Positions 1 through 47,207 of a DNA stretch of 47,207 nucleotides are shown here, piece after piece. A program made the position numbers and the translations under genes. The notes below the pieces were generated by a model. The model was given only the letters and a program-made list of their open reading frames with translations. It made no database searches and was not told the DNA's origin. The stretch comes from a virus: IMG/VR virus record IMGVR_UViG_3300005515_000010, positions 1-47,207 of that record; one strand, 5' to 3'. Numbering within the stretch: the first letter of the stretch is position 1; every line of letters starts with the position of its first letter.

Positions 1-8
1 GGTCACCA
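1..8 (+). other. Possible 3' tail of the target tRNA-Glu (left junction)
   Basis: The first eight bases read GGTCACCA, which fits an acceptor 3' strand end, a discriminator A and CCA. Together with the tRNA-Glu-like 3' half at the opposite edge of the window, it suggests that the intact target tRNA gene lies just to the left and that the prophage starts here. Eight bases alone prove nothing; this rests on the pairing of the two edges. Confidence 0.35.
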
Positions 9-9
9 T

Positions 10-25
10 CGGCGGATATCCGCCG
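10..25. repeat. 16-bp perfect palindrome near the left junction
   Basis: CGGCGGATATCCGCCG is a perfect palindrome 75 bp beyond the integrase stop codon. It could form a hairpin in integrase read-through RNA or bind a protein in the attachment region. No T-run follows on either strand, so a Rho-independent terminator is not supported. Confidence 0.4.
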
Positions 26-59
26 TTCTTCCCGGAGCGGGGAATAACTGAATCGGTCG

Positions 60-92
60 GTTCCCACAGCAGTTCCCACACCGGTTCCCGCA
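60..92 (+). repeat. Three direct repeats GTTCCC(A/G)CA, candidate integrase arm-type sites
   Basis: GTTCCCACA (60-68), GTTCCCACA (72-80) and GTTCCCGCA (84-92) follow one another at an exact 12-bp period just beyond the 3' end of the integrase gene. GTTCCCTCA recurs at 47093-47101, and an inverted copy GTTCCCTCT at 47148-47156, near the other prophage end. Tyrosine integrases of the lambda type bind short repeated arm sites on both sides of the core, so these are the natural candidates. The assignment is inferred from position and repetition. Confidence 0.55.
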
Positions 93-99
93 GCCCTCT

Positions 100-1230
100 T
101 TATCGGCCCATTTTCGACGGCTGGATCGCGGTCACCTTTTCGGCGACATCGACAGCGATTCGGTAGGCGCTCGCGCGCTTCGTGTAGTGCCGCACGGTCT
201 CGGCGGTCATGCCGAGCATCCGGCCGACCGCGTCGTCGCCCTGGACGATCTCGACCAGATAGCAGGCCGCGTTCTTGCGCAGACCATGGAAGGTATAGAG
301 CAGCTGGTTGTCGTCATCGACAAAGCCGAGACTGCGCATCTTGGTGCGCAGCTGATCCTGTATCGCCTCCTCGGTGCCGAACGGCTTGCCGCTGCGATCA
401 TAGAGCACCGTGATCGACTTCTTCGGGAGCTTGTTGATCTCCTCGCGCCACCAAGGGTGCACCGGCATCGCGATGTCGACGTCGGTCTTTATCTGGGCGA
501 GCTCGAGGATATCGTTCTTCAGCCAGCCATGCTGGATCTTGATGCAATCGCTGATGCGTTGGCCGCTGCACAGCCCGGTGACGATCGCGAGCCGCAGCAT
601 CGGCCCGGCCGCCTCGAGCACCTTGGCGAGCACGTCGGCCGGCCATGGATCATGTTCGCCGAGCGGCAGGCGGCTGATATCGACGGCCGGATTGTCGGCG
701 CGCCAGTCGCGCTGCGTCGCGAAGGTCAGCATAAGCTTGATGACATTGAGGAAGTTGTTCGCCTTCCCGGGCGTGTCGGCCATTTCGTCGCGCAGCTGAT
801 AGATGTGGCTCGCGCGGATCCCCTTCACGTCCAGGTCGCGGAGCGGCGTGCGGGTGTGCGTCCGCTTGTTGTGGAAGATGAGCGAGCCATCCTCGATCAT
901 CGCGATATAGCGGTTGTAGTTCTCGACCGTGTTCGCTGCGAGCGGCTTCGCCCCCTTCTTGCGCTTCTTCTTCGTCCAGCCGCGGGCGATTGCCTCGCGG
1001 AATTCGACGGCGAGGGCGCCGAACGTGCCGGGCTTCGGGCCTTCGCGCGGAACGGCCGGATTGGCGTGCTCACGATTGACGCGCTCGAGCTCGGACGCAA
1101 AGCGCGGATCGGTCGGGCTGGGCAGCGGGACGTAGTAATCCTTCCGCTTCCCGGCCTTGTCGCGATAGACAAAGCGGCGGTAGGTGCTGCCCTTCTTCTG
1201 GCAAACGCCGGGTATTTTCACCGATCCCAT
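100..1230 (-). CDS. int: Tyrosine-recombinase integrase
   Basis: This 376-residue site-specific recombinase would integrate and excise the prophage. The catalytic Arg lies in SGQRISD (R225), a candidate Lys at K248, the HxxR box in FHGLRKN (H315, R318) and the nucleophile in RHYTKRA (Y349). The box III His/Trp position reads LGM, so that ligand appears replaced by Met341. Residues about 65-175 resemble a core-binding SAM-like domain, and the N-terminus about 15-35 an arm-binding domain. The gene lies at the left end and runs outward. Its start overlaps the excisionase-like gene by 13 bases, so the two are probably co-expressed from the leftward early promoter. Family assignment is secure. Confidence 0.95.
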   Translation of the reverse strand: MGSVKIPGVCQKKGSTYRRFVYRDKAGKRKDYYVPLPSPTDPRFASELERVNREHANPAVPREGPKPGTFGALAVEFREAIARGWTKKKRKKGAKPLAANTVENYNRYIAMIEDGSLIFHNKRTHTRTPLRDLDVKGIRASHIYQLRDEMADTPGKANNFLNVIKLMLTFATQRDWRADNPAVDISRLPLGEHDPWPADVLAKVLEAAGPMLRLAIVTGLCSGQRISDCIKIQHGWLKNDILELAQIKTDVDIAMPVHPWWREEINKLPKKSITVLYDRSGKPFGTEEAIQDQLRTKMRSLGFVDDDNQLLYTFHGLRKNAACYLVEIVQGDDAVGRMLGMTAETVRHYTKRASAYRIAVDVAEKVTAIQPSKMGR

Positions 1231-1451
1231 GGCGACATGGTCTCACCCAGACCGCTGAGTCGGTCAAGGTGCGCGTCGAGCAGGCGAATATCCCACAGCT
1301 TCACGTTGCCGTTCTGGTCGCTGTGCGCCGGCAGGCGGCCCTTCTCGACGTCTTCGACGAACTTGGTGCGCCCGCGGCCGGTGTATGCCGCAGCGATGTC
1401 TGCGTCGACGAGGCGGGGTGTTATAGGGGCGATGGCGGCGTGCTTACCCAT
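1218..1451 (-). CDS. Small HTH protein, excisionase/AlpA-like
   Basis: This 77-residue protein has an N-terminal stretch (RLVDADIAAAYTGRGRTKF, about residues 13-31) that resembles the winged-helix/MerR-like fold of phage excisionases. It is followed by WDIRLLDAHLDRLSG, as in many integrase-adjacent proteins. It directly precedes int and overlaps it by 13 bases, the usual xis-int arrangement. The start overlaps the stop of the upstream gene by 8 bases. The role as directionality factor is inferred from size, fold impression and position; a generic DNA-binding protein is the alternative. Confidence 0.7.
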   Translation of the reverse strand: MGKHAAIAPITPRLVDADIAAAYTGRGRTKFVEDVEKGRLPAHSDQNGNVKLWDIRLLDAHLDRLSGLGETMSPWDR

Positions 1452-1869
1452 CGCCGGCTTCCAGCGAGGCCCGCATGTCGTCGAGCAGCCAGTCGGGCGC
1501 GAGGAAACCCTCGCCGATCAACTCCTCAACCTTCGCGATCGCGTCGGCCATGTCGGGGAATTCGAACGTCTGGCCCGCGGCCGGGTGATCGATCGGCTCG
1601 CGGCCCTGATCTAGCCAGGCAAACCAGTCCGGATGCGGCCGGCCGAGCATCGTATCCGGATCAGCGTCGACAACCTTGTCGCCGGTATAGGGCGCGGTCG
1701 GCCGGTGCCGGTTACCTGCAACGTTGACCGAGACGAAATCGCCCACGCTGTCGTAAATATAGAAGTCAGAGGTGGGGATATCCCAATAGCGCTCGGAATG
1801 CGCGAAAAACTCGAGCGCATCGACGCCCTCCGGGAGGCGGATCGGGGTGCTCCAACGAACGTAGCTCAT
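1444..1869 (-). CDS. Hypothetical early phage protein, 141 aa
   Basis: I do not recognise this 141-residue acidic protein. It has no membrane segment or cysteine motif and is rich in aromatic residues near the N-terminus (RYWDIP, DFYIYD). The start was chosen at the ATG sharing one base with the stop of the upstream gene (TGATG). An in-frame start 29 codons further upstream would produce an Arg-rich shadow sequence inside the neighbour. It sits in the middle of a chain of overlapping leftward genes and must be translationally coupled to them. Confidence 0.75.
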   Translation of the reverse strand: MSYVRWSTPIRLPEGVDALEFFAHSERYWDIPTSDFYIYDSVGDFVSVNVAGNRHRPTAPYTGDKVVDADPDTMLGRPHPDWFAWLDQGREPIDHPAAGQTFEFPDMADAIAKVEELIGEGFLAPDWLLDDMRASLEAGDG

Positions 1870-2402
1870 CAATCCCACCCCATGACACGGTTGATCTCGG
1901 CGACATCGATGTCGCCGGCGAGGGCGGCCCTGATGTCGCGCACGATGCGGTCCCAAAGCTGGCTATATCGCTTTCTCAGGGTGTCGGGCCAGTCGTGCTT
2001 GTCTCCGAGGCGTTTGATGCGCTTCAGGCCCTGACGTAACGAGAGCGGCGCCATGCGGAAATGCTTCCCGCATACGAACTGCGTCCGATAGTCGCCGTCG
2101 TTGGCAAATGTGCGCCCGCAGCCGTCGAACATGCACGGGTTGCGATCGGCGTGCTTCTCGCACCGGTACGCGTCCGCCGTCTCTGCGATGCGACCCTGAT
2201 GGATTCCGATGATGCCGTGCTCGGTGCCGCAGCAACCGCACGTCGGCACGCGCTCGATCGAATAGAGGGCTGCGTCGCGCGGATGATCTTTCTGTTCGCT
2301 GCGCAGCCGAATCCATTCGCGCACCTGGTCGATCGTGCCGGCGGGGCCCGGGAACGGCATGTTCGGATGCGCGACGCGCCAGAGGGAGCGAGCCTTACTC
2401 AT
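1869..2402 (-). CDS. Cysteine-rich hypothetical protein, probable zinc binder, 177 aa
   Basis: The 177-residue product has several paired Cys/His clusters: CGCCGTEH, YRCEKHAD, CMFDGCGRTF and FVCGKHFRM. These look like two or more structural zinc sites, followed by a basic helical C-terminus (LRQGLKRIKRLG). The start is the ATG that overlaps the upstream stop as ATGA. Nucleic-acid binding is plausible from the basic, zinc-rich character, but no named family is recognised. Confidence 0.7.
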   Translation of the reverse strand: MSKARSLWRVAHPNMPFPGPAGTIDQVREWIRLRSEQKDHPRDAALYSIERVPTCGCCGTEHGIIGIHQGRIAETADAYRCEKHADRNPCMFDGCGRTFANDGDYRTQFVCGKHFRMAPLSLRQGLKRIKRLGDKHDWPDTLRKRYSQLWDRIVRDIRAALAGDIDVAEINRVMGWD

Positions 2403-2605
2403 GCGAGCCCGCCGCGAGGGCATTCGAAATCACAGTCCTCGGTGCCGGCGAGCGAGCAAGAGCCATCCGGCATCAGACCGCAAATCCAGTTCTCGAAAAA
2501 GTGATCGCACTGATCCCAAATGTCGCCGCAAACCTCGCAAAGGCCGTCGGTCTCGATGTCGCGCTCGCGTTCGTGCCAGTCGTCGGGGGTGACACCTTTT
2601 GTCAT
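2399..2605 (-). CDS. Small CxxC protein, 68 aa
   Basis: This 68-residue protein has clustered cysteines (CEVCGDIWDQCDH, WICGL, CSLAGTEDCDFEC) suggesting a zinc-ribbon-like fold. It is acidic. Both ends overlap neighbours by four bases (ATGA), the pattern shared by most genes of this operon. The function is unknown. Confidence 0.7.
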   Translation of the reverse strand: MTKGVTPDDWHERERDIETDGLCEVCGDIWDQCDHFFENWICGLMPDGSCSLAGTEDCDFECPRGGLA

Positions 2606-3387
2606 GCCGCTGCCTCATTGTCGGAGATTGCCGACATGAAGCCGTCGATCGCGTCGGCCATCGGCCGGATTTTCTGCGCGAGATCCGCGAGACCGTTATA
2701 GGTCTTCGCGACCCCCAGCTTGTGGACCATCCCCACTGCGCGCGCGAATGTGTCGCCGCCAAACAGATGGCCGACGTCTTCGGGTCCGAGGCCGCATGCG
2801 TCATATATGGCTTGCAACTTTCCTTCGGCTTCCTTCGCGCGCTCCTCACCGCGTCTGGTCCGCCATTCGACCTCACGCTCGATCGCTGCCTTGGCGGCCT
2901 CTTCGTCCCTCGCTACGGCTGCCCGCAAGGTTTCCTGATCTATCTTGCGGTCGAGATCGCTCGCACGTCGCAACAAGGCCGCCAGAAATGCCGGAGATAT
3001 GGGCGCCGCCTCGGTCGTCGGCGCTTGCTTGATCACGCGTAGCCCGTTCGGGTGAAGCTCGAAATGTCCCCATAGCTCGGGCAATTCCCCGTCTCGGATG
3101 ATGCCGGGCGATGTGACCATCCACCATTGCGAGCAATATTGGGCGATCGCCTCGGCCTTCGCCGGCTGACGCATTTCCTTAACCCAGTCGTTACGCGCGA
3201 CCTTGATCTCGAATCCGGACAGGGTCAGCCCGCGAGAAGGCCACAGGCCCATCGCAACAGCATCCGCCCATCGCCGCGCACGGCCGCCCGTTGCGTCACC
3301 GACTTCGAAGAACAGAGCGTATTCGGGGGCGCAAAACTTCTTGGTCAGCGCCGCACGGATATCTTCCGCGCGCAAACGATCAATCAT
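2602..3387 (-). CDS. Predicted PD-(D/E)XK nuclease-fold protein, 261 aa
   Basis: Residues about 20-110 resemble PD-(D/E)XK proteins of the MmcB-like type: a WADAVAMG segment (D42), then GFEIKVARNDW (E60-x-K62), then a motif around QYCSQWWMVT. The D...ExK spacing fits a metal-dependent nuclease core. The C-terminal half, about residues 135-205, is strongly charged and probably coiled-coil. In an early phage operon such a protein could process DNA during replication or recombination, or act against host DNA. Activity is not shown by sequence alone. Confidence 0.65.
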   Translation of the reverse strand: MIDRLRAEDIRAALTKKFCAPEYALFFEVGDATGGRARRWADAVAMGLWPSRGLTLSGFEIKVARNDWVKEMRQPAKAEAIAQYCSQWWMVTSPGIIRDGELPELWGHFELHPNGLRVIKQAPTTEAAPISPAFLAALLRRASDLDRKIDQETLRAAVARDEEAAKAAIEREVEWRTRRGEERAKEAEGKLQAIYDACGLGPEDVGHLFGGDTFARAVGMVHKLGVAKTYNGLADLAQKIRPMADAIDGFMSAISDNEAAA

Positions 3388-4001
3388 GTCTGTGCTCCAT
3401 CCTGCATCGCGCCGGCGATCGCCGCGAAGGCGAGGTCGAGCAGCCAGGCGCGGCGCATGGTTTCGTCCATGTCATCGCTCACCAGCGGCGTCATGGCCGC
3501 GACGGCGCGGTCGAGCCCCGCCGGCGAAAGCATGTAGGACCGCGCCTCGGCGGCCTGCACGCGGGCTTGGCGCCGCGATTCCGACCATTCCTGCCATTTC
3601 GCTTCGATGACGGCCGGATCTTCGTCGGCGGGGAAGTTGGCCGCGAAGATCGCACGGGGCAGCCCGTCGGCGGCCGGGGCGGGCGCATCGTCTCCGCGGT
3701 CCCAGACCTTCCCGTAATCAACGACGACGCTGCGCACGACGCGCTCGCTGCCGACGAACGCGGGGTAGAAGGTCAAGCCCGACATGTTGGACATGAAGAC
3801 CTTGCCGCCGCTGCGGATCACGTCGTCGAGCTCGTCGGGCCGCAGCTGCCAGCAACTGACATTGCAGGGGCCGTCGTGCTGCCGGAAGGTGTGGAGATCC
3901 CGGACATCGTCGCAGCCGGGCGGCGCCTTGAAGGTGAAGTTGCTGCCGGGCGGCGCCTTGAAGGTGAAGTTGCTGCCGGGGAAGTCGATCGCGTCAGCCA
4001 T
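3384..4001 (-). CDS. Hypothetical protein with duplicated N-terminal decapeptide, 205 aa
   Basis: The 205-residue product begins with a decapeptide, PGSNFTFKAP, present twice in perfect tandem, encoded by a 30-bp DNA duplication. The rest is soluble, with CNVSCWQLRPDELDD near residue 47 and a helical C-terminus. Start ATG overlaps the upstream stop by 8 bases. I do not recognise a family. The perfect duplication at the DNA level is likely a recent slippage event. Confidence 0.75.
   Translation of the reverse strand: MADAIDFPGSNFTFKAPPGSNFTFKAPPGCDDVRDLHTFRQHDGPCNVSCWQLRPDELDDVIRSGGKVFMSNMSGLTFYPAFVGSERVVRSVVVDYGKVWDRGDDAPAPAADGLPRAIFAANFPADEDPAVIEAKWQEWSESRRQARVQAAEARSYMLSPAGLDRAVAAMTPLVSDDMDETMRRAWLLDLAFAAIAGAMQDGAQT
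3916..3980 (-). repeat. 30-bp perfect tandem duplication inside a coding region
   Basis: A 30-base unit at 3916-3945 repeats exactly at 3946-3975, with five further matching bases. Being a multiple of three, it adds ten residues without shifting the frame. Perfect identity, including third positions, indicates a young or actively varying tract. Confidence 0.95.
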
Positions 4002-4353
4002 GGCTCGTCGCCTCCGCTACGAAGCGCGTGCAGCCGCCCTCGCAAAGATGTTCGGTCGCGGCCTTGCCGCATGCGCCACAGCACGGCTCCGGGCGCTCGA
4101 CAGCCTCGTCGTCATCCCAATGCTTGTTGAGGATAGCGGCGACCTTCTCGGCGACCTCTTGCCGCTCCTGCAGGTAGAGCGAGGTGATGAGGATCGGCAT
4201 ATTGAGGCTGACCGACGTGGATCCATCATCGTTGCGCTTCGGCGCGGCCTGATAGTGGACAGCGATGTGCTCGCCGCGAAGATCCTCGCGGTCGAGGTTG
4301 CGCAGGTACGCAGTCGGGCTCACGGTGAAAAAGACGTGCGGGGTGTCCGTCAT
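3994..4353 (-). CDS. Hypothetical protein with C-terminal cysteine cluster, 119 aa
   Basis: This 119-residue protein starts with HVFFTVSPTAYLRNLDRED and ends with a Cys cluster (CCGACGKAATEHLCEGGC) that could bind zinc. The start is the ATG overlapping the upstream stop (ATGA); the open frame extends 21 codons further, without support. Function is unknown. Confidence 0.7.
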   Translation of the reverse strand: MTDTPHVFFTVSPTAYLRNLDREDLRGEHIAVHYQAAPKRNDDGSTSVSLNMPILITSLYLQERQEVAEKVAAILNKHWDDDEAVERPEPCCGACGKAATEHLCEGGCTRFVAEATSHG

Positions 4354-5057
4354 GCGTCGATGTTCCTCTGCTCGACGGTGAAGCTGGTTACCGAAACCCA
4401 CGGGTTCGCTTCCCATGCGCCCGGGCCGTTGATGTGATTCCAGAGCTTGGCGTAACTGCGCGCCGCGTGGCCGCCGCCCGGCTCTTCGATGCCCACGCCG
4501 GTGATGCTGTGCGGCATAATGCCCGGCACGTAATAGAAGGGCGGGTCAGCCGATTCGTATTCGACCCCTTCGGCGATCGCGTCGCGCTCGTTGATGTCGT
4601 GCAGCTGCTCGACGCGCACATCAGTGACGAGCAGCGTGAGGCGGCTCACCTTGCGGGGCATGTGGATGCCCGGCTTCCATGTGACGCTCTTTTCGTCGGG
4701 GATCGGTTCGTCAAAGCCGTGGCGACGACAATCTGCCTGGTACGTGGCGCGATGAACAAGCCAGCCGGGGTCGGTCGTGCCGACGTAAGCGAACGTCTCC
4801 CGGACATAGAGCCGGTCGCCCGCCATGATCCGGGGAGTGACGATGGCGGCCGTCCGTGTGTGCCAAACACAGGGCTGCTCGGCGACCGGCCTACCCTTGC
4901 CATCCGTGACGCCCGAGCCGCCGATCGTAGAGGCTTCCCATCGGCCGAGGCGCGCGGGGGCCTCGGGCAGCTTGAGCACACGCCGCGTCTGCGTCTTGCG
5001 ACCGTAGATCAGCGCGCGGACCATCGGCGCGGAGAAGAGAATCGGGCGGTCAGGCAT
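4350..5057 (-). CDS. ASCH/PUA-like phage protein, 235 aa
   Basis: The N-terminus (RPILFSAPMVRALIYGRKTQ, then TRRVLK) is the signature of a widespread phage protein family with a PUA-like (ASCH-type) fold, thought to bind RNA or modified bases. The segments GDRLYVRETF and PRKVSRLTLLVTDVRVEQLH continue the family pattern. Length is typical. The start ATG overlaps the upstream stop by 8 bases. No experimental role is established to my knowledge; RNA or modified-nucleotide recognition is a family-level inference. Confidence 0.75.
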   Translation of the reverse strand: MPDRPILFSAPMVRALIYGRKTQTRRVLKLPEAPARLGRWEASTIGGSGVTDGKGRPVAEQPCVWHTRTAAIVTPRIMAGDRLYVRETFAYVGTTDPGWLVHRATYQADCRRHGFDEPIPDEKSVTWKPGIHMPRKVSRLTLLVTDVRVEQLHDINERDAIAEGVEYESADPPFYYVPGIMPHSITGVGIEEPGGGHAARSYAKLWNHINGPGAWEANPWVSVTSFTVEQRNIDA

Positions 5058-5568
5058 CGGCGGCCGCCGCGGCTTGGTCGGCCGCCAGTTCGTCGTAGAG
5101 GCTATAAACCTTGGACCAATCGGGAGGCCCGTAATTTTCGGCTTCTTCATCCCATTCGCCGGCGAACGGGTTTTCCGCGACGGACGTCCACCAAAAGCCA
5201 ATCCCGGCATAGTCAGGATTCGACAGGAAAAAGTCGCGGATCGCGATCCAGTGGCCGCCGACATTGTGCCGCGACATGAACGCGCCAAGATCAGCGGCGA
5301 TCTGGGCATAGTCTTTCTTGGCAACATACCAGCGGTCGAAAGTCATTGCGAAGATGGTGCGATCGTTCTCGCTGAGGCGCGGATCGTCGTACAGTTTCCA
5401 CAGGCGGTCACCCGCAGTCAGCGCGCTACCATATTCGTGCCGCTTATCGCCGAATGCGTTCCATATCGCATCCCAAATCAGGATAGCTGAGCCCCAGCTA
5501 TTGCGTAGCTCTTCGATATGCTCGACGCTTTCGCCGGGCGTTATCGCGAGAATGGTCGTGTAGCTCAT
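5050..5568 (-). CDS. Hypothetical acidic protein, 172 aa
   Basis: This 172-residue soluble protein is rich in Trp and Asp/Glu, with motifs such as ILIWDAIWNAFGDKRHEYG and IFAMTFDRWYVAKKDYAQIA. It resembles short phage-encoded proteins of unknown function. It ends in an alanine-rich tail. It overlaps both neighbours (ATGA upstream, 8 bases downstream). Confidence 0.7.
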   Translation of the reverse strand: MSYTTILAITPGESVEHIEELRNSWGSAILIWDAIWNAFGDKRHEYGSALTAGDRLWKLYDDPRLSENDRTIFAMTFDRWYVAKKDYAQIAADLGAFMSRHNVGGHWIAIRDFFLSNPDYAGIGFWWTSVAENPFAGEWDEEAENYGPPDWSKVYSLYDELAADQAAAAADA

Positions 5569-5990
5569 GCTTCCTCCTGCAAGGGCGTGAATTCAGGGTG
5601 CTGGCTCGCCATGTGGCGGGCGAGTTGGGAGAAGGTGCGGTTGCAGCACGGGCAGACGCCGGCCTTTGCGCGCCTCGTGATGCGCGTCGCATGGCCCTTA
5701 TAGCCGTTCGCCCGCCGCTTCTGATGCTCGGCCTCCGCGCGAGCCTCGCGCTCGGCGTCCTGCGCCTGTGCGATGTTCTGCTCAGCGCGCTGCCGTGCGA
5801 GGGTTTCAGCTTCAAGCTGCTCGCGGAGCTTTTGCTCGGCCGACTTCCCGCGCGGATAATATTGATGGTGCCCGTTCGTGCAGAAGAATTGCTCGCCGTT
5901 ACGCTTCAACTGCGCGTGACGGCCGGCTTCGATGCCAAACGATATGCGGCACTCTTTCCAGCAACAGATTTCCTCAACGAACTGCGTCAT
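5565..5990 (-). CDS. Coiled-coil protein with C-terminal C2H2 zinc finger, 141 aa
   Basis: An N-terminal cysteine cluster (EEICCWKECRISFG) and C26-type segment (FFCTNGHHQYYPRG) are followed by a long charged helix, about residues 45-100, and a classical C2H2 finger CPCCNRTFSQLARHMASQH. The fold suggests a DNA- or RNA-binding accessory protein. The ATG overlapping the upstream stop was chosen over an in-frame start 34 codons earlier, which would give a low-complexity Arg/Ala extension. Confidence 0.75.
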   Translation of the reverse strand: MTQFVEEICCWKECRISFGIEAGRHAQLKRNGEQFFCTNGHHQYYPRGKSAEQKLREQLEAETLARQRAEQNIAQAQDAEREARAEAEHQKRRANGYKGHATRITRRAKAGVCPCCNRTFSQLARHMASQHPEFTPLQEEA

Positions 5991-6427
5991 GCCGCCCTCG
6001 CCTGATACGGGAACAGCACGCCGTCGAGCAGCGGCCCCAGAGGGGTGGCCGGGTCGTACTGGCGCAGATATTTGGCGCGCTCCTGCAGCCACGCCTGGTA
6101 GGGCCAGAACCGCCGTTCGCCGAAGGGATAGCCGCGCTTCAGCGCGCTGACGCGCATGCTGTAGGTCGCATCGGCCGGAAGCGCGGCGTGGATCTCGGAG
6201 ATCTTCGCCCGGGCCCGCGCCGGATAGTCCATGTCGAAGCCGCCGCCGTCGGGCATGCCCGCCTTCAACGCCTGATTGTCGGCATAGAGCAGCCGGTTGG
6301 CTTGCTGGCTCGCCCGAAACGATGCGATCAGGGTGCGCAGGATCTCCGCGTCACGCGCGCGGCCGTCACCGGCGAGGCGCTGGCGCAGCTGCTCGGCCTC
6401 CCGCAGCGTGGCTTCGGAGCGGGCCAT
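5987..6427 (-). CDS. Hypothetical helical protein, 146 aa
   Basis: The 146-residue product starts with a predicted coiled coil (LREAEQLRQRLAGDGRARD) and continues with YPARARAKISEIHAALPADA and WPYQAWLQERAKYLRQYD. No family is recognised. It is joined to both neighbours by one- to four-base overlaps. Confidence 0.65.
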   Translation of the reverse strand: MARSEATLREAEQLRQRLAGDGRARDAEILRTLIASFRASQQANRLLYADNQALKAGMPDGGGFDMDYPARARAKISEIHAALPADATYSMRVSALKRGYPFGERRFWPYQAWLQERAKYLRQYDPATPLGPLLDGVLFPYQARAA

Positions 6428-7068
6428 TATGCCGGCACCAATAGCATGGCCCGATCGATGTACCGATTGAGCTCAAGATTTGCGGCCTCGGGATGCGGAT
6501 CGCGATCGGCCATGTCGCGGAGCAATGGCAACCCGGTCTCGATGCTGACCAGCACCTCTTCGCGGGTCGCCGGGCGGCCGTGCGCGTACCATTCAACGCC
6601 GGTCGGATCACCGATGTCGAACAGCAGGCCTTTGCGCGTCCGGTGCGGCTTGCCGTTCGTGCTCGTCCAGACCAGCGCGACGCCCGGATTGCGCTCGATC
6701 ATTTCGCCGGCGGGGTCGCGCGAGCCGATCGGCAAGTTCTGCCTCCCGACGCGCTTCATCCGCGGGCGGGTGAGGAACGGGCAGTTGCGTGCCGAGAATT
6801 GCGCGCAGTCGAGGTGCGACGGCGGCTCCGACGAGGTGCGGTTCACCGCGCACATCGGGCCGATGACATAGGTGCCATATTTGCCCAGCTGCCCGCCGCA
6901 GACCCAGCATTTGCGATACCGGATGGCCTGCTCGAATTTATCGGCGTCGGCGACGGGGAATTGCGGCTGGCCGTCGACCCATGCGACGAACCAAGGCACG
7001 GGAAAGCCGCGATGGTCGACCGGGAGCGCCGCCATGCGCGCGGGGAGGTCGGGATAGCGCTGGCTCAT
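6427..7068 (-). CDS. Hypothetical cysteine-containing phage protein, 213 aa
   Basis: This 213-residue protein carries RKCWVCGGQLGKYGTYVIGP and, further on, CAQFSARNCPF, which could form one zinc site. Its length and the repeated FPVPWF/WVCGGQLG style match conserved proteins in other proteobacterial prophages that have no assigned role. The start follows the chain of overlaps. Confidence 0.7.
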   Translation of the reverse strand: MSQRYPDLPARMAALPVDHRGFPVPWFVAWVDGQPQFPVADADKFEQAIRYRKCWVCGGQLGKYGTYVIGPMCAVNRTSSEPPSHLDCAQFSARNCPFLTRPRMKRVGRQNLPIGSRDPAGEMIERNPGVALVWTSTNGKPHRTRKGLLFDIGDPTGVEWYAHGRPATREEVLVSIETGLPLLRDMADRDPHPEAANLELNRYIDRAMLLVPA

Positions 7069-7955
7069 AGCGGCACCCGATACCCGGCGGCATTGCGGTG
7101 CCCGCCGCCACCATACTTCTTCGCGAATTCGGAAACGTCGGCGCGATCGTCGAGACTGCGAAGCGACACATGGCGATAGCCATTGCCATCCGACCAGGTC
7201 ATCGCCGCCGTGCCCGGGAACCGCTCGAGCAAAAGGTGCCCGACGTCGCTCGCGAACATGTAGGGGACGTTCGCGCGCACGAAGTCGACGCCGTCGATCG
7301 TTACCAGTTCCGGTTTGGCAGCCAAGCTCTCGACGAGGCTGTCGTGATAGACCTGCATGGGGTGCGCCTCGGCGACGAGCTCCTCGAACGGCCTCAAGAG
7401 CAGGGCATGCCAGTGCATCACGTCATCGGGCACCGTGCGCAGGAGCGTCGCGAGCGCCTTGCTGTGGGGCAGTTCGAAGCGCCAGAGGTCGCGATCCTGT
7501 ATCGCCTCGATCAGCGGCGGCGCCGGAACGCCACGGTGAGCGAAATCCCAAGCCATCATTGCGCCCGACCGGCTCATGTCGAACGCCGCGACGATGGGCG
7601 GGTAACCGCCCCGCTGAAAATCGGAGATCATCAACGCGACGGTGGCGCGCGTGAAGCGGTCCGGCGCGTCTTTGTACCGCTGGAACGGCGCGAGATCTTC
7701 GGCGGCCGTCTTGTGGTGGTCGAGGATGACGATCGACGCGGCCTTCGTGGCCAATTCTTCGAGCACGGGCCGCTTGTAGCTGAAATCGACGATCAGGACG
7801 TTGAGCCCAGCGACGTCGGGCGGCGGGTTGCCGTAGTTCGCCGGCACATAGGTCGCATCCGGCCAGCGCAAATCGCAGGCCAAGCGGGCACCCCAGCCGT
7901 CTTGGCAGGGATGATGATAGATCACCATGTCGGGAGTCCAGAGGCGCGGTTCCAT
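7065..7955 (-). CDS. DHH/DHHA1 phosphoesterase, NrnB-like
   Basis: A 296-residue member of the DHH phosphoesterase superfamily. The N-terminal metal motif is YHHPCQDGWGA (H15...D19), a second Asp lies in LIVDFSYK (D57), and the signature DHH is at residues 79-81 (ILDHHKTAAE). The DHHA1 substrate motif GGGGHRNAAG is near residue 282. These enzymes hydrolyse short oligonucleotides or cyclic-nucleotide products. In a phage early operon it could recycle nucleotides or remove a host defence signal; the second idea is speculative. The start was set at the ATG sharing a base with the upstream stop. Confidence 0.85.
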   Translation of the reverse strand: MEPRLWTPDMVIYHHPCQDGWGARLACDLRWPDATYVPANYGNPPPDVAGLNVLIVDFSYKRPVLEELATKAASIVILDHHKTAAEDLAPFQRYKDAPDRFTRATVALMISDFQRGGYPPIVAAFDMSRSGAMMAWDFAHRGVPAPPLIEAIQDRDLWRFELPHSKALATLLRTVPDDVMHWHALLLRPFEELVAEAHPMQVYHDSLVESLAAKPELVTIDGVDFVRANVPYMFASDVGHLLLERFPGTAAMTWSDGNGYRHVSLRSLDDRADVSEFAKKYGGGGHRNAAGYRVPL

Positions 7956-8296
7956 CAGTTCATGCTCCCCATCTTCGCCATGGTGCGCGCGGCATGGAGC
8001 TTCCCGAAGCGGATGCCGCACGGGAAGTTGGTCTCAAGCATCAGGTTGAACTGGGCGTACTGCTCGGCGGTCTCCTGATAATCGCCCATGGCGATCAGAG
8101 AGCCCGCCTGCATGCCGGCGAAGACAATCCCCGCGGTCATAGCGACCGCGATCGCGTCGCGCGGATCCTCGAATTCTCCGACGGCGTCATGCATCGCGGC
8201 GCGGAACCGCTCGCACATCTGCATCATGGCTTCCATGTGCGGATCAGAAATCTGAACCGGCGGCGGCAATTCGGCTTCGGCAGGCGTGTCAGCCAC
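7955..8296 (-). CDS. Hypothetical protein, 113 aa
   Basis: A helical, acidic 113-residue protein with several Met-rich segments (HMEAMMQMCERFRAAMHDA) and a central alanine/glycine-rich hydrophobic stretch (AIAVAMTAGIVFAGMQAGSL) that could be a helix packed in a soluble protein or a marginal membrane segment. No family is recognised. Confidence 0.65.
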   Translation of the reverse strand: MADTPAEAELPPPVQISDPHMEAMMQMCERFRAAMHDAVGEFEDPRDAIAVAMTAGIVFAGMQAGSLIAMGDYQETAEQYAQFNLMLETNFPCGIRFGKLHAARTMAKMGSMN

Positions 8297-8606
8297 GGCT
8301 ATTCTCCTGAAGGGCCGCCGCCCCCGAGTGGACGTCAGAGGCGGCGGCAGGTTGTCCCGGCTGGGTCGACTGCGGGGTCACCGGGGGGTTCGGGTTGGGT
8401 CGGTGGCAGCCGGACGCGATGCGCGCGGCGACGATCGCCTGCGTGCCGGACGTGCCGTTGCCGATCGGCTTCTCGATCGCGTCGACGACGTCGGTCTCGA
8501 TCAGCGGGAGGATGGCGACGACGTCGGCAATCGTGCCCGGTGTCGGATAGACCCCGGCGCGGTTGAGCAGGTCGATGGCGTAGAGGCGGGCGGCGGTGTC
8601 GGTCAT
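8289..8606 (-). CDS. Hypothetical protein, 105 aa
   Basis: The 105-residue product has an ordered first half (ARLYAIDLLNRAGVYPTPGT) and a Pro/Gln/Ser-rich disordered tail. The start is the ATG overlapping the upstream stop as ATGA; the in-frame extension upstream is basic shadow sequence. Unknown function. Confidence 0.65.
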   Translation of the reverse strand: MTDTAARLYAIDLLNRAGVYPTPGTIADVVAILPLIETDVVDAIEKPIGNGTSGTQAIVAARIASGCHRPNPNPPVTPQSTQPGQPAAASDVHSGAAALQENSRG

Positions 8607-8893
8607 GGCTCGATCACCAGCACGCCGACGCCGTCCCGCGTCACGCCCGAGGGAATGACGATGCTGGCGCCGGAACCGAATCGGATCGACCAGCCATGCG
8701 GATGCTTGGCAACGGACATAACCTCTTCGCCGATCAAGTTCTTCACGTCGACCGGCTGCTCCTGCTCCCAAGCCCTCGCCGCCTTGTCGTTTTCATGCTC
8801 GGCGAGCAGTACCGCCTCGGCGGATTCGAGGCAGGCGTCGAAGGTGCGCAGACCCTTGGGCGCGAAGCCCTCGTAGAACGGCAGGCCGGTCAT
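8603..8893 (-). CDS. Hypothetical protein, 96 aa
   Basis: A 96-residue protein with a helical N-terminal half (TFDACLESAEAVLLAEHEND) and a beta-rich C-terminal half (GWSIRFGSGASIVIPSG). Overlaps both neighbours by four bases. No known family. Confidence 0.65.
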   Translation of the reverse strand: MTGLPFYEGFAPKGLRTFDACLESAEAVLLAEHENDKAARAWEQEQPVDVKNLIGEEVMSVAKHPHGWSIRFGSGASIVIPSGVTRDGVGVLVIEP

Positions 8894-9294
8894 GACGGGT
8901 CCGCCTGCAGAATTTCCTTGTTCCGCTGCCGGGCGAACCAGACGATGTCATCTTCGCCGCCAATACCGTCGGACCAATTGCATGCCTCGACAATCTCGTA
9001 TCGGCCGTCTTCGGAATAAATGTCGCCGCCCTCGATCGCGCGTGGCGCCGCGGCGATCGCTTCGTCGCGGGTAGAAAAGTCGAGCGCGAAGCTCTCGCCG
9101 TCGACCTCGCCGATCCACCAGCGCCAATCGTCGAATGCTTCTTCACCGCGCGCCGCGCGCCAGTCGGCGAGGATACGATCGCAGCCCGTCTCTTCCCATC
9201 CGTCCTGCGACCGATAGGTGTTTTCGAGCAGCTGGCGCACGACCTCCATCGCGTCGGCGTTGACGCCGTCGAAGGGGTTCACCTTCGCGCTCAC
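8890..9294 (-). CDS. Hypothetical acidic protein, 134 aa (GTG start)
   Basis: The 134-residue, strongly acidic product contains QDGWEETGCDRILADWRAAR and FDDWRWWIGEVDGESFALDF. A GTG at 9294 was chosen: it overlaps the stop of the 40-residue peptide gene by three bases and begins where protein-like composition begins. The open frame upstream runs through the promoter and operators and cannot be coding. A mimic-like, DNA-avoiding charge is evident, but its function is unknown. Confidence 0.65.
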   Translation of the reverse strand: MSAKVNPFDGVNADAMEVVRQLLENTYRSQDGWEETGCDRILADWRAARGEEAFDDWRWWIGEVDGESFALDFSTRDEAIAAAPRAIEGGDIYSEDGRYEIVEACNWSDGIGGEDDIVWFARQRNKEILQADPS

Positions 9295-9413
9295 AGCAGC
9301 ACCGCCACGATCGCGGGGACGATGATCAGGATGGCGACGAACGCCATCGCAAGGTGAGCGAGCGCGACGTCGGGCGCGACGCCATTCTCGGAACGCTCTT
9401 GGGCAGACAGCAT
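9291..9413 (-). CDS. 40-residue single-span membrane peptide, first gene of the leftward operon
   Basis: ATG at 9413 is preceded by GGAGG seven bases upstream, the best ribosome site of the operon. The peptide has a polar N-terminus and a hydrophobic C-terminal half (MAFVAILIIVPAIVAVLL) that would span the membrane. As the first gene behind the repressed leftward promoter it would be among the first products after infection or induction, so an exclusion or membrane-signalling role is imaginable but not shown. Confidence 0.65.
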   Translation of the reverse strand: MLSAQERSENGVAPDVALAHLAMAFVAILIIVPAIVAVLL

Positions 9414-9431
9414 CGTTCGACCTCCGGCGCC

Positions 9432-9448
9432 GGGCACTTGATGTGCCC
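9432..9448. repeat. Inverted repeat in the leader of the leftward operon
   Basis: GGGCAC-N5-GTGCCC lies just downstream of the leftward -10 box and before the first start codon. The half-sites match the operator half-site GGGCA but are arranged outward, with spacing unlike the four operators. It may be an extra binding site or an mRNA leader hairpin. Confidence 0.45.
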
Positions 9449-9458
9449 AGTCCCGGAA

Positions 9459-9487
9459 TTAATGTGCCCTGTTTGGGCATCTGTCAA
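9459..9487 (-). promoter_or_regulatory. Leftward early promoter (pL-like)
   Basis: On the minus strand TTGACA (9482-9487) is a perfect -35 hexamer, and CATTAA (9459-9464) follows after exactly 17 bases. The whole spacer is occupied by one operator (9465-9479). The first gene starts at 9413. This is the clearest sigma70-type promoter in the window and explains expression of the leftward operon. Confidence 0.75.
9465..9479. promoter_or_regulatory. Repressor operator inside the pL spacer
   Basis: TGCCC-N5-GGGCA, identical in form to the sites at 9497, 10858 and 10919. It lies between the -35 and -10 boxes of the leftward promoter, so bound CI or Cro would block polymerase. Confidence 0.75.
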
Positions 9488-9496
9488 TGCTATAAA

Positions 9497-9511
9497 TGCC
9501 CTATATGGGCA
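9497..9511. promoter_or_regulatory. Second leftward operator
   Basis: TGCCC-TATAT-GGGCA, extended to a symmetric ATGCCC/GGGCAT. It lies upstream of the pL -35 box, 32 bases from the first operator (about three helical turns), so cooperative dimer binding is geometrically possible. Confidence 0.75.
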
Positions 9512-9528
9512 TATCCCGTTAACCCCCG

Positions 9529-9918
9529 CTATTCGTCGGGATATTCCTCGTCGGGGTACCAGTCTTCTTGCGGCGACTGATCGGCCGGTTCGGGTGGAAG
9601 CACCGGCGCCTCGCCGTCGAAAGCGATTCGGATATAGCCGTTACGGTCGGTGCGTCCCTGAAAGATCGCGGCCGCCGAGCCGCGCCGGATCTGCATCCCC
9701 ACATAAACCGCGCGGTTCGCCGGGATATAGCCCATCATCATATCTTGCGCGTTGCGCACCTCGATCGCGTGCTCGTCGTGCGGATTGGTCGGGTCGAGCC
9801 GCAGCACGACCGGGTCGCCGGGTTTGCAGAGCTCGAGCGCGAATTGCCGGGTCGGCTCCTTCGAGCTCTTGTTCGCGAATTGCGTCCCGACGATGGGCAG
9901 GGTTATCTGGGCAGGCAC
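9529..9918 (-). CDS. HIRAN-domain protein, 129 aa (GTG start)
   Basis: Residues about 5-100 match the HIRAN domain: ITLPIVGTQFAN, then GDPVVLRLDPTNPHDEHAI, then MMMGYIPANRAVYVG, then AAAIFQGR. HIRAN modules bind DNA ends or damaged/stalled forks in helicase-like proteins; here the domain stands alone with an acidic C-terminal tail. The start is the GTG at 9918, four bases after the stop of the membrane protein gene; the nearby ATG is out of frame. It is third in the cI operon, so it should be made in the lysogen, which points to maintenance, exclusion or defence rather than lytic growth. Confidence 0.8.
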   Translation of the reverse strand: MPAQITLPIVGTQFANKSSKEPTRQFALELCKPGDPVVLRLDPTNPHDEHAIEVRNAQDMMMGYIPANRAVYVGMQIRRGSAAAIFQGRTDRNGYIRIAFDGEAPVLPPEPADQSPQEDWYPDEEYPDE

Positions 9919-9922
9919 GCCA

Positions 9923-10138
9923 TCAAATGTGCCCTGCCGCGAGCAGCAACGCAACCAGCCCGGCAATCCACAGCAGCATGAGCGCCTGAAAACGCCTGCC
10001 CCGCGCGTCATGCGCCGCGACCTTCGCGGATCCGGGAAGGCCCTGCGGCCGGTTCGCCGCGCCGTTGCCGATTCCCATGATCGCCACACCGACGAAGATG
10101 TAGGCCGTGACGGCAATGCCCCATGCGGTGTCGGTCAT
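9923..10138 (-). CDS. Small two-span membrane protein, 71 aa
   Basis: The 71-residue product has two hydrophobic segments, GIAVTAYIFVGVAIMGIG (about 7-24) and LMLLWIAGLVALLLAAG (about 53-69), joined by a basic, probably cytoplasmic loop. Its ATG is one base from the cI stop codon and it precedes the HIRAN gene, so it belongs to the lysogenically expressed cI operon. Its position recalls the lambda rex genes, but there is no recognisable homology. Confidence 0.7.
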   Translation of the reverse strand: MTDTAWGIAVTAYIFVGVAIMGIGNGAANRPQGLPGSAKVAAHDARGRRFQALMLLWIAGLVALLLAAGHI

Positions 10139-10139
10139 A

Positions 10140-10847
10140 TCAGTGCCTTTTCGCTGACCAGATGACGCGCCCGATGATCCGGAGCGAGCTCCGCGGGAAG
10201 ACGCGAACCGGATCCTGATGGTTGCGGTTGTCCGATATCACCTGCACCATGCCGTTGCCCGCCGGCGCCAGCCGCTTGATCGCGCCGGCCCCTTCGATCG
10301 TGAGCGCATAGATCCCGTCGAACCGGTGAAGCTCGCTCTCCTCGCGGTTGATCATCACCTTGTCGTGACTGCCGATCGTCGGCTCCATGCTGTCGCCGAT
10401 CCCCTGCCCGATCAGCAACAGATGCGCCGGCGTGCGCGTGATCGCGGCGAGTTCGCCAGGGTCGAACCCGTAGGGCTCCTCCTCGATCCAGTCCTCGAGG
10501 TCGGTGCCGTCGCCCATGGCGAGCTCAAGGTTGACGCGGCGCAGCTGCACCGCGCCCACATCCTCATACGCGCTGCGCGTCGGCAGCTGGTCGGGCGCCC
10601 GCTTCATGTCGAGCGGCCGGTGCTCGTCGCGCTGGCCCGACGGCTTGGTGAAATTGCCTTTGCGGATAAGCTCGTCGGGCTCGCATTCCAGCGCCGCCGA
10701 TATGCGGTCTATCCAGTCCTGATTGAGGCGCCGCGCACCGCGCTCGAGCTTGCCGAGATTGTTGACGGTCGTGCCGATCGCCTCCGCAAGCTGAGCCTGC
10801 GTCCAATCCTTCGCCTTTCTGAGGTCCGCTATCCGGTTGTTTGCCAT
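10140..10847 (-). CDS. CI-like repressor, XRE HTH plus S24 peptidase domain
   Basis: The 235-residue protein has an N-terminal XRE helix-turn-helix (WTQAQLAEAIGTTVNNLGKL, about residues 15-34) and a C-terminal LexA-like S24 domain with the Ser-Lys pair in IGDSMEPTIG (S153) and GAGAIKRL (K191). It is divergent from the cro-like gene across several TGCCC-N5-GGGCA operators and should silence both early promoters. No Ala-Gly or Cys-Gly dipeptide occurs in the linker (residues about 65-150), the usual self-cleavage bond, so RecA-stimulated cleavage is doubtful. The ATG at 10847 begins MANNRIADLR; the open frame runs far upstream through the control region but is not coding there. Confidence 0.93.
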   Translation of the reverse strand: MANNRIADLRKAKDWTQAQLAEAIGTTVNNLGKLERGARRLNQDWIDRISAALECEPDELIRKGNFTKPSGQRDEHRPLDMKRAPDQLPTRSAYEDVGAVQLRRVNLELAMGDGTDLEDWIEEEPYGFDPGELAAITRTPAHLLLIGQGIGDSMEPTIGSHDKVMINREESELHRFDGIYALTIEGAGAIKRLAPAGNGMVQVISDNRNHQDPVRVFPRSSLRIIGRVIWSAKRH

Positions 10848-10857
10848 GCGTTTCTTG

Positions 10858-10872
10858 TGCCCCGTGTGGGCA
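10858..10872. promoter_or_regulatory. Operator just upstream of cI
   Basis: TGCCC-N5-GGGCA eleven bases before the cI start codon. Occupancy would probably stop cI transcription or translation start, giving autoregulation. Confidence 0.7.
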
Positions 10873-10908
10873 CCTTTCGTATAGAGGACAGCTTGGGCAC
10901 TTTCTGGC

Positions 10909-10937
10909 TTGCATGAGGTGCCCATATTGGGCATATC
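10909..10937 (+). promoter_or_regulatory. Rightward early promoter (pR-like)
   Basis: TTGCAT (10909-10914) and CATATC (10932-10937) are separated by 17 bases, and the spacer holds an operator (10919-10933), the same design as at pL. The hexamers are weaker than at pL. If correct, the transcript would start at or next to the cro ATG at 10944, a nearly leaderless message. Confidence 0.55.
10919..10933. promoter_or_regulatory. Operator in the rightward promoter
   Basis: TGCCC-ATATT-GGGCA lies within the presumed pR spacer. Additional GGGCA half-sites at 10895-10899 and 10940-10944 flank it on the same face of the control region and may be weak accessory sites. Confidence 0.75.
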
Positions 10938-10943
10938 TTGGGC

Positions 10944-11147
10944 ATGACGTTGCTCGACCACATCAAGGCCCGCGGAATCTCCGTGCCAGAAGCTGCGGCG
11001 GAGCTCGACGAGGCCGAGAGCACGATTCGCAAGATCGCCTATCGTCAGCGCCAGCCCAGCCTTCCGCTCGCGGTCAAGATTGCGACGTGGTCGGGCGGCG
11101 CCGTCACCGAGGCCGACCTCCTGCTCGAGGGGGTCGCCGCCACATGA
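10944..11147 (+). CDS. Cro/YdaS-like HTH regulator, 67 aa
   Basis: A 67-residue helix-turn-helix protein (VPEAAAELDEAESTIRKIAY about residues 14-33) of the size and position of Cro, divergent from cI. Such proteins bind the shared operators and favour the lytic course. The ATG at 10944 lies within an operator half-site; a TTG two codons earlier is less likely. Assignment rests on the HTH and synteny. Confidence 0.8.
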   Translation: MTLLDHIKARGISVPEAAAELDEAESTIRKIAYRQRQPSLPLAVKIATWSGGAVTEADLLLEGVAAT

Positions 11148-11162
11148 TCGATCGTCAGTTTT

Positions 11163-11237
11163 CGCAGGGTGGGGAAGTCCGGTCATCCCGCTTGGCTCAT
11201 AACCAAGAGATCGCGGGTTCGAATCCCGCTCCTGCAA
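11163..11237 (+). tRNA. tRNA(CAT) with initiator-like features
   Basis: A complete cloverleaf can be folded: acceptor 11163-11169 with 11230-11236, D-stem GGGA/TCCC, anticodon stem CTTGG/CCAAG with anticodon CAT at 11198-11200, T-stem GCGGG/CCCGC with TTCGAAT loop, discriminator A. Position 1 is C opposite A72, the unpaired end that marks bacterial initiator tRNA, and D-stem pair 11:24 is purine:pyrimidine (G:C), also initiator-type. Only two of the three G:C pairs expected at the base of the anticodon stem are present (29:41 is T:A). CCA is not encoded (CCC follows). It lies directly after the cro-like gene in the early rightward transcript. Elongator Met or Ile(CAU) are alternatives. Confidence 0.85.
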
Positions 11238-11244
11238 CCCGTTT

Positions 11245-11274
11245 CCGGAGCGTGTCGCCCCCCCGGCGCTCCGG
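11245..11274 (+). other. Hairpin after the tRNA, 8-bp stem
   Basis: CCGGAGCG (11245-11252) pairs with CGCTCCGG (11267-11274) around a 14-base loop. It lies seven bases beyond the tRNA and may mark its 3' end for processing or slow the polymerase. No T-run follows. Confidence 0.6.
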
Positions 11275-11277
11275 GCA

Positions 11278-11323
11278 GGCACGGCGGGGCTCCCTCCCCC
11301 CAACCCCTCGGCCCCGCCGTGCC
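11278..11323 (+). terminator. 13-bp GC stem downstream of the tRNA, possible terminator or processing hairpin
   Basis: GGCACGGCGGGGC (11278-11290) pairs perfectly with GCCCCGCCGTGCC (11311-11323) around a C-rich 20-base loop. The following bases are T-rich but without a continuous run, so intrinsic termination would be partial. It separates cro-tRNA from the downstream early genes, where a regulated terminator would make sense. Confidence 0.5.
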
Positions 11324-11382
11324 GTTCGCTTTCTTGTCCCTGTTCCATGTGAAACGTCTGCGCGGCGGCCGGGAGCTTTCCC

Positions 11383-11832
11383 ATGGAAATGATGCCCGAA
11401 TTTTCCAACGACGCTGTGAAAGTCCTGATCCGGGACACGCTTCGCCTGTTCGTCGGCTTCGGCCGGCGCATCAGCTGGGCGGATCTCGCCGTCGCGACCG
11501 GCGACAGGGAAGGGACGCTGCGCAGCTATGTCGAGGCCGACGGCCCGCTGATGCCGCTCGACGTCTTCATGCGCGTGTTCGCCGTGCTACCGCCCGAAGC
11601 GTTCGGCCGGTGCGCCAGCCGCATGGGTTTCAGCACCTCGCCGCTCGACGTCGATGACGCCGCCACCGTGCGCCGCGGCATCGCCGCCTGCGCGCGCTTT
11701 GCCGCGAACGGTGCCGAAGCTTTGGAGGATGGCGTGCTCTCGCACACCGAGCGGGCCAGCCTCGCCGACGACGCCAGCAATATCATCCCCATCATCCATG
11801 CCATCGCGGGGAACGGTTCGGGCCCGCGCTAG
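11383..11832 (+). CDS. Possible early regulator, 149 aa
   Basis: Residues about 10-85 of this 149-residue protein (LIRDTLRLFVGFGRRISWAD, then VATGDREGTLRSYVEADG) resemble a helix-turn-helix region, and the gene occupies the place of CII-like regulators after cro. GGGAG lies eight bases before the ATG. It is related in style to alphaproteobacterial prophage proteins of unknown role. A regulatory function is inferred from position and the HTH-like segment only. Confidence 0.7.
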   Translation: MEMMPEFSNDAVKVLIRDTLRLFVGFGRRISWADLAVATGDREGTLRSYVEADGPLMPLDVFMRVFAVLPPEAFGRCASRMGFSTSPLDVDDAATVRRGIAACARFAANGAEALEDGVLSHTERASLADDASNIIPIIHAIAGNGSGPR

Positions 11833-11898
11833 CGGCCCATGTCCCCGCGATGGTGACCAATCTGCTCCCGTCGAGGGGGGCGTCATAGGAGCAAATCA

Positions 11899-12168
11899 AT
11901 GAGCGAAGCTTCGGTTTCGGACAATCAGCTGCGTCTGTTCGTCGAGCGCATCGAGCGGTTGGCTGAAGAGGCCAAGGGCATTTCCGACGATATCCGCGAC
12001 GTCTACCTCGAGGCGAAGTCGCAGGGTTACGATCCCAAGATCATGCGCGCCGTCATCCGGCTGCGGAAGATGCCCGTGCACGACCGCAAGGAAATGGAAG
12101 CGGTGCTCGAGGTCTATAAGGACGCGCTCGGCATGCAGCTGAGCCTGCCGCTCGAGCGTGCGGCTTGA
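11899..12168 (+). CDS. GapR-family (DUF2312) DNA-binding protein
   Basis: The 89-residue product matches the DUF2312/GapR family throughout: RLFVERIERLAEEAKGISDD, then DVYLEAKSQGYDPKIMRAVI, then RLRKMP. Caulobacter GapR is a nucleoid protein that binds overtwisted AT-rich DNA and helps topoisomerases during replication. A phage copy next to replication genes may serve its own replication or bias host chromatin. TAGGAG lies upstream of the ATG. Family assignment is firm, the phage role inferred. Confidence 0.88.
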   Translation: MSEASVSDNQLRLFVERIERLAEEAKGISDDIRDVYLEAKSQGYDPKIMRAVIRLRKMPVHDRKEMEAVLEVYKDALGMQLSLPLERAA

Positions 12169-12177
12169 GGCGTCAGC

Positions 12178-13584
12178 ATGTCGCATCGTGTGATATTCGG
12201 CGACTGCGTCGAGGCGCTGCGGGATCTCGCCCGCGATAGCGTGCTCGTCGACGCGGTCGTGACCGACCCGCCCTATCATTTCAACAGCATCGTCGAACGG
12301 CTGGGCAAGCCTGACGCCGCGCCGATCCAGTCGGGCGCGACCGGCGTCTACGCGCGGTCGTCGACCGGCTTCATGGGGCAGGAATGGGACGGCGGCGACG
12401 TCGCCTTCCGGCCGGAAACGTGGCGCCGCGTCTATGACGTGATGAAGCCGGGCGCGCACCTGGTCGCTTTCGCGTCGACCAAGGGCTTCGGCCGCATGGC
12501 CTGCGCGATCGAAGATGCGGGGTTTGAAATCCGCGACGGTATCTTCGAGCTCTTCTCTCTCGACGACCTCGCAACGGGCTTTGTCGACGGCCTCAGTCCT
12601 TCGCAGCGCGATGCCTTCGCGCGCCTTCTCGAAAACAGCATGTTCGCCGGCCTGCTCGGCTGGGTCTATGGCACCGGCTTTCCGAAGTCGCACAATCTCG
12701 AAGGCGATTGGGAGGGCTGGGGCACTGCCCTGAAACCCGCAATCGAGCCGATCGTGCTCGCGCAAAAGCCCATCGCCGAAAGCAGCGTCGCCGCGAATGT
12801 CACGCGCTGGGGTACCGGCGCGATCAACATCGACGCCTGCCGGATCTCGATCGACGAGGGCGAGCGCTTCGACGGCGGAGGGCAAAGCCGCAATGGCGTC
12901 AACGTCGAGACGCATGCCGAAGGCTGGCGCCGCCCGTGGATGGATGACCCGGCCGCAGTCGAAGCGCACCGCGACCGGCTGCGCGAAGGCGTCGAGAAAG
13001 CGAAGAAGCTCGGGCGGTGGCCCGCGAACGTGATCCACGACGGCAGCGCCGAGGTCGAGGCCGCATTCGCCGCATTCGGCGAGCGCGGTGCGCTGGCGCC
13101 CGTCGGCGAGCGAGGCGGCGACAAATTCCGCAACGTCTTCGGTGCCTTCCAGGGCAATGGCGACAACGGCGCAACTTTCCAGGGCGATACCGGGACCGCG
13201 GCGCGCTTCTTCTATTCGTCGAAGGCCAAACAGGCGGAGCGGATCTTCGAATGCCGTTCCTGCTGCGCGCACCAGGTCGGCAAGCCGGACTGCGGGCACG
13301 ACAATTTTCGCACTCACCCGACGGTCAAGCCGCACGATGTCATGCGCTGGCTCGTCGAAATGGTCTGTCCGCCGGGCGGGCTGGTCCTCGATCCGTTCGC
13401 CGGCACCGGCACGACCGCTTTCGCAGCGCGCGCGGCCGGGATGCAATCGCTGTCGATCGAGGCTGAGGCGAACCACATCCGGGATATCGGCGTGCGGCTC
13501 GATATCCCAGTCGACGACCTCATCGCGGCAAAGGTCGCCGCGATGCCGGTCGACCACGGCGATCAGCATGAGATGTTCGCATGA
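12178..13584 (+). CDS. Site-specific DNA methyltransferase (amino-methylating, beta-type order)
   Basis: The 468-residue enzyme has the catalytic DPPY at residues 30-33 and the S-adenosylmethionine motif DPFAGTGTT starting at residue 405, so the catalytic motif precedes the cofactor motif, as in the beta class of N6-adenine/N4-cytosine methyltransferases. A long central section probably holds target recognition, and a Cys/His patch (CRSCCAHQVGKPDCGH) precedes the cofactor motif. No restriction enzyme gene is nearby, so protection of phage DNA or regulation is more likely than a restriction-modification pair. GAGG precedes the ATG. Confidence 0.9.
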   Translation: MSHRVIFGDCVEALRDLARDSVLVDAVVTDPPYHFNSIVERLGKPDAAPIQSGATGVYARSSTGFMGQEWDGGDVAFRPETWRRVYDVMKPGAHLVAFASTKGFGRMACAIEDAGFEIRDGIFELFSLDDLATGFVDGLSPSQRDAFARLLENSMFAGLLGWVYGTGFPKSHNLEGDWEGWGTALKPAIEPIVLAQKPIAESSVAANVTRWGTGAINIDACRISIDEGERFDGGGQSRNGVNVETHAEGWRRPWMDDPAAVEAHRDRLREGVEKAKKLGRWPANVIHDGSAEVEAAFAAFGERGALAPVGERGGDKFRNVFGAFQGNGDNGATFQGDTGTAARFFYSSKAKQAERIFECRSCCAHQVGKPDCGHDNFRTHPTVKPHDVMRWLVEMVCPPGGLVLDPFAGTGTTAFAARAAGMQSLSIEAEANHIRDIGVRLDIPVDDLIAAKVAAMPVDHGDQHEMFA

Positions 13585-14312
13585 TCGAAACAGGGCTTCG
13601 AGTTCTGATCGGCTGCGAGCGGTCGGGCGTAATTCGCCGCGAGTTCGAACGGCTAGGCCACGATGCGTGGTCGTGCGACTTCGCGCCTGCAGAGGATGGC
13701 AGTAACCGTCACCTGCGCTGCGATGTCCGCGAGGCCATTCACATGGACTTCGACCTCCTCGCGCTCTTCCACACCCCGTGCCCGATGCTCTGCAATAGCG
13801 GCGCGAAACACCTCTATATCGGCTGCAAGAAAGAGAACGGCCGAAACGAGGCTCGTTTCGAGGCTATGGAGGAAGCGGCAGCCCTCTATCGCTATTGTCG
13901 CGACGAGGGGGACATCCCGTGCCGCGCGATGGAAAACCCCGTCATGCATCGGCACGCGATCGTGGCCACGGGCCGCGGCTATACGCAGTTCGTCCATCCC
14001 TATTTCTTCGGAGACCCGTTCTTCAAGCTGACAGGCTTTGAATTGGTCAATCTGCCTGACCTCGTCCCGACGAACATGCTCCCACCCCCGAGCCCGGGCA
14101 CGGAAGAACATAAAGCCTGGTCAGCATGTCATCGCGCGCCGCCTGGGCCGAATAGGTCGATCGACCGGTCGCGCACTTATCCCGGCATTGCGACGGCGAT
14201 CGCAAAACAATGGGGCGATCACGCACTCGCTATCAAACACGGTCTCGCGCCGCGACCGACGCCGGGCGCCGGGCAGCAGCCGGATCTATTCGCAGAAAGG
14301 GTCGCCGCATGA
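13581..14312 (+). CDS. C5-cytosine-methyltransferase-like protein
   Basis: The 243-residue protein opens with a Rossmann-like LRVLIGCERSGVIRREFERL, an acidic DFAP segment, and a PC dipeptide in LFHTPCPML (C67), the place of the catalytic Cys of cytosine-C5 methyltransferases. AMENPVMHRH follows, with the ENP-type motif of the family. It is shorter than classical enzymes and typical of phage DNA-cytosine-methyltransferase-like proteins whose activity is mostly untested. It overlaps the preceding methyltransferase by four bases. Confidence 0.75.
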   Translation: MIETGLRVLIGCERSGVIRREFERLGHDAWSCDFAPAEDGSNRHLRCDVREAIHMDFDLLALFHTPCPMLCNSGAKHLYIGCKKENGRNEARFEAMEEAAALYRYCRDEGDIPCRAMENPVMHRHAIVATGRGYTQFVHPYFFGDPFFKLTGFELVNLPDLVPTNMLPPPSPGTEEHKAWSACHRAPPGPNRSIDRSRTYPGIATAIAKQWGDHALAIKHGLAPRPTPGAGQQPDLFAERVAA

Positions 14313-14419
14313 TGATTGCAGTCCTCGCGCTCGTCGCGGCTCCGATCTTGGTGTTCTACGTTTGGGCAATCCGGACGGCGTCGAAGATCGGCCCTCTTCT
14401 CGACGGTGATGGGGAATGA
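14309..14419 (+). CDS. 36-residue membrane peptide
   Basis: The product starts with one hydrophobic helix (MMIAVLALVAAPILVFYVWA) followed by a short polar tail. ATG at 14309 overlaps the methyltransferase stop (ATGA) and its stop overlaps the next start. The coupling suggests real translation; function is unknown. Confidence 0.55.
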   Translation: MMIAVLALVAAPILVFYVWAIRTASKIGPLLDGDGE

Positions 14420-14598
14420 TCAAGTTGCCGTTGCGCCTCGCCCTTCTGTTTTCCGGCCGACCTGCGGATCCGCGGCCGGCGCCGATCGTTCGCGACGAGG
14501 ACGGCCGGTTCCTCTCTCCGCACCGCGAGGCCGTGCGCGCGAAGTGCCGCGAGCAATGCGCCAAGCTGGGCATTGACGTGCCGGAGGCGCTGCGATGA
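14416..14598 (+). CDS. Hypothetical basic protein, 60 aa
   Basis: A 60-residue basic protein with RDEDGRFLSPHREAVRAKCR near the middle, coupled by ATGA overlaps on both sides. Short REDGRF-type segments like this occur in many phage proteins without assigned role. Unknown function. Confidence 0.6.
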   Translation: MIKLPLRLALLFSGRPADPRPAPIVRDEDGRFLSPHREAVRAKCREQCAKLGIDVPEALR

Positions 14599-15833
14599 CG
14601 CGCGTAGTTGACAATCTTTTCGCCCAGGGCGCCCGAATGGTGAGCGAGGAAGCAATCGAGCTGACGCTCGCCTCGCTCCGCGCCTATTGGGGCGAGCACG
14701 AGCATGTTGCCCTTGCGTGGTCCGGGGGCAAAGACAGCACGGCCGCGCTGACCCTCATCGTTCATCTGATCGAGGCCGGAGAGCTGCCGCGACCGAAGCG
14801 CCTGTACGTCTTCTATGCGCAAACCCGGCAGGAGCTTCTCCCGATCGAGGCCTCGGCCCGTCTTATCATCGACAAGTTGCTCGAGCGCGACTGGATCGAA
14901 TTTCAGGAGGTGATGGCGCCGCTCGACAAGCGCTTCTGGGTTTATATCCTCGGCCGGGGCGTGCCGCCGCCGAACAACAACACGCTCCGTTGGTGCACCC
15001 GGCAGATCAAGGTCGACCCGATGACGGCCGCGTTAGAAGCCGCGCTTGACGGAATCGACGGGTCGGCGCTGATGATAACCGGCGTCCGCCAAGGCGAGAG
15101 CGCGGTGCGCGACGGTCGTATCGCCATGTCATGCGGCAAAGACGGCGCGGAGTGCGGGCAAGGCTGGTATCAGAAGGTGCTGCCCGAGGCGAAGGGCATT
15201 CGCGGCCGGCTCGCGACCCTCGCCCCGCTCCTGCATTGGCGCGTCTGCACCATTTGGGATTGGCTCAAGGTCTATGCGCCGCAGCCGGAGTTCGGCGGCT
15301 GGCCGACCGCGATCCTCGCCGATGCCTATGGCGGCGATGATGCCGTCGAGAAGAGCGCTCGCACGGGCTGCGCGAACTGCCCTCTCGCCGAGGATGATAC
15401 CGCGCTGCAGAACATCATCGCGATGGACTATTGGTCTTACATCGCGCCCCTGCGCGAGCTCCGCGAGCTGCATCGCTGGCTGCGCGAACCGGCCCAGCGT
15501 ATCAGGAAGGCGGGCGCCGAGAAGCTCAAGAGCGGGAAGATCGCGAAGAACCCGCAGCGCATGGGCCCGCTCACCTTCGCGGCTCGCCTTCACGCCCTCG
15601 ACACCATCCTCGACGTCCAAGCGCGCATCAATGCCGAGGCCGATCGGCTCGACCGTCCCCGCATCGACATCATCAACGCCGAGGAAGAGGCCCGCATTCG
15701 CGAGCTGATCGCGGCCGAGACGTGGCCCGACGGTTGGACCGGTGACGAGCCGAGTGCCGCGCTGTGGCTCGACCGGGTCAATCAGGATGGCAGTATTGAG
15801 CCGCTGCTGTTCCGGGACCTTGTCGGAACATGA
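14595..15833 (+). CDS. DndC/PAPS-reductase-like sulfurtransferase-fold protein
   Basis: The 412-residue protein belongs to the adenine nucleotide alpha-hydrolase superfamily. The ATP pyrophosphatase loop SGGKDST is at residues 43-49, followed by LRWCTRQIKVDP (C134), the loop GVRQGESAVRD and the Cys pair RTGCANC (C259, C262). With C180 or C187 these could ligate an iron-sulfur cluster, as in DndC, which delivers sulfur in DNA phosphorothioation. No dndA, B, D or E gene is visible. Its place between two DNA methyltransferases and the replication gene suggests DNA modification, but PAPS-reductase-like chemistry is also possible. Confidence 0.85.
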   Translation: MTRVVDNLFAQGARMVSEEAIELTLASLRAYWGEHEHVALAWSGGKDSTAALTLIVHLIEAGELPRPKRLYVFYAQTRQELLPIEASARLIIDKLLERDWIEFQEVMAPLDKRFWVYILGRGVPPPNNNTLRWCTRQIKVDPMTAALEAALDGIDGSALMITGVRQGESAVRDGRIAMSCGKDGAECGQGWYQKVLPEAKGIRGRLATLAPLLHWRVCTIWDWLKVYAPQPEFGGWPTAILADAYGGDDAVEKSARTGCANCPLAEDDTALQNIIAMDYWSYIAPLRELRELHRWLREPAQRIRKAGAEKLKSGKIAKNPQRMGPLTFAARLHALDTILDVQARINAEADRLDRPRIDIINAEEEARIRELIAAETWPDGWTGDEPSAALWLDRVNQDGSIEPLLFRDLVGT

Positions 15834-16927
15834 GCGCTGAAACCTCGGCATGGGCGAAAGAGCAGACGTGCGGCGATCGCACGGTCAAGGCGGTGCTGCG
15901 CGAGATTGCCAATTGGGCGTCGCCGGCCGGTGTCGTGCAGTTCCTCAGCGTGCGGCGCATCGCGAGCGTCGTCGAGGTCAGCACGCGCACTGTCCAGCGC
16001 GCGATTGCCACGCTGGAAGAGCCGACGATCGAGCACCCGAACCGGCTCGGGCTGATCCGCCGTGTCGATCGATATCGCGAGGACGGTGGCCAAGGCGCAT
16101 GCGGGTTTATCCTGCTCGGCTATCAGCCGCCCATGCATGTCGTAGCCGGTGACAAAATGTCACCCCCCTACGACATGGGCGACACCCTCCCCGGCGACAA
16201 AATGTCAGGGGAGCCGGTGACGCCGGTGTCACCCCTTAAAAGAGACAAGATACTTCCCCTAGATGATGCTGACGCATCATCTGTCCCCAAGCGAAATGGC
16301 GACGGGGAAGAGGATCAGGGCTCGGGCGGCGAAGAGCCGAAGGCAAAGGAGCAGGCGCATCGCGGCACGCGGTTGCCGATGGATTGGAAGCCTCCCGCCG
16401 TCGCGGACCTGCCGCCGCAGGCGCGCGCCATCGCCGAGCAATGGTCGAAAGGAGCTTATGCCACTGAAGCGGAAGCGTTTCGTGGATATTGGACCTCGCT
16501 GCCGGGCGGAAAGGCGCGCAAGCTCGACTGGCTCGCGACCTGGGCGAACCGGGTCGTGGCGATCGGCGCGAACGTGTTGCGCGCCGAAAAGGCGGGCGTC
16601 GCCTTCCCCGATCCCGACAAGGCCGATGCCGGCCCGCGCGCTTCGGCGCCGGTCGCGGCGAAGGCCGGCGAGGATGAGCGGTCGGCGATCGTGCACAACC
16701 TGCTCGAGCGGGAATTCGGGCGCACCTATGCCAGCTGGCTGAAAGGCGCAGCGATCACGTTCGACGACGAGGGCGCGGTCGTCACCCTGCCGAGCAAGTT
16801 CGCCCGCGACTATGTCGAGACCAACCTCGGCGCGCGCATCGCGGTGGCGGTGGCGCGCACGCTCGACCGGAACGCGCCGGGGGCGGTGCGCTTCGTCGCC
16901 GAGACCGGAGTGCCGGCGCATGTCTGA
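15830..16927 (+). CDS. Replication initiator-like protein (HTH plus DnaA N-terminal-like domain)
   Basis: A winged-helix-like segment (VQFLSVRRIASVVEVSTRTV, about residues 37-56) opens this 365-residue protein, as in O-type phage initiators. Residues about 285-350 (REFGRTYASWLKGAAITFDD, then VTLPSKFARDYVETN) resemble the DnaA N-terminal domain that recruits helicase. The linker is low-complexity and its DNA carries iteron-like repeats, as in lambda O. It probably recognises the phage origin and loads the host helicase. No phage helicase or polymerase gene is seen, so replication must borrow host enzymes. Confidence 0.75.
   Translation: MSAETSAWAKEQTCGDRTVKAVLREIANWASPAGVVQFLSVRRIASVVEVSTRTVQRAIATLEEPTIEHPNRLGLIRRVDRYREDGGQGACGFILLGYQPPMHVVAGDKMSPPYDMGDTLPGDKMSGEPVTPVSPLKRDKILPLDDADASSVPKRNGDGEEDQGSGGEEPKAKEQAHRGTRLPMDWKPPAVADLPPQARAIAEQWSKGAYATEAEAFRGYWTSLPGGKARKLDWLATWANRVVAIGANVLRAEKAGVAFPDPDKADAGPRASAPVAAKAGEDERSAIVHNLLEREFGRTYASWLKGAAITFDDEGAVVTLPSKFARDYVETNLGARIAVAVARTLDRNAPGAVRFVAETGVPAHV
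16148..16281 (+). other. Candidate replication origin with palindromic iterons
   Basis: Inside the initiator gene, GGTGACAAAATGTCACC (16148-16164), GGCGACAAAATGTCAGG (16193-16209) and GGTGAC-N6-GTCACC (16216-16233) are three related palindromes. They are followed by an A-rich stretch (16234-16256) and an 8-bp hairpin GATGATGC/GCATCATC (16262-16281). An origin within the initiator gene, in its linker-coding part, mirrors lambda. Inference from repeats and position. Confidence 0.6.
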
Positions 16928-17180
16928 GCAGCGACATATCCCCCTCACCGTCTCGCTCAACGCGATGCGCCGCTACCGCGAGCTCGTAGCCAACGTCCCA
17001 GCGCGCGAGATCGTCCAGCGCCTCACCGGCCCGATCTTCGACATGTGCGACAGCATGGGCGGCGGCGCGGTCATCCTGCCGAGCGGGCACCGCGTCGTTT
17101 GCGGCGACGGCACGATCGTCACCGTGTTGCCGAAGGGGCAGCACTGGCTCGGATTTATTGGAAAGCTCGAAGATGAATAA
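16920..17180 (+). CDS. Hypothetical protein, 86 aa
   Basis: The 86-residue product is helical in its first half (NAMRRYRELVANVPAREIVQ) and beta-rich in the second (VILPSGHRVVCGDGTIVTVL). It overlaps the initiator gene by 8 bases and the next gene by 8. No family recognised. Confidence 0.65.
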   Translation: MSEQRHIPLTVSLNAMRRYRELVANVPAREIVQRLTGPIFDMCDSMGGGAVILPSGHRVVCGDGTIVTVLPKGQHWLGFIGKLEDE

Positions 17181-17628
17181 GGCCGAAGTCGCCGCGCTGA
17201 TCTGTGACCTGCCGCTGAAGGACCGCCATATCTATGGCGCGATCGCCGCGGCGGCGCGCGATGGGCGGCCCTGCCCGACGGCCGACGATCTGGTCGAGGT
17301 CAGCGGCTATTCGGCGGTGAGCAGCACGGTCGAGGCGATCCAGCGGCTCGAGCGGCGCGGCCTGCTCGAGGTGCGGCGATTCCAGCGCGGCCGCCAGGTC
17401 ATGATTGTCGAAACCGGCGAATGGACCGCGCGGCCGCTCAACATGGCGCCGCACTGGCGCGACCGCCCGCGCGAGATCCCTGCGCCGTCGACGGTGATCG
17501 TCCGCACGCGCGAGCCCGACGTGCATGCCGAAATCATGAAATGGGCGAGCGGGCGCGGCGTCAGCCTCAGCGAAGGCCTCGCCGACCTGGTCTTCATCGG
17601 ATGGAAAGTGGAGATGGAACGTGGATAA
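17173..17628 (+). CDS. Winged-helix regulator-like protein, 151 aa
   Basis: Residues about 35-85 form a winged-helix pattern: TADDLVEVSGYSAVSSTVEA, then IQRLERRGLLEVRRFQRGR, resembling the LexA/GntR-type DNA-binding fold. The C-terminal part may dimerise. It lies near the end of the early operon, just before the packaging genes, a natural place for a late activator. The ATG at 17173 was preferred over a TTG five codons earlier. It ends EMERG, like the next protein. Confidence 0.7.
   Translation: MNKAEVAALICDLPLKDRHIYGAIAAAARDGRPCPTADDLVEVSGYSAVSSTVEAIQRLERRGLLEVRRFQRGRQVMIVETGEWTARPLNMAPHWRDRPREIPAPSTVIVRTREPDVHAEIMKWASGRGVSLSEGLADLVFIGWKVEMERG
17610..17626 (+). repeat. Left copy of a 17-bp gene-boundary direct repeat
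   Basis: GGAGATGGAACGTGGAT occurs here and again at 17950-17966. Both copies span the last codons of one gene (encoding EMERG-stop) and the GTG start of the next, so they exactly bracket the 115-residue gene between them. Confidence 0.95.
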
Positions 17629-17968
17629 GGGCGAGGCGGCGAATGTGCTCGGCGCGCATATGGAGCCTGTCGAGAAGCTTCTGCGGTCGCTTCTCCACGG
17701 TGAGTTTTCCAGCCTTAGCCTTACATTTAACGACGCGCAGGCATGCAACTACGAAACTGCTCAGCAATGGTTCGAGCAGGGGCTGTTCGACGACGACGAG
17801 TTTGTTTCCGATGCCGAGCGCGAGAAGGCGCTGCGGGAAAATTCGGTTTGGACTCTTCAGTGGTATCCGGACACGCCTGCAGGCTTTCACAAGGCGAGCG
17901 CATCGACGCTCGGAGCCCTGTTGGTGTGGGTAGTCGAGAATGTAGACGGGGAGATGGAACGTGGATGA
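17621..17968 (+). CDS. Hypothetical protein, 115 aa (GTG start), possible cassette
   Basis: The acidic 115-residue product contains FSSLSLTFNDAQACNYETAQ and WTLQWYPDTPAGFHKASAST. Its DNA is visibly richer in A and T than the neighbours near its 5' end, and it is bracketed by 17-bp direct repeats, both signs of separate acquisition. Start GTG overlaps the upstream stop by 8 bases. Function is unknown. Confidence 0.65.
   Translation: MDKGEAANVLGAHMEPVEKLLRSLLHGEFSSLSLTFNDAQACNYETAQQWFEQGLFDDDEFVSDAEREKALRENSVWTLQWYPDTPAGFHKASASTLGALLVWVVENVDGEMERG
17950..17966 (+). repeat. Right copy of the 17-bp gene-boundary direct repeat
   Basis: Second copy of GGAGATGGAACGTGGAT, 340 bases after the first. 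Recombination between the copies would remove the intervening gene and rejoin its neighbours with translational coupling intact. Confidence 0.95.
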
Positions 17969-18116
17969 TATTCTTGCCGCCCTGCTCGTCGTGTTCGTCC
18001 TGTGCTTCCTGTTCGACATCGTCGACGTCATCTTCATGGTGCTGTTCTTCGCCGCCTCTCGCCTTGCGAAAGTTGTCGACATCCTGATCGACAAGCTGCG
18101 GGGGACCAGTGGCTAA
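17961..18116 (+). CDS. 51-residue membrane protein (GTG start)
   Basis: GTG at 17961 begins a short protein with a strongly hydrophobic first half (ILAALLVVFVLCFLFDIVDV, then IFMVLFFAASRL) and an amphipathic end (VVDILIDKLRG). It overlaps both neighbours by 8 bases, the operon pattern. A single long or two short membrane segments are likely. The position before the terminase genes gives no functional clue. Confidence 0.6.
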   Translation: MDDILAALLVVFVLCFLFDIVDVIFMVLFFAASRLAKVVDILIDKLRGTSG

Positions 18117-18918
18117 GACGCCTGCCCCGAAGAAACGCGCCGCGAAACCCAAGCGCGCGGCGCCGCCGTCGCGCGATGCCGAGACCGGGCTGACGCTCAA
18201 GCAAAAGCTGTTCGCCGACGAATATCTCGTCGACCTCAACGGCGTGCGCGCTTACCGCGCCGCCGGCTACAAGGGCAGCGACAATGTCTGCGCGGTCGAA
18301 GCGCACAAGCTCCTAAGCAATCCTAAGGTGGCGGCCTATATCGAAGCCGCGATCGCGGCGCGGTCGCAGCGCACCGAAATCACGCAAGACATGGTGCTCG
18401 AGCGTTGGTGGGCGATCGCCACGGCCGACGCGAACGAACTGATCCAGTTCCGCCGGACGTGCTGCCGCTACTGCCACGGCAAGGGCTTCGCCTATCAGTG
18501 GGTCGACGAGGAAGAATATACGCAGGCCCTTATGGTCGCGCGCCTCACGGCCGAAGCCGAAAAGGGGAAGAAGAAGCCCGGCGCGCCGGCACCCAAGCTG
18601 CCCAAGGATGATGGCGGCTATGGGTTCGTCAAATCGAACCCGCCGCACCCGAAGTGTACGAAATGCCGCGGCGAGGGCAATCCGGACGTCTTCGCGCACG
18701 ATACGCGCCAGCTGAAGGGTAATGCGCGCCTGCTCTATGCCGGGGTGAAGGTCACGCAATCCGGGTTCGAAATGAAGGTGCACGACCAGATGGCCGCGCT
18801 CGACAAGGTCGCGCGCCACCTCGGCATGTATAAGGACAAGATCGAGCACGACGTCACCGATGATCTTGTCGAGGCGCTCCAGGCCGGCAACAGGCGGGTA
18901 GCGGATGGCGCGGGCTAA
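18109..18918 (+). CDS. terS: Terminase small subunit with inserted zinc motif
   Basis: Residues about 28-85 match the terminase_2 small-subunit pattern (LTLKQKLFADEYLVDLNGVR, then AYRAAGYKGS, then LLSNPKVAAYIEAAI), an HTH that binds the packaging site. Between there and the C-terminus lies an insertion with CCRYCHGKG (C118-C122) and CTKCRGEG (C183, C186), a DnaJ-like zinc arrangement. At 269 residues the protein is longer than usual. The N-terminus is basic and Pro/Ala-rich. GTG start overlaps the upstream gene by 8 bases. Confidence 0.85.
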   Translation: MAKTPAPKKRAAKPKRAAPPSRDAETGLTLKQKLFADEYLVDLNGVRAYRAAGYKGSDNVCAVEAHKLLSNPKVAAYIEAAIAARSQRTEITQDMVLERWWAIATADANELIQFRRTCCRYCHGKGFAYQWVDEEEYTQALMVARLTAEAEKGKKKPGAPAPKLPKDDGGYGFVKSNPPHPKCTKCRGEGNPDVFAHDTRQLKGNARLLYAGVKVTQSGFEMKVHDQMAALDKVARHLGMYKDKIEHDVTDDLVEALQAGNRRVADGAG

Positions 18919-20413
18919 CAGTCACCTCGAGCTCGCGCAGCGTATTGGCGAATTCAGGTGGGACCCCGAGGGATATGCGCTTTTCGCGTTCCCTTGGGGT
19001 AAGAAGGGCACCGACCTCGAGCGCCATGCGGGACCGCGCAAATGGCAGCTGGATGAGCTCCGCCAGCTGGGCGAGCACCTGCAGAATCCGGAAACCCGGC
19101 ACATGCCGTATCGCAGCGCGAAGGCGTCGGGGCACGGCATCGGTAAATCCGCGCTGATCGGCATCATATGTAAGTGGGGTCTCGATACCTGCGTCGACAC
19201 CCGTATCGTCATCACGGCCAATACCGAGACCCAGCTGCTCACCAAGACGTCGCCGGAAATCGGCAAATGGGCGCGGCTCGCGATCACGCGCGATTGGTTC
19301 AAGCATAACGCGACCAGCCTCGTTTCGACGCTGCCCGGCCGCGCTATGTCGTGGCGCCTCGATCTCGTTACCTGGTCGGTGACCAACACCGAGGCGTTCG
19401 CGGGCCTGCATAACGAGGGCAAGCGCATCATCGTCATCTATGACGAAGCGTCTGCTATCGCTGACAAGGTGTGGGAGGTCACGCTCGGCGCGCTCACCGA
19501 TGCCGATACCGAGATCATCTGGATCGCCTTCGGCAACCCGACCCTCAATACCGGCGAATTTCGCCAGTGCTTCGGCAAGAACCGCAATCTCTGGCGCACC
19601 GCGCAGATAGATAGCCGGACTGTCGAGGGCACGAACAAGGCTTTCCTCGACCTGCTCGTCAAAACCTATGGTGAAGAGAGCGATATCGTAAAGGTGCGCG
19701 TCCGTGGCATGTTCCCCTCCGCTAGTTCCATGCAATTCATAGGGCAGGACGTCGTCGACGCCGCCAAAGAGCGCGAGGTGCAGACCTTGGGCTCGGATCC
19801 CGTCATCTTCGGTGTCGACTGCGCGCGCTTCGGCGACGACAAGTCGGTGCTCGCCATCCGGTGCGGCCGCGACGCCAAGTCCCGCCCGTGGAAGGAATGG
19901 ACGAAACAGGACAGCATGCTGCTCGCCGGCGACATCGCGCTCGAGGCGATGCGATGGAAGCCTGACGCGATCTTTGTCGACGCCGGCAACATCGGCGCGG
20001 CCGTCATCGACCGCCTGCGGCAGCTGGGCGTCGAGAATGTCCATGAGGTGTGGTTCGGCGGCGAAGGGGGCGCAGCCTACCTAGACAATGGCGTGACGGT
20101 TCACACCGGCAACAAGCGCACCCAGATGTGGACGCGCATGCGCGCGTGGCTCCCCATGGGCGCCATCCCCGACAATCAGCAACTGAGCGACGACCTTGTC
20201 GGGCCGACCTATGCCTTTGGCGCCGACGAGACGAGCATCGTGCTCGAAAAGAAAAAGGACATGAAGAAACGCGGCCTTGCGAGTCCGGATGAAGGCGACG
20301 CGCTCGCCTGCACCTTCGCCGAGCCGGTACTGCCGCGCTCGGTGCCGTCGTATCTCAACCCCGAGAATTACGGCCATAGGCCGGGAGGCGATCGATACAA
20401 TGAACTCGACTAG
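18905..20413 (+). CDS. terL: Terminase large subunit
   Basis: The packaging ATPase-nuclease, 502 residues. A Walker A-like loop SGHGIGKSA is at about 75-83, Walker B IIVIYDEAS with D180-E181, and the C-terminal RNase H-like nuclease has acidic residues in FGVDCARFGDD (D305), IFVDAGNIG and DEGDAL. Overlaps the small subunit by 14 bases. Packaging strategy (headful or cohesive ends) cannot be told from the sequence; the genes precede the portal as in lambdoid order, not at the end as in T7. Confidence 0.95.
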   Translation: MARANSHLELAQRIGEFRWDPEGYALFAFPWGKKGTDLERHAGPRKWQLDELRQLGEHLQNPETRHMPYRSAKASGHGIGKSALIGIICKWGLDTCVDTRIVITANTETQLLTKTSPEIGKWARLAITRDWFKHNATSLVSTLPGRAMSWRLDLVTWSVTNTEAFAGLHNEGKRIIVIYDEASAIADKVWEVTLGALTDADTEIIWIAFGNPTLNTGEFRQCFGKNRNLWRTAQIDSRTVEGTNKAFLDLLVKTYGEESDIVKVRVRGMFPSASSMQFIGQDVVDAAKEREVQTLGSDPVIFGVDCARFGDDKSVLAIRCGRDAKSRPWKEWTKQDSMLLAGDIALEAMRWKPDAIFVDAGNIGAAVIDRLRQLGVENVHEVWFGGEGGAAYLDNGVTVHTGNKRTQMWTRMRAWLPMGAIPDNQQLSDDLVGPTYAFGADETSIVLEKKKDMKKRGLASPDEGDALACTFAEPVLPRSVPSYLNPENYGHRPGGDRYNELD

Positions 20414-20579
20414 CCCGAGCAGCTTCGAGGAATGGTGCCGCCTGTCCGGCCTCGATCGCCATTACGTCACGCGCAACTATTCGGCGGTCCGGAAGCGCTA
20501 TGAGGCCGATCCGCTCACCCCGATGCCGATCGTCCCGCCGCCGGTCCCGAAGCCGCGCGACCGCTACGACGAGATCTGA
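20400..20579 (+). CDS. Hypothetical protein, 59 aa
   Basis: A 59-residue protein (SSFEEWCRLSGLDRHYVTRN) with a Pro-rich C-terminus. ATG at 20400 overlaps the terminase stop by 14 bases. Small proteins in this place occur in related phages without a known role. Confidence 0.6.
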   Translation: MNSTSPSSFEEWCRLSGLDRHYVTRNYSAVRKRYEADPLTPMPIVPPPVPKPRDRYDEI

Positions 20580-20582
20580 CCC

Positions 20583-20610
20583 GATTCAACGGCGCGGGGG
20601 CCACCCGTAA
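20583..20610 (+). promoter_or_regulatory. Late promoter-like motif A
   Basis: GATTCAA (20583-20589), 17 bases, then GTAA (20607-20610). It is the first of six copies with identical spacing and lies 30 bases before the portal gene group. Interpreted as a late promoter; the recognising factor is unknown. Confidence 0.65.
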
Positions 20611-20611
20611 C

Positions 20612-20632
20612 GCTCTCCCATCAAAGGAGAGC
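20612..20632 (+). other. 5' leader hairpin containing a Shine-Dalgarno sequence
   Basis: GCTCTCC (20612-20618) pairs with GGAGAGC (20626-20632) around a 7-base loop. If transcription starts just after motif A, this hairpin is the very 5' end of the message. The GGAG of the ribosome site for the next gene is in the stem, so it could protect the RNA and modulate translation. Confidence 0.6.
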
Positions 20633-20639
20633 CGCTGGC

Positions 20640-20825
20640 ATGTGCACCCCGAAAGCCCCCGACGTTCCCAGCGTCCCCGAAAGGCAGGCGATGAAGCTGC
20701 CCGACGAAGGGCTCGACCTCACGAAAGACTCGTCGAAGCGCCGCCGCGCCATCATGGCGGGCCTGATCACGTCGCCGCAGGGCGCGCTCGGTAGCCCGAA
20801 CACGGCAAATCCGACCCTCGGCTAA
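20640..20825 (+). CDS. Small virion assembly-type protein upstream of the portal, 61 aa
   Basis: A 61-residue protein starting MCTPKAPDVP and ending AGLITSPQGALGSPNTANPT. The -TSPQG- ending resembles small proteins found before portals in T7-like and BPP-1-like podoviruses (gp7.3-type tail assembly proteins). Its stop shares a base with the portal start. Resemblance is weak; role inferred from position. Confidence 0.6.
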   Translation: MCTPKAPDVPSVPERQAMKLPDEGLDLTKDSSKRRRAIMAGLITSPQGALGSPNTANPTLG

Positions 20826-22456
20826 TGGCGTCTATCCGCCAGGACTGCGAAAACCGCCTCTCCGGGATGAAGACCATCCGGCAGGACTATGAGACGGAAG
20901 CGCGCGATATCGCCCGTTTCGCGCAGCCGGCGCGATCGCGCTTCCTCGCGTCCGAACGCAACAAGGGCACGCGGCGCCGGCAGGCAAACAACCGCCTGCT
21001 CGATCCGCACGGCATCATCGCGTTCCGCACCCTCACCAACGGCATGACATCGGGCCTGTCGTCGGCCTCGTCGCCGTGGTTCACGCTGAAGGTCGACGAT
21101 GCGCTGATGGAAGAGCCCGGCGTCCGCGACTGGCTGAGCGACGTCGAGCAGCGCATGTACGCCTTCCTTGCGTCGACCAACTTCTATGCCGCTGCGAAAG
21201 CCGGCTATGCCGAAATGGGCCTGTTCGGCGGCGAGGGCACGGTGATGGTCGATCACCGCGTGCACGGTGCCGTCTGCCACAGCCTGACCTTCGGCGAATA
21301 CTGGATTGCGCTGTCGACCGCGATGAGCCCCGACACGCTCTATCGCATGTGCCCGATGACGGTGCGGCAGGCCGTCGATTCGTTCGGCACCGCGGTGCAT
21401 CCGACGATCCGCACCAGCTACGACCGCAGCGACTATGAAAAAGAGGTCGAGATCTATCACGCGATCGAGCCGGACGCCGGCGGCCGCTTCGCGTTCCGCT
21501 CGGTCTATTGGGATGCGGGCGACGATCGCAACGACAGCACGCTGAAAATCTCCGGCTATCCCGAGCAGCCGTTCTGGGCGCCGCGCTGGGATGTCAGCGG
21601 AGGCGACGTCTACGGCAACTCGCCGGGGATGGAGAGCCTGCCGGCGCTCCGCGAGCTCCAGTTGCAGACCAAGCGCCGCAACGAGGCGATCGACCTTATG
21701 GTGCATCCCGAGAAGATCGTGCCGCCGAATGTCCGCCTGACCGGCCAGCCGCGCAGCGTCGTGACCGGCACCGGCGTGCTCAAGGAGAACATCATTGTTC
21801 CCTATCAGATGCCCTACCAGGCGGTCGAAGCCATCCGCTCCGAAATCGACAAGTGCAAGGAGCAGGTCGACGCGCTGAGCTATTCCGACCTGTTCAACGC
21901 GATCACCAACATGCGCGGCGTCCAGCCCCGCAACATGGAGGAGATCGCGGCGCGCAACGAGGAGAAGCTGACGCAGCTGGGCCCCGTCATCGAGCGCGTC
22001 AGCACCGAGAAGCTTCAGATTGTCATCGATCGCACCTTCGGCCTCATGGAGCGCGGCCGCCTGCTCCCGCCAGCGCCCGAGGCGCTGCGCGACACCGAGG
22101 TGAAGGTCGAGTTCGTATCGATCCTGACCCAGATGCAGCGCATGGTCGGTATCGGCCAGATCGAGCGCACCGTGTCGTTCGTCGGCAATGTCGCCGGCGT
22201 CGTGCCCGAAGCGGTCGACAAGCTCGATGTCGACCAGATGATCGACGAATATTCGCAGCGCGCCGGCACGCCGTCGAAGATCATCCGCAGCACCGCCGAG
22301 GCGCAGAAAATCCGCGATGCGCGGGCACAGCAGGCGGCGCAGGCCAAGGCCATGGAGGCCGCGCCTGCCGTCCAGTCTGGCGCCGACGCGGCGCGCCTCC
22401 TCAGCGAAACCGACGTCGGCGGGCAACCCCTGCTCGACACGCTGCTCGGCGCATGA
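20825..22456 (+). CDS. Portal (head-to-tail connector), pfam12236 type
   Basis: The 543-residue protein has the features of podoviral portals of the T7 gp8/BPP-1 type: a start LSGMKTIRQDYETEARDIAR, the segment LTNGMTSGLSSASSPWFTLK, a central RWDVSGGDVYGNSPGMESLP and a helical, Ala-rich C-terminus. Twelve copies would form the connector ring at one capsid vertex. Length is typical. Together with Bbp19/Bbp16-like genes after it this points to the BPP-1 branch. Confidence 0.93.
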   Translation: MASIRQDCENRLSGMKTIRQDYETEARDIARFAQPARSRFLASERNKGTRRRQANNRLLDPHGIIAFRTLTNGMTSGLSSASSPWFTLKVDDALMEEPGVRDWLSDVEQRMYAFLASTNFYAAAKAGYAEMGLFGGEGTVMVDHRVHGAVCHSLTFGEYWIALSTAMSPDTLYRMCPMTVRQAVDSFGTAVHPTIRTSYDRSDYEKEVEIYHAIEPDAGGRFAFRSVYWDAGDDRNDSTLKISGYPEQPFWAPRWDVSGGDVYGNSPGMESLPALRELQLQTKRRNEAIDLMVHPEKIVPPNVRLTGQPRSVVTGTGVLKENIIVPYQMPYQAVEAIRSEIDKCKEQVDALSYSDLFNAITNMRGVQPRNMEEIAARNEEKLTQLGPVIERVSTEKLQIVIDRTFGLMERGRLLPPAPEALRDTEVKVEFVSILTQMQRMVGIGQIERTVSFVGNVAGVVPEAVDKLDVDQMIDEYSQRAGTPSKIIRSTAEAQKIRDARAQQAAQAKAMEAAPAVQSGADAARLLSETDVGGQPLLDTLLGA

Positions 22457-22770
22457 CGATGGAAGTGCGCGACCTGCAGGTGCTGCTCGAGCAGGCGGAG
22501 TTCCGCAATTTCCTCTTTGAGGCGATTCAACTGGCTGGCATCTGGGATGTCGCCAACGGGCATGACGGACGTGATCTCGCATTCTTCGAGGGACGTCGAA
22601 GCCTGGGGTTGGATCTACTGCGCCTCGCCGATCAGGGGCAGCCCGACAAGCTCCGCACGCCGGATGCCGTCGCGACCCTCAACGCAGTGCTCATCACACA
22701 TCTGAACCCCCCTTCGCGTCCCAAGGAGAAGACCAATGCGCGCGACCGCTATGACGATATTCCCGACTAA
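22453..22770 (+). CDS. Bbp19-family protein
   Basis: This 105-residue protein carries the domain of Bordetella phage BPP-1 protein Bbp19: EFRNFLFEAIQLAGIWDVAN, then FFEGRRSLGLDLL. Its exact role in the virion is unknown. ATG overlaps the portal stop (ATGA), while its own end overlaps the next gene by 35 bases in another frame. Confidence 0.8.
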   Translation: MTMEVRDLQVLLEQAEFRNFLFEAIQLAGIWDVANGHDGRDLAFFEGRRSLGLDLLRLADQGQPDKLRTPDAVATLNAVLITHLNPPSRPKEKTNARDRYDDIPD

Positions 22771-23629
22771 ATCGACCGCACTGCGCGGTGCCCTGCTCGC
22801 GTCGACCGCGTTCATGTCGCCCGCAGAGCGCGCCATGGGCCGCTTCATGCGCGGGCCCGACGATCATGACGCCGGCGGCGGTGGCGGCTCGGGCGGCGGC
22901 GAAGGCGATGCTGGCGCCGGTGATCAGGGTGCAGGCGATCAGGGCGCCGGCGATGGCAATGACGGCGCCGCCGATGGTGGCGATGCCGGTGCGGGCGATG
23001 GCGCCTCGGGCGACGACGACGGGTCCGGCGGTACCGCGCTCGGCGACGGAAGCGGCGAAGGCGATGACGATGGCGCCAGCGGCGAGGGTGAAGGCGAAGG
23101 CGATGGTGGCGCCGCGGAAGGCGCACCCGACGCTTACGACCTGACGGTCGACGGCGTCACGCTCGATGCCGAGCTCGTCGCCGAGGCCGACCCGATCCTT
23201 CGCGAGCTCAACCTGTCCAACGACCAGGCGAAGACGCTCGTGCCGATGGCGCAAAAGATGATGGATCGGGCGGTCGACGCGACCGTCAACGACATCGTCG
23301 CGCGCGGCAATCAGCAGCGCAAGGAATGGCTCGACGCGGCGAAAGCGGATCCGGAGATCGGCGGCGCCAAGTGGGACGAAACCATGCACGTCGCCGCCCG
23401 CGGTCTCGATGCGCTCGGCTTCGTCAAGGGCGACGAGGCCAAGAATATTCAGGCCCATCCGTTCCGCCTCGCGCTGGAATCGACGGGCTTCGGCAATCAC
23501 CCCGACATGATCCGCCTGTGCGCCAAGCTGGGCGAGCTCGTCGGTGAGGACGGTGATTTCGTGCGGGCGGATGCTTCGGCGCCCGGCGCGAAAGATGATG
23601 TGGCGAAGCGTCTCTATCCCAACGATTAA
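22736..23629 (+). CDS. Scaffolding protein-like, acidic low-complexity
   Basis: The 297-residue protein has a Gly/Asp/Ala low-complexity region (about residues 38-130) with almost no hydrophobic residues and a helical C-terminal half (AKTLVPMAQKMMDRAVDATV). Position between portal and capsid gene, acidity and helicity fit a capsid scaffold. AAGGAG lies seven bases before the ATG at 22736. The repeats are imperfect DNA-level GGCGAY-type repeats that could vary by slippage. Confidence 0.75.
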   Translation: MRATAMTIFPTKSTALRGALLASTAFMSPAERAMGRFMRGPDDHDAGGGGGSGGGEGDAGAGDQGAGDQGAGDGNDGAADGGDAGAGDGASGDDDGSGGTALGDGSGEGDDDGASGEGEGEGDGGAAEGAPDAYDLTVDGVTLDAELVAEADPILRELNLSNDQAKTLVPMAQKMMDRAVDATVNDIVARGNQQRKEWLDAAKADPEIGGAKWDETMHVAARGLDALGFVKGDEAKNIQAHPFRLALESTGFGNHPDMIRLCAKLGELVGEDGDFVRADASAPGAKDDVAKRLYPND

Positions 23630-23645
23630 TAAGGGGGAATTTCCC

Positions 23646-24662
23646 ATGGCTATCATCGGCGAAAAATATCTCGGCCTCATCGACGTGATGAAGCGCGAGG
23701 GCAACGAAATGGGCGAAATCGTCGAAGCGCTGCACACGCTCAACCCGATCATGCGCGACGCGAACGTCATCACCTGCAACATGGGCACGAAGCATCGCTC
23801 GGCGATCCGCACCGGCCTGCCCAGCGTCAGCTGGGGTGCGCTCTACGAAGGCATCAAGCAGTCGAAGAGCACCACGACGCAGGTCGACGATGTTACCGGC
23901 TTCGTAGAAGGCCTGTCGACCGTCGACAGCCGCCTGCTCAAGATCGCGGGCGCGAATGCTGCCAAAGTCCGCATGTCGGAAGGCACGTCGTTCCTCGAAT
24001 CGATCTCGCAGGATTTCGAAAAGACCTTCTGGTATTCGAACATCGGCTCGAGCCCGCGCAAGTTCCACGGCTTCTTCGCGCGCTACAACAGCCTCGCGAA
24101 CCCGAACGTCGTCAATGGCGGCGGGGCAGGCTCGGACAATACCTCGATCGCGATGATCACTTGGGGCGACCAGGCCACCTCGATCATCACGCCCGAGGGC
24201 ATGGCGGCGGGTATCGACCGCGAGGACAAGGGCGAGCACCGCGTCCTCGATGCGAACGGCGACCCCTACTATGCGAAGGACGAGCTGTTCACGCAGCATG
24301 GCGGCCTGACCGTGAAGGACTGGCGCTACAGCGGCCGCGTCGCGAACATCGACGTGTCCGACGTGATCGCCGGCACCAAGGCGGTCAATCCGCTGCTCCG
24401 CAAGCTGTTCTACAAGCTGCAGGGCCGCCGCACCTACGGCATGCAGAATCAGGGCGGCATCATCGGCGCCACCGACACGGTCATCTACATGAACCGTACC
24501 CTGCTCGAAGCGCTCGACGCCGAAGGCACGAACGCCGGCTCGTCGGACAATTTCGTGCGCCTCAAGCCCAAGGAAATCCAGGGCGAGGAAGTCATGACGT
24601 GGCGCGGCATTCCGATCCGCGACACCGACAACATCCTCAACACCGAGGCGCTCGTCGCGTAA
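23646..24662 (+). CDS. Major capsid protein, BPP-1-like
   Basis: The 338-residue protein has no signal or coiled coil and resembles BPP-1-type capsid proteins: GEKYLGLIDVMKREGNEMGE, then GLPSVSWGALYEGIKQSKST, then KTFWYSNIG. It follows the scaffold, has a strong ribosome site (AAGGGGGAA) and is followed by the cement protein gene, as in BPP-1. It is expected to be the most abundant virion protein. Confidence 0.88.
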   Translation: MAIIGEKYLGLIDVMKREGNEMGEIVEALHTLNPIMRDANVITCNMGTKHRSAIRTGLPSVSWGALYEGIKQSKSTTTQVDDVTGFVEGLSTVDSRLLKIAGANAAKVRMSEGTSFLESISQDFEKTFWYSNIGSSPRKFHGFFARYNSLANPNVVNGGGAGSDNTSIAMITWGDQATSIITPEGMAAGIDREDKGEHRVLDANGDPYYAKDELFTQHGGLTVKDWRYSGRVANIDVSDVIAGTKAVNPLLRKLFYKLQGRRTYGMQNQGGIIGATDTVIYMNRTLLEALDAEGTNAGSSDNFVRLKPKEIQGEEVMTWRGIPIRDTDNILNTEALVA

Positions 24663-24669
24663 CGCACCG

Positions 24670-24696
24670 CGGGCGGTGTCGCAGCGGCGGCCCGCC
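24670..24696 (+). terminator. GC hairpin after the capsid gene, possible attenuator
   Basis: GCGGGC (24670-24675) pairs with GCCCGC (24691-24696). No T-run follows. Partial terminators after capsid genes are common in phages, but this one is weak and could simply be GC-rich spacer. Confidence 0.25.
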
Positions 24697-24718
24697 CCGG
24701 TCTTCTAGGGGAAGACAA

Positions 24719-25165
24719 ATGAGCATTTTCGACATCACCAACATGTTCTGCGAGGATCAGGCGATCACTGGCGACGCCCGCTCGACGAACACCATCGACC
24801 TCGGCGTGACCGGCAAGCCTTTCGGCGACAGCCGCTCGCTTGTTCGGGACATCGGCAAAGGGTGCAAGCTGCCCCTGTCGATCACCGTCACCGAGACGTT
24901 CAACAATCTCACCAGCCTGACCGTCCAGCTTCAGTGCGACGACAACAGCGGCTTCAGTTCGGCGAAAACCGTCGCGCAGGCGACCTACCTCGCCGCCGAG
25001 CTCGTCGCGGGCAAGCAGCTGTCGTTCCCGGACGAAATCCCGGAGGGTCTGAACGAAGAGTTCATGAGCCTCTATTTCGACGTCACGGGCACCAACCCGT
25101 CGACGGGGAAAATCACCGCAGGCGTCGTGGCTTCGCGCCACACCAATTTCTCGGGAGGCCAGTAA
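24719..25165 (+). CDS. Bbp16-family capsid cement protein
   Basis: A 148-residue match to the Bbp16 family along its length: FCEDQAITGDARSTNTIDLG, then DIGKGCKLPLSITVTETFNN, then ITAGVVASRHTNF. In BPP-1 this type of protein decorates and stabilises the capsid lattice. AGGGGAAG precedes the ATG. Confidence 0.88.
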   Translation: MSIFDITNMFCEDQAITGDARSTNTIDLGVTGKPFGDSRSLVRDIGKGCKLPLSITVTETFNNLTSLTVQLQCDDNSGFSSAKTVAQATYLAAELVAGKQLSFPDEIPEGLNEEFMSLYFDVTGTNPSTGKITAGVVASRHTNFSGGQ

Positions 25166-25166
25166 C

Positions 25167-25634
25167 ATGTCGGAAGCCAACGAATACAAAACCTATCGCG
25201 CGAATGCCGAAGGTTTCGACGGTGACAAGATCCGCCTTCCCGGCGAGCTCTTTACCACCAACATCCCGCAGGGCAGTTGGATGGATCTCGTCGAGGACCC
25301 CGCACTCGCAGCGCCGGGTGACGACGACAAGGCCGACGCGGTCAACGATCCCGAGGTCGCGGCGCTCAAGAAGCTGCTGACGGAAAAGATCGCGGCCGCC
25401 GACGACAAGCTCGCGGCGATCGACAAGCGGCTCGCCGAACTCAACGCTCCGGCGCCGAAGACCGATGAACCGGGTCCGCTCGACAAGAGCATCCCGGATC
25501 TCACGGCCTACCTCGAAACGGTCAGCGACGTCGGGGCGATCGATGCCCTGATCAAGGCCGAGACCGGCGGCAAGTCGCGCGACGGTGCGCTCGCGGCCCT
25601 CAACGCCCGCAAGGCGGCGCTGCAGGGCAAATAG
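25167..25634 (+). CDS. Hypothetical virion-region protein, 155 aa
   Basis: The 155-residue protein has a middle coiled coil (about residues 65-100) and a C-terminal helix-turn resembling short DNA- or peptide-binding motifs (DLTAYLETVSDVGAIDALIK). Head-associated by position, immediately after the cement gene with one base between them and followed by a terminator. No firm family. Confidence 0.65.
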   Translation: MSEANEYKTYRANAEGFDGDKIRLPGELFTTNIPQGSWMDLVEDPALAAPGDDDKADAVNDPEVAALKKLLTEKIAAADDKLAAIDKRLAELNAPAPKTDEPGPLDKSIPDLTAYLETVSDVGAIDALIKAETGGKSRDGALAALNARKAALQGK

Positions 25635-25657
25635 TTACGCCTCCGGGCGGAAGGGGG

Positions 25658-25690
25658 AAGGGCCGGCCGAGCAATCGTCCGGCCCTTTTT
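25658..25690 (+). terminator. Rho-independent terminator
   Basis: AAGGGCCGG (25658-25666) pairs with CCGGCCCTT (25679-25687) and runs into TTTTT (25686-25690). It is the strongest terminator in the window and closes the head-gene transcript. A late promoter-like motif begins eight bases later. Confidence 0.9.
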
Positions 25691-25697
25691 CGTGCCC

Positions 25698-25725
25698 GAT
25701 TCAAGGCCGCCAGCGAGGACGCTAG
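25698..25725 (+). promoter_or_regulatory. Late promoter-like motif B
   Basis: GATTCAA (25698-25704), 17 bases, CTAG (25722-25725). It directly follows a strong terminator and precedes the next gene by 26 bases, the arrangement expected if it restarts transcription. Confidence 0.7.
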
Positions 25726-25751
25726 GCCGAACCCGTCAAAGGGGAGCATAT

Positions 25752-26054
25752 ATGAAAGCCTTTCGCCCTGTCCCGGCCCGCACGGTCAGTATCGATGTCT
25801 CCGCCGCATCGCAGGCTATTTCCCTCGGCGGCGCGGGTGCTGCCCTTCGCATCGTCAACGACGGTACCGCGACGGTATGGCTGCGCTTCGGCGCAAGCGA
25901 TGTCGTGGCGACGCTTGCGACCGGCTTGCCGATCCGGCCGGGCGTTACCGAGGTGCTGAGTCTCGAAGGCATGGGCGATGAGCCGACGCACGTCGCGGCG
26001 ATCGCAGCCGGCGCTACCGGCAAGATCTATTTCACCCCGGGTTCGGGCATCTAA
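25752..26054 (+). CDS. Hypothetical structural protein, 100 aa
   Basis: A beta-rich 100-residue protein (AALRIVNDGTATVWLRFGAS) of the kind found as small capsid or tail decoration proteins. AGGGGAG-type ribosome site lies before the ATG at 25752. Its stop shares one base with the next start. No specific family. Confidence 0.65.
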   Translation: MKAFRPVPARTVSIDVSAASQAISLGGAGAALRIVNDGTATVWLRFGASDVVATLATGLPIRPGVTEVLSLEGMGDEPTHVAAIAAGATGKIYFTPGSGI

Positions 26055-27928
26055 TGTCCGTCCGGTCTGGCGGTCGCGGCGTCGGTCACGCCAGCCGCAT
26101 CGCTGCGGCGGCGAGCGGAGGGGCACCTACGCCTACGCCCACCCCAACGCCTACACCGACCCCGACGACGTATATCCTGCCGATTTTGGCGGGACAGTCG
26201 AACCATCCGGGCCGCAACCGCGTCTCAACCGACCCTAACGGCACCACGGCCTCGCCGGTCGATCCCAATCCGGAGCTGTCGTACACGCATCCGCGCATCC
26301 GCGAGTTCGGGGGCGACCCGACTTACGGTAACTACCGCACGCTTTCTTACGACATTGTCGAGCCGCACCATCCCGACGGCCTGCAAAGCGGCTATCAGCG
26401 TGTTGGGCCGGGACTCAATATTCTCTATGGCATCGCCGCCGAAAGCGCCGCGTATGAAGTCGTGGCCGTTCCCTGCGCAGTCGGCTCGACCGGCATCCTG
26501 AATGGCGGCTGGCTCTCGAACGCGACGCCCGGCGCTGGGGGCGTCCGCTTCGAGAACATGATCACCCAGGCCAATCTGGCCATTGCGGCGATCGTCGCAG
26601 CGGACCCCACAGCGATCGTCATCCCGCGCCTTTACTGGATCCAGGGCGAGCAGGACGGTGCAGAAGCTCGCGACGGCACGCTCTACAAAAACGCGCTGTC
26701 TGATATCATTGACCGGGCTCGCGCTCGCATCACCGGCGCGACGAACATGGAAGTCATTCTGGGCTCCATGGTGCCGCGCAAGTTCACGCCCTCGGCGCCG
26801 TCGGGCTATGTGGCCGGATATGTGCCGATCAACCAGGCGCATGTCGATCTCTCGGTCGACAAGGCCGGCGTCCGTTACATCCTCGGCCCGGACAATACGA
26901 TCCCTTCGACCAATGCGGCCTATGCGCTGCCGGGCGGTGCGTCCGTCGACGGCCTGCACTATCAGACGCAAATCGCCGCCCGCGAGTTCGGCACCCGCAT
27001 CGGTACCGCGATGGTCGACACGACAGGCCCAAGCGTCACGAATGCGGCAGCGCAAGGCAATTTCGTCAACACGGCTCTCGTCGTCAATCTCGGCCACGAC
27101 GACCCGTTCGGACACGCCACGTTCCACATCACGGGCGGCGCCGACGCCGCGCAGTTCGAGATCAGCGACCGCTATAACTCGCCGAAGCTGCGCTGGGCGG
27201 GCAATGGCACCGGACCCGCTGTCGGCACCTATGCTGTGCAGGTAAAGGCCCGCGATGGCATGGGCAATTACGGCCCGGCGAGGAACTTCTCGGTCGAGGT
27301 TGTGGCCGCTTATGGCGTCGGCGATCAGGGACCGGTGACGCTCACCTCTGTCTATATGGAGGAAGCGTACACCGTCCCGACCAACGGATTTACGCGCACC
27401 TTCAACATCAAGAAGGGCAAAAATCTCTTCTTCTTCGCCGCCTCTTCGGGCGGCAACCGCGACACCACCTTCGCCGTTACGATCAACGGCAACGCTGCGA
27501 CCAAACACATAGGCAACGCCTCCGGCAATAATCTGCAGGTGTGGTCCTTCGATTCCCCGATGGATCAGACCGTCACCATGGCGGTCACCTTCTCGGGTAG
27601 CGGCGGCGTGTTCAACCTGCTGTTCGCCGTGCTCACCGGCAGCAAGGTGGCGCCGGCGTCGACCGACTTCACGGTGTGGGCCTCGGGCGCGAGCCCCCAT
27701 GCATCCGCGTCGATGACAGTCCCGGCAAATGCGCTCACCGTCATGCTCGCGGCGTTCGGCTCGTCGTCGATCACGGGGGCGGGCTCGGGAACGACGCAGG
27801 TTGCCATCGGCGGGACTAACAATCGGTTGGGCCTCTTCTCCCGGTCGACGACGGGCGCGCCGTCCTTCACCTCGGGCGCGACGGGCTTCCGCGGCTTCGC
27901 ATCGCTCGTGTTCGAGAAATCGACGTGA
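26054..27928 (+). CDS. Virion-associated SGNH/sialate-O-acetylesterase-like hydrolase with PT linker
   Basis: After a short N-terminus comes a proline-threonine linker (seven PT units, about residues 25-38), then a hydrolase domain with LAGQSN (nucleophile S49), WIQGEQDG (about 195-202) and DGLHYQ (D299, H302), the blocks of SGNH/DUF303 carbohydrate esterases. About residues 325-420 look like a cadherin-like beta domain and the rest another beta-rich module. At 624 residues, encoded among virion genes, it probably removes acetyl groups from capsule or O-antigen during adsorption. The N-terminal anchor is unknown. Confidence 0.8.
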   Translation: MSVRSGGRGVGHASRIAAAASGGAPTPTPTPTPTPTPTTYILPILAGQSNHPGRNRVSTDPNGTTASPVDPNPELSYTHPRIREFGGDPTYGNYRTLSYDIVEPHHPDGLQSGYQRVGPGLNILYGIAAESAAYEVVAVPCAVGSTGILNGGWLSNATPGAGGVRFENMITQANLAIAAIVAADPTAIVIPRLYWIQGEQDGAEARDGTLYKNALSDIIDRARARITGATNMEVILGSMVPRKFTPSAPSGYVAGYVPINQAHVDLSVDKAGVRYILGPDNTIPSTNAAYALPGGASVDGLHYQTQIAAREFGTRIGTAMVDTTGPSVTNAAAQGNFVNTALVVNLGHDDPFGHATFHITGGADAAQFEISDRYNSPKLRWAGNGTGPAVGTYAVQVKARDGMGNYGPARNFSVEVVAAYGVGDQGPVTLTSVYMEEAYTVPTNGFTRTFNIKKGKNLFFFAASSGGNRDTTFAVTINGNAATKHIGNASGNNLQVWSFDSPMDQTVTMAVTFSGSGGVFNLLFAVLTGSKVAPASTDFTVWASGASPHASASMTVPANALTVMLAAFGSSSITGAGSGTTQVAIGGTNNRLGLFSRSTTGAPSFTSGATGFRGFASLVFEKST

Positions 27929-28020
27929 GGCCGCCGCGCTGCTCGCAGGATCGCTGGGGCATCGAACATATGGTCATTATCGCACTTCTGGTGTTCGCGA
28001 TCCTCCATGTCCCAATATAG
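27925..28020 (+). CDS. Possible 31-residue membrane peptide
   Basis: GTG at 27925 overlaps the esterase stop by four bases and opens a short frame ending with one hydrophobic helix (MVIIALLVFAILHVPI). The coupling is like that of other genes here, but the first fifteen residues are atypical, so translation is uncertain. Confidence 0.4.
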   Translation: MRPPRCSQDRWGIEHMVIIALLVFAILHVPI

Positions 28021-28059
28021 TCCAGTGACATTTTGACGCCGTTGTGAAACAGAAAGCGC

Positions 28060-28794
28060 ATGAACCCGCGCACGCTTAAAGCTGTGGCCAGCACAGTTTT
28101 CACCAAACAGATGTTTCATCAACTTCGCCTAGCCGCGATATCGCACGCCAAGGCGGAAGACGGTATTTGTTCCGCATGCGGCTATGAAGGCAAGTTCGGG
28201 CCTTTTGGCATGCCGGTACGCTCGGGCGTGCAGTGCCCGAAATGCTGGTCTTTGGAGCGTCACCGCCTGCTCGCGCTGGCAATGAAGCGCGACGAAATCA
28301 AGATCGAAGGGCGCGATATCGTCCACTTCGCGGGCGAGTATAGCGTCACCCACATCATTCATTCGAAGAAGCCGGCGCGGTACCGGGTTTCCGAATATGA
28401 AGGCGATCACGGCGATTTGCGGCTCGATATCGAGAATATCGACCTGCCCGACAACTCGCTCGACCTGGTCATTGCGAACCACGTGCTCGAGCATATTGAT
28501 GACCGGAAAGCGCTCGCGGAGATCTACCGTGTGCTGCGTCCCGGCGGTGAGCTCGTCTGCATGTTCCCGATCGTCGAGGGCTGGTCCGAAACTTATGAGA
28601 ACCCCAGCATAACCGATCCGGTCGGCCGCGACCTGCACTTCGGGCAATTCGATCATGTCCGCTATTACGGGCGCGACGTTCGCGATCGCATTCTTGCGGC
28701 CGGCTTCAAGCTTCGCGAAATCACGGCCGAATCCGGCGACGTGCTGCGCCACAGGCTGTGCCGGGGCGAGAAAATCTTCATCGGACTGAAATAG
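28060..28794 (+). CDS. Class I SAM-dependent methyltransferase with zinc ribbon
   Basis: The 244-residue protein has four cysteines in ICSACGYEG (C37, C40) and QCPKCWS (C59, C62), then a methyltransferase-11-type domain with DLVIANHVLEHIDDRKALAE and YRVLRPGGELV. Similar proteins act on sugars or small molecules. Between an esterase gene and the tail genes, with a 39-base gap before it, it looks like an inserted moron that may alter host surface glycans. The substrate is unknown. Confidence 0.75.
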   Translation: MNPRTLKAVASTVFTKQMFHQLRLAAISHAKAEDGICSACGYEGKFGPFGMPVRSGVQCPKCWSLERHRLLALAMKRDEIKIEGRDIVHFAGEYSVTHIIHSKKPARYRVSEYEGDHGDLRLDIENIDLPDNSLDLVIANHVLEHIDDRKALAEIYRVLRPGGELVCMFPIVEGWSETYENPSITDPVGRDLHFGQFDHVRYYGRDVRDRILAAGFKLREITAESGDVLRHRLCRGEKIFIGLK

Positions 28795-28797
28795 CCC

Positions 28798-28825
28798 GAT
28801 TCAAGCGCCGCGGGGGTGGCCTTAC
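28798..28825 (+). promoter_or_regulatory. Late promoter-like motif C
   Basis: GATTCAA (28798-28804), 17 bases, TTAC (28822-28825). The next ATG (28835) is only ten bases away with no Shine-Dalgarno sequence, so a transcript from here would be leaderless or nearly so. Confidence 0.65.
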
Positions 28826-28834
28826 CCCCGCATC

Positions 28835-29464
28835 ATGACCACCGTCGCGCTCTGCAATCAGGCCATGCTCGATCTCGCAGCGCCGCCGATCGCCTCGCTC
28901 AATGAGCCGTCGAACGAAGCGCGCGCCTGCGCCGCGGTCGCGTTCGTCATCATGGACGAATTGCTCGATTGGACCGAGTGGCATTGGACCGAGACCTACC
29001 AGGTGCTCGCGGCCGTGCCGAACGACCGGCCGGCCGAATGGCTCTATTGCTATGCCAAGCCGGCCGACTGCGGCACGCCGATCGCGGTTCGCGGCGTGGA
29101 AGACCCGGCGACCAGTCTGCCCGTCGGCGGTCCCGGCACCTTCCCGCGGCAGAATGCCATGCCGCTGGCCTTCATCCTGGCCGACGGCAAGATCTATACG
29201 AACGTGCCCAATGCGACGCTCGTTTATCATCGCAACGGCAATTTCGTGCTGCCGCCGCTGGTCGCGCGCGCCTATGTCCTCGAGCTCGCCGCCCGCACCT
29301 GCTACGGCATCAAGAAGGACAAGAAGCTCAAGGCCGACCTGATACAGGAGGCCGCGTTCAAGAAGGCGGAGGCGATCGCCGACGAGGCGAACAAGTCGCC
29401 GCGCCGCTCGCCCGAGTATATCAGCGACGCCGAGTTCGCCCGCGCCGGCGTGCTGGATCTCTGA
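28835..29464 (+). CDS. Tail tubular protein A-like (T7 gp11 type)
   Basis: A 209-residue adaptor with the family start (ALCNQAMLDLAAPPIASLNE, then PSNEARACAAVAF) and ending in a helical ALFARAG-like segment. In T7 gp11 forms the ring that joins the portal to the nozzle. It is followed at once by the nozzle gene. No ribosome site is seen before the ATG. Confidence 0.85.
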   Translation: MTTVALCNQAMLDLAAPPIASLNEPSNEARACAAVAFVIMDELLDWTEWHWTETYQVLAAVPNDRPAEWLYCYAKPADCGTPIAVRGVEDPATSLPVGGPGTFPRQNAMPLAFILADGKIYTNVPNATLVYHRNGNFVLPPLVARAYVLELAARTCYGIKKDKKLKADLIQEAAFKKAEAIADEANKSPRRSPEYISDAEFARAGVLDL

Positions 29465-30120
29465 TGTTCCGTTCCGGACAGCCGAATTTCAGCCGGGGCG
29501 AGCTTGCCCCGCACCTGCACGGCCGGTTCGACGTCGACGCCTATACCGCCGGGGTCAAGCGCGCGACGAATGTCGTGATCCTCAAATATGGGGGCCTGAC
29601 CAAGCGCCCGGGTACGCGGCTCGTCGCCGAGGTTATCGACGCCAGCAAGCCGACGCGCATCATCCCCTTTCAGTTTTCGCTGACGCAGACCTATGCGCTC
29701 GAAATGGGGCAGGGCTATATGTCGCCCTGCGCGCTCGGCGGCCGCCTGCTCGAGGAAGAGCTCGAGATCACGAACATCACGATCGCGGCCAACGCGGCGA
29801 TCACCGCAGCGTTCCATGCCTATGAGCCGGGGCAGAAAGTCTATCTGACGGGCATCGAGGGCGAGCTCGGCGACAAGCTCAACGGGCGCTTCTGGACGGT
29901 CGTCGCTGTGCTCGACGGCGATAATTTCACCATCGACGCCGACACGACCGGTCTCGACGCCTTTACCGCCGCGACCGGTGGCATCACGCGAACCGAGGAA
30001 CCGGACCCGCCGCCCCCGCCTCCGCCCGTCCCTGATCCGGTCGAGCCGCCCCCGCCCCCGAATGTCGGTGGCGGCGGTGGCGGCCGGTTCGTGCCCTCGC
30101 CCGACGGCCCGATTCCGTAA
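29464..30120 (+). CDS. Tail nozzle (T7 gp12-like), N-terminal part
   Basis: The 218-residue product begins as a typical nozzle protein (SGQPNFSRGELAPHLHGRFD, then KYGGLTKRPGTRLVAE, then IIPFQFSLTQTYALEMGQGY) but ends after a Pro-rich/Gly-rich tail (two P-runs then six Gly). The next frame continues the same family without a gap. T7 gp12 is one chain of about 800 residues; here the sum is 822. The junction is TAATG, so the halves are either separate coupled polypeptides or joined by a frameshift. Confidence 0.8.
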   Translation: MFRSGQPNFSRGELAPHLHGRFDVDAYTAGVKRATNVVILKYGGLTKRPGTRLVAEVIDASKPTRIIPFQFSLTQTYALEMGQGYMSPCALGGRLLEEELEITNITIAANAAITAAFHAYEPGQKVYLTGIEGELGDKLNGRFWTVVAVLDGDNFTIDADTTGLDAFTAATGGITRTEEPDPPPPPPPVPDPVEPPPPPNVGGGGGGRFVPSPDGPIP

Positions 30121-31934
30121 TGGGTGTCGCGCGCGCCTATGTCGTCGGCAGCCCCTATAACGGGGTGGAGCTCGCCGAGGTCGATTTCGAGCAGACCGCG
30201 GACACGATGTTCCTCGCGCATATCGATCATGCGCCGGCGAAGCTTGTCCGCGCCGGTCACACCGACTGGCAGTTCATCACCATCACGTTCGGGCCGTCGA
30301 TCGCGGCGCCAGCGGGGGTCAATGCGGTCGCGACAAATCCCAACGTCGACGCAGATAACGACGGTGCCGCCTATTTTCCGCAGACCGACAGCTATGTCGT
30401 CACCGCGGTGAACGACGACACCGGGCAGGAAAGCCGCGCCAGCGCCGAAGATGCGGCGTTCAACGACCTCACGCTCAAGAAGAATTACAACACGATCACG
30501 TGGAGCGCGGTGGCCGGCGCGGGGCGCTATAACATCTACAAGGCGCACAACAGCCAGTTCTTCGGCTATATCGGCACGACCGAGGACTTGGTCTTTACCG
30601 ACGACAATATCGGTCCCGCGCTCGACAAGGCGCCACCGCAGGGCTTCAATCCGTTCGCCGGCGCCGGTGACTATCCGTCGACCGTCACGCTGTTCGAGCA
30701 GCGTCTCCTGCTCGGCCGCACCAAGAATGTTCCCAACGGCATCTGGGGCAGTCGCAGCGGCGGAAGCCAGTTCGAGAATTTCGACCGCTCGCGCCCGCTG
30801 CGCGCCGACGACAGCCTGTCTTTCGCGATCGTCGCGGGCCGCGTGAACGCGGTCGAGCAGATGGCTTCGACGACAACCCTGCTCGCGCTGACCAGCGACG
30901 CGATCTTCACGGTCGACGGCGACGGGAGCGGCGGGGTGCTGACCGCGACCAGCCAGGCGCCGCGCCGCCAGATTGGACGCGGCTCGGCGCGGCTCGGCCC
31001 GCTCGTCGTTGATACCGTCGTCTTCTACCTGACCTCGACCGGGCACAGCGTGCGCACGATCGGCTATAGCTTCGAGATCGATGGGCTGAAGAGCAACGAT
31101 ATCACCATCTTCAGTCCGCACCTGTTCGACGGGCTCGACATCGTCTCATGGTGCTATTCGCAGGAACCGCGATCGCTGATCTGGGCGGTGCGCTCCGACG
31201 GCAAGCTTCTGTGCTTCACATGGGAGCAGGAGCAGAATGTCTGGGGCTGGACGTTCTGCGAAACCGACGGCGAGGTGCAGTCGGTGTGCTCGATCACCGA
31301 GAATGGCGAAGACCGCGTCTATATGATCGTCAAGCGCGCGGTGGCCGGCGTCGACCGGTATTTCGTCGAGCGCATGGCGTCGCATAGCTGGGCCGACCTG
31401 CCCGATTGCTGCTTTCTCGATTGCGCGGTCAGCGGCGAGTTCGACGAGCCGCGCCGCACCTTCACCGGGCTGTGGCACCTCGAGGGGCGCACCGACGTCG
31501 GCGGCATGGTCGATGGCGTGCCGGTGCTCGGGCTCACTGTCACCAACGGCACGGTCACGCTTCCCGCGGAGATCGCGGACGGACGCAAGGTCACCTTCGG
31601 CATTCCGTTCGACGTCTATGTCGAAACGCTCGCCGTGCGCGCGAACATCCCGGGGACTGGCTGGAATATCGCCCGCAATCAGCAACCGGGGCCGATCGCG
31701 CTCACGCTCTATGAGTCGTCGGGCATCTATGCGGGCGAGAGCGAGCGCAACCTCGTCTATCTCAAGCAGCGCGTCGACGAATCCTACGGCGCGCCTGACG
31801 ACCTGATGACGGGCGACTATATCTTCAACAGCGGCAATTACGAGCAGGGCAAGATATGCGTGCATATCAAACAGCTCGCGCCGCTGCCCTTCACCCTGCT
31901 CGGCGCGTTCGTGGATCTCAGCGTCAATGAATAG
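30120..31934 (+). CDS. Tail nozzle (T7 gp12-like), C-terminal part
   Basis: 604 residues continuing the nozzle: VDFEQTADTMFLAHIDHAPA, then KLVRAGHTDWQF, then PSTVTLFEQRLLLGRTKN, then SGGSQFENFD, all typical of the internal part of tail tubular protein B. The ATG shares one base with the stop of the N-terminal part and the reading frames differ by -1. A complete beta-rich body is present, so this is not a decayed gene. Confidence 0.85.
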   Translation: MGVARAYVVGSPYNGVELAEVDFEQTADTMFLAHIDHAPAKLVRAGHTDWQFITITFGPSIAAPAGVNAVATNPNVDADNDGAAYFPQTDSYVVTAVNDDTGQESRASAEDAAFNDLTLKKNYNTITWSAVAGAGRYNIYKAHNSQFFGYIGTTEDLVFTDDNIGPALDKAPPQGFNPFAGAGDYPSTVTLFEQRLLLGRTKNVPNGIWGSRSGGSQFENFDRSRPLRADDSLSFAIVAGRVNAVEQMASTTTLLALTSDAIFTVDGDGSGGVLTATSQAPRRQIGRGSARLGPLVVDTVVFYLTSTGHSVRTIGYSFEIDGLKSNDITIFSPHLFDGLDIVSWCYSQEPRSLIWAVRSDGKLLCFTWEQEQNVWGWTFCETDGEVQSVCSITENGEDRVYMIVKRAVAGVDRYFVERMASHSWADLPDCCFLDCAVSGEFDEPRRTFTGLWHLEGRTDVGGMVDGVPVLGLTVTNGTVTLPAEIADGRKVTFGIPFDVYVETLAVRANIPGTGWNIARNQQPGPIALTLYESSGIYAGESERNLVYLKQRVDESYGAPDDLMTGDYIFNSGNYEQGKICVHIKQLAPLPFTLLGAFVDLSVNE

Positions 31935-32394
31935 CCGGATACGGCTCGAGCTCGCCCTCACCAAGCATGTCGGATCGGTGGCGCGCCGCATGCGCGACAT
32001 CGACCGCCGCGAGTGCGAAGCCTTCGGACATTCGCCGAAACAGGCGCTGCGCGAATCCATCCTCAACAGCGAGCGGGCGTGGACCGCGCTGGTCGACGGC
32101 CGCCCCGAGGCGATATTCGGCGTCGTGATCAACAGCGCGCTGACCGGCGAAGGCGCTCCATGGTTCCTTGGCACCGATATCGTCTGGCAGCATGCGCGCG
32201 CGCTTCTGACGATCGGCCCGTCGATTATCTCCCGGCTGCACGATTCAAGCGAAAATCTGCGCGGCCTAGTCAGCTGTGAGAACGCCGCCGCGCTCCGGAT
32301 GCTGCGGAAATGGGGATTTACCGTAGGGCACGACCGCCAGCGCCATGGCGGGACAGCGTTCTACAAGTTCGAGAAGGTGCGCGACCGTGTGTGA
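31927..32394 (+). CDS. Internal virion protein A-like with GNAT fold (T7 gp13 type)
   Basis: A 155-residue GNAT-like protein (SERAWTALVDGRPEAIFGVV, then CENAAALRMLRKWGFTVGH) in the position of T7 gp13, which shares this fold. In T7 it helps assemble the internal core. The acetyl-CoA binding motif is not obviously intact, so enzymatic activity is doubtful. Overlaps the nozzle gene by 8 bases. Confidence 0.75.
   Translation: MNSRIRLELALTKHVGSVARRMRDIDRRECEAFGHSPKQALRESILNSERAWTALVDGRPEAIFGVVINSALTGEGAPWFLGTDIVWQHARALLTIGPSIISRLHDSSENLRGLVSCENAAALRMLRKWGFTVGHDRQRHGGTAFYKFEKVRDRV
32242..32269 (+). promoter_or_regulatory. Late promoter-like motif F (inside a gene)
   Basis: GATTCAA (32242-32248), 17 bases, CTAG (32266-32269). 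It lies inside the gp13-like gene, 118 bases before the gp14-like start. The fixed spacing matches the intergenic copies, but its coding position makes it the least certain of the six. Confidence 0.5.
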
Positions 32395-32887
32395 GCCGAC
32401 GACCTTGCTGATCGCCTCGGCCGTCGTGACGGCAGCGGGCCAAGGCTATGCCGCGATGCAAGGCGCTGCGGCCTCCCGCTATGAAGCCAAGGTCGCCGAC
32501 CGCAACGCCAAGCTCGAAAACGAGGCAGCCTTCCGCGCCGACGAGAACACGCGCACTGAAGCGCTCGCGCATTACCGGCGCGTCGCGCAGCTGCGCGGCG
32601 AGCAGCGCGTCGCGCAGGCCGCGAACGGCGTGAGCCTCGATTTCGGGTCGGCGGCCGATGTCCAGGACGATACCGAAATGCTCGCCCGCGAGGATGCGAG
32701 CCGCATCTACCAGCAAGGCGCCGAGAAGGTGCGCGGGTTCGACATCAACGCCGCGAATTACCGCTCGAGCGCGAAAGCCTCGCGCAGCGCGGCGAAGGGC
32801 GCACTTATCAAGGGCGCGTTCGACATGGCCGGCACCGCGCTCGGCGCCGCGACGCAGTACAGCAAGATGAGGGCGCGCAGTGCCTAG
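32387..32887 (+). CDS. Virion core protein, T7 gp14-like
   Basis: The 166-residue product (GTG start) has the usual features of the family: MCEPTTLLIASAVVTAAGQG, then ALAHYRRVAQLRGEQRVAQA, then ANGVSLDFGSAADV. In T7 gp14 is ejected and forms the outer-membrane channel. Overlaps both neighbours by 8 bases. Confidence 0.85.
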   Translation: MCEPTTLLIASAVVTAAGQGYAAMQGAAASRYEAKVADRNAKLENEAAFRADENTRTEALAHYRRVAQLRGEQRVAQAANGVSLDFGSAADVQDDTEMLAREDASRIYQQGAEKVRGFDINAANYRSSAKASRSAAKGALIKGAFDMAGTALGAATQYSKMRARSA

Positions 32888-34967
32888 AGTCCAAGTCTAT
32901 CAGGCTGATCAGGTCGCACCGGCCGACACGACGCGCGAACGGTTCCGCGCTGCCGATGTCGCCGCCGGCGGGATGCAGGTTGCGCAAGGCCTCGCCAGCC
33001 TCGGCCGCGCCGGCGCCGACTTTGCCGACGCGCAGGATGAGCTCAATTTCCGGTTCGACGATACCGAGAGCCGGAAAGCGATGCAGCGCTATCAGACCGG
33101 CGCGGCGAAGATCCTGTCCGATTTCCAGTTGGAGCAGGGTGCCAACGCCTATTCGAAGCGCGGCGAGACCGACGCGGCGCTCGCGAAGCTGCGCGCCGAC
33201 ACGATCGGCGGCATGACGAACGACCGCATGCGCCGGATGGCGGAAGACCGCATTGCCGGTCTCTTCGGCGCCGATACGATCAAGGTCGGCGACCATGCGA
33301 CGCGGCAGCTGCGGGTCGAGCAGGAAAGCACGCTCAAGTCGCAGGTCGTGCTTTCGGGCGAGGACGCCGCGGCAAACTGGGACCGGCCGGATCTCCTCGC
33401 CGCGCATATGGACACGATGAAGGCGGCGGTCGACGATCTGGGAGCGCTAAGCGGCTGGTCGGCCTACACGATCCGCCTCGAGAAGTCCAATGCGGTCAGC
33501 GCGGTGCACAAGGATATCGTCAACCGGTTTCTGACCGACGACGATATCGACGCCGCCGAAATCTATCTCGACGCGCATGCCGGCGAGATCAACGCCACCG
33601 ACGAGCTCGCGTTGCGCGGCGCGATGAAGGAACCGCTGCTCACGCGCCAGGCGCGGAGCGACTTCGACAACGCAATCGGCACTATCCCCGTCCCCGATGG
33701 CGCGAGCACCAAGGATGCGGCGCCGGCCGGTACCAGTCTCGAGGCGATGGTCGCGGTTACCGCACAAAGCGAATCGGGCAACCGCGAGCGCGACGCGTCC
33801 GGCCGCCTCATCACCTCGAAGGCCGGTGCGCTCGGCAAGATGCAGGTTATGCCCGGGACGAACACCGACCCCGGCTTCGGCGTGAAGCCCGCGAAAGACG
33901 GCAGCGATGCGGAGCGCACGCGCGTGGGCCGCGATTACCTCGCCGCCATGCTGAAGCGGTACGGCAATGATCCGGCGAAGGCATGGGCGGCCTATAACGC
34001 TGGTCCCGGCGCGGTCGACGACGCGATCGCGGGCGGCGGAGACTGGCTCTCGCGCCTGCCGGCCGAGACGCAGGGCTATGTCAAAAAGAACATGGCGGCG
34101 ATCGGCGGCGGCGGACCGCAGCAATCGGCGCGCACATGGGACAAGGGCGCGGTCTATGCGCAAATCGACACGCTCGCCGACAAGGAGGGTTGGTCGCCGG
34201 AGCGCCGCGAGCGCGCCAAGCTGTGGGCCGACAAGGAGATCAGCCGCGACGAGCAGCTGAAGGCGCGCGACGAAGATTCCGCCGAGCGCGAGGCGTCGGA
34301 ATGGGTGCTCAAGAACCCGGGCTTTACCGACATTTCGCAAATGCCGGCGAAGATCCGCGACCGCCTCAGCCCGCAGGCCGTGCTGCGCTATCAGGACGCG
34401 GGCAAGCGCAACGCGACCCCGAAAGAGATCCCCGCGAACGGCGGCGACGCGATCGCGCTCAACCTGCTGTCGATCTATGAACCGGAGCAGTTCAAGAGCA
34501 TGTCGCTCGGCGAGTATTCCGGGAAGGTCACCCGCGCTGAGCTCGACGCGCTCGCCACCAAACAGGCGAAGATGCGGACCGAGAAGCCCAAGGATACGCA
34601 TATGCGGTCCGGCATTACCGGCGCGATCGAATGGGGCCAGAAATACGGCGGGTTCGACAAGTTCTCGGACGAACAGCGCGTCGCCATCTATGGCATCATG
34701 GAGTCCGACGCACGACGCCTCAGCGAGAACGGCAAGAAAGACCTCACCGAGGACGATTATCTCAAGCTGTTCAAGCGCGCGACGCGCGAGGTGCCTACGC
34801 GCACCTGGTATGGCGGCACGGGGTCGAGGCCGGTCTATGACATGGGTGCGTCGAACATCCCCGACGCAACCCGCAAGAAGATCGAGGATGCTTATCGGCG
34901 CACTTACGGGCGCGCGCCGACCGACGACCAGGTCGCGGATTACTGGCGGCGCTACTACGCGAAATAG
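32880..34967 (+). CDS. Ejection protein with lytic transglycosylase domain (gp15 position)
   Basis: 695 residues starting from GTG. A helical N-terminus (residues 1-285) precedes a soluble lytic transglycosylase domain: QSESGNRERD (catalytic Glu298), SKAGALGKMQVMPG, and AWAAYNAGPGAVDDAI. A long helical C-terminus follows. In T7 the transglycosylase is on gp16; here it sits on the preceding protein, at the place of gp15. It would open peptidoglycan locally during DNA entry. Confidence 0.85.
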   Translation: MPRVQVYQADQVAPADTTRERFRAADVAAGGMQVAQGLASLGRAGADFADAQDELNFRFDDTESRKAMQRYQTGAAKILSDFQLEQGANAYSKRGETDAALAKLRADTIGGMTNDRMRRMAEDRIAGLFGADTIKVGDHATRQLRVEQESTLKSQVVLSGEDAAANWDRPDLLAAHMDTMKAAVDDLGALSGWSAYTIRLEKSNAVSAVHKDIVNRFLTDDDIDAAEIYLDAHAGEINATDELALRGAMKEPLLTRQARSDFDNAIGTIPVPDGASTKDAAPAGTSLEAMVAVTAQSESGNRERDASGRLITSKAGALGKMQVMPGTNTDPGFGVKPAKDGSDAERTRVGRDYLAAMLKRYGNDPAKAWAAYNAGPGAVDDAIAGGGDWLSRLPAETQGYVKKNMAAIGGGGPQQSARTWDKGAVYAQIDTLADKEGWSPERRERAKLWADKEISRDEQLKARDEDSAEREASEWVLKNPGFTDISQMPAKIRDRLSPQAVLRYQDAGKRNATPKEIPANGGDAIALNLLSIYEPEQFKSMSLGEYSGKVTRAELDALATKQAKMRTEKPKDTHMRSGITGAIEWGQKYGGFDKFSDEQRVAIYGIMESDARRLSENGKKDLTEDDYLKLFKRATREVPTRTWYGGTGSRPVYDMGASNIPDATRKKIEDAYRRTYGRAPTDDQVADYWRRYYAK

Positions 34968-34970
34968 GCG

Positions 34971-35315
34971 TCAGCGCCGTCCGAAACTATCCTCGAAAGC
35001 ATCATTGGCCGCCTTTGCTTCCTGATCGATCTGCGCGCGCTCTATCTTGCGGAGACGTGCCTCCGTCTCGCTATTGCGGATTTCCTGTAGAGCGGTGTCC
35101 GTTTCATCGACCGGCGGTGTGACCTCATCGAGTCCCAAGGCGGCGGCAGCGGCTATCGTCTTCTGATTGTGCTCGCTTTCGTCGGCGCGGCTTTCGAGAT
35201 CGGCGACGCGATTTTCCAAGTCCTCGATCTTCGAACGCTGATCGGCGGCTTCCGTGTCATGCTTCGAGCAACCGGCGAGCAGCAAGGGCAGGAGGATCAA
35301 GCGATTCAAGCGCAT
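34971..35315 (-). CDS. Lipoprotein encoded opposite to the late genes, 114 aa
   Basis: On the minus strand ATG at 35315 opens a protein with a short basic N-terminus, a hydrophobic stretch and a lipobox LLAGC (Cys16), followed by a heptad-rich coiled coil (KIEDLENRVADLESRADESE). GGGAG lies seven bases before the ATG. It should be exported and lipidated. Lying against the late transcripts between two ejection genes, it looks like a moron expressed in the lysogen, perhaps blocking superinfection at the envelope. Confidence 0.75.
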   Translation of the reverse strand: MRLNRLILLPLLLAGCSKHDTEAADQRSKIEDLENRVADLESRADESEHNQKTIAAAAALGLDEVTPPVDETDTALQEIRNSETEARLRKIERAQIDQEAKAANDAFEDSFGRR

Positions 35316-35330
35316 CGGCACGCTCCCTAG
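35303..35330 (+). promoter_or_regulatory. Late promoter-like motif E
   Basis: GATTCAA (35303-35309), 17 bases, CTAG (35327-35330). It overlaps the 5' end of the opposite-strand lipoprotein gene and lies 29 bases before the giant ejection gene, so the two units are arranged head to head. Confidence 0.6.
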
Positions 35331-35336
35331 TTTTCC

Positions 35337-35358
35337 GGGGCAACAGACGAGGTGCCCC
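35337..35358 (+). other. Leader hairpin before the giant ejection gene
   Basis: GGGGCA (35337-35342) pairs with TGCCCC (35353-35358) around a ten-base loop that displays GAGG, and the TTG start follows immediately. If motif E is a promoter this is the 5' end of the message, as at motif A. Confidence 0.5.
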
Positions 35359-38300
35359 TTGCCCCCGACCCTTCCCGGACTTGATTATTACGACCAGCGC
35401 TATCGCCAGCGCAAGCCGTCGAATGAACCGATCGCCCGCATCGATCCCGTAGAGGCCGAAATGCGCCGCGAGCGCGACAATCGCACGCGGCTCGACCTCT
35501 TGCTGACCTCCAGCCCCGAGACGGTCGGCCGCGCCACGTCGATCGGCCGAGAGATCGGCGTCTCGCCCCTGCAGGTCGAGGACCGTCTTCCCGAAGCCGA
35601 GCGCGGCCGCGACGTGCGCCGGTTCATGACGATGACGGAACTTTACCCTGCCATGGGTAAATGGGCCGTTGCCAACCCGCGCGGTGCCGCCGCAGCATCG
35701 GACGATTGGAATAGCCTGTCGCTGCTCGGCAAGGCGTGGCGCAGCACCCGCGACACGGTCTCGGGTCTCGGCCCTTCCTTGATGTCGGGCCTCTATACGA
35801 TGGGGAAGAACACCGACAGCGCGATCGGTGCGGTGAGTGACACCCTCGACGCGATCGATCCGAAGCCCGCGATCGCCGGCTTCTTCAGCGACCTGTTTGG
35901 TATCTATACCGGCTATAATCCGAGGCTCGACAAGAGCTACGAGGATGCGCAGAAAATCAAGCTGGACGCGCGCGCCAAGCGGCAGGCGGCGCTCGCCAAG
36001 GCTGCCGAGGAATGGCGCCCGCAATCGACGAGCTGGATCGCGCGCGAACTGCTCGCCGGCACCGAATCGATCCCGATGACGGCGGGCGCGCTGATGACGC
36101 GCAATCCCGAAGGCGCGGCCGGGGTCGTCGGCACCCTCACCGCGGCCGGGGGATACCAGGACGCGCGCGATCGCGGGCTCGATATCGGCTCCTCGCTGGC
36201 CTACGGGGCCCGGCAGGGCACGGTCGAGGCACTGACCGAGAAGATCCCGGCCGCGAAGCTGCTCGGGGACATCGCGGCGCGTTCTCCGCTCGGCAAGATG
36301 GTGCTCAATCAGCTGATTACCGAGATCCCCGGCGAGCAGGTGTCGACCTTGCTGCAGGATTTCGACCAGTGGGTGACGCTCAACCCCGACAAGACGCTCG
36401 GGCAGTTCATCGCCGAACGGCCGGACGCGGCGCGCCAGACGCTTTTGGGAACCCTCGGCGCCGTCGGCACGACGACGACCGTCGTTCGCACAGCCGAAAA
36501 GGTGGTCGACGGAACCGCGATGCTTGCCGCAAAGGCCGGCGAGGCGAAGCGGGCCCAGCGCGAGGGGCAAATCCTCGAGAATGCGGGCGACGCGGCGCAG
36601 AAGTCGAAATTGCGGACGCGCGACCCCGAGGCGTTCGAAACGCTGATGCGCGAGCTCGCCGACGAAACCGGCGCGACCGAGGTCTATATCCCGGCCGAAG
36701 CCATCCAGGAGTATATGCAGTCGGGCGAATTCGACCCTGATGCATGGGCCGATTACGAGCAGGAATCGCTCGAGGCGATGGCGACCGGCGGCGACCTTGT
36801 CCTGCCCGTCGAGCGCGTCCTGACGTCGTTTCCGGGCACGCCCGCATGGGATGCGCTGCGCGACCATATGCGGCTCAGCCCGGGCGGCATGTCGCGGTTC
36901 GAGGCCGAATCCTTCAACATGGAAATGGCGGACCTGCGCCAGACGATGGAAGAACGCGCCGCGGCGATCGACGAATTCGACCGGGAAATGATGCAGGGCC
37001 GCGAGGCGCTGATCACCGACGTCGTCGAAAAGCTTCAGTCGGCCGGCTATACCCCGTCGGTCGCGCGCACGCAGGCCGAGCTCGTCGCCGCACGGTACGA
37101 AACCCGCGCCATGCGCAAGGGTCAGATGCTCACGGGCAAAGAGTTCAACGACGTGCAGGTCGTGCAGATACTCCCCGAGCAGCTGGCGCTCCGCCAGAAA
37201 GACGACGGGCTCGATCGCGTCATCAATGTCATGCGCCGCGGCGCGACGGGAGCGAAGCAAGGTCCGTCGCTCCTCGAGTTCATCGCGAAACGGGGCGGTA
37301 TCGACGATCCAGGCGGCGATATCGCCTCGATGGGCGGCGACACGTGGCACCGGCAGGCGCGGTTCCGCAAGCGGCTGATCCGCGCGACGGACAAGGGGCA
37401 GGCCAGCATGATCGGCGCCGCGCCGCGCGATACCGCCCCCGAGGACGTGCTCCGCGCTGCAATCGATGCCGGATATTTCCCCGAGCTCGCCGGGAGGGAG
37501 GCGGGCACCTATGACGATGCGATCGACAACAATACCCTTCTCGACGCGATCGGCGCCGAGCTTCGCGGTGACGCGCGCTATGCCACCGAGACCGACACGA
37601 CGCTCAGCGATGCCGCGCTCGAGCTCGCCACCCTGATCTCCAACGAAGGACTCGACCCGTCGACCGCGACGCGGCGCGAAATCCGCAATGCCGTGTCGAA
37701 CTATTCGGCGCGCAGCTTCAAACAAAGCGGTGACGCCAAGGCGCCACGCGGCCGCATCGTCTTCCCGAGCGAGGAATTCACGGGCGCAGCTATCATCGAA
37801 CTGTTCAAGGCGCGCAATCTCAGCACCTTCTTGCACGAAACCGGGCACCTCTGGCTCGAGGAACTGCGGTCGGACGCGCTGTCGGAAGATGCGACCAACC
37901 GCCTGAAGGACGATTGGGGGCAGGTGCAGGAGTGGTTCGCGGCGAACGGCCACCCGATCGAGAATGGCGTCATCCCCGTCGAAGCGCACGAAATGTGGGC
38001 GCGCGGCGTCGAACAATATCTGATGGAGGGCAAGGCGCCCGTCCCCGCGCTCCGCAGCATCTTCGAGCAGTTCCGCGCCTGGCTGGTCGGCATCTATCGC
38101 AGCGTGAAGGCGCTGCGCAGCCCGCTGACGCCGGAGATCCGGCGCGTCATGGATCGGCTCATCGCCACCGACGATGATATCGCCCTCGCCGCGCGCGAGC
38201 AGTCGGTGCATCCGCTGCTGACCGATTCGTCGGACATGACGGCCGCCGAGTTCGCGGCCTATCAGCGCCTGACCGCCGACGCGCGTATAGAGGCCCGCGG

Positions 38301-41300
38301 GCAGCTGCTCGACAAGACGGTGCGCGATATCCGCGCGCGAAACACGAAACGCTATAGGGACATCGCCGCCGAGCTCCGCGACGAGATCGAGGCCAGCGTC
38401 GCCGACCGCCCCGCGTTCCGCGCGATTGACGCCATGAAGGCAACGCCTATCGATCGCCGCTATGTCGTCGACTATATGGGCGACGAGGCCGCGGTGATGA
38501 TGCCGCGCAACGTGCCGCCGCTGATGCGGAACGGCGGCGTGCATCCCGACACGATCGCCGAGCAGGCCGGGTTCCCGACCGGCCGCGACATGGTCGACGC
38601 GCTCATCGAGCTCGAGATTGCGCACCGCACCGCACGCGAGGAAGGCGATCAGCGCGGGATGCGCGAACGCATCATCGACGAAGAGCTCGATATGATGATG
38701 CGCGATCGGTACGGCGAGCCGCTGACCGACGGCAGCATCGAACGCGAGGCGATCGCCGCGGTGCATAACGACCTGCAGGGCGAAGTCATCGCCGCCGAGA
38801 TCCGCGTGCTCGGCCGGAAGTCGGGCCAGCCCCCGACGCCATACACCGCCGCGCAGGAATGGGCGCGCCAGAAGATCCGCAGCGGGCTGGTCAGCGTCGA
38901 GGCGATGCCCGGCGCGCTTCAGCGCTATGCCCGTGCCTCGCGCAAGGCCGCACGCGAAGCCGAGGCGGCGTACCTCGAGCGCGACATCGAGGGGGCGTTC
39001 CGCGCGAAACAGGCGCAGATGCTCAACAATGCGCTCTATTCCGAAGCGAAGAAGGCGCACGAAGAGGTCGACGCGGCGCGCAACCGCCTTCAGAAAATCG
39101 CATCGCGCGCGGTGATGAAGAGCGTCGATCAGGATTATCTCGAGCAGGCGCACGCGCTCCTCGAGGCGGTCGACATGCGCCGGCGCAGCCAGAAAGGAAT
39201 CAACCGGCAGGGCAAGTGGGAGGAATGGGCCTCGCAGCGCCAGGCCGAAGGCTATGACATCGTCGTACCGTCATCGTTCGAGGCGACGATATCGAAGAAC
39301 AACTGGACGCGACTCACCGTCGAGCAGCTGCTCGGTCTCGACGAGGCGGTGCGCCAGATTATCCACCTCGGCCGGCTCAAGCGCGAATTGCAGGACGGGC
39401 AGGAAAAGCGCGAGTTCGAGCTCACCGTGACGCAGGCGGTCGAGGCGGTCGCCCAGCTGCCCCAGCGCCCGCCGAGCGACCTCATGGAGCCGTCGCGCTG
39501 GGATGCGATCAAGTCGAAGGTCGCAGCCGCGGACGCGGCCCTGCTCAAGATGGAGACGGTATTCGACTGGCTCGACAGCGGCGACAGCAACGGCATCTTC
39601 AACCGGATCGTTTTCCGGCCGCTCGTCGACGCACAGGAGAATGAGCGCGTTCGCATGGCGGATATTCTCGGCCAGCTGCGCACCGCGCTCGAAAAGGTAC
39701 CCGCCGCGACGCTCAAGGGCTGGTCGGACAAGATCACCGCGCCGGAATTGCTCAACCGCGAGACGGGCAACCCCTTCGTCATGACCCGCGAAATGGTCGT
39801 GGCGATCGCGCTCAACACCGGGAACCGTGGCAATTTTGACAAGCTGCTCGGCGGCTATGGCTGGTCGGAGCTCGGCGTCACCGCCATGCTCGACCGCGTG
39901 ATGACGCAGGAAGAATGGACCTATGTCCAGGAGGTCTGGGATATCATCAATAGCCTGTGGCCCGACATCGAAGCGATGGAGAAGCGGGTCAACGACATCG
40001 CGCCGGAGAAGATCGAGGCGGTGCCCGTGCAGACGAAATGGGGCGTTCTGAAGGGCGGATACTATCCGGTCGTATATGATCCGCGCCGCAATTATGAGAG
40101 CGAGAGCTATGCGGCGAAGTCCGACAGCCTGTTCGAGGGCATCTATACCCGCGCCACGACGCCGAAGGGGTTCACGAAAGAGCGCACCAACGTCGAGCGT
40201 CCGATCCATCTCAGCCTTGGTGTCATTCACCGGCACGTCGGCGAGGTGATCCACGACCTGACGCACCGCGAGGCAATCATGCAGGCCGACAAGTTCCTGC
40301 AGGCGCGGCCGGTGATGAAGGCGGTCGACGACAGCCTCGGCCCCGAGATCCGCAAACAGTTCCGGCCGTGGCTTCAGCGCATCGCGAACGAATGGGCCTA
40401 TGACCGCGCCGGGCAGGCGGGCATCGAGGGCTTCATCAAGAAGGCGCGCCTCAACGCGACGATCGTCGGCATGGGATATCGGGCGACGACGATTCTGCTC
40501 CAGGCGGCCGGCTACTCGAACAGCATAGAGCGCGTCGGGGCGCGCTGGGTGCTCCCGCGCCTGAAGGACGTCGGCAACCCGACCGCATGGAATTTCGTCC
40601 TCGAGAAGTCGAAAGAGGTCGCGGCGCGCATGGACACGCTCGACCGCGATATTCGCGACAATGTCCGCAAGGCGGCCGGGCAGCGCAGCCTCAGCGCGGT
40701 CAAGAAGTTCGCGTTTCACGGCATCGGCTATATCGACCGTGTCGTCGTCATCCCGACGTGGCTCGGCGCCTACGACAAGGCGATCGCCGAAGGCATGGAG
40801 GATTCGGACGCGGTCTATGCCGCCGACAAGGCTGTGCGCCAGTCGCAGGGCGCCGGCGCGGCGAAGGATCTCGCCGCGATCCAGTCCGGCCGCGGGACGT
40901 TCGGCGAGGCCGCGAAGCTGCTCACCATGTTCTATTCGTACATGTCGGCCTTCTATCAGCGCCAGCGCAGCTTTGCCCGCGACGTGCGAGGCGCGAACCT
41001 GTCCGACGCGCCAGGGCTGATCGCGCGGGCGTGGTGGCTCTTCGTCGTGCCGCCGCTGCTCTCGGAACTCCTCGCCGGCCGGACGCCGGACGATGACGAT
41101 GATGAGACGTGGGCCGAATGGTCGATCACGAATATCATGTTTCAGATTTTCGGTCCGATCCCGGTGCTTCGCGATATCGGCCCGACGCTGTGGGCCAAGG
41201 CGACCGATCGCCCGACCTTCGGTTATCGGTTCACGCCGGCGCAGGGCGGCATCGAAAGCGTCATCAACGTCGCGTCGGATCTCGGCAAGATCGCGCGGGG

Positions 41301-41478
41301 CGAGGAGACGAAGCGCGCGACGCGCAACGCGATCGAGACGACGGGCTATTTCACCGGCCTGACGACCGGACAAATGGGCGTCGCGGCGCAGTTTCTCGTC
41401 GATGTCGGTTACGGCGACGCCGATCCGGACGGCATCGGCGAATGGTGGCGCGGGCTCACGACGGGAAAGACCGAATAG
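35359..41478 (+). CDS. Giant ejection/internal virion protein with HExxH metallopeptidase-like motif
   Basis: About 2,039 residues, in the place of T7 gp16 (1,318 residues) but larger. Residues about 815-845 read NLSTFLHETGHLWLEEL (H826, E827, H830), a zinc-metallopeptidase HExxH motif, with HEMWARGVEQYL some 45 residues on as possible third ligand. Long charged coiled-coil segments fill the middle, and the C-terminus (about 1,700-2,039) has hydrophobic stretches that could meet the inner membrane. The TTG at 35359 was preferred: GAGG lies six bases upstream, and the open frame before it crosses a promoter motif. ATG at 35461 is the alternative. Confidence 0.8.
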   Translation: MPPTLPGLDYYDQRYRQRKPSNEPIARIDPVEAEMRRERDNRTRLDLLLTSSPETVGRATSIGREIGVSPLQVEDRLPEAERGRDVRRFMTMTELYPAMGKWAVANPRGAAAASDDWNSLSLLGKAWRSTRDTVSGLGPSLMSGLYTMGKNTDSAIGAVSDTLDAIDPKPAIAGFFSDLFGIYTGYNPRLDKSYEDAQKIKLDARAKRQAALAKAAEEWRPQSTSWIARELLAGTESIPMTAGALMTRNPEGAAGVVGTLTAAGGYQDARDRGLDIGSSLAYGARQGTVEALTEKIPAAKLLGDIAARSPLGKMVLNQLITEIPGEQVSTLLQDFDQWVTLNPDKTLGQFIAERPDAARQTLLGTLGAVGTTTTVVRTAEKVVDGTAMLAAKAGEAKRAQREGQILENAGDAAQKSKLRTRDPEAFETLMRELADETGATEVYIPAEAIQEYMQSGEFDPDAWADYEQESLEAMATGGDLVLPVERVLTSFPGTPAWDALRDHMRLSPGGMSRFEAESFNMEMADLRQTMEERAAAIDEFDREMMQGREALITDVVEKLQSAGYTPSVARTQAELVAARYETRAMRKGQMLTGKEFNDVQVVQILPEQLALRQKDDGLDRVINVMRRGATGAKQGPSLLEFIAKRGGIDDPGGDIASMGGDTWHRQARFRKRLIRATDKGQASMIGAAPRDTAPEDVLRAAIDAGYFPELAGREAGTYDDAIDNNTLLDAIGAELRGDARYATETDTTLSDAALELATLISNEGLDPSTATRREIRNAVSNYSARSFKQSGDAKAPRGRIVFPSEEFTGAAIIELFKARNLSTFLHETGHLWLEELRSDALSEDATNRLKDDWGQVQEWFAANGHPIENGVIPVEAHEMWARGVEQYLMEGKAPVPALRSIFEQFRAWLVGIYRSVKALRSPLTPEIRRVMDRLIATDDDIALAAREQSVHPLLTDSSDMTAAEFAAYQRLTADARIEARGQLLDKTVRDIRARNTKRYRDIAAELRDEIEASVADRPAFRAIDAMKATPIDRRYVVDYMGDEAAVMMPRNVPPLMRNGGVHPDTIAEQAGFPTGRDMVDALIELEIAHRTAREEGDQRGMRERIIDEELDMMMRDRYGEPLTDGSIEREAIAAVHNDLQGEVIAAEIRVLGRKSGQPPTPYTAAQEWARQKIRSGLVSVEAMPGALQRYARASRKAAREAEAAYLERDIEGAFRAKQAQMLNNALYSEAKKAHEEVDAARNRLQKIASRAVMKSVDQDYLEQAHALLEAVDMRRRSQKGINRQGKWEEWASQRQAEGYDIVVPSSFEATISKNNWTRLTVEQLLGLDEAVRQIIHLGRLKRELQDGQEKREFELTVTQAVEAVAQLPQRPPSDLMEPSRWDAIKSKVAAADAALLKMETVFDWLDSGDSNGIFNRIVFRPLVDAQENERVRMADILGQLRTALEKVPAATLKGWSDKITAPELLNRETGNPFVMTREMVVAIALNTGNRGNFDKLLGGYGWSELGVTAMLDRVMTQEEWTYVQEVWDIINSLWPDIEAMEKRVNDIAPEKIEAVPVQTKWGVLKGGYYPVVYDPRRNYESESYAAKSDSLFEGIYTRATTPKGFTKERTNVERPIHLSLGVIHRHVGEVIHDLTHREAIMQADKFLQARPVMKAVDDSLGPEIRKQFRPWLQRIANEWAYDRAGQAGIEGFIKKARLNATIVGMGYRATTILLQAAGYSNSIERVGARWVLPRLKDVGNPTAWNFVLEKSKEVAARMDTLDRDIRDNVRKAAGQRSLSAVKKFAFHGIGYIDRVVVIPTWLGAYDKAIAEGMEDSDAVYAADKAVRQSQGAGAAKDLAAIQSGRGTFGEAAKLLTMFYSYMSAFYQRQRSFARDVRGANLSDAPGLIARAWWLFVVPPLLSELLAGRTPDDDDDETWAEWSITNIMFQIFGPIPVLRDIGPTLWAKATDRPTFGYRFTPAQGGIESVINVASDLGKIARGEETKRATRNAIETTGYFTGLTTGQMGVAAQFLVDVGYGDADPDGIGEWWRGLTTGKTE

Positions 41479-41485
41479 GCCAGCC

Positions 41486-41513
41486 GATTCAAGCGGCAGC
41501 GCGCCAGCCTTAC
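41486..41513 (+). promoter_or_regulatory. Late promoter-like motif D
   Basis: GATTCAA (41486-41492), 17 bases, TTAC (41510-41513), in the gap between the giant ejection gene and the tailspike gene. Downstream bases TTACCCC match motif C closely. Confidence 0.7.
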
Positions 41514-41517
41514 CCCG

Positions 41518-41538
41518 ATCCGCACGGCAATTGCGGAT
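41518..41538 (+). other. Leader hairpin before the tailspike gene
   Basis: ATCCGCA (41518-41524) pairs with TGCGGAT (41532-41538) around a 7-base loop, the same 7-bp stem and 7-base loop seen after motif A. The tailspike ATG is eight bases further on. Confidence 0.55.
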
Positions 41539-41545
41539 GGAATAG

Positions 41546-43630
41546 ATGGCTGTCGACACGACCAACGCGATAAGCGGTCCTTTCCTCCCCAATGGGGAGA
41601 CCACGGTCTTTCCCTTCACCTTCACCGCCCCGAGCGTCGAAGAGGTGCAGGTGCTGCTGAGGCCCGCGAGCGGCGCGGACAGCTATCCGGAAGGGTATAG
41701 CGTCACGCTCAATCCGACCGGCGGCGGCAGCGTCATCTTCGACGTCGCGCCGGCGGAGGGCCCCGAGCTCTTCATTCTGCTCGAGCCGCATTTCACCCAG
41801 CAAATCCAGTTTGCCAATGGCACCGGCTGGCTCGCCGAGCCGGTCAACGAGGTCGCCGACCGCGGCGCGGTACGAGACCAGGTGTTGCGCCGCGATCAGG
41901 GCCGCGCGCTCATGGTGCCGGTGGGCGAGGTCATGTACCCGCTCCCCCCGCTCTCGAAGCTTGCGGGCAATCTGCTCGGCTTCGGTGTAGGCGGTGCTCC
42001 CTATCCGGCGCAGGATGGCGGCGCGGACCCGGGGCTGCGCTCCAATCTGGTCGACCCCGAGGTCGGCCCACTGCTCATGGGCATCGACCAGACGCTGCCC
42101 TATGTCCCGGGCTCGATCGGCAATTTCGTGATCCGCGAAATCGACGTGACGAAGGCGCCGTTCAATTGCGTCGGCGACGGCGTGACGAACGAAAAGGCGA
42201 TTCTGCAGGACGCCTACGATCTGGCGGAAGAGCTCAACCTCCCGCTCTATCTGGGCGAAGGGAAGACCTATTACCTCGGCACCATGTCGGGGGACTTCGA
42301 GGAGTTCGTGTTCGCCGGCAAGGGCCCGCCGAAAATCTATGGCCGCGAGGTCCGCATTACGGCGCACAATCACGCGGTCACCCCGAAGCCCGCCTATATC
42401 TTCACCTGGGCGCAATTCGACGGGAAGCTCGTCGAGGGCATCACGGTCGAAGGCCTCAACCCGCAATATGCCAATATCAACGGTCTGGTCGCCTTCGACG
42501 TCCGGCGTCTCGATGGCGGCGCGAAGGGGCTCACGCTGAAGGACTGCCGCGCGAAGGGCGTGCTGCGCGGGTTCGGCGTCGTCAATGTCGGCACCGATCC
42601 CGCCGAGCGCGTGCGTGGCATCCACTTCGACGATTTTCAGGTCGAGAACTGCTATTACGGCGTCAATTTTCAGGACGATGGCGACGCGGTCACCGGCAAG
42701 GTCAGCGTCACCAATGCGCGCCGCGCCTATTTTGCGTACGGCTGCGCGGACCACGACACCGAAGTGTTCGTCAAGGTCGTGGCAGGCGGCAACGTGCTGG
42801 GCTCGACCGGCTGCATTCTGCTCGGCCGGATCCATCAGCACGACCTCGGGCCCATGAAGGTGCGTGTCACCTGGTCGGGCGTGCTCGATCGGTACGATTC
42901 GCTCTTCTACAACATGTGCAATACCGTCGACGCCGCCGGGCTCGTCGGCGGGACCGTGGGGCAAATCGACTTTCGGGGCGACCTCGATCCGACGGCGACG
43001 GCGGGCGGCGCGGTCGCGCGCTATCAGCTGCTCAATTACAAGCTGGGCGAAAGCACGGAGACGGCCGGCCTGCCGAACAAGTTTCAGGGCGTCACGCTGC
43101 GCGGCAACTTCCTTGATATCGGGCAGGGCGGCGCCGGCACCGCGGTCAAGGTCGCCGCGCCGCCGACGGGGCTCGTTTATATCTCGCTCGATTCCGACAC
43201 GCGCATTTCGAACTGGTTCACCTGCGTCCTCGCGCCGAACATCGTCTTTCGCACCGCGACCAACGTCGAGGTGCGCTGCATCAAGGGCGCCGGCGTCGAC
43301 GGCGCGGTGTTCAATATTCCGCTCGGGCATCAGGGTCGCAGCTACAGCCTTCGCCACGCGCTCTATGCCCATGACGGCAGCGCGGGCTTCGGCAATTCCA
43401 CGATCCGCGAGGACATCGTCCTCGGCACCGTCGCCAGCCCGTCCGGCATCCCGAACACACCGAAGGTAACGGCCGTGCTCGCACCTGACGGTGTCGGCGC
43501 AACGCGGATCGTCCCGACCTTCGGCGGCGTCGCCGGCGCCGGCACGGTGACCCTTGCGGCGGCCGCGTACGCGCAGGCGAACGCCTTTGCGAAGCTCGTA
43601 ACCACCTTCATCGGCGAACAGACAGGATAG
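41546..43630 (+). CDS. Tailspike: T7 gp17-type anchor plus pectate-lyase-like beta-helix
   Basis: Residues about 1-130 (TVFPFTFTAPSVEEVQVLLR ... EVADRGAVRDQVLRRDQGRA) match the T7 gp17 N-terminal virion anchor. From about residue 205, FNCVGDGVTNEKAILQDAYD is the entry to a right-handed parallel beta-helix of the pectate-lyase type, used by phages to bind and cut surface polysaccharide. The C-terminus about 640-694 is likely a trimerisation part. With 694 residues this is the main receptor-binding enzyme candidate. Confidence 0.85.
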   Translation: MAVDTTNAISGPFLPNGETTVFPFTFTAPSVEEVQVLLRPASGADSYPEGYSVTLNPTGGGSVIFDVAPAEGPELFILLEPHFTQQIQFANGTGWLAEPVNEVADRGAVRDQVLRRDQGRALMVPVGEVMYPLPPLSKLAGNLLGFGVGGAPYPAQDGGADPGLRSNLVDPEVGPLLMGIDQTLPYVPGSIGNFVIREIDVTKAPFNCVGDGVTNEKAILQDAYDLAEELNLPLYLGEGKTYYLGTMSGDFEEFVFAGKGPPKIYGREVRITAHNHAVTPKPAYIFTWAQFDGKLVEGITVEGLNPQYANINGLVAFDVRRLDGGAKGLTLKDCRAKGVLRGFGVVNVGTDPAERVRGIHFDDFQVENCYYGVNFQDDGDAVTGKVSVTNARRAYFAYGCADHDTEVFVKVVAGGNVLGSTGCILLGRIHQHDLGPMKVRVTWSGVLDRYDSLFYNMCNTVDAAGLVGGTVGQIDFRGDLDPTATAGGAVARYQLLNYKLGESTETAGLPNKFQGVTLRGNFLDIGQGGAGTAVKVAAPPTGLVYISLDSDTRISNWFTCVLAPNIVFRTATNVEVRCIKGAGVDGAVFNIPLGHQGRSYSLRHALYAHDGSAGFGNSTIREDIVLGTVASPSGIPNTPKVTAVLAPDGVGATRIVPTFGGVAGAGTVTLAAAAYAQANAFAKLVTTFIGEQTG

Positions 43631-43635
43631 AGACG

Positions 43636-43803
43636 ATGGCCGCCCGCAGCATGCGCGACTTGCATCCCCACATGCCCACCCCGCTCGCCGAGTTCGAACG
43701 GCAAGAGGAGCAGCGCCGCGAAATCGAAAAGGAAGAGGCCGCGCTCGAGCCGGAACCCGAGCCGGCGTACACGCCGCCGGATCTCGAAGAGCCCGGCGAC
43801 TGA
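43636..43803 (+). CDS. Small Glu/Pro-rich protein, 55 aa
   Basis: A 55-residue protein with a charged helix (EFERQEEQRREIEKEEAALE) and Pro-rich acidic end. Starts six bases after the tailspike gene, its stop overlaps the next start. Function is unknown. Confidence 0.6.
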   Translation: MAARSMRDLHPHMPTPLAEFERQEEQRREIEKEEAALEPEPEPAYTPPDLEEPGD

Positions 43804-43895
43804 TGACGCCGGAGCAGCATCTTCTCGCGGCCGCCGCTCTCGCCGTCCTGGCGATCGCCATGCTGACCGCCGCCCTGATCCGGCGGCTCCTGTGA
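43803..43895 (+). CDS. 30-residue membrane peptide, lysis region
   Basis: A 30-residue single-span peptide (HLLAAAALAVLAIAMLTAAL then IRRLL) coupled to both neighbours by base-sharing start/stop overlaps. Its place at the head of the lysis genes suggests a pinholin-like or regulatory role, unproven. Confidence 0.55.
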   Translation: MTPEQHLLAAAALAVLAIAMLTAALIRRLL

Positions 43896-44248
43896 GCGGC
43901 CTCGGGAACGACGTGCAAATCGACGTCATCATCGAACGGTGCATGCAGGCGATCGACGAGAAGCGCGACATGCAGGCCCGCATCGCCGCGGCGCAAATCG
44001 CTGCGAAGCCGCCGGAGACCAAGCTGCTCGGGATATTCCCGACATGGTTCGCCGTCGCGGTGCCGATCGTCGGTTCGCTGATGTGGGTCGGCTCGCTTCG
44101 CAGCGACGTCGCGGTCGCGAAGGACCAGTCGACCGAGAACAAGGTCGCGATCGTCGATCAGGATCGGCGGCTCACCAGCATGGAGGGCGACATCAAATGG
44201 CTCGTCGAGGACGCCAAGGAGCGCCGCGAGAGGGAGAATAGGCGATGA
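43892..44248 (+). CDS. Membrane protein with C-terminal coiled coil, 118 aa; holin or holin-like candidate
   Basis: From a GTG start, a helical N-terminus is followed by one hydrophobic segment (GIFPTWFAVAVPIVGSLMWV, about 47-66) and a charged coiled coil (about 72-118). It directly precedes the endolysin. One-span proteins of this layout are annotated in other prophages as hemolysin-XhlA-like or class III holins. Assignment is from topology and neighbours. Confidence 0.6.
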   Translation: MSGLGNDVQIDVIIERCMQAIDEKRDMQARIAAAQIAAKPPETKLLGIFPTWFAVAVPIVGSLMWVGSLRSDVAVAKDQSTENKVAIVDQDRRLTSMEGDIKWLVEDAKERRERENRR

Positions 44249-44934
44249 AGCCCGCAAGCATCCTCGATCTGGCGTTGCTCGCGGCGCAGCATATCCTGCG
44301 TCCGGCGCCGCCGCAGCCGCCCGCAGCTGCCCCGCTGCCCGCGAGTCCGCTCCACCTGCCCGACGGCAAGTTCGAGATCGTCGACAAGGCCGCCTTCTTC
44401 GCCGCCGTCCGGAAGATCACCGGCCCGCTCGATCAGGTGCAGGTCGACGTCATCAACCGCATGCTCGTCGCGGCGAACCATTGGCGGATTTCGTGGGTCG
44501 CCTACGCGCTTGCGACCGCCTGGCACGAATGCCGGTTCCGGCCGATCCCCGAGATCGGCAAAGGCCGCGGCCGGAAATATGGCAGGCCCGGCAAATGGTA
44601 CGGGCAAATCCCCTACGGGCGCGGCCTGCCGCAGCTGACGTGGGACTATAATTACGAGTGGGCCGACGCGGCGCTCGGGCTGGGCGGCCGCCTGCTCCGC
44701 AATTTCGATCTCGCGCTCGATCCCGATATCTCGGCGCGCCTGATGATCCTCGGCATGGAAACCGGGGCGTTCACCGGCAAGTCGCTGAAAAACTATCTCG
44801 ACCACGACGACGCGACGCTTGCGGATTTCATTCCGTGCCGGCGCATCATCAACGGGACCGACAAGGCCGAAAAGATCGCGGGCTATGCGGTCGGATTCCT
44901 CGCCGCGGCGCGTACCGGCCGGTGGGAAGACTGA
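44245..44934 (+). CDS. Endolysin, GH19/lysozyme-like
   Basis: The 229-residue enzyme has a glycoside-hydrolase-19-like fold: YALATAWHECRFRPI with the catalytic Glu95, KWYGQIPYGRGLPQLTWDYN and the LSDA-like RLMILGMETGAFTG. It would cut peptidoglycan for lysis. The N-terminal 40 residues are Ala/Pro-rich with a hydrophobic start (ILDLALLAAQHIL) that could be a signal-arrest segment or only a linker. Confidence 0.85.
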   Translation: MKPASILDLALLAAQHILRPAPPQPPAAAPLPASPLHLPDGKFEIVDKAAFFAAVRKITGPLDQVQVDVINRMLVAANHWRISWVAYALATAWHECRFRPIPEIGKGRGRKYGRPGKWYGQIPYGRGLPQLTWDYNYEWADAALGLGGRLLRNFDLALDPDISARLMILGMETGAFTGKSLKNYLDHDDATLADFIPCRRIINGTDKAEKIAGYAVGFLAAARTGRWED

Positions 44935-45233
44935 TGCCCCGCAGATGGTCTCCTCGAGACTGGCGCGGCCTTCTGGGCGTCATCATGCTCGGCGGGGGCG
45001 GTATCGCCGTCACCGTGCTCGCATGGCGCTCGCTGGACGCTCTCGCAGCGAAATCCACCTCACCATGGCCGGTGGCCTATTTCGCCTATGGCTGCCTCGT
45101 CCTGATCGGCGTGGTGCTGACCGGCTTCTCGGCCATCCTCGGCCGCCGCACGTTCAAGTTCCGGGTGGGCGATAACGAGATCGCGACGACCGGCGAAGAG
45201 GCCGATCGGCTGCTCGATCGGACTGAACCGTAA
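44934..45233 (+). CDS. Two-span membrane protein, holin candidate, 99 aa
   Basis: Two hydrophobic segments, about residues 13-30 (LLGVIMLGGGGIAVTVLAW) and about 47-68 (VAYFAYGCLVLIGVVLTGFS), with a charged C-terminal tail, immediately after the endolysin gene. This is the topology of a class II holin. Start ATG overlaps the endolysin stop. Confidence 0.6.
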   Translation: MPRRWSPRDWRGLLGVIMLGGGGIAVTVLAWRSLDALAAKSTSPWPVAYFAYGCLVLIGVVLTGFSAILGRRTFKFRVGDNEIATTGEEADRLLDRTEP

Positions 45234-45517
45234 TGGGCCGCCGGAAACCTCAGTTGAAGCTTGTCCCGATTCGCGAGCCGAACGGCGCTGACATTGCGCA
45301 ACAGTTACGCCGCATGGCCGACGATATCGAAGACGGGGTCTTCGGTGATGTGACCACGGCAATGTTCGTCCTCGATGCGGGCAGCGACGTCGACCTCTTC
45401 GCATGGGGTCTTATCGACGGGATGCGCTGCGTCGGCCTGCTGAGCCTCGCGAACACCAAGCTTCACAATCAAACGCTCGAATGGCTCGACGCCGAGAACG
45501 GTCGGCTGGGCACCTGA
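45233..45517 (+). CDS. Hypothetical soluble protein, 94 aa
   Basis: A 94-residue protein (ADIAQQLRRMADDIEDGVFG, then DLFAWGLIDGMRCVGLLSLA) of a kind seen in sphingomonad and other proteobacterial prophages near the lysis cassette. It may be related to small single-strand annealing or regulatory proteins but nothing firm is visible. Start overlaps the holin-like gene stop (TAATG). Confidence 0.6.
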   Translation: MGRRKPQLKLVPIREPNGADIAQQLRRMADDIEDGVFGDVTTAMFVLDAGSDVDLFAWGLIDGMRCVGLLSLANTKLHNQTLEWLDAENGRLGT

Positions 45518-45542
45518 ATTCCGGCGCGAGCCGGTGATCCGG

Positions 45543-45560
45543 GCCACGCGGATTCGTGGC
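45543..45560 (+). other. Hairpin in the short gap before the next gene
   Basis: GCCACG (45543-45548) pairs with CGTGGC (45555-45560) around six bases. No T-run; it may regulate translation or partial read-through within the lysis region. Confidence 0.35.
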
Positions 45561-45580
45561 AACAACGAAGGAGAAGAACA

Positions 45581-45850
45581 ATGTTGACCGTCAAATATCG
45601 CGACAATTTCGGCAATGAGAGCATTCACCCCGACGTGAAGCATGTCAGCTTTCACGACAGCGCGGTGACCTGCGACCTCGCCGCCGGCGGGACCGTAACT
45701 TTCGGCCCGATGTTTCCCGGCCATGAAGGCGTGTCGCCGGTGGTCTTCGTCATGAACGAAGCGGGTGCGACCGTCGGGAAATATGACCTTTACCCGATCA
45801 GCCAGGAAGCCGCCGACGCTATCCTGTCGACCGTGCCGAAGGCCGCCTGA
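45581..45850 (+). CDS. Hypothetical beta-rich protein, 89 aa
   Basis: This 89-residue protein (SFHDSAVTCDLAAGGTVTFG) has an excellent ribosome site (AAGGAG, seven bases before the ATG), unlike the coupled genes around it. Beta-rich and soluble, role unknown. Its stop overlaps the Rz-like start. Confidence 0.6.
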   Translation: MLTVKYRDNFGNESIHPDVKHVSFHDSAVTCDLAAGGTVTFGPMFPGHEGVSPVVFVMNEAGATVGKYDLYPISQEAADAILSTVPKAA

Positions 45851-46275
45851 TGCCCCTGCTCCCCATCCTCGGCCCGTTCCTGCTGAAGCGGCTGACCGGC
45901 CGACTTGGGGAGGTGTGGGCGCAACGTATCGCGGCGGCGGTCTCGGTTATGGCCGCCGCCGCGCTACTAGTCGGTGCCGTGTGGTTCATCCGCCACGATG
46001 GCTGGCGCGACGGCCGCGCCGATCTGCTCGCCGAGCAGGCGGCTGAGCGCGCGAAGGCGCAAGCCGCGCAACGCGAGCTCGAGCGCGAAGCCGATCAGGC
46101 GCGCCGTGACGAAGTGCTCGCCGGCGCCGCGCTCGACGCGCAACAGCAAAAGGAAATCCACGATGCGACGACTGACCTGCCTGATGCTCGCCCTTCCGAT
46201 CGTGCTCGCCGCCGGATCTGTATCGAGTTGCAGCAACAGAGCCGATCCAAAGGTCGACCTGCGCCTGACTGCTGA
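45850..46275 (+). CDS. Rz-like inner-membrane spanin
   Basis: The 141-residue protein has one membrane segment (about residues 28-47, AAAVSVMAAAALLVGAVWFI) followed by a long charged coiled coil (about 55-110), the topology of i-spanins. An outer-membrane lipoprotein gene starts inside it in another frame, the classical Rz/Rz1 nesting. Together they would fuse the inner and outer membranes in the last step of lysis. Confidence 0.8.
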   Translation: MPLLPILGPFLLKRLTGRLGEVWAQRIAAAVSVMAAAALLVGAVWFIRHDGWRDGRADLLAEQAAERAKAQAAQRELEREADQARRDEVLAGAALDAQQQKEIHDATTDLPDARPSDRARRRICIELQQQSRSKGRPAPDC

Positions 46276-46471
46276 CACGTTCGACCGGGCCGACCGGCCG
46301 GAAATGACGCGCGAGGCGCTTGAAAGCGAGGTCGCGAAAGAGATCGTCGACGATGCGCGCGACCAGTGGGGCAAGGATACCGCTCGGCGCCTCGATGCCG
46401 CCTGCCGCTTGCTTCAGAAGGTCGCCGTGGCCGATCTTCGATGCCGGCCGATAAAGGCCGAATGGGAATAG
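46163..46471 (+). CDS. Rz1-like outer-membrane spanin lipoprotein
   Basis: ATG at 46163 lies inside the Rz-like gene in the +1 frame. The product of 102 residues starts MRRLTCLMLALPIVLAAG and has a lipobox-like VSSC (Cys23). AAGGA lies upstream of the start. It is longer than lambda Rz1 and acidic rather than Pro-rich, but the nesting and lipobox fit an o-spanin. Confidence 0.75.
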   Translation: MRRLTCLMLALPIVLAAGSVSSCSNRADPKVDLRLTADTFDRADRPEMTREALESEVAKEIVDDARDQWGKDTARRLDAACRLLQKVAVADLRCRPIKAEWE

Positions 46472-46472
46472 C

Positions 46473-46676
46473 TCACGCCGTCTGGCGTATCCGCTCTTCG
46501 ATTTCGAGCAGCGGGCCCGGGAGCAGCTTCTCCCCGTCCCACCATGCCATACCCCCGCGCACCGCGGCATTGCCGGCGGCGCGATAGCTCTTGAACCATT
46601 GGCTTGTGCGGAGACCGCAGCGCCAGCGATATTCGCGGGGCACCGGCTTGTTCCAGGCATATCGATCGGTCTTCAT
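46473..46676 (-). CDS. Hypothetical basic protein, 67 aa, second gene of the LexA-type operon
   Basis: A 67-residue basic, aromatic-rich protein (YAWNKPVPREYRWRCGLRTS). Its ATG overlaps the stop of the 118-residue gene (ATGA), so both form one leftward operon converging on the lysis genes. No known family. Confidence 0.65.
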   Translation of the reverse strand: MKTDRYAWNKPVPREYRWRCGLRTSQWFKSYRAAGNAAVRGGMAWWDGEKLLPGPLLEIEERIRQTA

Positions 46677-47029
46677 GGCGACACCTTCTTGCGAGGGTAG
46701 ACTTTGAGCGCCGCGTCCCACAGCGGCTGCTCGGTGGCGACGGTTGGCTCGATTCCGACGGCGCGCATCACGCCGCGCAGCTGGGACTGAAGATGCGTTG
46801 AGCGGCTATAGCTTGCGATCGTTTCCGACCAGGCGCGCTCATTCCCGTCGCGCATCTGAAGCCAGAAGCTGTCGAACGGCCCTCGGTTGCCGTCGCTGAG
46901 GCCGTGGAGCACGGCGAGGGCCAATCGCACGCCATGGCTCGGCGGCGGTGCGCCGGCATGCGCAAGCTCGACCTGCTCGGCGAGCGTCGCCAATCCGAGG
47001 AAGATTATACGGTCGCGGTCGATTCGCAT
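46673..47029 (-). CDS. Hypothetical protein, 118 aa, first gene of the LexA-type operon
   Basis: A helical 118-residue protein (IIFLGLATLAEQVELAHAGA, then WSETIASYSRSTHLQSQLRG) without recognised domains. Its promoter carries a LexA-type direct repeat and would start transcription at the ATG, so it should be expressed upon DNA damage. A prophage gene so placed could be an antirepressor that triggers induction; a host-derived SOS gene is the alternative. Confidence 0.65.
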   Translation of the reverse strand: MRIDRDRIIFLGLATLAEQVELAHAGAPPPSHGVRLALAVLHGLSDGNRGPFDSFWLQMRDGNERAWSETIASYSRSTHLQSQLRGVMRAVGIEPTVATEQPLWDAALKVYPRKKVSP

Positions 47030-47034
47030 GCCGC

Positions 47035-47063
47035 ATTAGAACATTCGCAGAACATGCTCGCAA
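47035..47063 (-). promoter_or_regulatory. SOS-type promoter of the right-end operon
   Basis: On the minus strand TTGCGA (47058-47063), 17 bases, TCTAAT (47035-47040). The coding ATG at 47029 lies at the expected start of transcription, a leaderless arrangement. Confidence 0.6.
47039..47053 (-). promoter_or_regulatory. LexA-type box GTTC-N7-GTTC
   Basis: GTTCTGCGAATGTTC on the minus strand exactly fits the alphaproteobacterial LexA consensus GTTC-N7-GTTC and overlaps the -10 box of the promoter, the position expected for a repressor. Established consensus; binding not shown. Confidence 0.7.
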
Positions 47064-47092
47064 GCTTGCACTGTACCCAAGGTGTCTATAGA

Positions 47093-47156
47093 GTTCCCTC
47101 ACCCCACGGAAAGTGGCGGAAACCTGTGGGGGCAAATCCGTGCCCTCAGAGGGAAC
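47093..47156. repeat. Inverted GTTCCCTC repeats near the right junction
   Basis: GTTCCCTCA (47093-47101) on the plus strand and GTTCCCTCT on the minus strand (47148-47156) flank 46 bases. They share GTTCCC with the triplet repeats at the left end and may be the second set of integrase arm sites. Confidence 0.45.
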
Positions 47157-47182
47157 AGTTGTTGATTTCATTGAGGTTTGTG

Positions 47183-47207
47183 CTTTCACGGCGAAAACAC
47201 GGGTTCG
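47183..47207 (+). other. tRNA-Glu(TTC)-like 3' half, probable attachment-site remnant
   Basis: CTTTCAC looks like the anticodon loop of tRNA-Glu with anticodon TTC; then come GGCGA, a short variable region and CGGGTTCG, the start of a T-arm. Bases before 47183 cannot pair with GGCGA, so no complete tRNA exists on the visible side. This is what remains at a prophage end when integration uses the anticodon-loop-to-3' part of a tRNA gene. The sequence is cut by the window edge. Confidence 0.55.

Follow-up and report, generated by a model that had tools for sequence, protein, structure and literature searches.

Initiator tRNAs encoded by phages are already known from phage T5 and from prophages of Sinorhizobium meliloti (PMC12429752). 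Phage T5 possesses a tRNAfM(CAU) annotated as 'initiator tRNA fMet' (AY543070), with a mismatched 1:72 pair (UxU), A11:U24, A29:U41 and G30:C40. The phiLM21-like prophages of S. meliloti have four tRNA-fMet(CAU) genes (PMC12429752). The tRNA-Met of Pseudomonas phage D3 shows C1xU72, A11:U24 and three G:C pairs. According to one published analysis, phages as a rule do without a tRNA-fMet of their own where this tRNA is the target of a nuclease (PMC10264068).

The window, i.e. the whole stretch of 47,207 nucleotides of viral DNA that was analysed (IMG/VR record IMGVR_UViG_3300005515_000010), contains a phage tRNA that was compared with these systems. The features referred to below are:

1 to 27, + strand: 3' end of tRNA-Glu and flank, left attachment end
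100 to 1230, - strand: tyrosine integrase, relatives of which lie beside tRNA-Glu genes
10140 to 10847, - strand: CI-like repressor with HTH and S24 peptidase (phrog_4, E 2.6e-27)
10938 to 11147, + strand: cro-like HTH repressor, reading frame from TTG at 10938 with an in-frame ATG at 10944 (phrog_35, E 3.5e-8)
11163 to 11237, + strand: initiator-type tRNA(CAU) with C1xA72 and no encoded CCA (cmscan, ARAGORN, layout)
11244 to 11275, + strand: hairpin 1, following the tRNA, with a stem of 10 bp and a loop of 12 nt that contains CGCCCCC
11278 to 11323, + strand: hairpin 2, with a stem of 14 bp and a C-rich loop of 18 nt (z -4.0), conserved in relatives whether or not they have the tRNA
11383 to 11832, + strand: CII-like activator (weak phrog_101 match)
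11899 to 12168, + strand: GapR-like DNA-binding protein (PF10073, E 7e-33)
47183 to 47207, + strand: fragment of a host tRNA-Glu(TTC), forming the right attachment end

Like the T5 molecule, the tRNA of the window is phage encoded, has a CAU anticodon and is mismatched at 1:72. The T5 tRNA differs in its D-arm and is part of a large tRNA array that is not beside cro. The D3 tRNA has the same D-arm class as that of the window; however, it carries C33 in its loop and is located not beside cro but, together with three further tRNAs, downstream of ninG. The S. meliloti prophages resemble the window, by their description, as temperate phages of Alphaproteobacteria that integrate at other tRNA genes and have a tRNA classed as initiator (PMC12429752).

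In a cmscan of the whole window RF00005 matched exactly 11163-11237 on the + strand with 60.8 bits (E 8e-11), well over the gathering score of 29 bits, and no second RF00005 match above threshold was found in the rest of the window. ARAGORN called a tRNA-Met(cat) at 11162-11240. The gene starts 15 nt past the stop codon of cro and is laid out as CGCAGGG UG GGGA AGUCCGGUCA UCCC G CUUGG CUCAUAA CCAAG AGAUC GCGGG UUCGAAU CCCGC UCCUGCA A. In standard numbering the acceptor stem contains C1xA72, G2:C71, C3:G70, A4:U69 and G5:C68, followed by A73. The D stem pairs G10-A13 with U22-C25, hence G11:C24, and the anticodon stem (C27 U28 U29 G30 G31 with C39 C40 A41 A42 G43) encloses the loop CUCAUAA. At the 3' end the DNA reads CCC and not CCA. 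All stems are paired, and L016, the nearest relative, has 4 differences over the 75 positions of its tRNA, each of them unpaired or pair-preserving. This indicates that the phage tRNA is more than a chance arrangement. When the transcript was folded as a single RNA, long-range pairs were preferred over the cloverleaf; folding of a single sequence bears neither way on the tRNA. A CAU anticodon with A73, the lack of a strong 1:72 pair and a purine-11:pyrimidine-24 pair (G11:C24 here, A11:U24 in the hosts) are the marks of a bacterial initiator tRNA, and all were present. C1 opposite A72 and the purine:pyrimidine 11:24 pair had been pointed out in the preliminary description, and the layout bears out both. 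Good support for its assignment to the initiator type comes from positions 1:72, 11:24 and 2:71/3:70 and from the anticodon stem, and also from the host comparison and the family statistics.

Among named genomes the closest terminases were those of Novosphingobium, Sphingobium and Sphingomonas, which makes a sphingomonad the most likely host. The host-side initiators, nine unique sequences, came from genomes of Sphingomonadales and of a few other Alphaproteobacteria, those behind loci L190-L216 and L263-L283. All nine have C1xA72, A11:U24, A29:U41, G30:C40 and G31:C39, that is, only two G:C pairs plus an A:U pair at 29-31:39-41. The phage tRNA (U29:A41, G30:C40, G31:C39) likewise has two G:C pairs and a U:A pair. 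That only two of the three terminal G:C pairs are present had been noted before and is correct as a fact, but it is probably not a defect: as the host-side initiators share A29:U41 and two G:C pairs, the missing third pair is, judged from these sequences, the norm in this host order. The altered efficiency of initiation that had been derived from it is not supported for the same reason. Nor is the idea that the tRNA favours many GTG/TTG starts, as nearly all listed phage genes, CI included, start with ATG; two start with GTG, and cro with TTG or the in-frame ATG.

Phage tRNA and Sphingomonadales initiator also have the loop CUCAUAA in common, whereas the pair at 29:41 is A:U in the host and U:A in the phage. 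The host initiator further differs by A11:U24, C13:G22, another D-loop, another outer anticodon stem and an encoded CCA. The D-arm of the phage tRNA departs from it by A13:U22 and an extra C in the D loop, and the three outer pairs of the anticodon stem all differ between the two, each change being compensated. Over 60 comparable positions the identity of the phage tRNA was 41-44 with host initiators, 32-35 with host elongator Met and 30-32 with host Ile2. The comparison that the preliminary description had proposed thus places the phage tRNA nearer to the host initiators than to either of the others.

The distribution of the phage D-arm was searched with the pattern GRGA...GGTCA UCYC together with a CAU anticodon, in a strict version that additionally fixed part of the anticodon stem and in a relaxed version that left the anticodon stem and 1:72 free. 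The strict signature was found in 47 viral-contig stretches, and in none of 396 Sphingomonadales and none of 385 alphaproteobacterial genomes. The relaxed one was found in at least 119 viral stretches; 299 Pseudomonadota genomes, the phylum to which the bacterial searches were confined, gave three matches, none folding as a tRNA. Motif matches that were not plain cloverleaves (51 of 155; part non-tRNA, part with an acceptor-stem bulge) were excluded. Among the matches listed, 71 unique clean viral copies, that of the window included, were mismatched at 1:72 in 50 cases, with A:U in 18, G:U in one and G:C in two. G:C was present at 30:40 in 58 and at 31:39 in 46 of these 71. The class statistics for 11:24 are not independent, because Y24 was part of the search pattern. 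For comparison, only 14 of 612 unique non-CAT tRNAs of viral loci were mismatched at 1:72 and 413 (67%) had G:C or C:G. In phages with three CAT tRNAs (L222, L236, L237) the member of the D-arm class was the one without G1:C72; T5 has a similar trio, one of which is the annotated initiator tRNAfMet. These sequences suggest that the phage tRNA belongs to a widespread, virus-specific set of initiator-type tRNAs. Two further subgroups of viral CAT tRNAs were observed, one with an extra nucleotide in the 3' acceptor strand that forms an apparently conserved bulge (L013, L220, L223, L301, L314 and others) and one with the anticodon stem CCAUC/GUUGG and a conserved U30xU40 mismatch (L299, L322, L328, L338 and others).

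The order CI - cro - tRNA - CII was present in the window and its relative L016, for which CI is seen on the same contig in L014. Mesorhizobium phage vB_MseS-P1 has this order too, as does the Rhizobium RR1-A group (L005 and L239, with parts in L256 and L383). The tRNA of the L487 group is of a second type, described below, and has a CI-like repressor on one side and a CII-like gene on the other; no cro was identified in this group. Four phage groups thus have a tRNA of the initiator type between the CI/cro and CII genes. The CII-like genes of the other modules match CII clearly, unlike that of the window, which is followed by GapR and DNA methylases. The tRNA had been described as lying directly after cro in the early transcript. 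This holds for its position, and the arrangement recurs; to early expression only the position points. A search of 10830-11450 for sites resembling sigma-70 promoters gave none, a negative result that carries no information in this host. Most records in which a related cII goes with another immunity region do not have the tRNA, and no copy was found in 80 prophage loci with a related terminase. This indicates that the tRNA is an accessory gene and not essential. As separate observations, the tRNA of vB_MseS-P1 (L002, 5007-5081) is unannotated, and the CDS that overlaps it (gp13, 'transcriptional repressor') gave no PHROG match and may be spurious. The early region of the window also encodes a PAPS-reductase-like protein (14595-15833) with a very strong match to phrog_12882 (E 3e-216).

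A prophage in genome G105 (L413) carries the same module as the window, with 84% identity in cro and 60% in cII. The tRNA at the same site has a different body, with C1xA72, three G:C pairs and the loop UUCAUAC, hence U32 and C38. It has the acceptor and T arms in common with the tRNA of the window, but not the D and anticodon arms. A pattern that fixed the anticodon arm of this second type was found in 42 viral stretches, and none of the 34 unique tRNAs had G:C at 1:72. The persistence of an open 1:72 pair at this site across two tRNA bodies points to an initiator function. The tRNA of L018 (3223-3298), which is mismatched at 1:72 and 2:71, shares its 3' half with that of the window (28/30) but not its 5' half (25/40), and may be a recombinant or decaying copy.

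Downstream of the tRNA the two hairpins (11244-11323) constitute a candidate conserved RNA element. Their start-to-start spacing before cII is a constant 34 nt in the window, L016, L017 and L018. In several relatives among the loci compared (L016, L018, L017, L400, L398) the second hairpin has a stem of 13-15 bp and a C-rich loop of 15-18 nt. In L017, which is without the tRNA, the hairpin stems have a different, compensated sequence.

Taken from sequence comparison, the gene probably encodes a working initiator-type tRNA that adds to or replaces the host pool during infection (probability about 0.7). The tRNA would be transcribed within the early lytic, rightward transcript and then cut out of it, with CCA added by the host. 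MetRS would charge it and, after formylation, IF2 would use it at start codons; the host initiator pool would as a result be enlarged or replaced. Possible benefits are a supply for strong early translation and a substitute for a host initiator under attack.

It has to be considered whether the molecule serves codon supply as an elongator tRNA-Met or a lysidine-modified tRNA-Ile2, since its anticodon is CAU, its loop CUCAUAA is also that of host Ile2 and the majority of phage tRNAs are elongators. C4 and C5 are determinants for lysidine modification. They are present in host Ile2, whereas the phage tRNA has A4:U69 and G5:C68 in place of C4:G69 and C5:G68. In addition, host elongator Met and Ile2 tRNAs all have G1 and C11:G24, in contrast to the C1xA72 of the phage tRNA, and both are further from it in identity than the initiators are. 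Codon supply is therefore improbable. It is about equally unlikely that the tRNA acts outside translation, mainly in processing or in the control of termination between cro and cII. The strong hairpins after the tRNA and the recurrent cro-cII arrangement would suit such a role, as would the place of the tRNA, which is that of nutR-tR1 in lambda. However, the hairpins persist where the tRNA is missing, tRNAs of the same class are situated elsewhere in other phages, including in tRNA arrays, and the initiator identity positions are kept. The phage is temperate, with a tyrosine integrase and a single tRNA, which brings to mind tRNA-dependent lysogeny, a known phenomenon that includes Ile2-CAT (PMC10865867): integration would break the host tRNAfMet gene and the copy of the phage would compensate. 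Yet the record ends are pieces of tRNA-Glu(TTC) and the integrase relatives adjoin tRNA-Glu, which argues for integration at tRNA-Glu and not at a gene of the same isotype. Moreover, repression in the lysogen would be expected to extend to a tRNA that lies behind cro. A remnant of a tRNAfMet gene as attachment site was considered and rejected, as the longest identical stretch in common with host initiators was 11 nt and cmscan gave no other tRNA fragment. Compensation for a broken gene is thus very improbable.

A more specific form of the preferred reading, an initiator-type tRNA that joins or replaces the host pool, is that the phage keeps it as a means of withstanding a VapC- or AtaT-like defence, by which the host would cut or modify tRNAfMet. 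This is a sub-case and does not exclude the general form. Enteric VapC toxins cut tRNAfMet between A38 and C39 (PMC4105405), a VapC of the alphaproteobacterium Bosea also cuts or degrades tRNAfMet in E. coli (PMC8522696), and phage tRNAs have been reported to evade tRNA-directed defences (PMC10264068, PMC11555353). By analogy, evasion of a tRNAfMet-cutting defence is plausible. The compensated differences in the outer anticodon stem and the C38 and U32 of the alternative tRNA at the same site agree with it. On the other hand, a change at or near the cut site was found in the L413-type tRNA (C38) but not in that of the window, which retains the host-type loop CUCAUAA and the A38-C39 bond; the same loop is present in 65 of the 71 class copies among the matches listed. 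The avoidance of tRNA-fMet by phages that one paper holds to be general (PMC10264068) also speaks against it. Protection when the host tRNAfMet is attacked would be the likeliest specific benefit, though as the particular reason for keeping the gene we rate it somewhat below an even chance. More tentative still, and on the doubtful side, is the idea that the cro-cII interval of alphaproteobacterial temperate phages is a recurrent site for a virus-specific initiator tRNA, of which two versions are exchanged there, one with the host-like loop and one whose U32/C38 loop alters the site of VapC cutting, so that the supply of a protected initiator would be a fixed early lytic step against initiator-directed defence.

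Judged by the papers searched, the existence of a virus-specific class is new, as are its breadth and its recurrent place between CI/cro and CII genes. Members of the class are often annotated merely as tRNA-Met or not at all, and initiator-type tRNAs in many viral contigs sit uneasily with the statement that phages avoid them (PMC10264068). Phages seem to bring their own tRNA for the start of translation more often than has been said. If this is confirmed, infection would involve a contest over the initiator tRNA of the host, and small temperate phages with a copy next to cro would offer a simple system for testing what phages gain from their tRNAs.

Follow-up and report, generated by a model that had tools for sequence, protein, structure and literature searches.

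Phage activators that work at the place of the -35 element have been described. Phage GIL01 encodes a truncated LexA homologue, gp6, which sits over the -35 element of a late promoter and thereby activates it (PMC6182141), and at the middle promoters of phage T4 the MotA box replaces the -35 element (PMC6755090). In the staphylococcal Ltr/RinA systems the gene of the late regulator lies just upstream of the packaging genes, and the late genes are transcribed from one promoter right behind it (PMC13123087). Here we describe conserved sites among the virion genes of a temperate phage. We consider it likely that these sites are the late promoters of temperate T7-tail-type Sphingomonadales podophages, that they consist of a CGATTCAA box, a reduced -10 element and a transcription start 12 nt past the T of a conserved TA (T+12), and that they are served by a winged-helix activator together with the host RNAP-sigma70. 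From the sequence we infer that the sites act as promoters, where transcription starts, that the winged-helix protein binds the box and that sigma70 is used.

The stretch of DNA analyzed, called the window here, is 47,207 nt long. It is a temperate phage that carries an integrase, a CI-like repressor, a replication gene, terminase and a T7/epsilon15-like head-tail connector (portal). The virion genes further include tail-tube proteins, internal virion proteins at the gp13, gp14, gp15 and gp16 positions and a protein at the tailspike position. Relatives were found among IMG/VR records and in genomes of Novosphingobium, Sphingomonas and Croceibacterium. Since these relatives sit in genomes of Sphingomonadales, an order with soil and water bacteria, the host very probably belongs to that order. 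Among cultured phages, even the nearest have portals less than 40% identical. Outside the virion genes, a protein with a GapR DNA-binding domain (11899-12168; PF10073, E 7e-33) also occurs in G001, G010, G012 and G013. The early operon carries two DNA methyltransferases (12178-14312 and 14595-15833), mostly missing in the relatives, and a PAPS-reductase-like protein (phrog_12882); the leftward operon carries a HIRAN-domain protein (9529-10116) and a DHH phosphoesterase-like protein (7065-8021). ARAGORN places a tRNA-Met at 11162-11240 on the plus strand inside the repressor ORF (10140-11471, minus strand), which is possibly a false call.

The motif and its positions in the window

A pattern scan of both strands finds GATTCAA-N18-TA six times in the whole window, at 20583, 25698, 28798, 32242, 35303 and 41486, all on the plus strand. 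A preliminary description had given the same six copies as GATTCAA-N17-NTAN, and its coordinates and spacing are exact. It had proposed a comparison with shuffled sequence, and 100 dinucleotide shuffles gave a mean of 0.11 matches and a maximum of 1. Irrespective of the TA, GATTCAA occurs in 7 copies compared to 4.7 expected. The base directly 5' of the box is C in all six sites. With a weight matrix trained on these sites, they score 30.7-34.6 and the next match in the window 10.3; because the matrix is self-trained, it is this gap of about 20 bits and not the absolute score that counts. The features are as follows.

17173-17628, plus strand: candidate late activator, a 151-aa winged-helix protein, proposed from its co-occurrence with the motif; last gene before terminase
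18109-20413, plus strand: genes of the small and large terminase subunits, downstream of the candidate activator and upstream of promoter 1
20582-20620, plus strand: putative late promoter 1; box C-GATTCAA, TA at -12/-11, predicted +1 at 20620; box at the corresponding place in 13 of 13 relatives examined
22523-22530, plus strand: box without -10 TA, in frame (GCG ATT CAA) between the portal and capsid protease genes; conserved half-site
25645-25690 (approximate bounds), plus strand: intrinsic terminator 5' of promoter 2; conserved in G001 and G010 at the corresponding place
25697-25735, plus strand: putative late promoter 2, behind the terminator; heads an esterase/methyltransferase cassette that extends to 28794
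28797-28835, plus strand: putative late promoter 3; predicted +1 is the A of the tail-tube ATG (28835-29464), leaderless; geometry alike in most relatives
32241-32279, plus strand: putative late promoter 4, within the gp13-like gene and upstream of the gp14-like gene (32345-32887)
35302-35340, plus strand: putative late promoter 5, upstream of the giant gp16-position gene with a probable TTG start at 35359
41485-41523, plus strand: putative late promoter 6, upstream of the tailspike gene (41546-43630) and lysis genes

The gene map agrees with the earlier statement that five copies are intergenic and that the copy at 32242 lies within a gene, here the gp13-position internal virion gene at 31927-32394 (phrog_308). 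Promoter 1 is followed by a Shine-Dalgarno sequence (AAAGGAG), a small gene (20640-20825) and the portal gene. The gene groups behind the copies are those named before, except that the supposed decoration group is a cassette of a SASA esterase and a methyltransferase. The copy at 25698 indeed directly follows a terminator, beginning a few bases after the stem and TTTTT, although this terminator is absent from the output of a simple terminator scanner. The late cassette (25698-28794) is specific to the window and comprises a 99-aa ORF, the SASA-type esterase of 624 aa and a methyltransferase-like protein of 244 aa. In G001 and G010 the tail-tube promoter comes right after the terminator; the window has the cassette and its own promoter copy in between. 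Judged by this comparison, late promoters would also come along with new cargo.

Conservation and promoter geometry

The sites of the window are real and conserved. For synteny we used the window together with 12 related phages, taken from IMG/VR or found as prophages of Sphingomonadales, with portals 59-83% identical; the box itself was found in relatives with a portal identity as low as 51%. In about 25 records, partly fragments, GATTCA-N19-TA occurs 78 times in the forward and once in the reverse orientation, in a site list that was selected by the pattern itself. A control with the reversed pattern gave 1 match in 16 whole records. The TA lies at an offset of exactly 19 in the relatives, with a few at 18. 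All substitutions within the hexamer are at background level in this set, and its third base is T in 78 of 78 sites. Thus, the scan of related prophages that had been suggested earlier shows the box kept at syntenic gene positions in 13 phages with a bias to the forward strand. The consensus GATTCAA holds in the window; in the relatives base 7 is mostly A, and one clade carries GATTCAC instead.

In the 13 phages with mapped genes the syntenic sites lie before the small gene and portal, before gp14 (inside gp13) and before the tailspike gene. Further ones are found at or just 5' of the tail-tube gene and, in nearly all 13, upstream of gp16. At a minority of syntenic sites the TA is at 18 or absent, and the box after the portal is syntenic in the 13 phages without any TA. 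No other hexamer is as enriched 19 bases before TA in the relatives. The next-ranking ones, among them CAATCC and GGGCAT, are mostly homologous coding sequence and were set aside. GATTCAG-N19-TA in G004, G005 and G008 (3 of the 78) lies in the coding sequence for the wing of the winged-helix protein and was taken as coincidence.

Two copies are embedded in coding sequence. Promoter 4 reads GAT TCA ... CTA in the gp13 frame, where TCA makes up 2% of Ser and CTA 0.9% of Leu codons. The half-site after the portal reads GCG ATT CA[A/C] in 13 of 13 relatives, while ATT accounts for 11% of the Ile codons of the window. Retention of such rare or fixed codons reflects selection acting on the DNA. About 75 nt 3' of GCG ATT CAA, the frame at 22456-22770 also contains GGG and AGC CTG GGG codons that do not differ in any of 13 relatives out of 13, a further conserved DNA element. 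In relatives that lack the motif (L039:9735-9760, L020:963-990) the sequence before the small gene and portal has GCAATCC-N5-GCAATCCTAG in common, which may be another kind of activator box combined with the same CCTAG -10.

The position of the start was read from the 54 non-redundant sites. An ATG lies exactly 12 nt past the T of the TA in 15 of them, compared to a mean of 0.72 at other offsets, and these 15 are spread over several gene families, namely tail tube, gp16 and, in L021, the small gene upstream of the portal. The other 39 sites have A at T+12 in 18 and C at T+11 in 23 cases, a pyrimidine/purine start signature. A Shine-Dalgarno-like sequence is found between TA and ATG in 1 of the 15 leaderless-type sites, and after the start in 18 of the 39 others. 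We therefore infer a transcription start at T+12. A +1 at this position would make the TA -12/-11 and put the box at -38 to -31, in the place of a -35 element. RpoD motifs of Caulobacter start at -34 to -37 (PMC4287350). The -10 element appears minimal: only T-12 and A-11 are invariant, T-7 is not conserved, and C is often found at -14. With such a start, many of the late mRNAs would lack a leader; in Caulobacter leaderless mRNAs are common, with 375 described (PMC4117421).

Candidate readers of the box

The preliminary description had implied a host polymerase with a phage activator, and strand bias, spacing, synteny, start signature and the lack of any phage sigma factor or polymerase in our searches support this. 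It had also stated that the phage has no single-subunit RNA polymerase. Scans of the long ORFs against the PHROG and Pfam RNAP families were empty, in agreement with that statement, which rests on these scans because a PF00940 search, although empty in the phages, was empty in the controls as well. Two activators had been proposed, of which the 151-aa winged-helix protein goes together with the motif throughout the family. The 149-aa CII-like protein has relatives in the two closest phages only and was rejected, as was the CI-like lysogeny repressor, which is confined to two close relatives.

When every ORF of the window was compared with the 13 relatives, the winged-helix gene was the sole non-virion gene present in all motif-bearing, near-complete records that cover the region. 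It is missing from G013 and L039, which are motif-free. L039 and L041 are decayed prophages, and L041 retains one site. The link is one of guilt by association, with few independent losses of the motif (G013 is only distantly related, and L039 is decayed). AlphaFold predicts a winged helix (block pLDDT about 80-93 over residues 1-90); the protein also has a C-terminal part. Structure and profile searches point to DNA-binding domains of the LexA/MarR type; hhalign against the LexA N-domain gave a probability of 76.8, and Pfam LexA_DNA_bind matched one orthologue below the cut-off. Searches with the single sequence retrieved close relatives only, and no match was found in cultured phages (50,697 phage records). 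The protein is about 30% identical across the family, whereas the box is invariant. The wing reads HHRAR in the GATTCAC clade and is YQRFR-like in the others. This covariation with base 7 comes from one event in one clade, and base 7 varies within phages too. Taken together, the winged-helix protein probably reads the box. G008 (L063/L064) encodes a second, divergent winged-helix paralogue (oriented 2721-3119, E 6e-8); this phage has seven GATTCA-N19-TA matches.

Other readers have to be weighed against the winged-helix protein. The box contains GATTC (-37 to -33) in every promoter, an instance of the CcrM site GANTC, and host GcrA with sigma70 might read it at methylation-dependent promoters. 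GcrA is present in all 7 host genomes, the hosts carry a RAMA-domain protein, a domain also found at the end of CcrM, and promoter-proximal GANTC sites are functional in Caulobacter (PMC4287350, PMC3667746). However, GAATCA, GACTCA and GAGTCA do not occur in place of GATTCA and the bases flanking GATTC are constrained too, so that the reader must see more than GANTC; moreover, the motif is hardly used in host genomes and GcrA was not found in the phage records. GcrA as the direct reader is therefore very unlikely and was rejected. A host regulator with a large regulon was discarded as well, because in hosts that carry a prophage the motif is almost missing elsewhere in the genome: full copies lie mostly inside the prophage (3 of 3, 3 of 3 and 5 of 6 copies, for example), and no general host use was seen in a sample of 200 genomes of the family, except for a few genomes with repeat families. 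The very short -10 element and the fixed spacing of the bipartite signal, which is typical of alternative sigma factors, would fit an undetected phage specificity factor that is distinct from the winged-helix protein, such as a divergent sigma factor or a protein that binds RNAP, and that reads box and TA directly. Yet sigma70 region 2 and 4 domains gave only sub-threshold fragments in the 12-13 phage records, on which grounds a phage sigma factor was rejected, and the comparison based on the window gave no further non-virion gene common to all motif-bearing phages. Such a factor seems distinctly unlikely. Strongly conserved short DNA elements may also serve as lysogeny-repressor operators or as packaging, recombination or processing signals, and the conserved copy at 22524 without TA would suit such a role. 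This is highly improbable, since the motif is constant while the CI-like repressor is not, the distance to the start-site signature and leaderless ATG is constant, and the acquired cassette is preceded by a separate copy.

GANTC sites are rare, at 0.14-0.35 of expectation in the phages and about 0.33 in sampled host DNA. As the host DNA is similarly depleted, this alone is no proof of phage-specific selection, but it means that each late promoter holds a site otherwise avoided. The distant, motif-free G013 (L074-L076) has 4 GANTC sites in 49 kb compared to about 218 expected, an approximately 50-fold depletion. Late promoters gated by DNA methylation, with an activator that tells methylated from freshly replicated DNA, would be an unlikely extension. 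If true, the methylated prophage would not express its late genes, which would be transcribed solely from phage DNA that has just been copied, and the cell-cycle methylation of the host would act as a replication clock for them. The CcrM site within the box makes this possible tie to host DNA methylation testable.

With the winged-helix protein as the preferred reader, the following sequence of events can be proposed. Early transcription would finish with the winged-helix gene, as the last early gene, and terminase. The winged-helix protein would then bind CGATTCAA at -38 to -31, substitute for the -35 element and recruit or stabilise host RNAP-sigma70 at the weak -10 (T-12 A-11), either in the manner of a class II activator or through sigma appropriation. 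All virion gene groups would be turned on together after early expression, in many members with tail-tube and gp16 mRNAs that lack a leader and elsewhere with leadered ones that often bear a Shine-Dalgarno sequence. Candidate activator, box, predicted start and regulon would form a complete and testable late-gene control circuit for this phage family. The late-gene programme of uncultured phages might thus be readable from sequence, with leaderless virion-gene mRNAs as a prediction, a further candidate for small phage activators that take over the -35 region, and the motif as a tag for spotting such prophages.

Comparison with known systems

The earlier comparison with T7 class III promoters holds for the layout, with copies before the late groups of a T7-like virion module, but not for the mechanism, as no polymerase was found. 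T7 promoters are compact sites of a single-subunit RNAP, while the signal described here is bipartite with a spacer of free sequence. The candidate regulator gene upstream of the packaging genes recalls Ltr/RinA. Here, the first motif promoter comes after terminase, and the candidate has no match to the Ltr/ArpU family. Ogr of phage P2 is similar to Mu C; its sites lie further upstream and it belongs to a protein family different from the candidate. Mu C is likewise one phage protein that serves several dispersed late promoters with the host RNAP (PMC4461284), again from a different family.

T4 MotA/AsiA shares with our putative promoters the activator box in place of the -35 element, a retained -10 and many promoters of one class (PMC6755090). 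In contrast, T4 uses the co-activator AsiA and a full -10. Apart from the winged-helix gene, the comparison gave no non-virion gene of the window conserved across the family that might play an AsiA-like role, although a variable or very small protein could escape such a comparison. The T4 promoters are middle promoters, whereas those described here would drive virion genes of a temperate phage. In the papers that a direct literature search on phage late promoters listed, the string GATTCAA does not occur, nor did we find the combination of dispersed virion-gene promoters, invariant box and leaderless starts described.

By analogy, GIL01 gp6 is the nearest functional parallel. At P3 of this Bacillus thuringiensis phage, a small LexA-like protein of a temperate phage lies over the -35 element and works with the host polymerase (PMC6182141). 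GIL01 differs in having one promoter with a site centred at -43.5, compared to four to seven promoters here, and phage and host are unrelated. The candidate described here is weakly LexA-like and known from its sequence and predicted structure, and it may act over the -35 region much as gp6 does.
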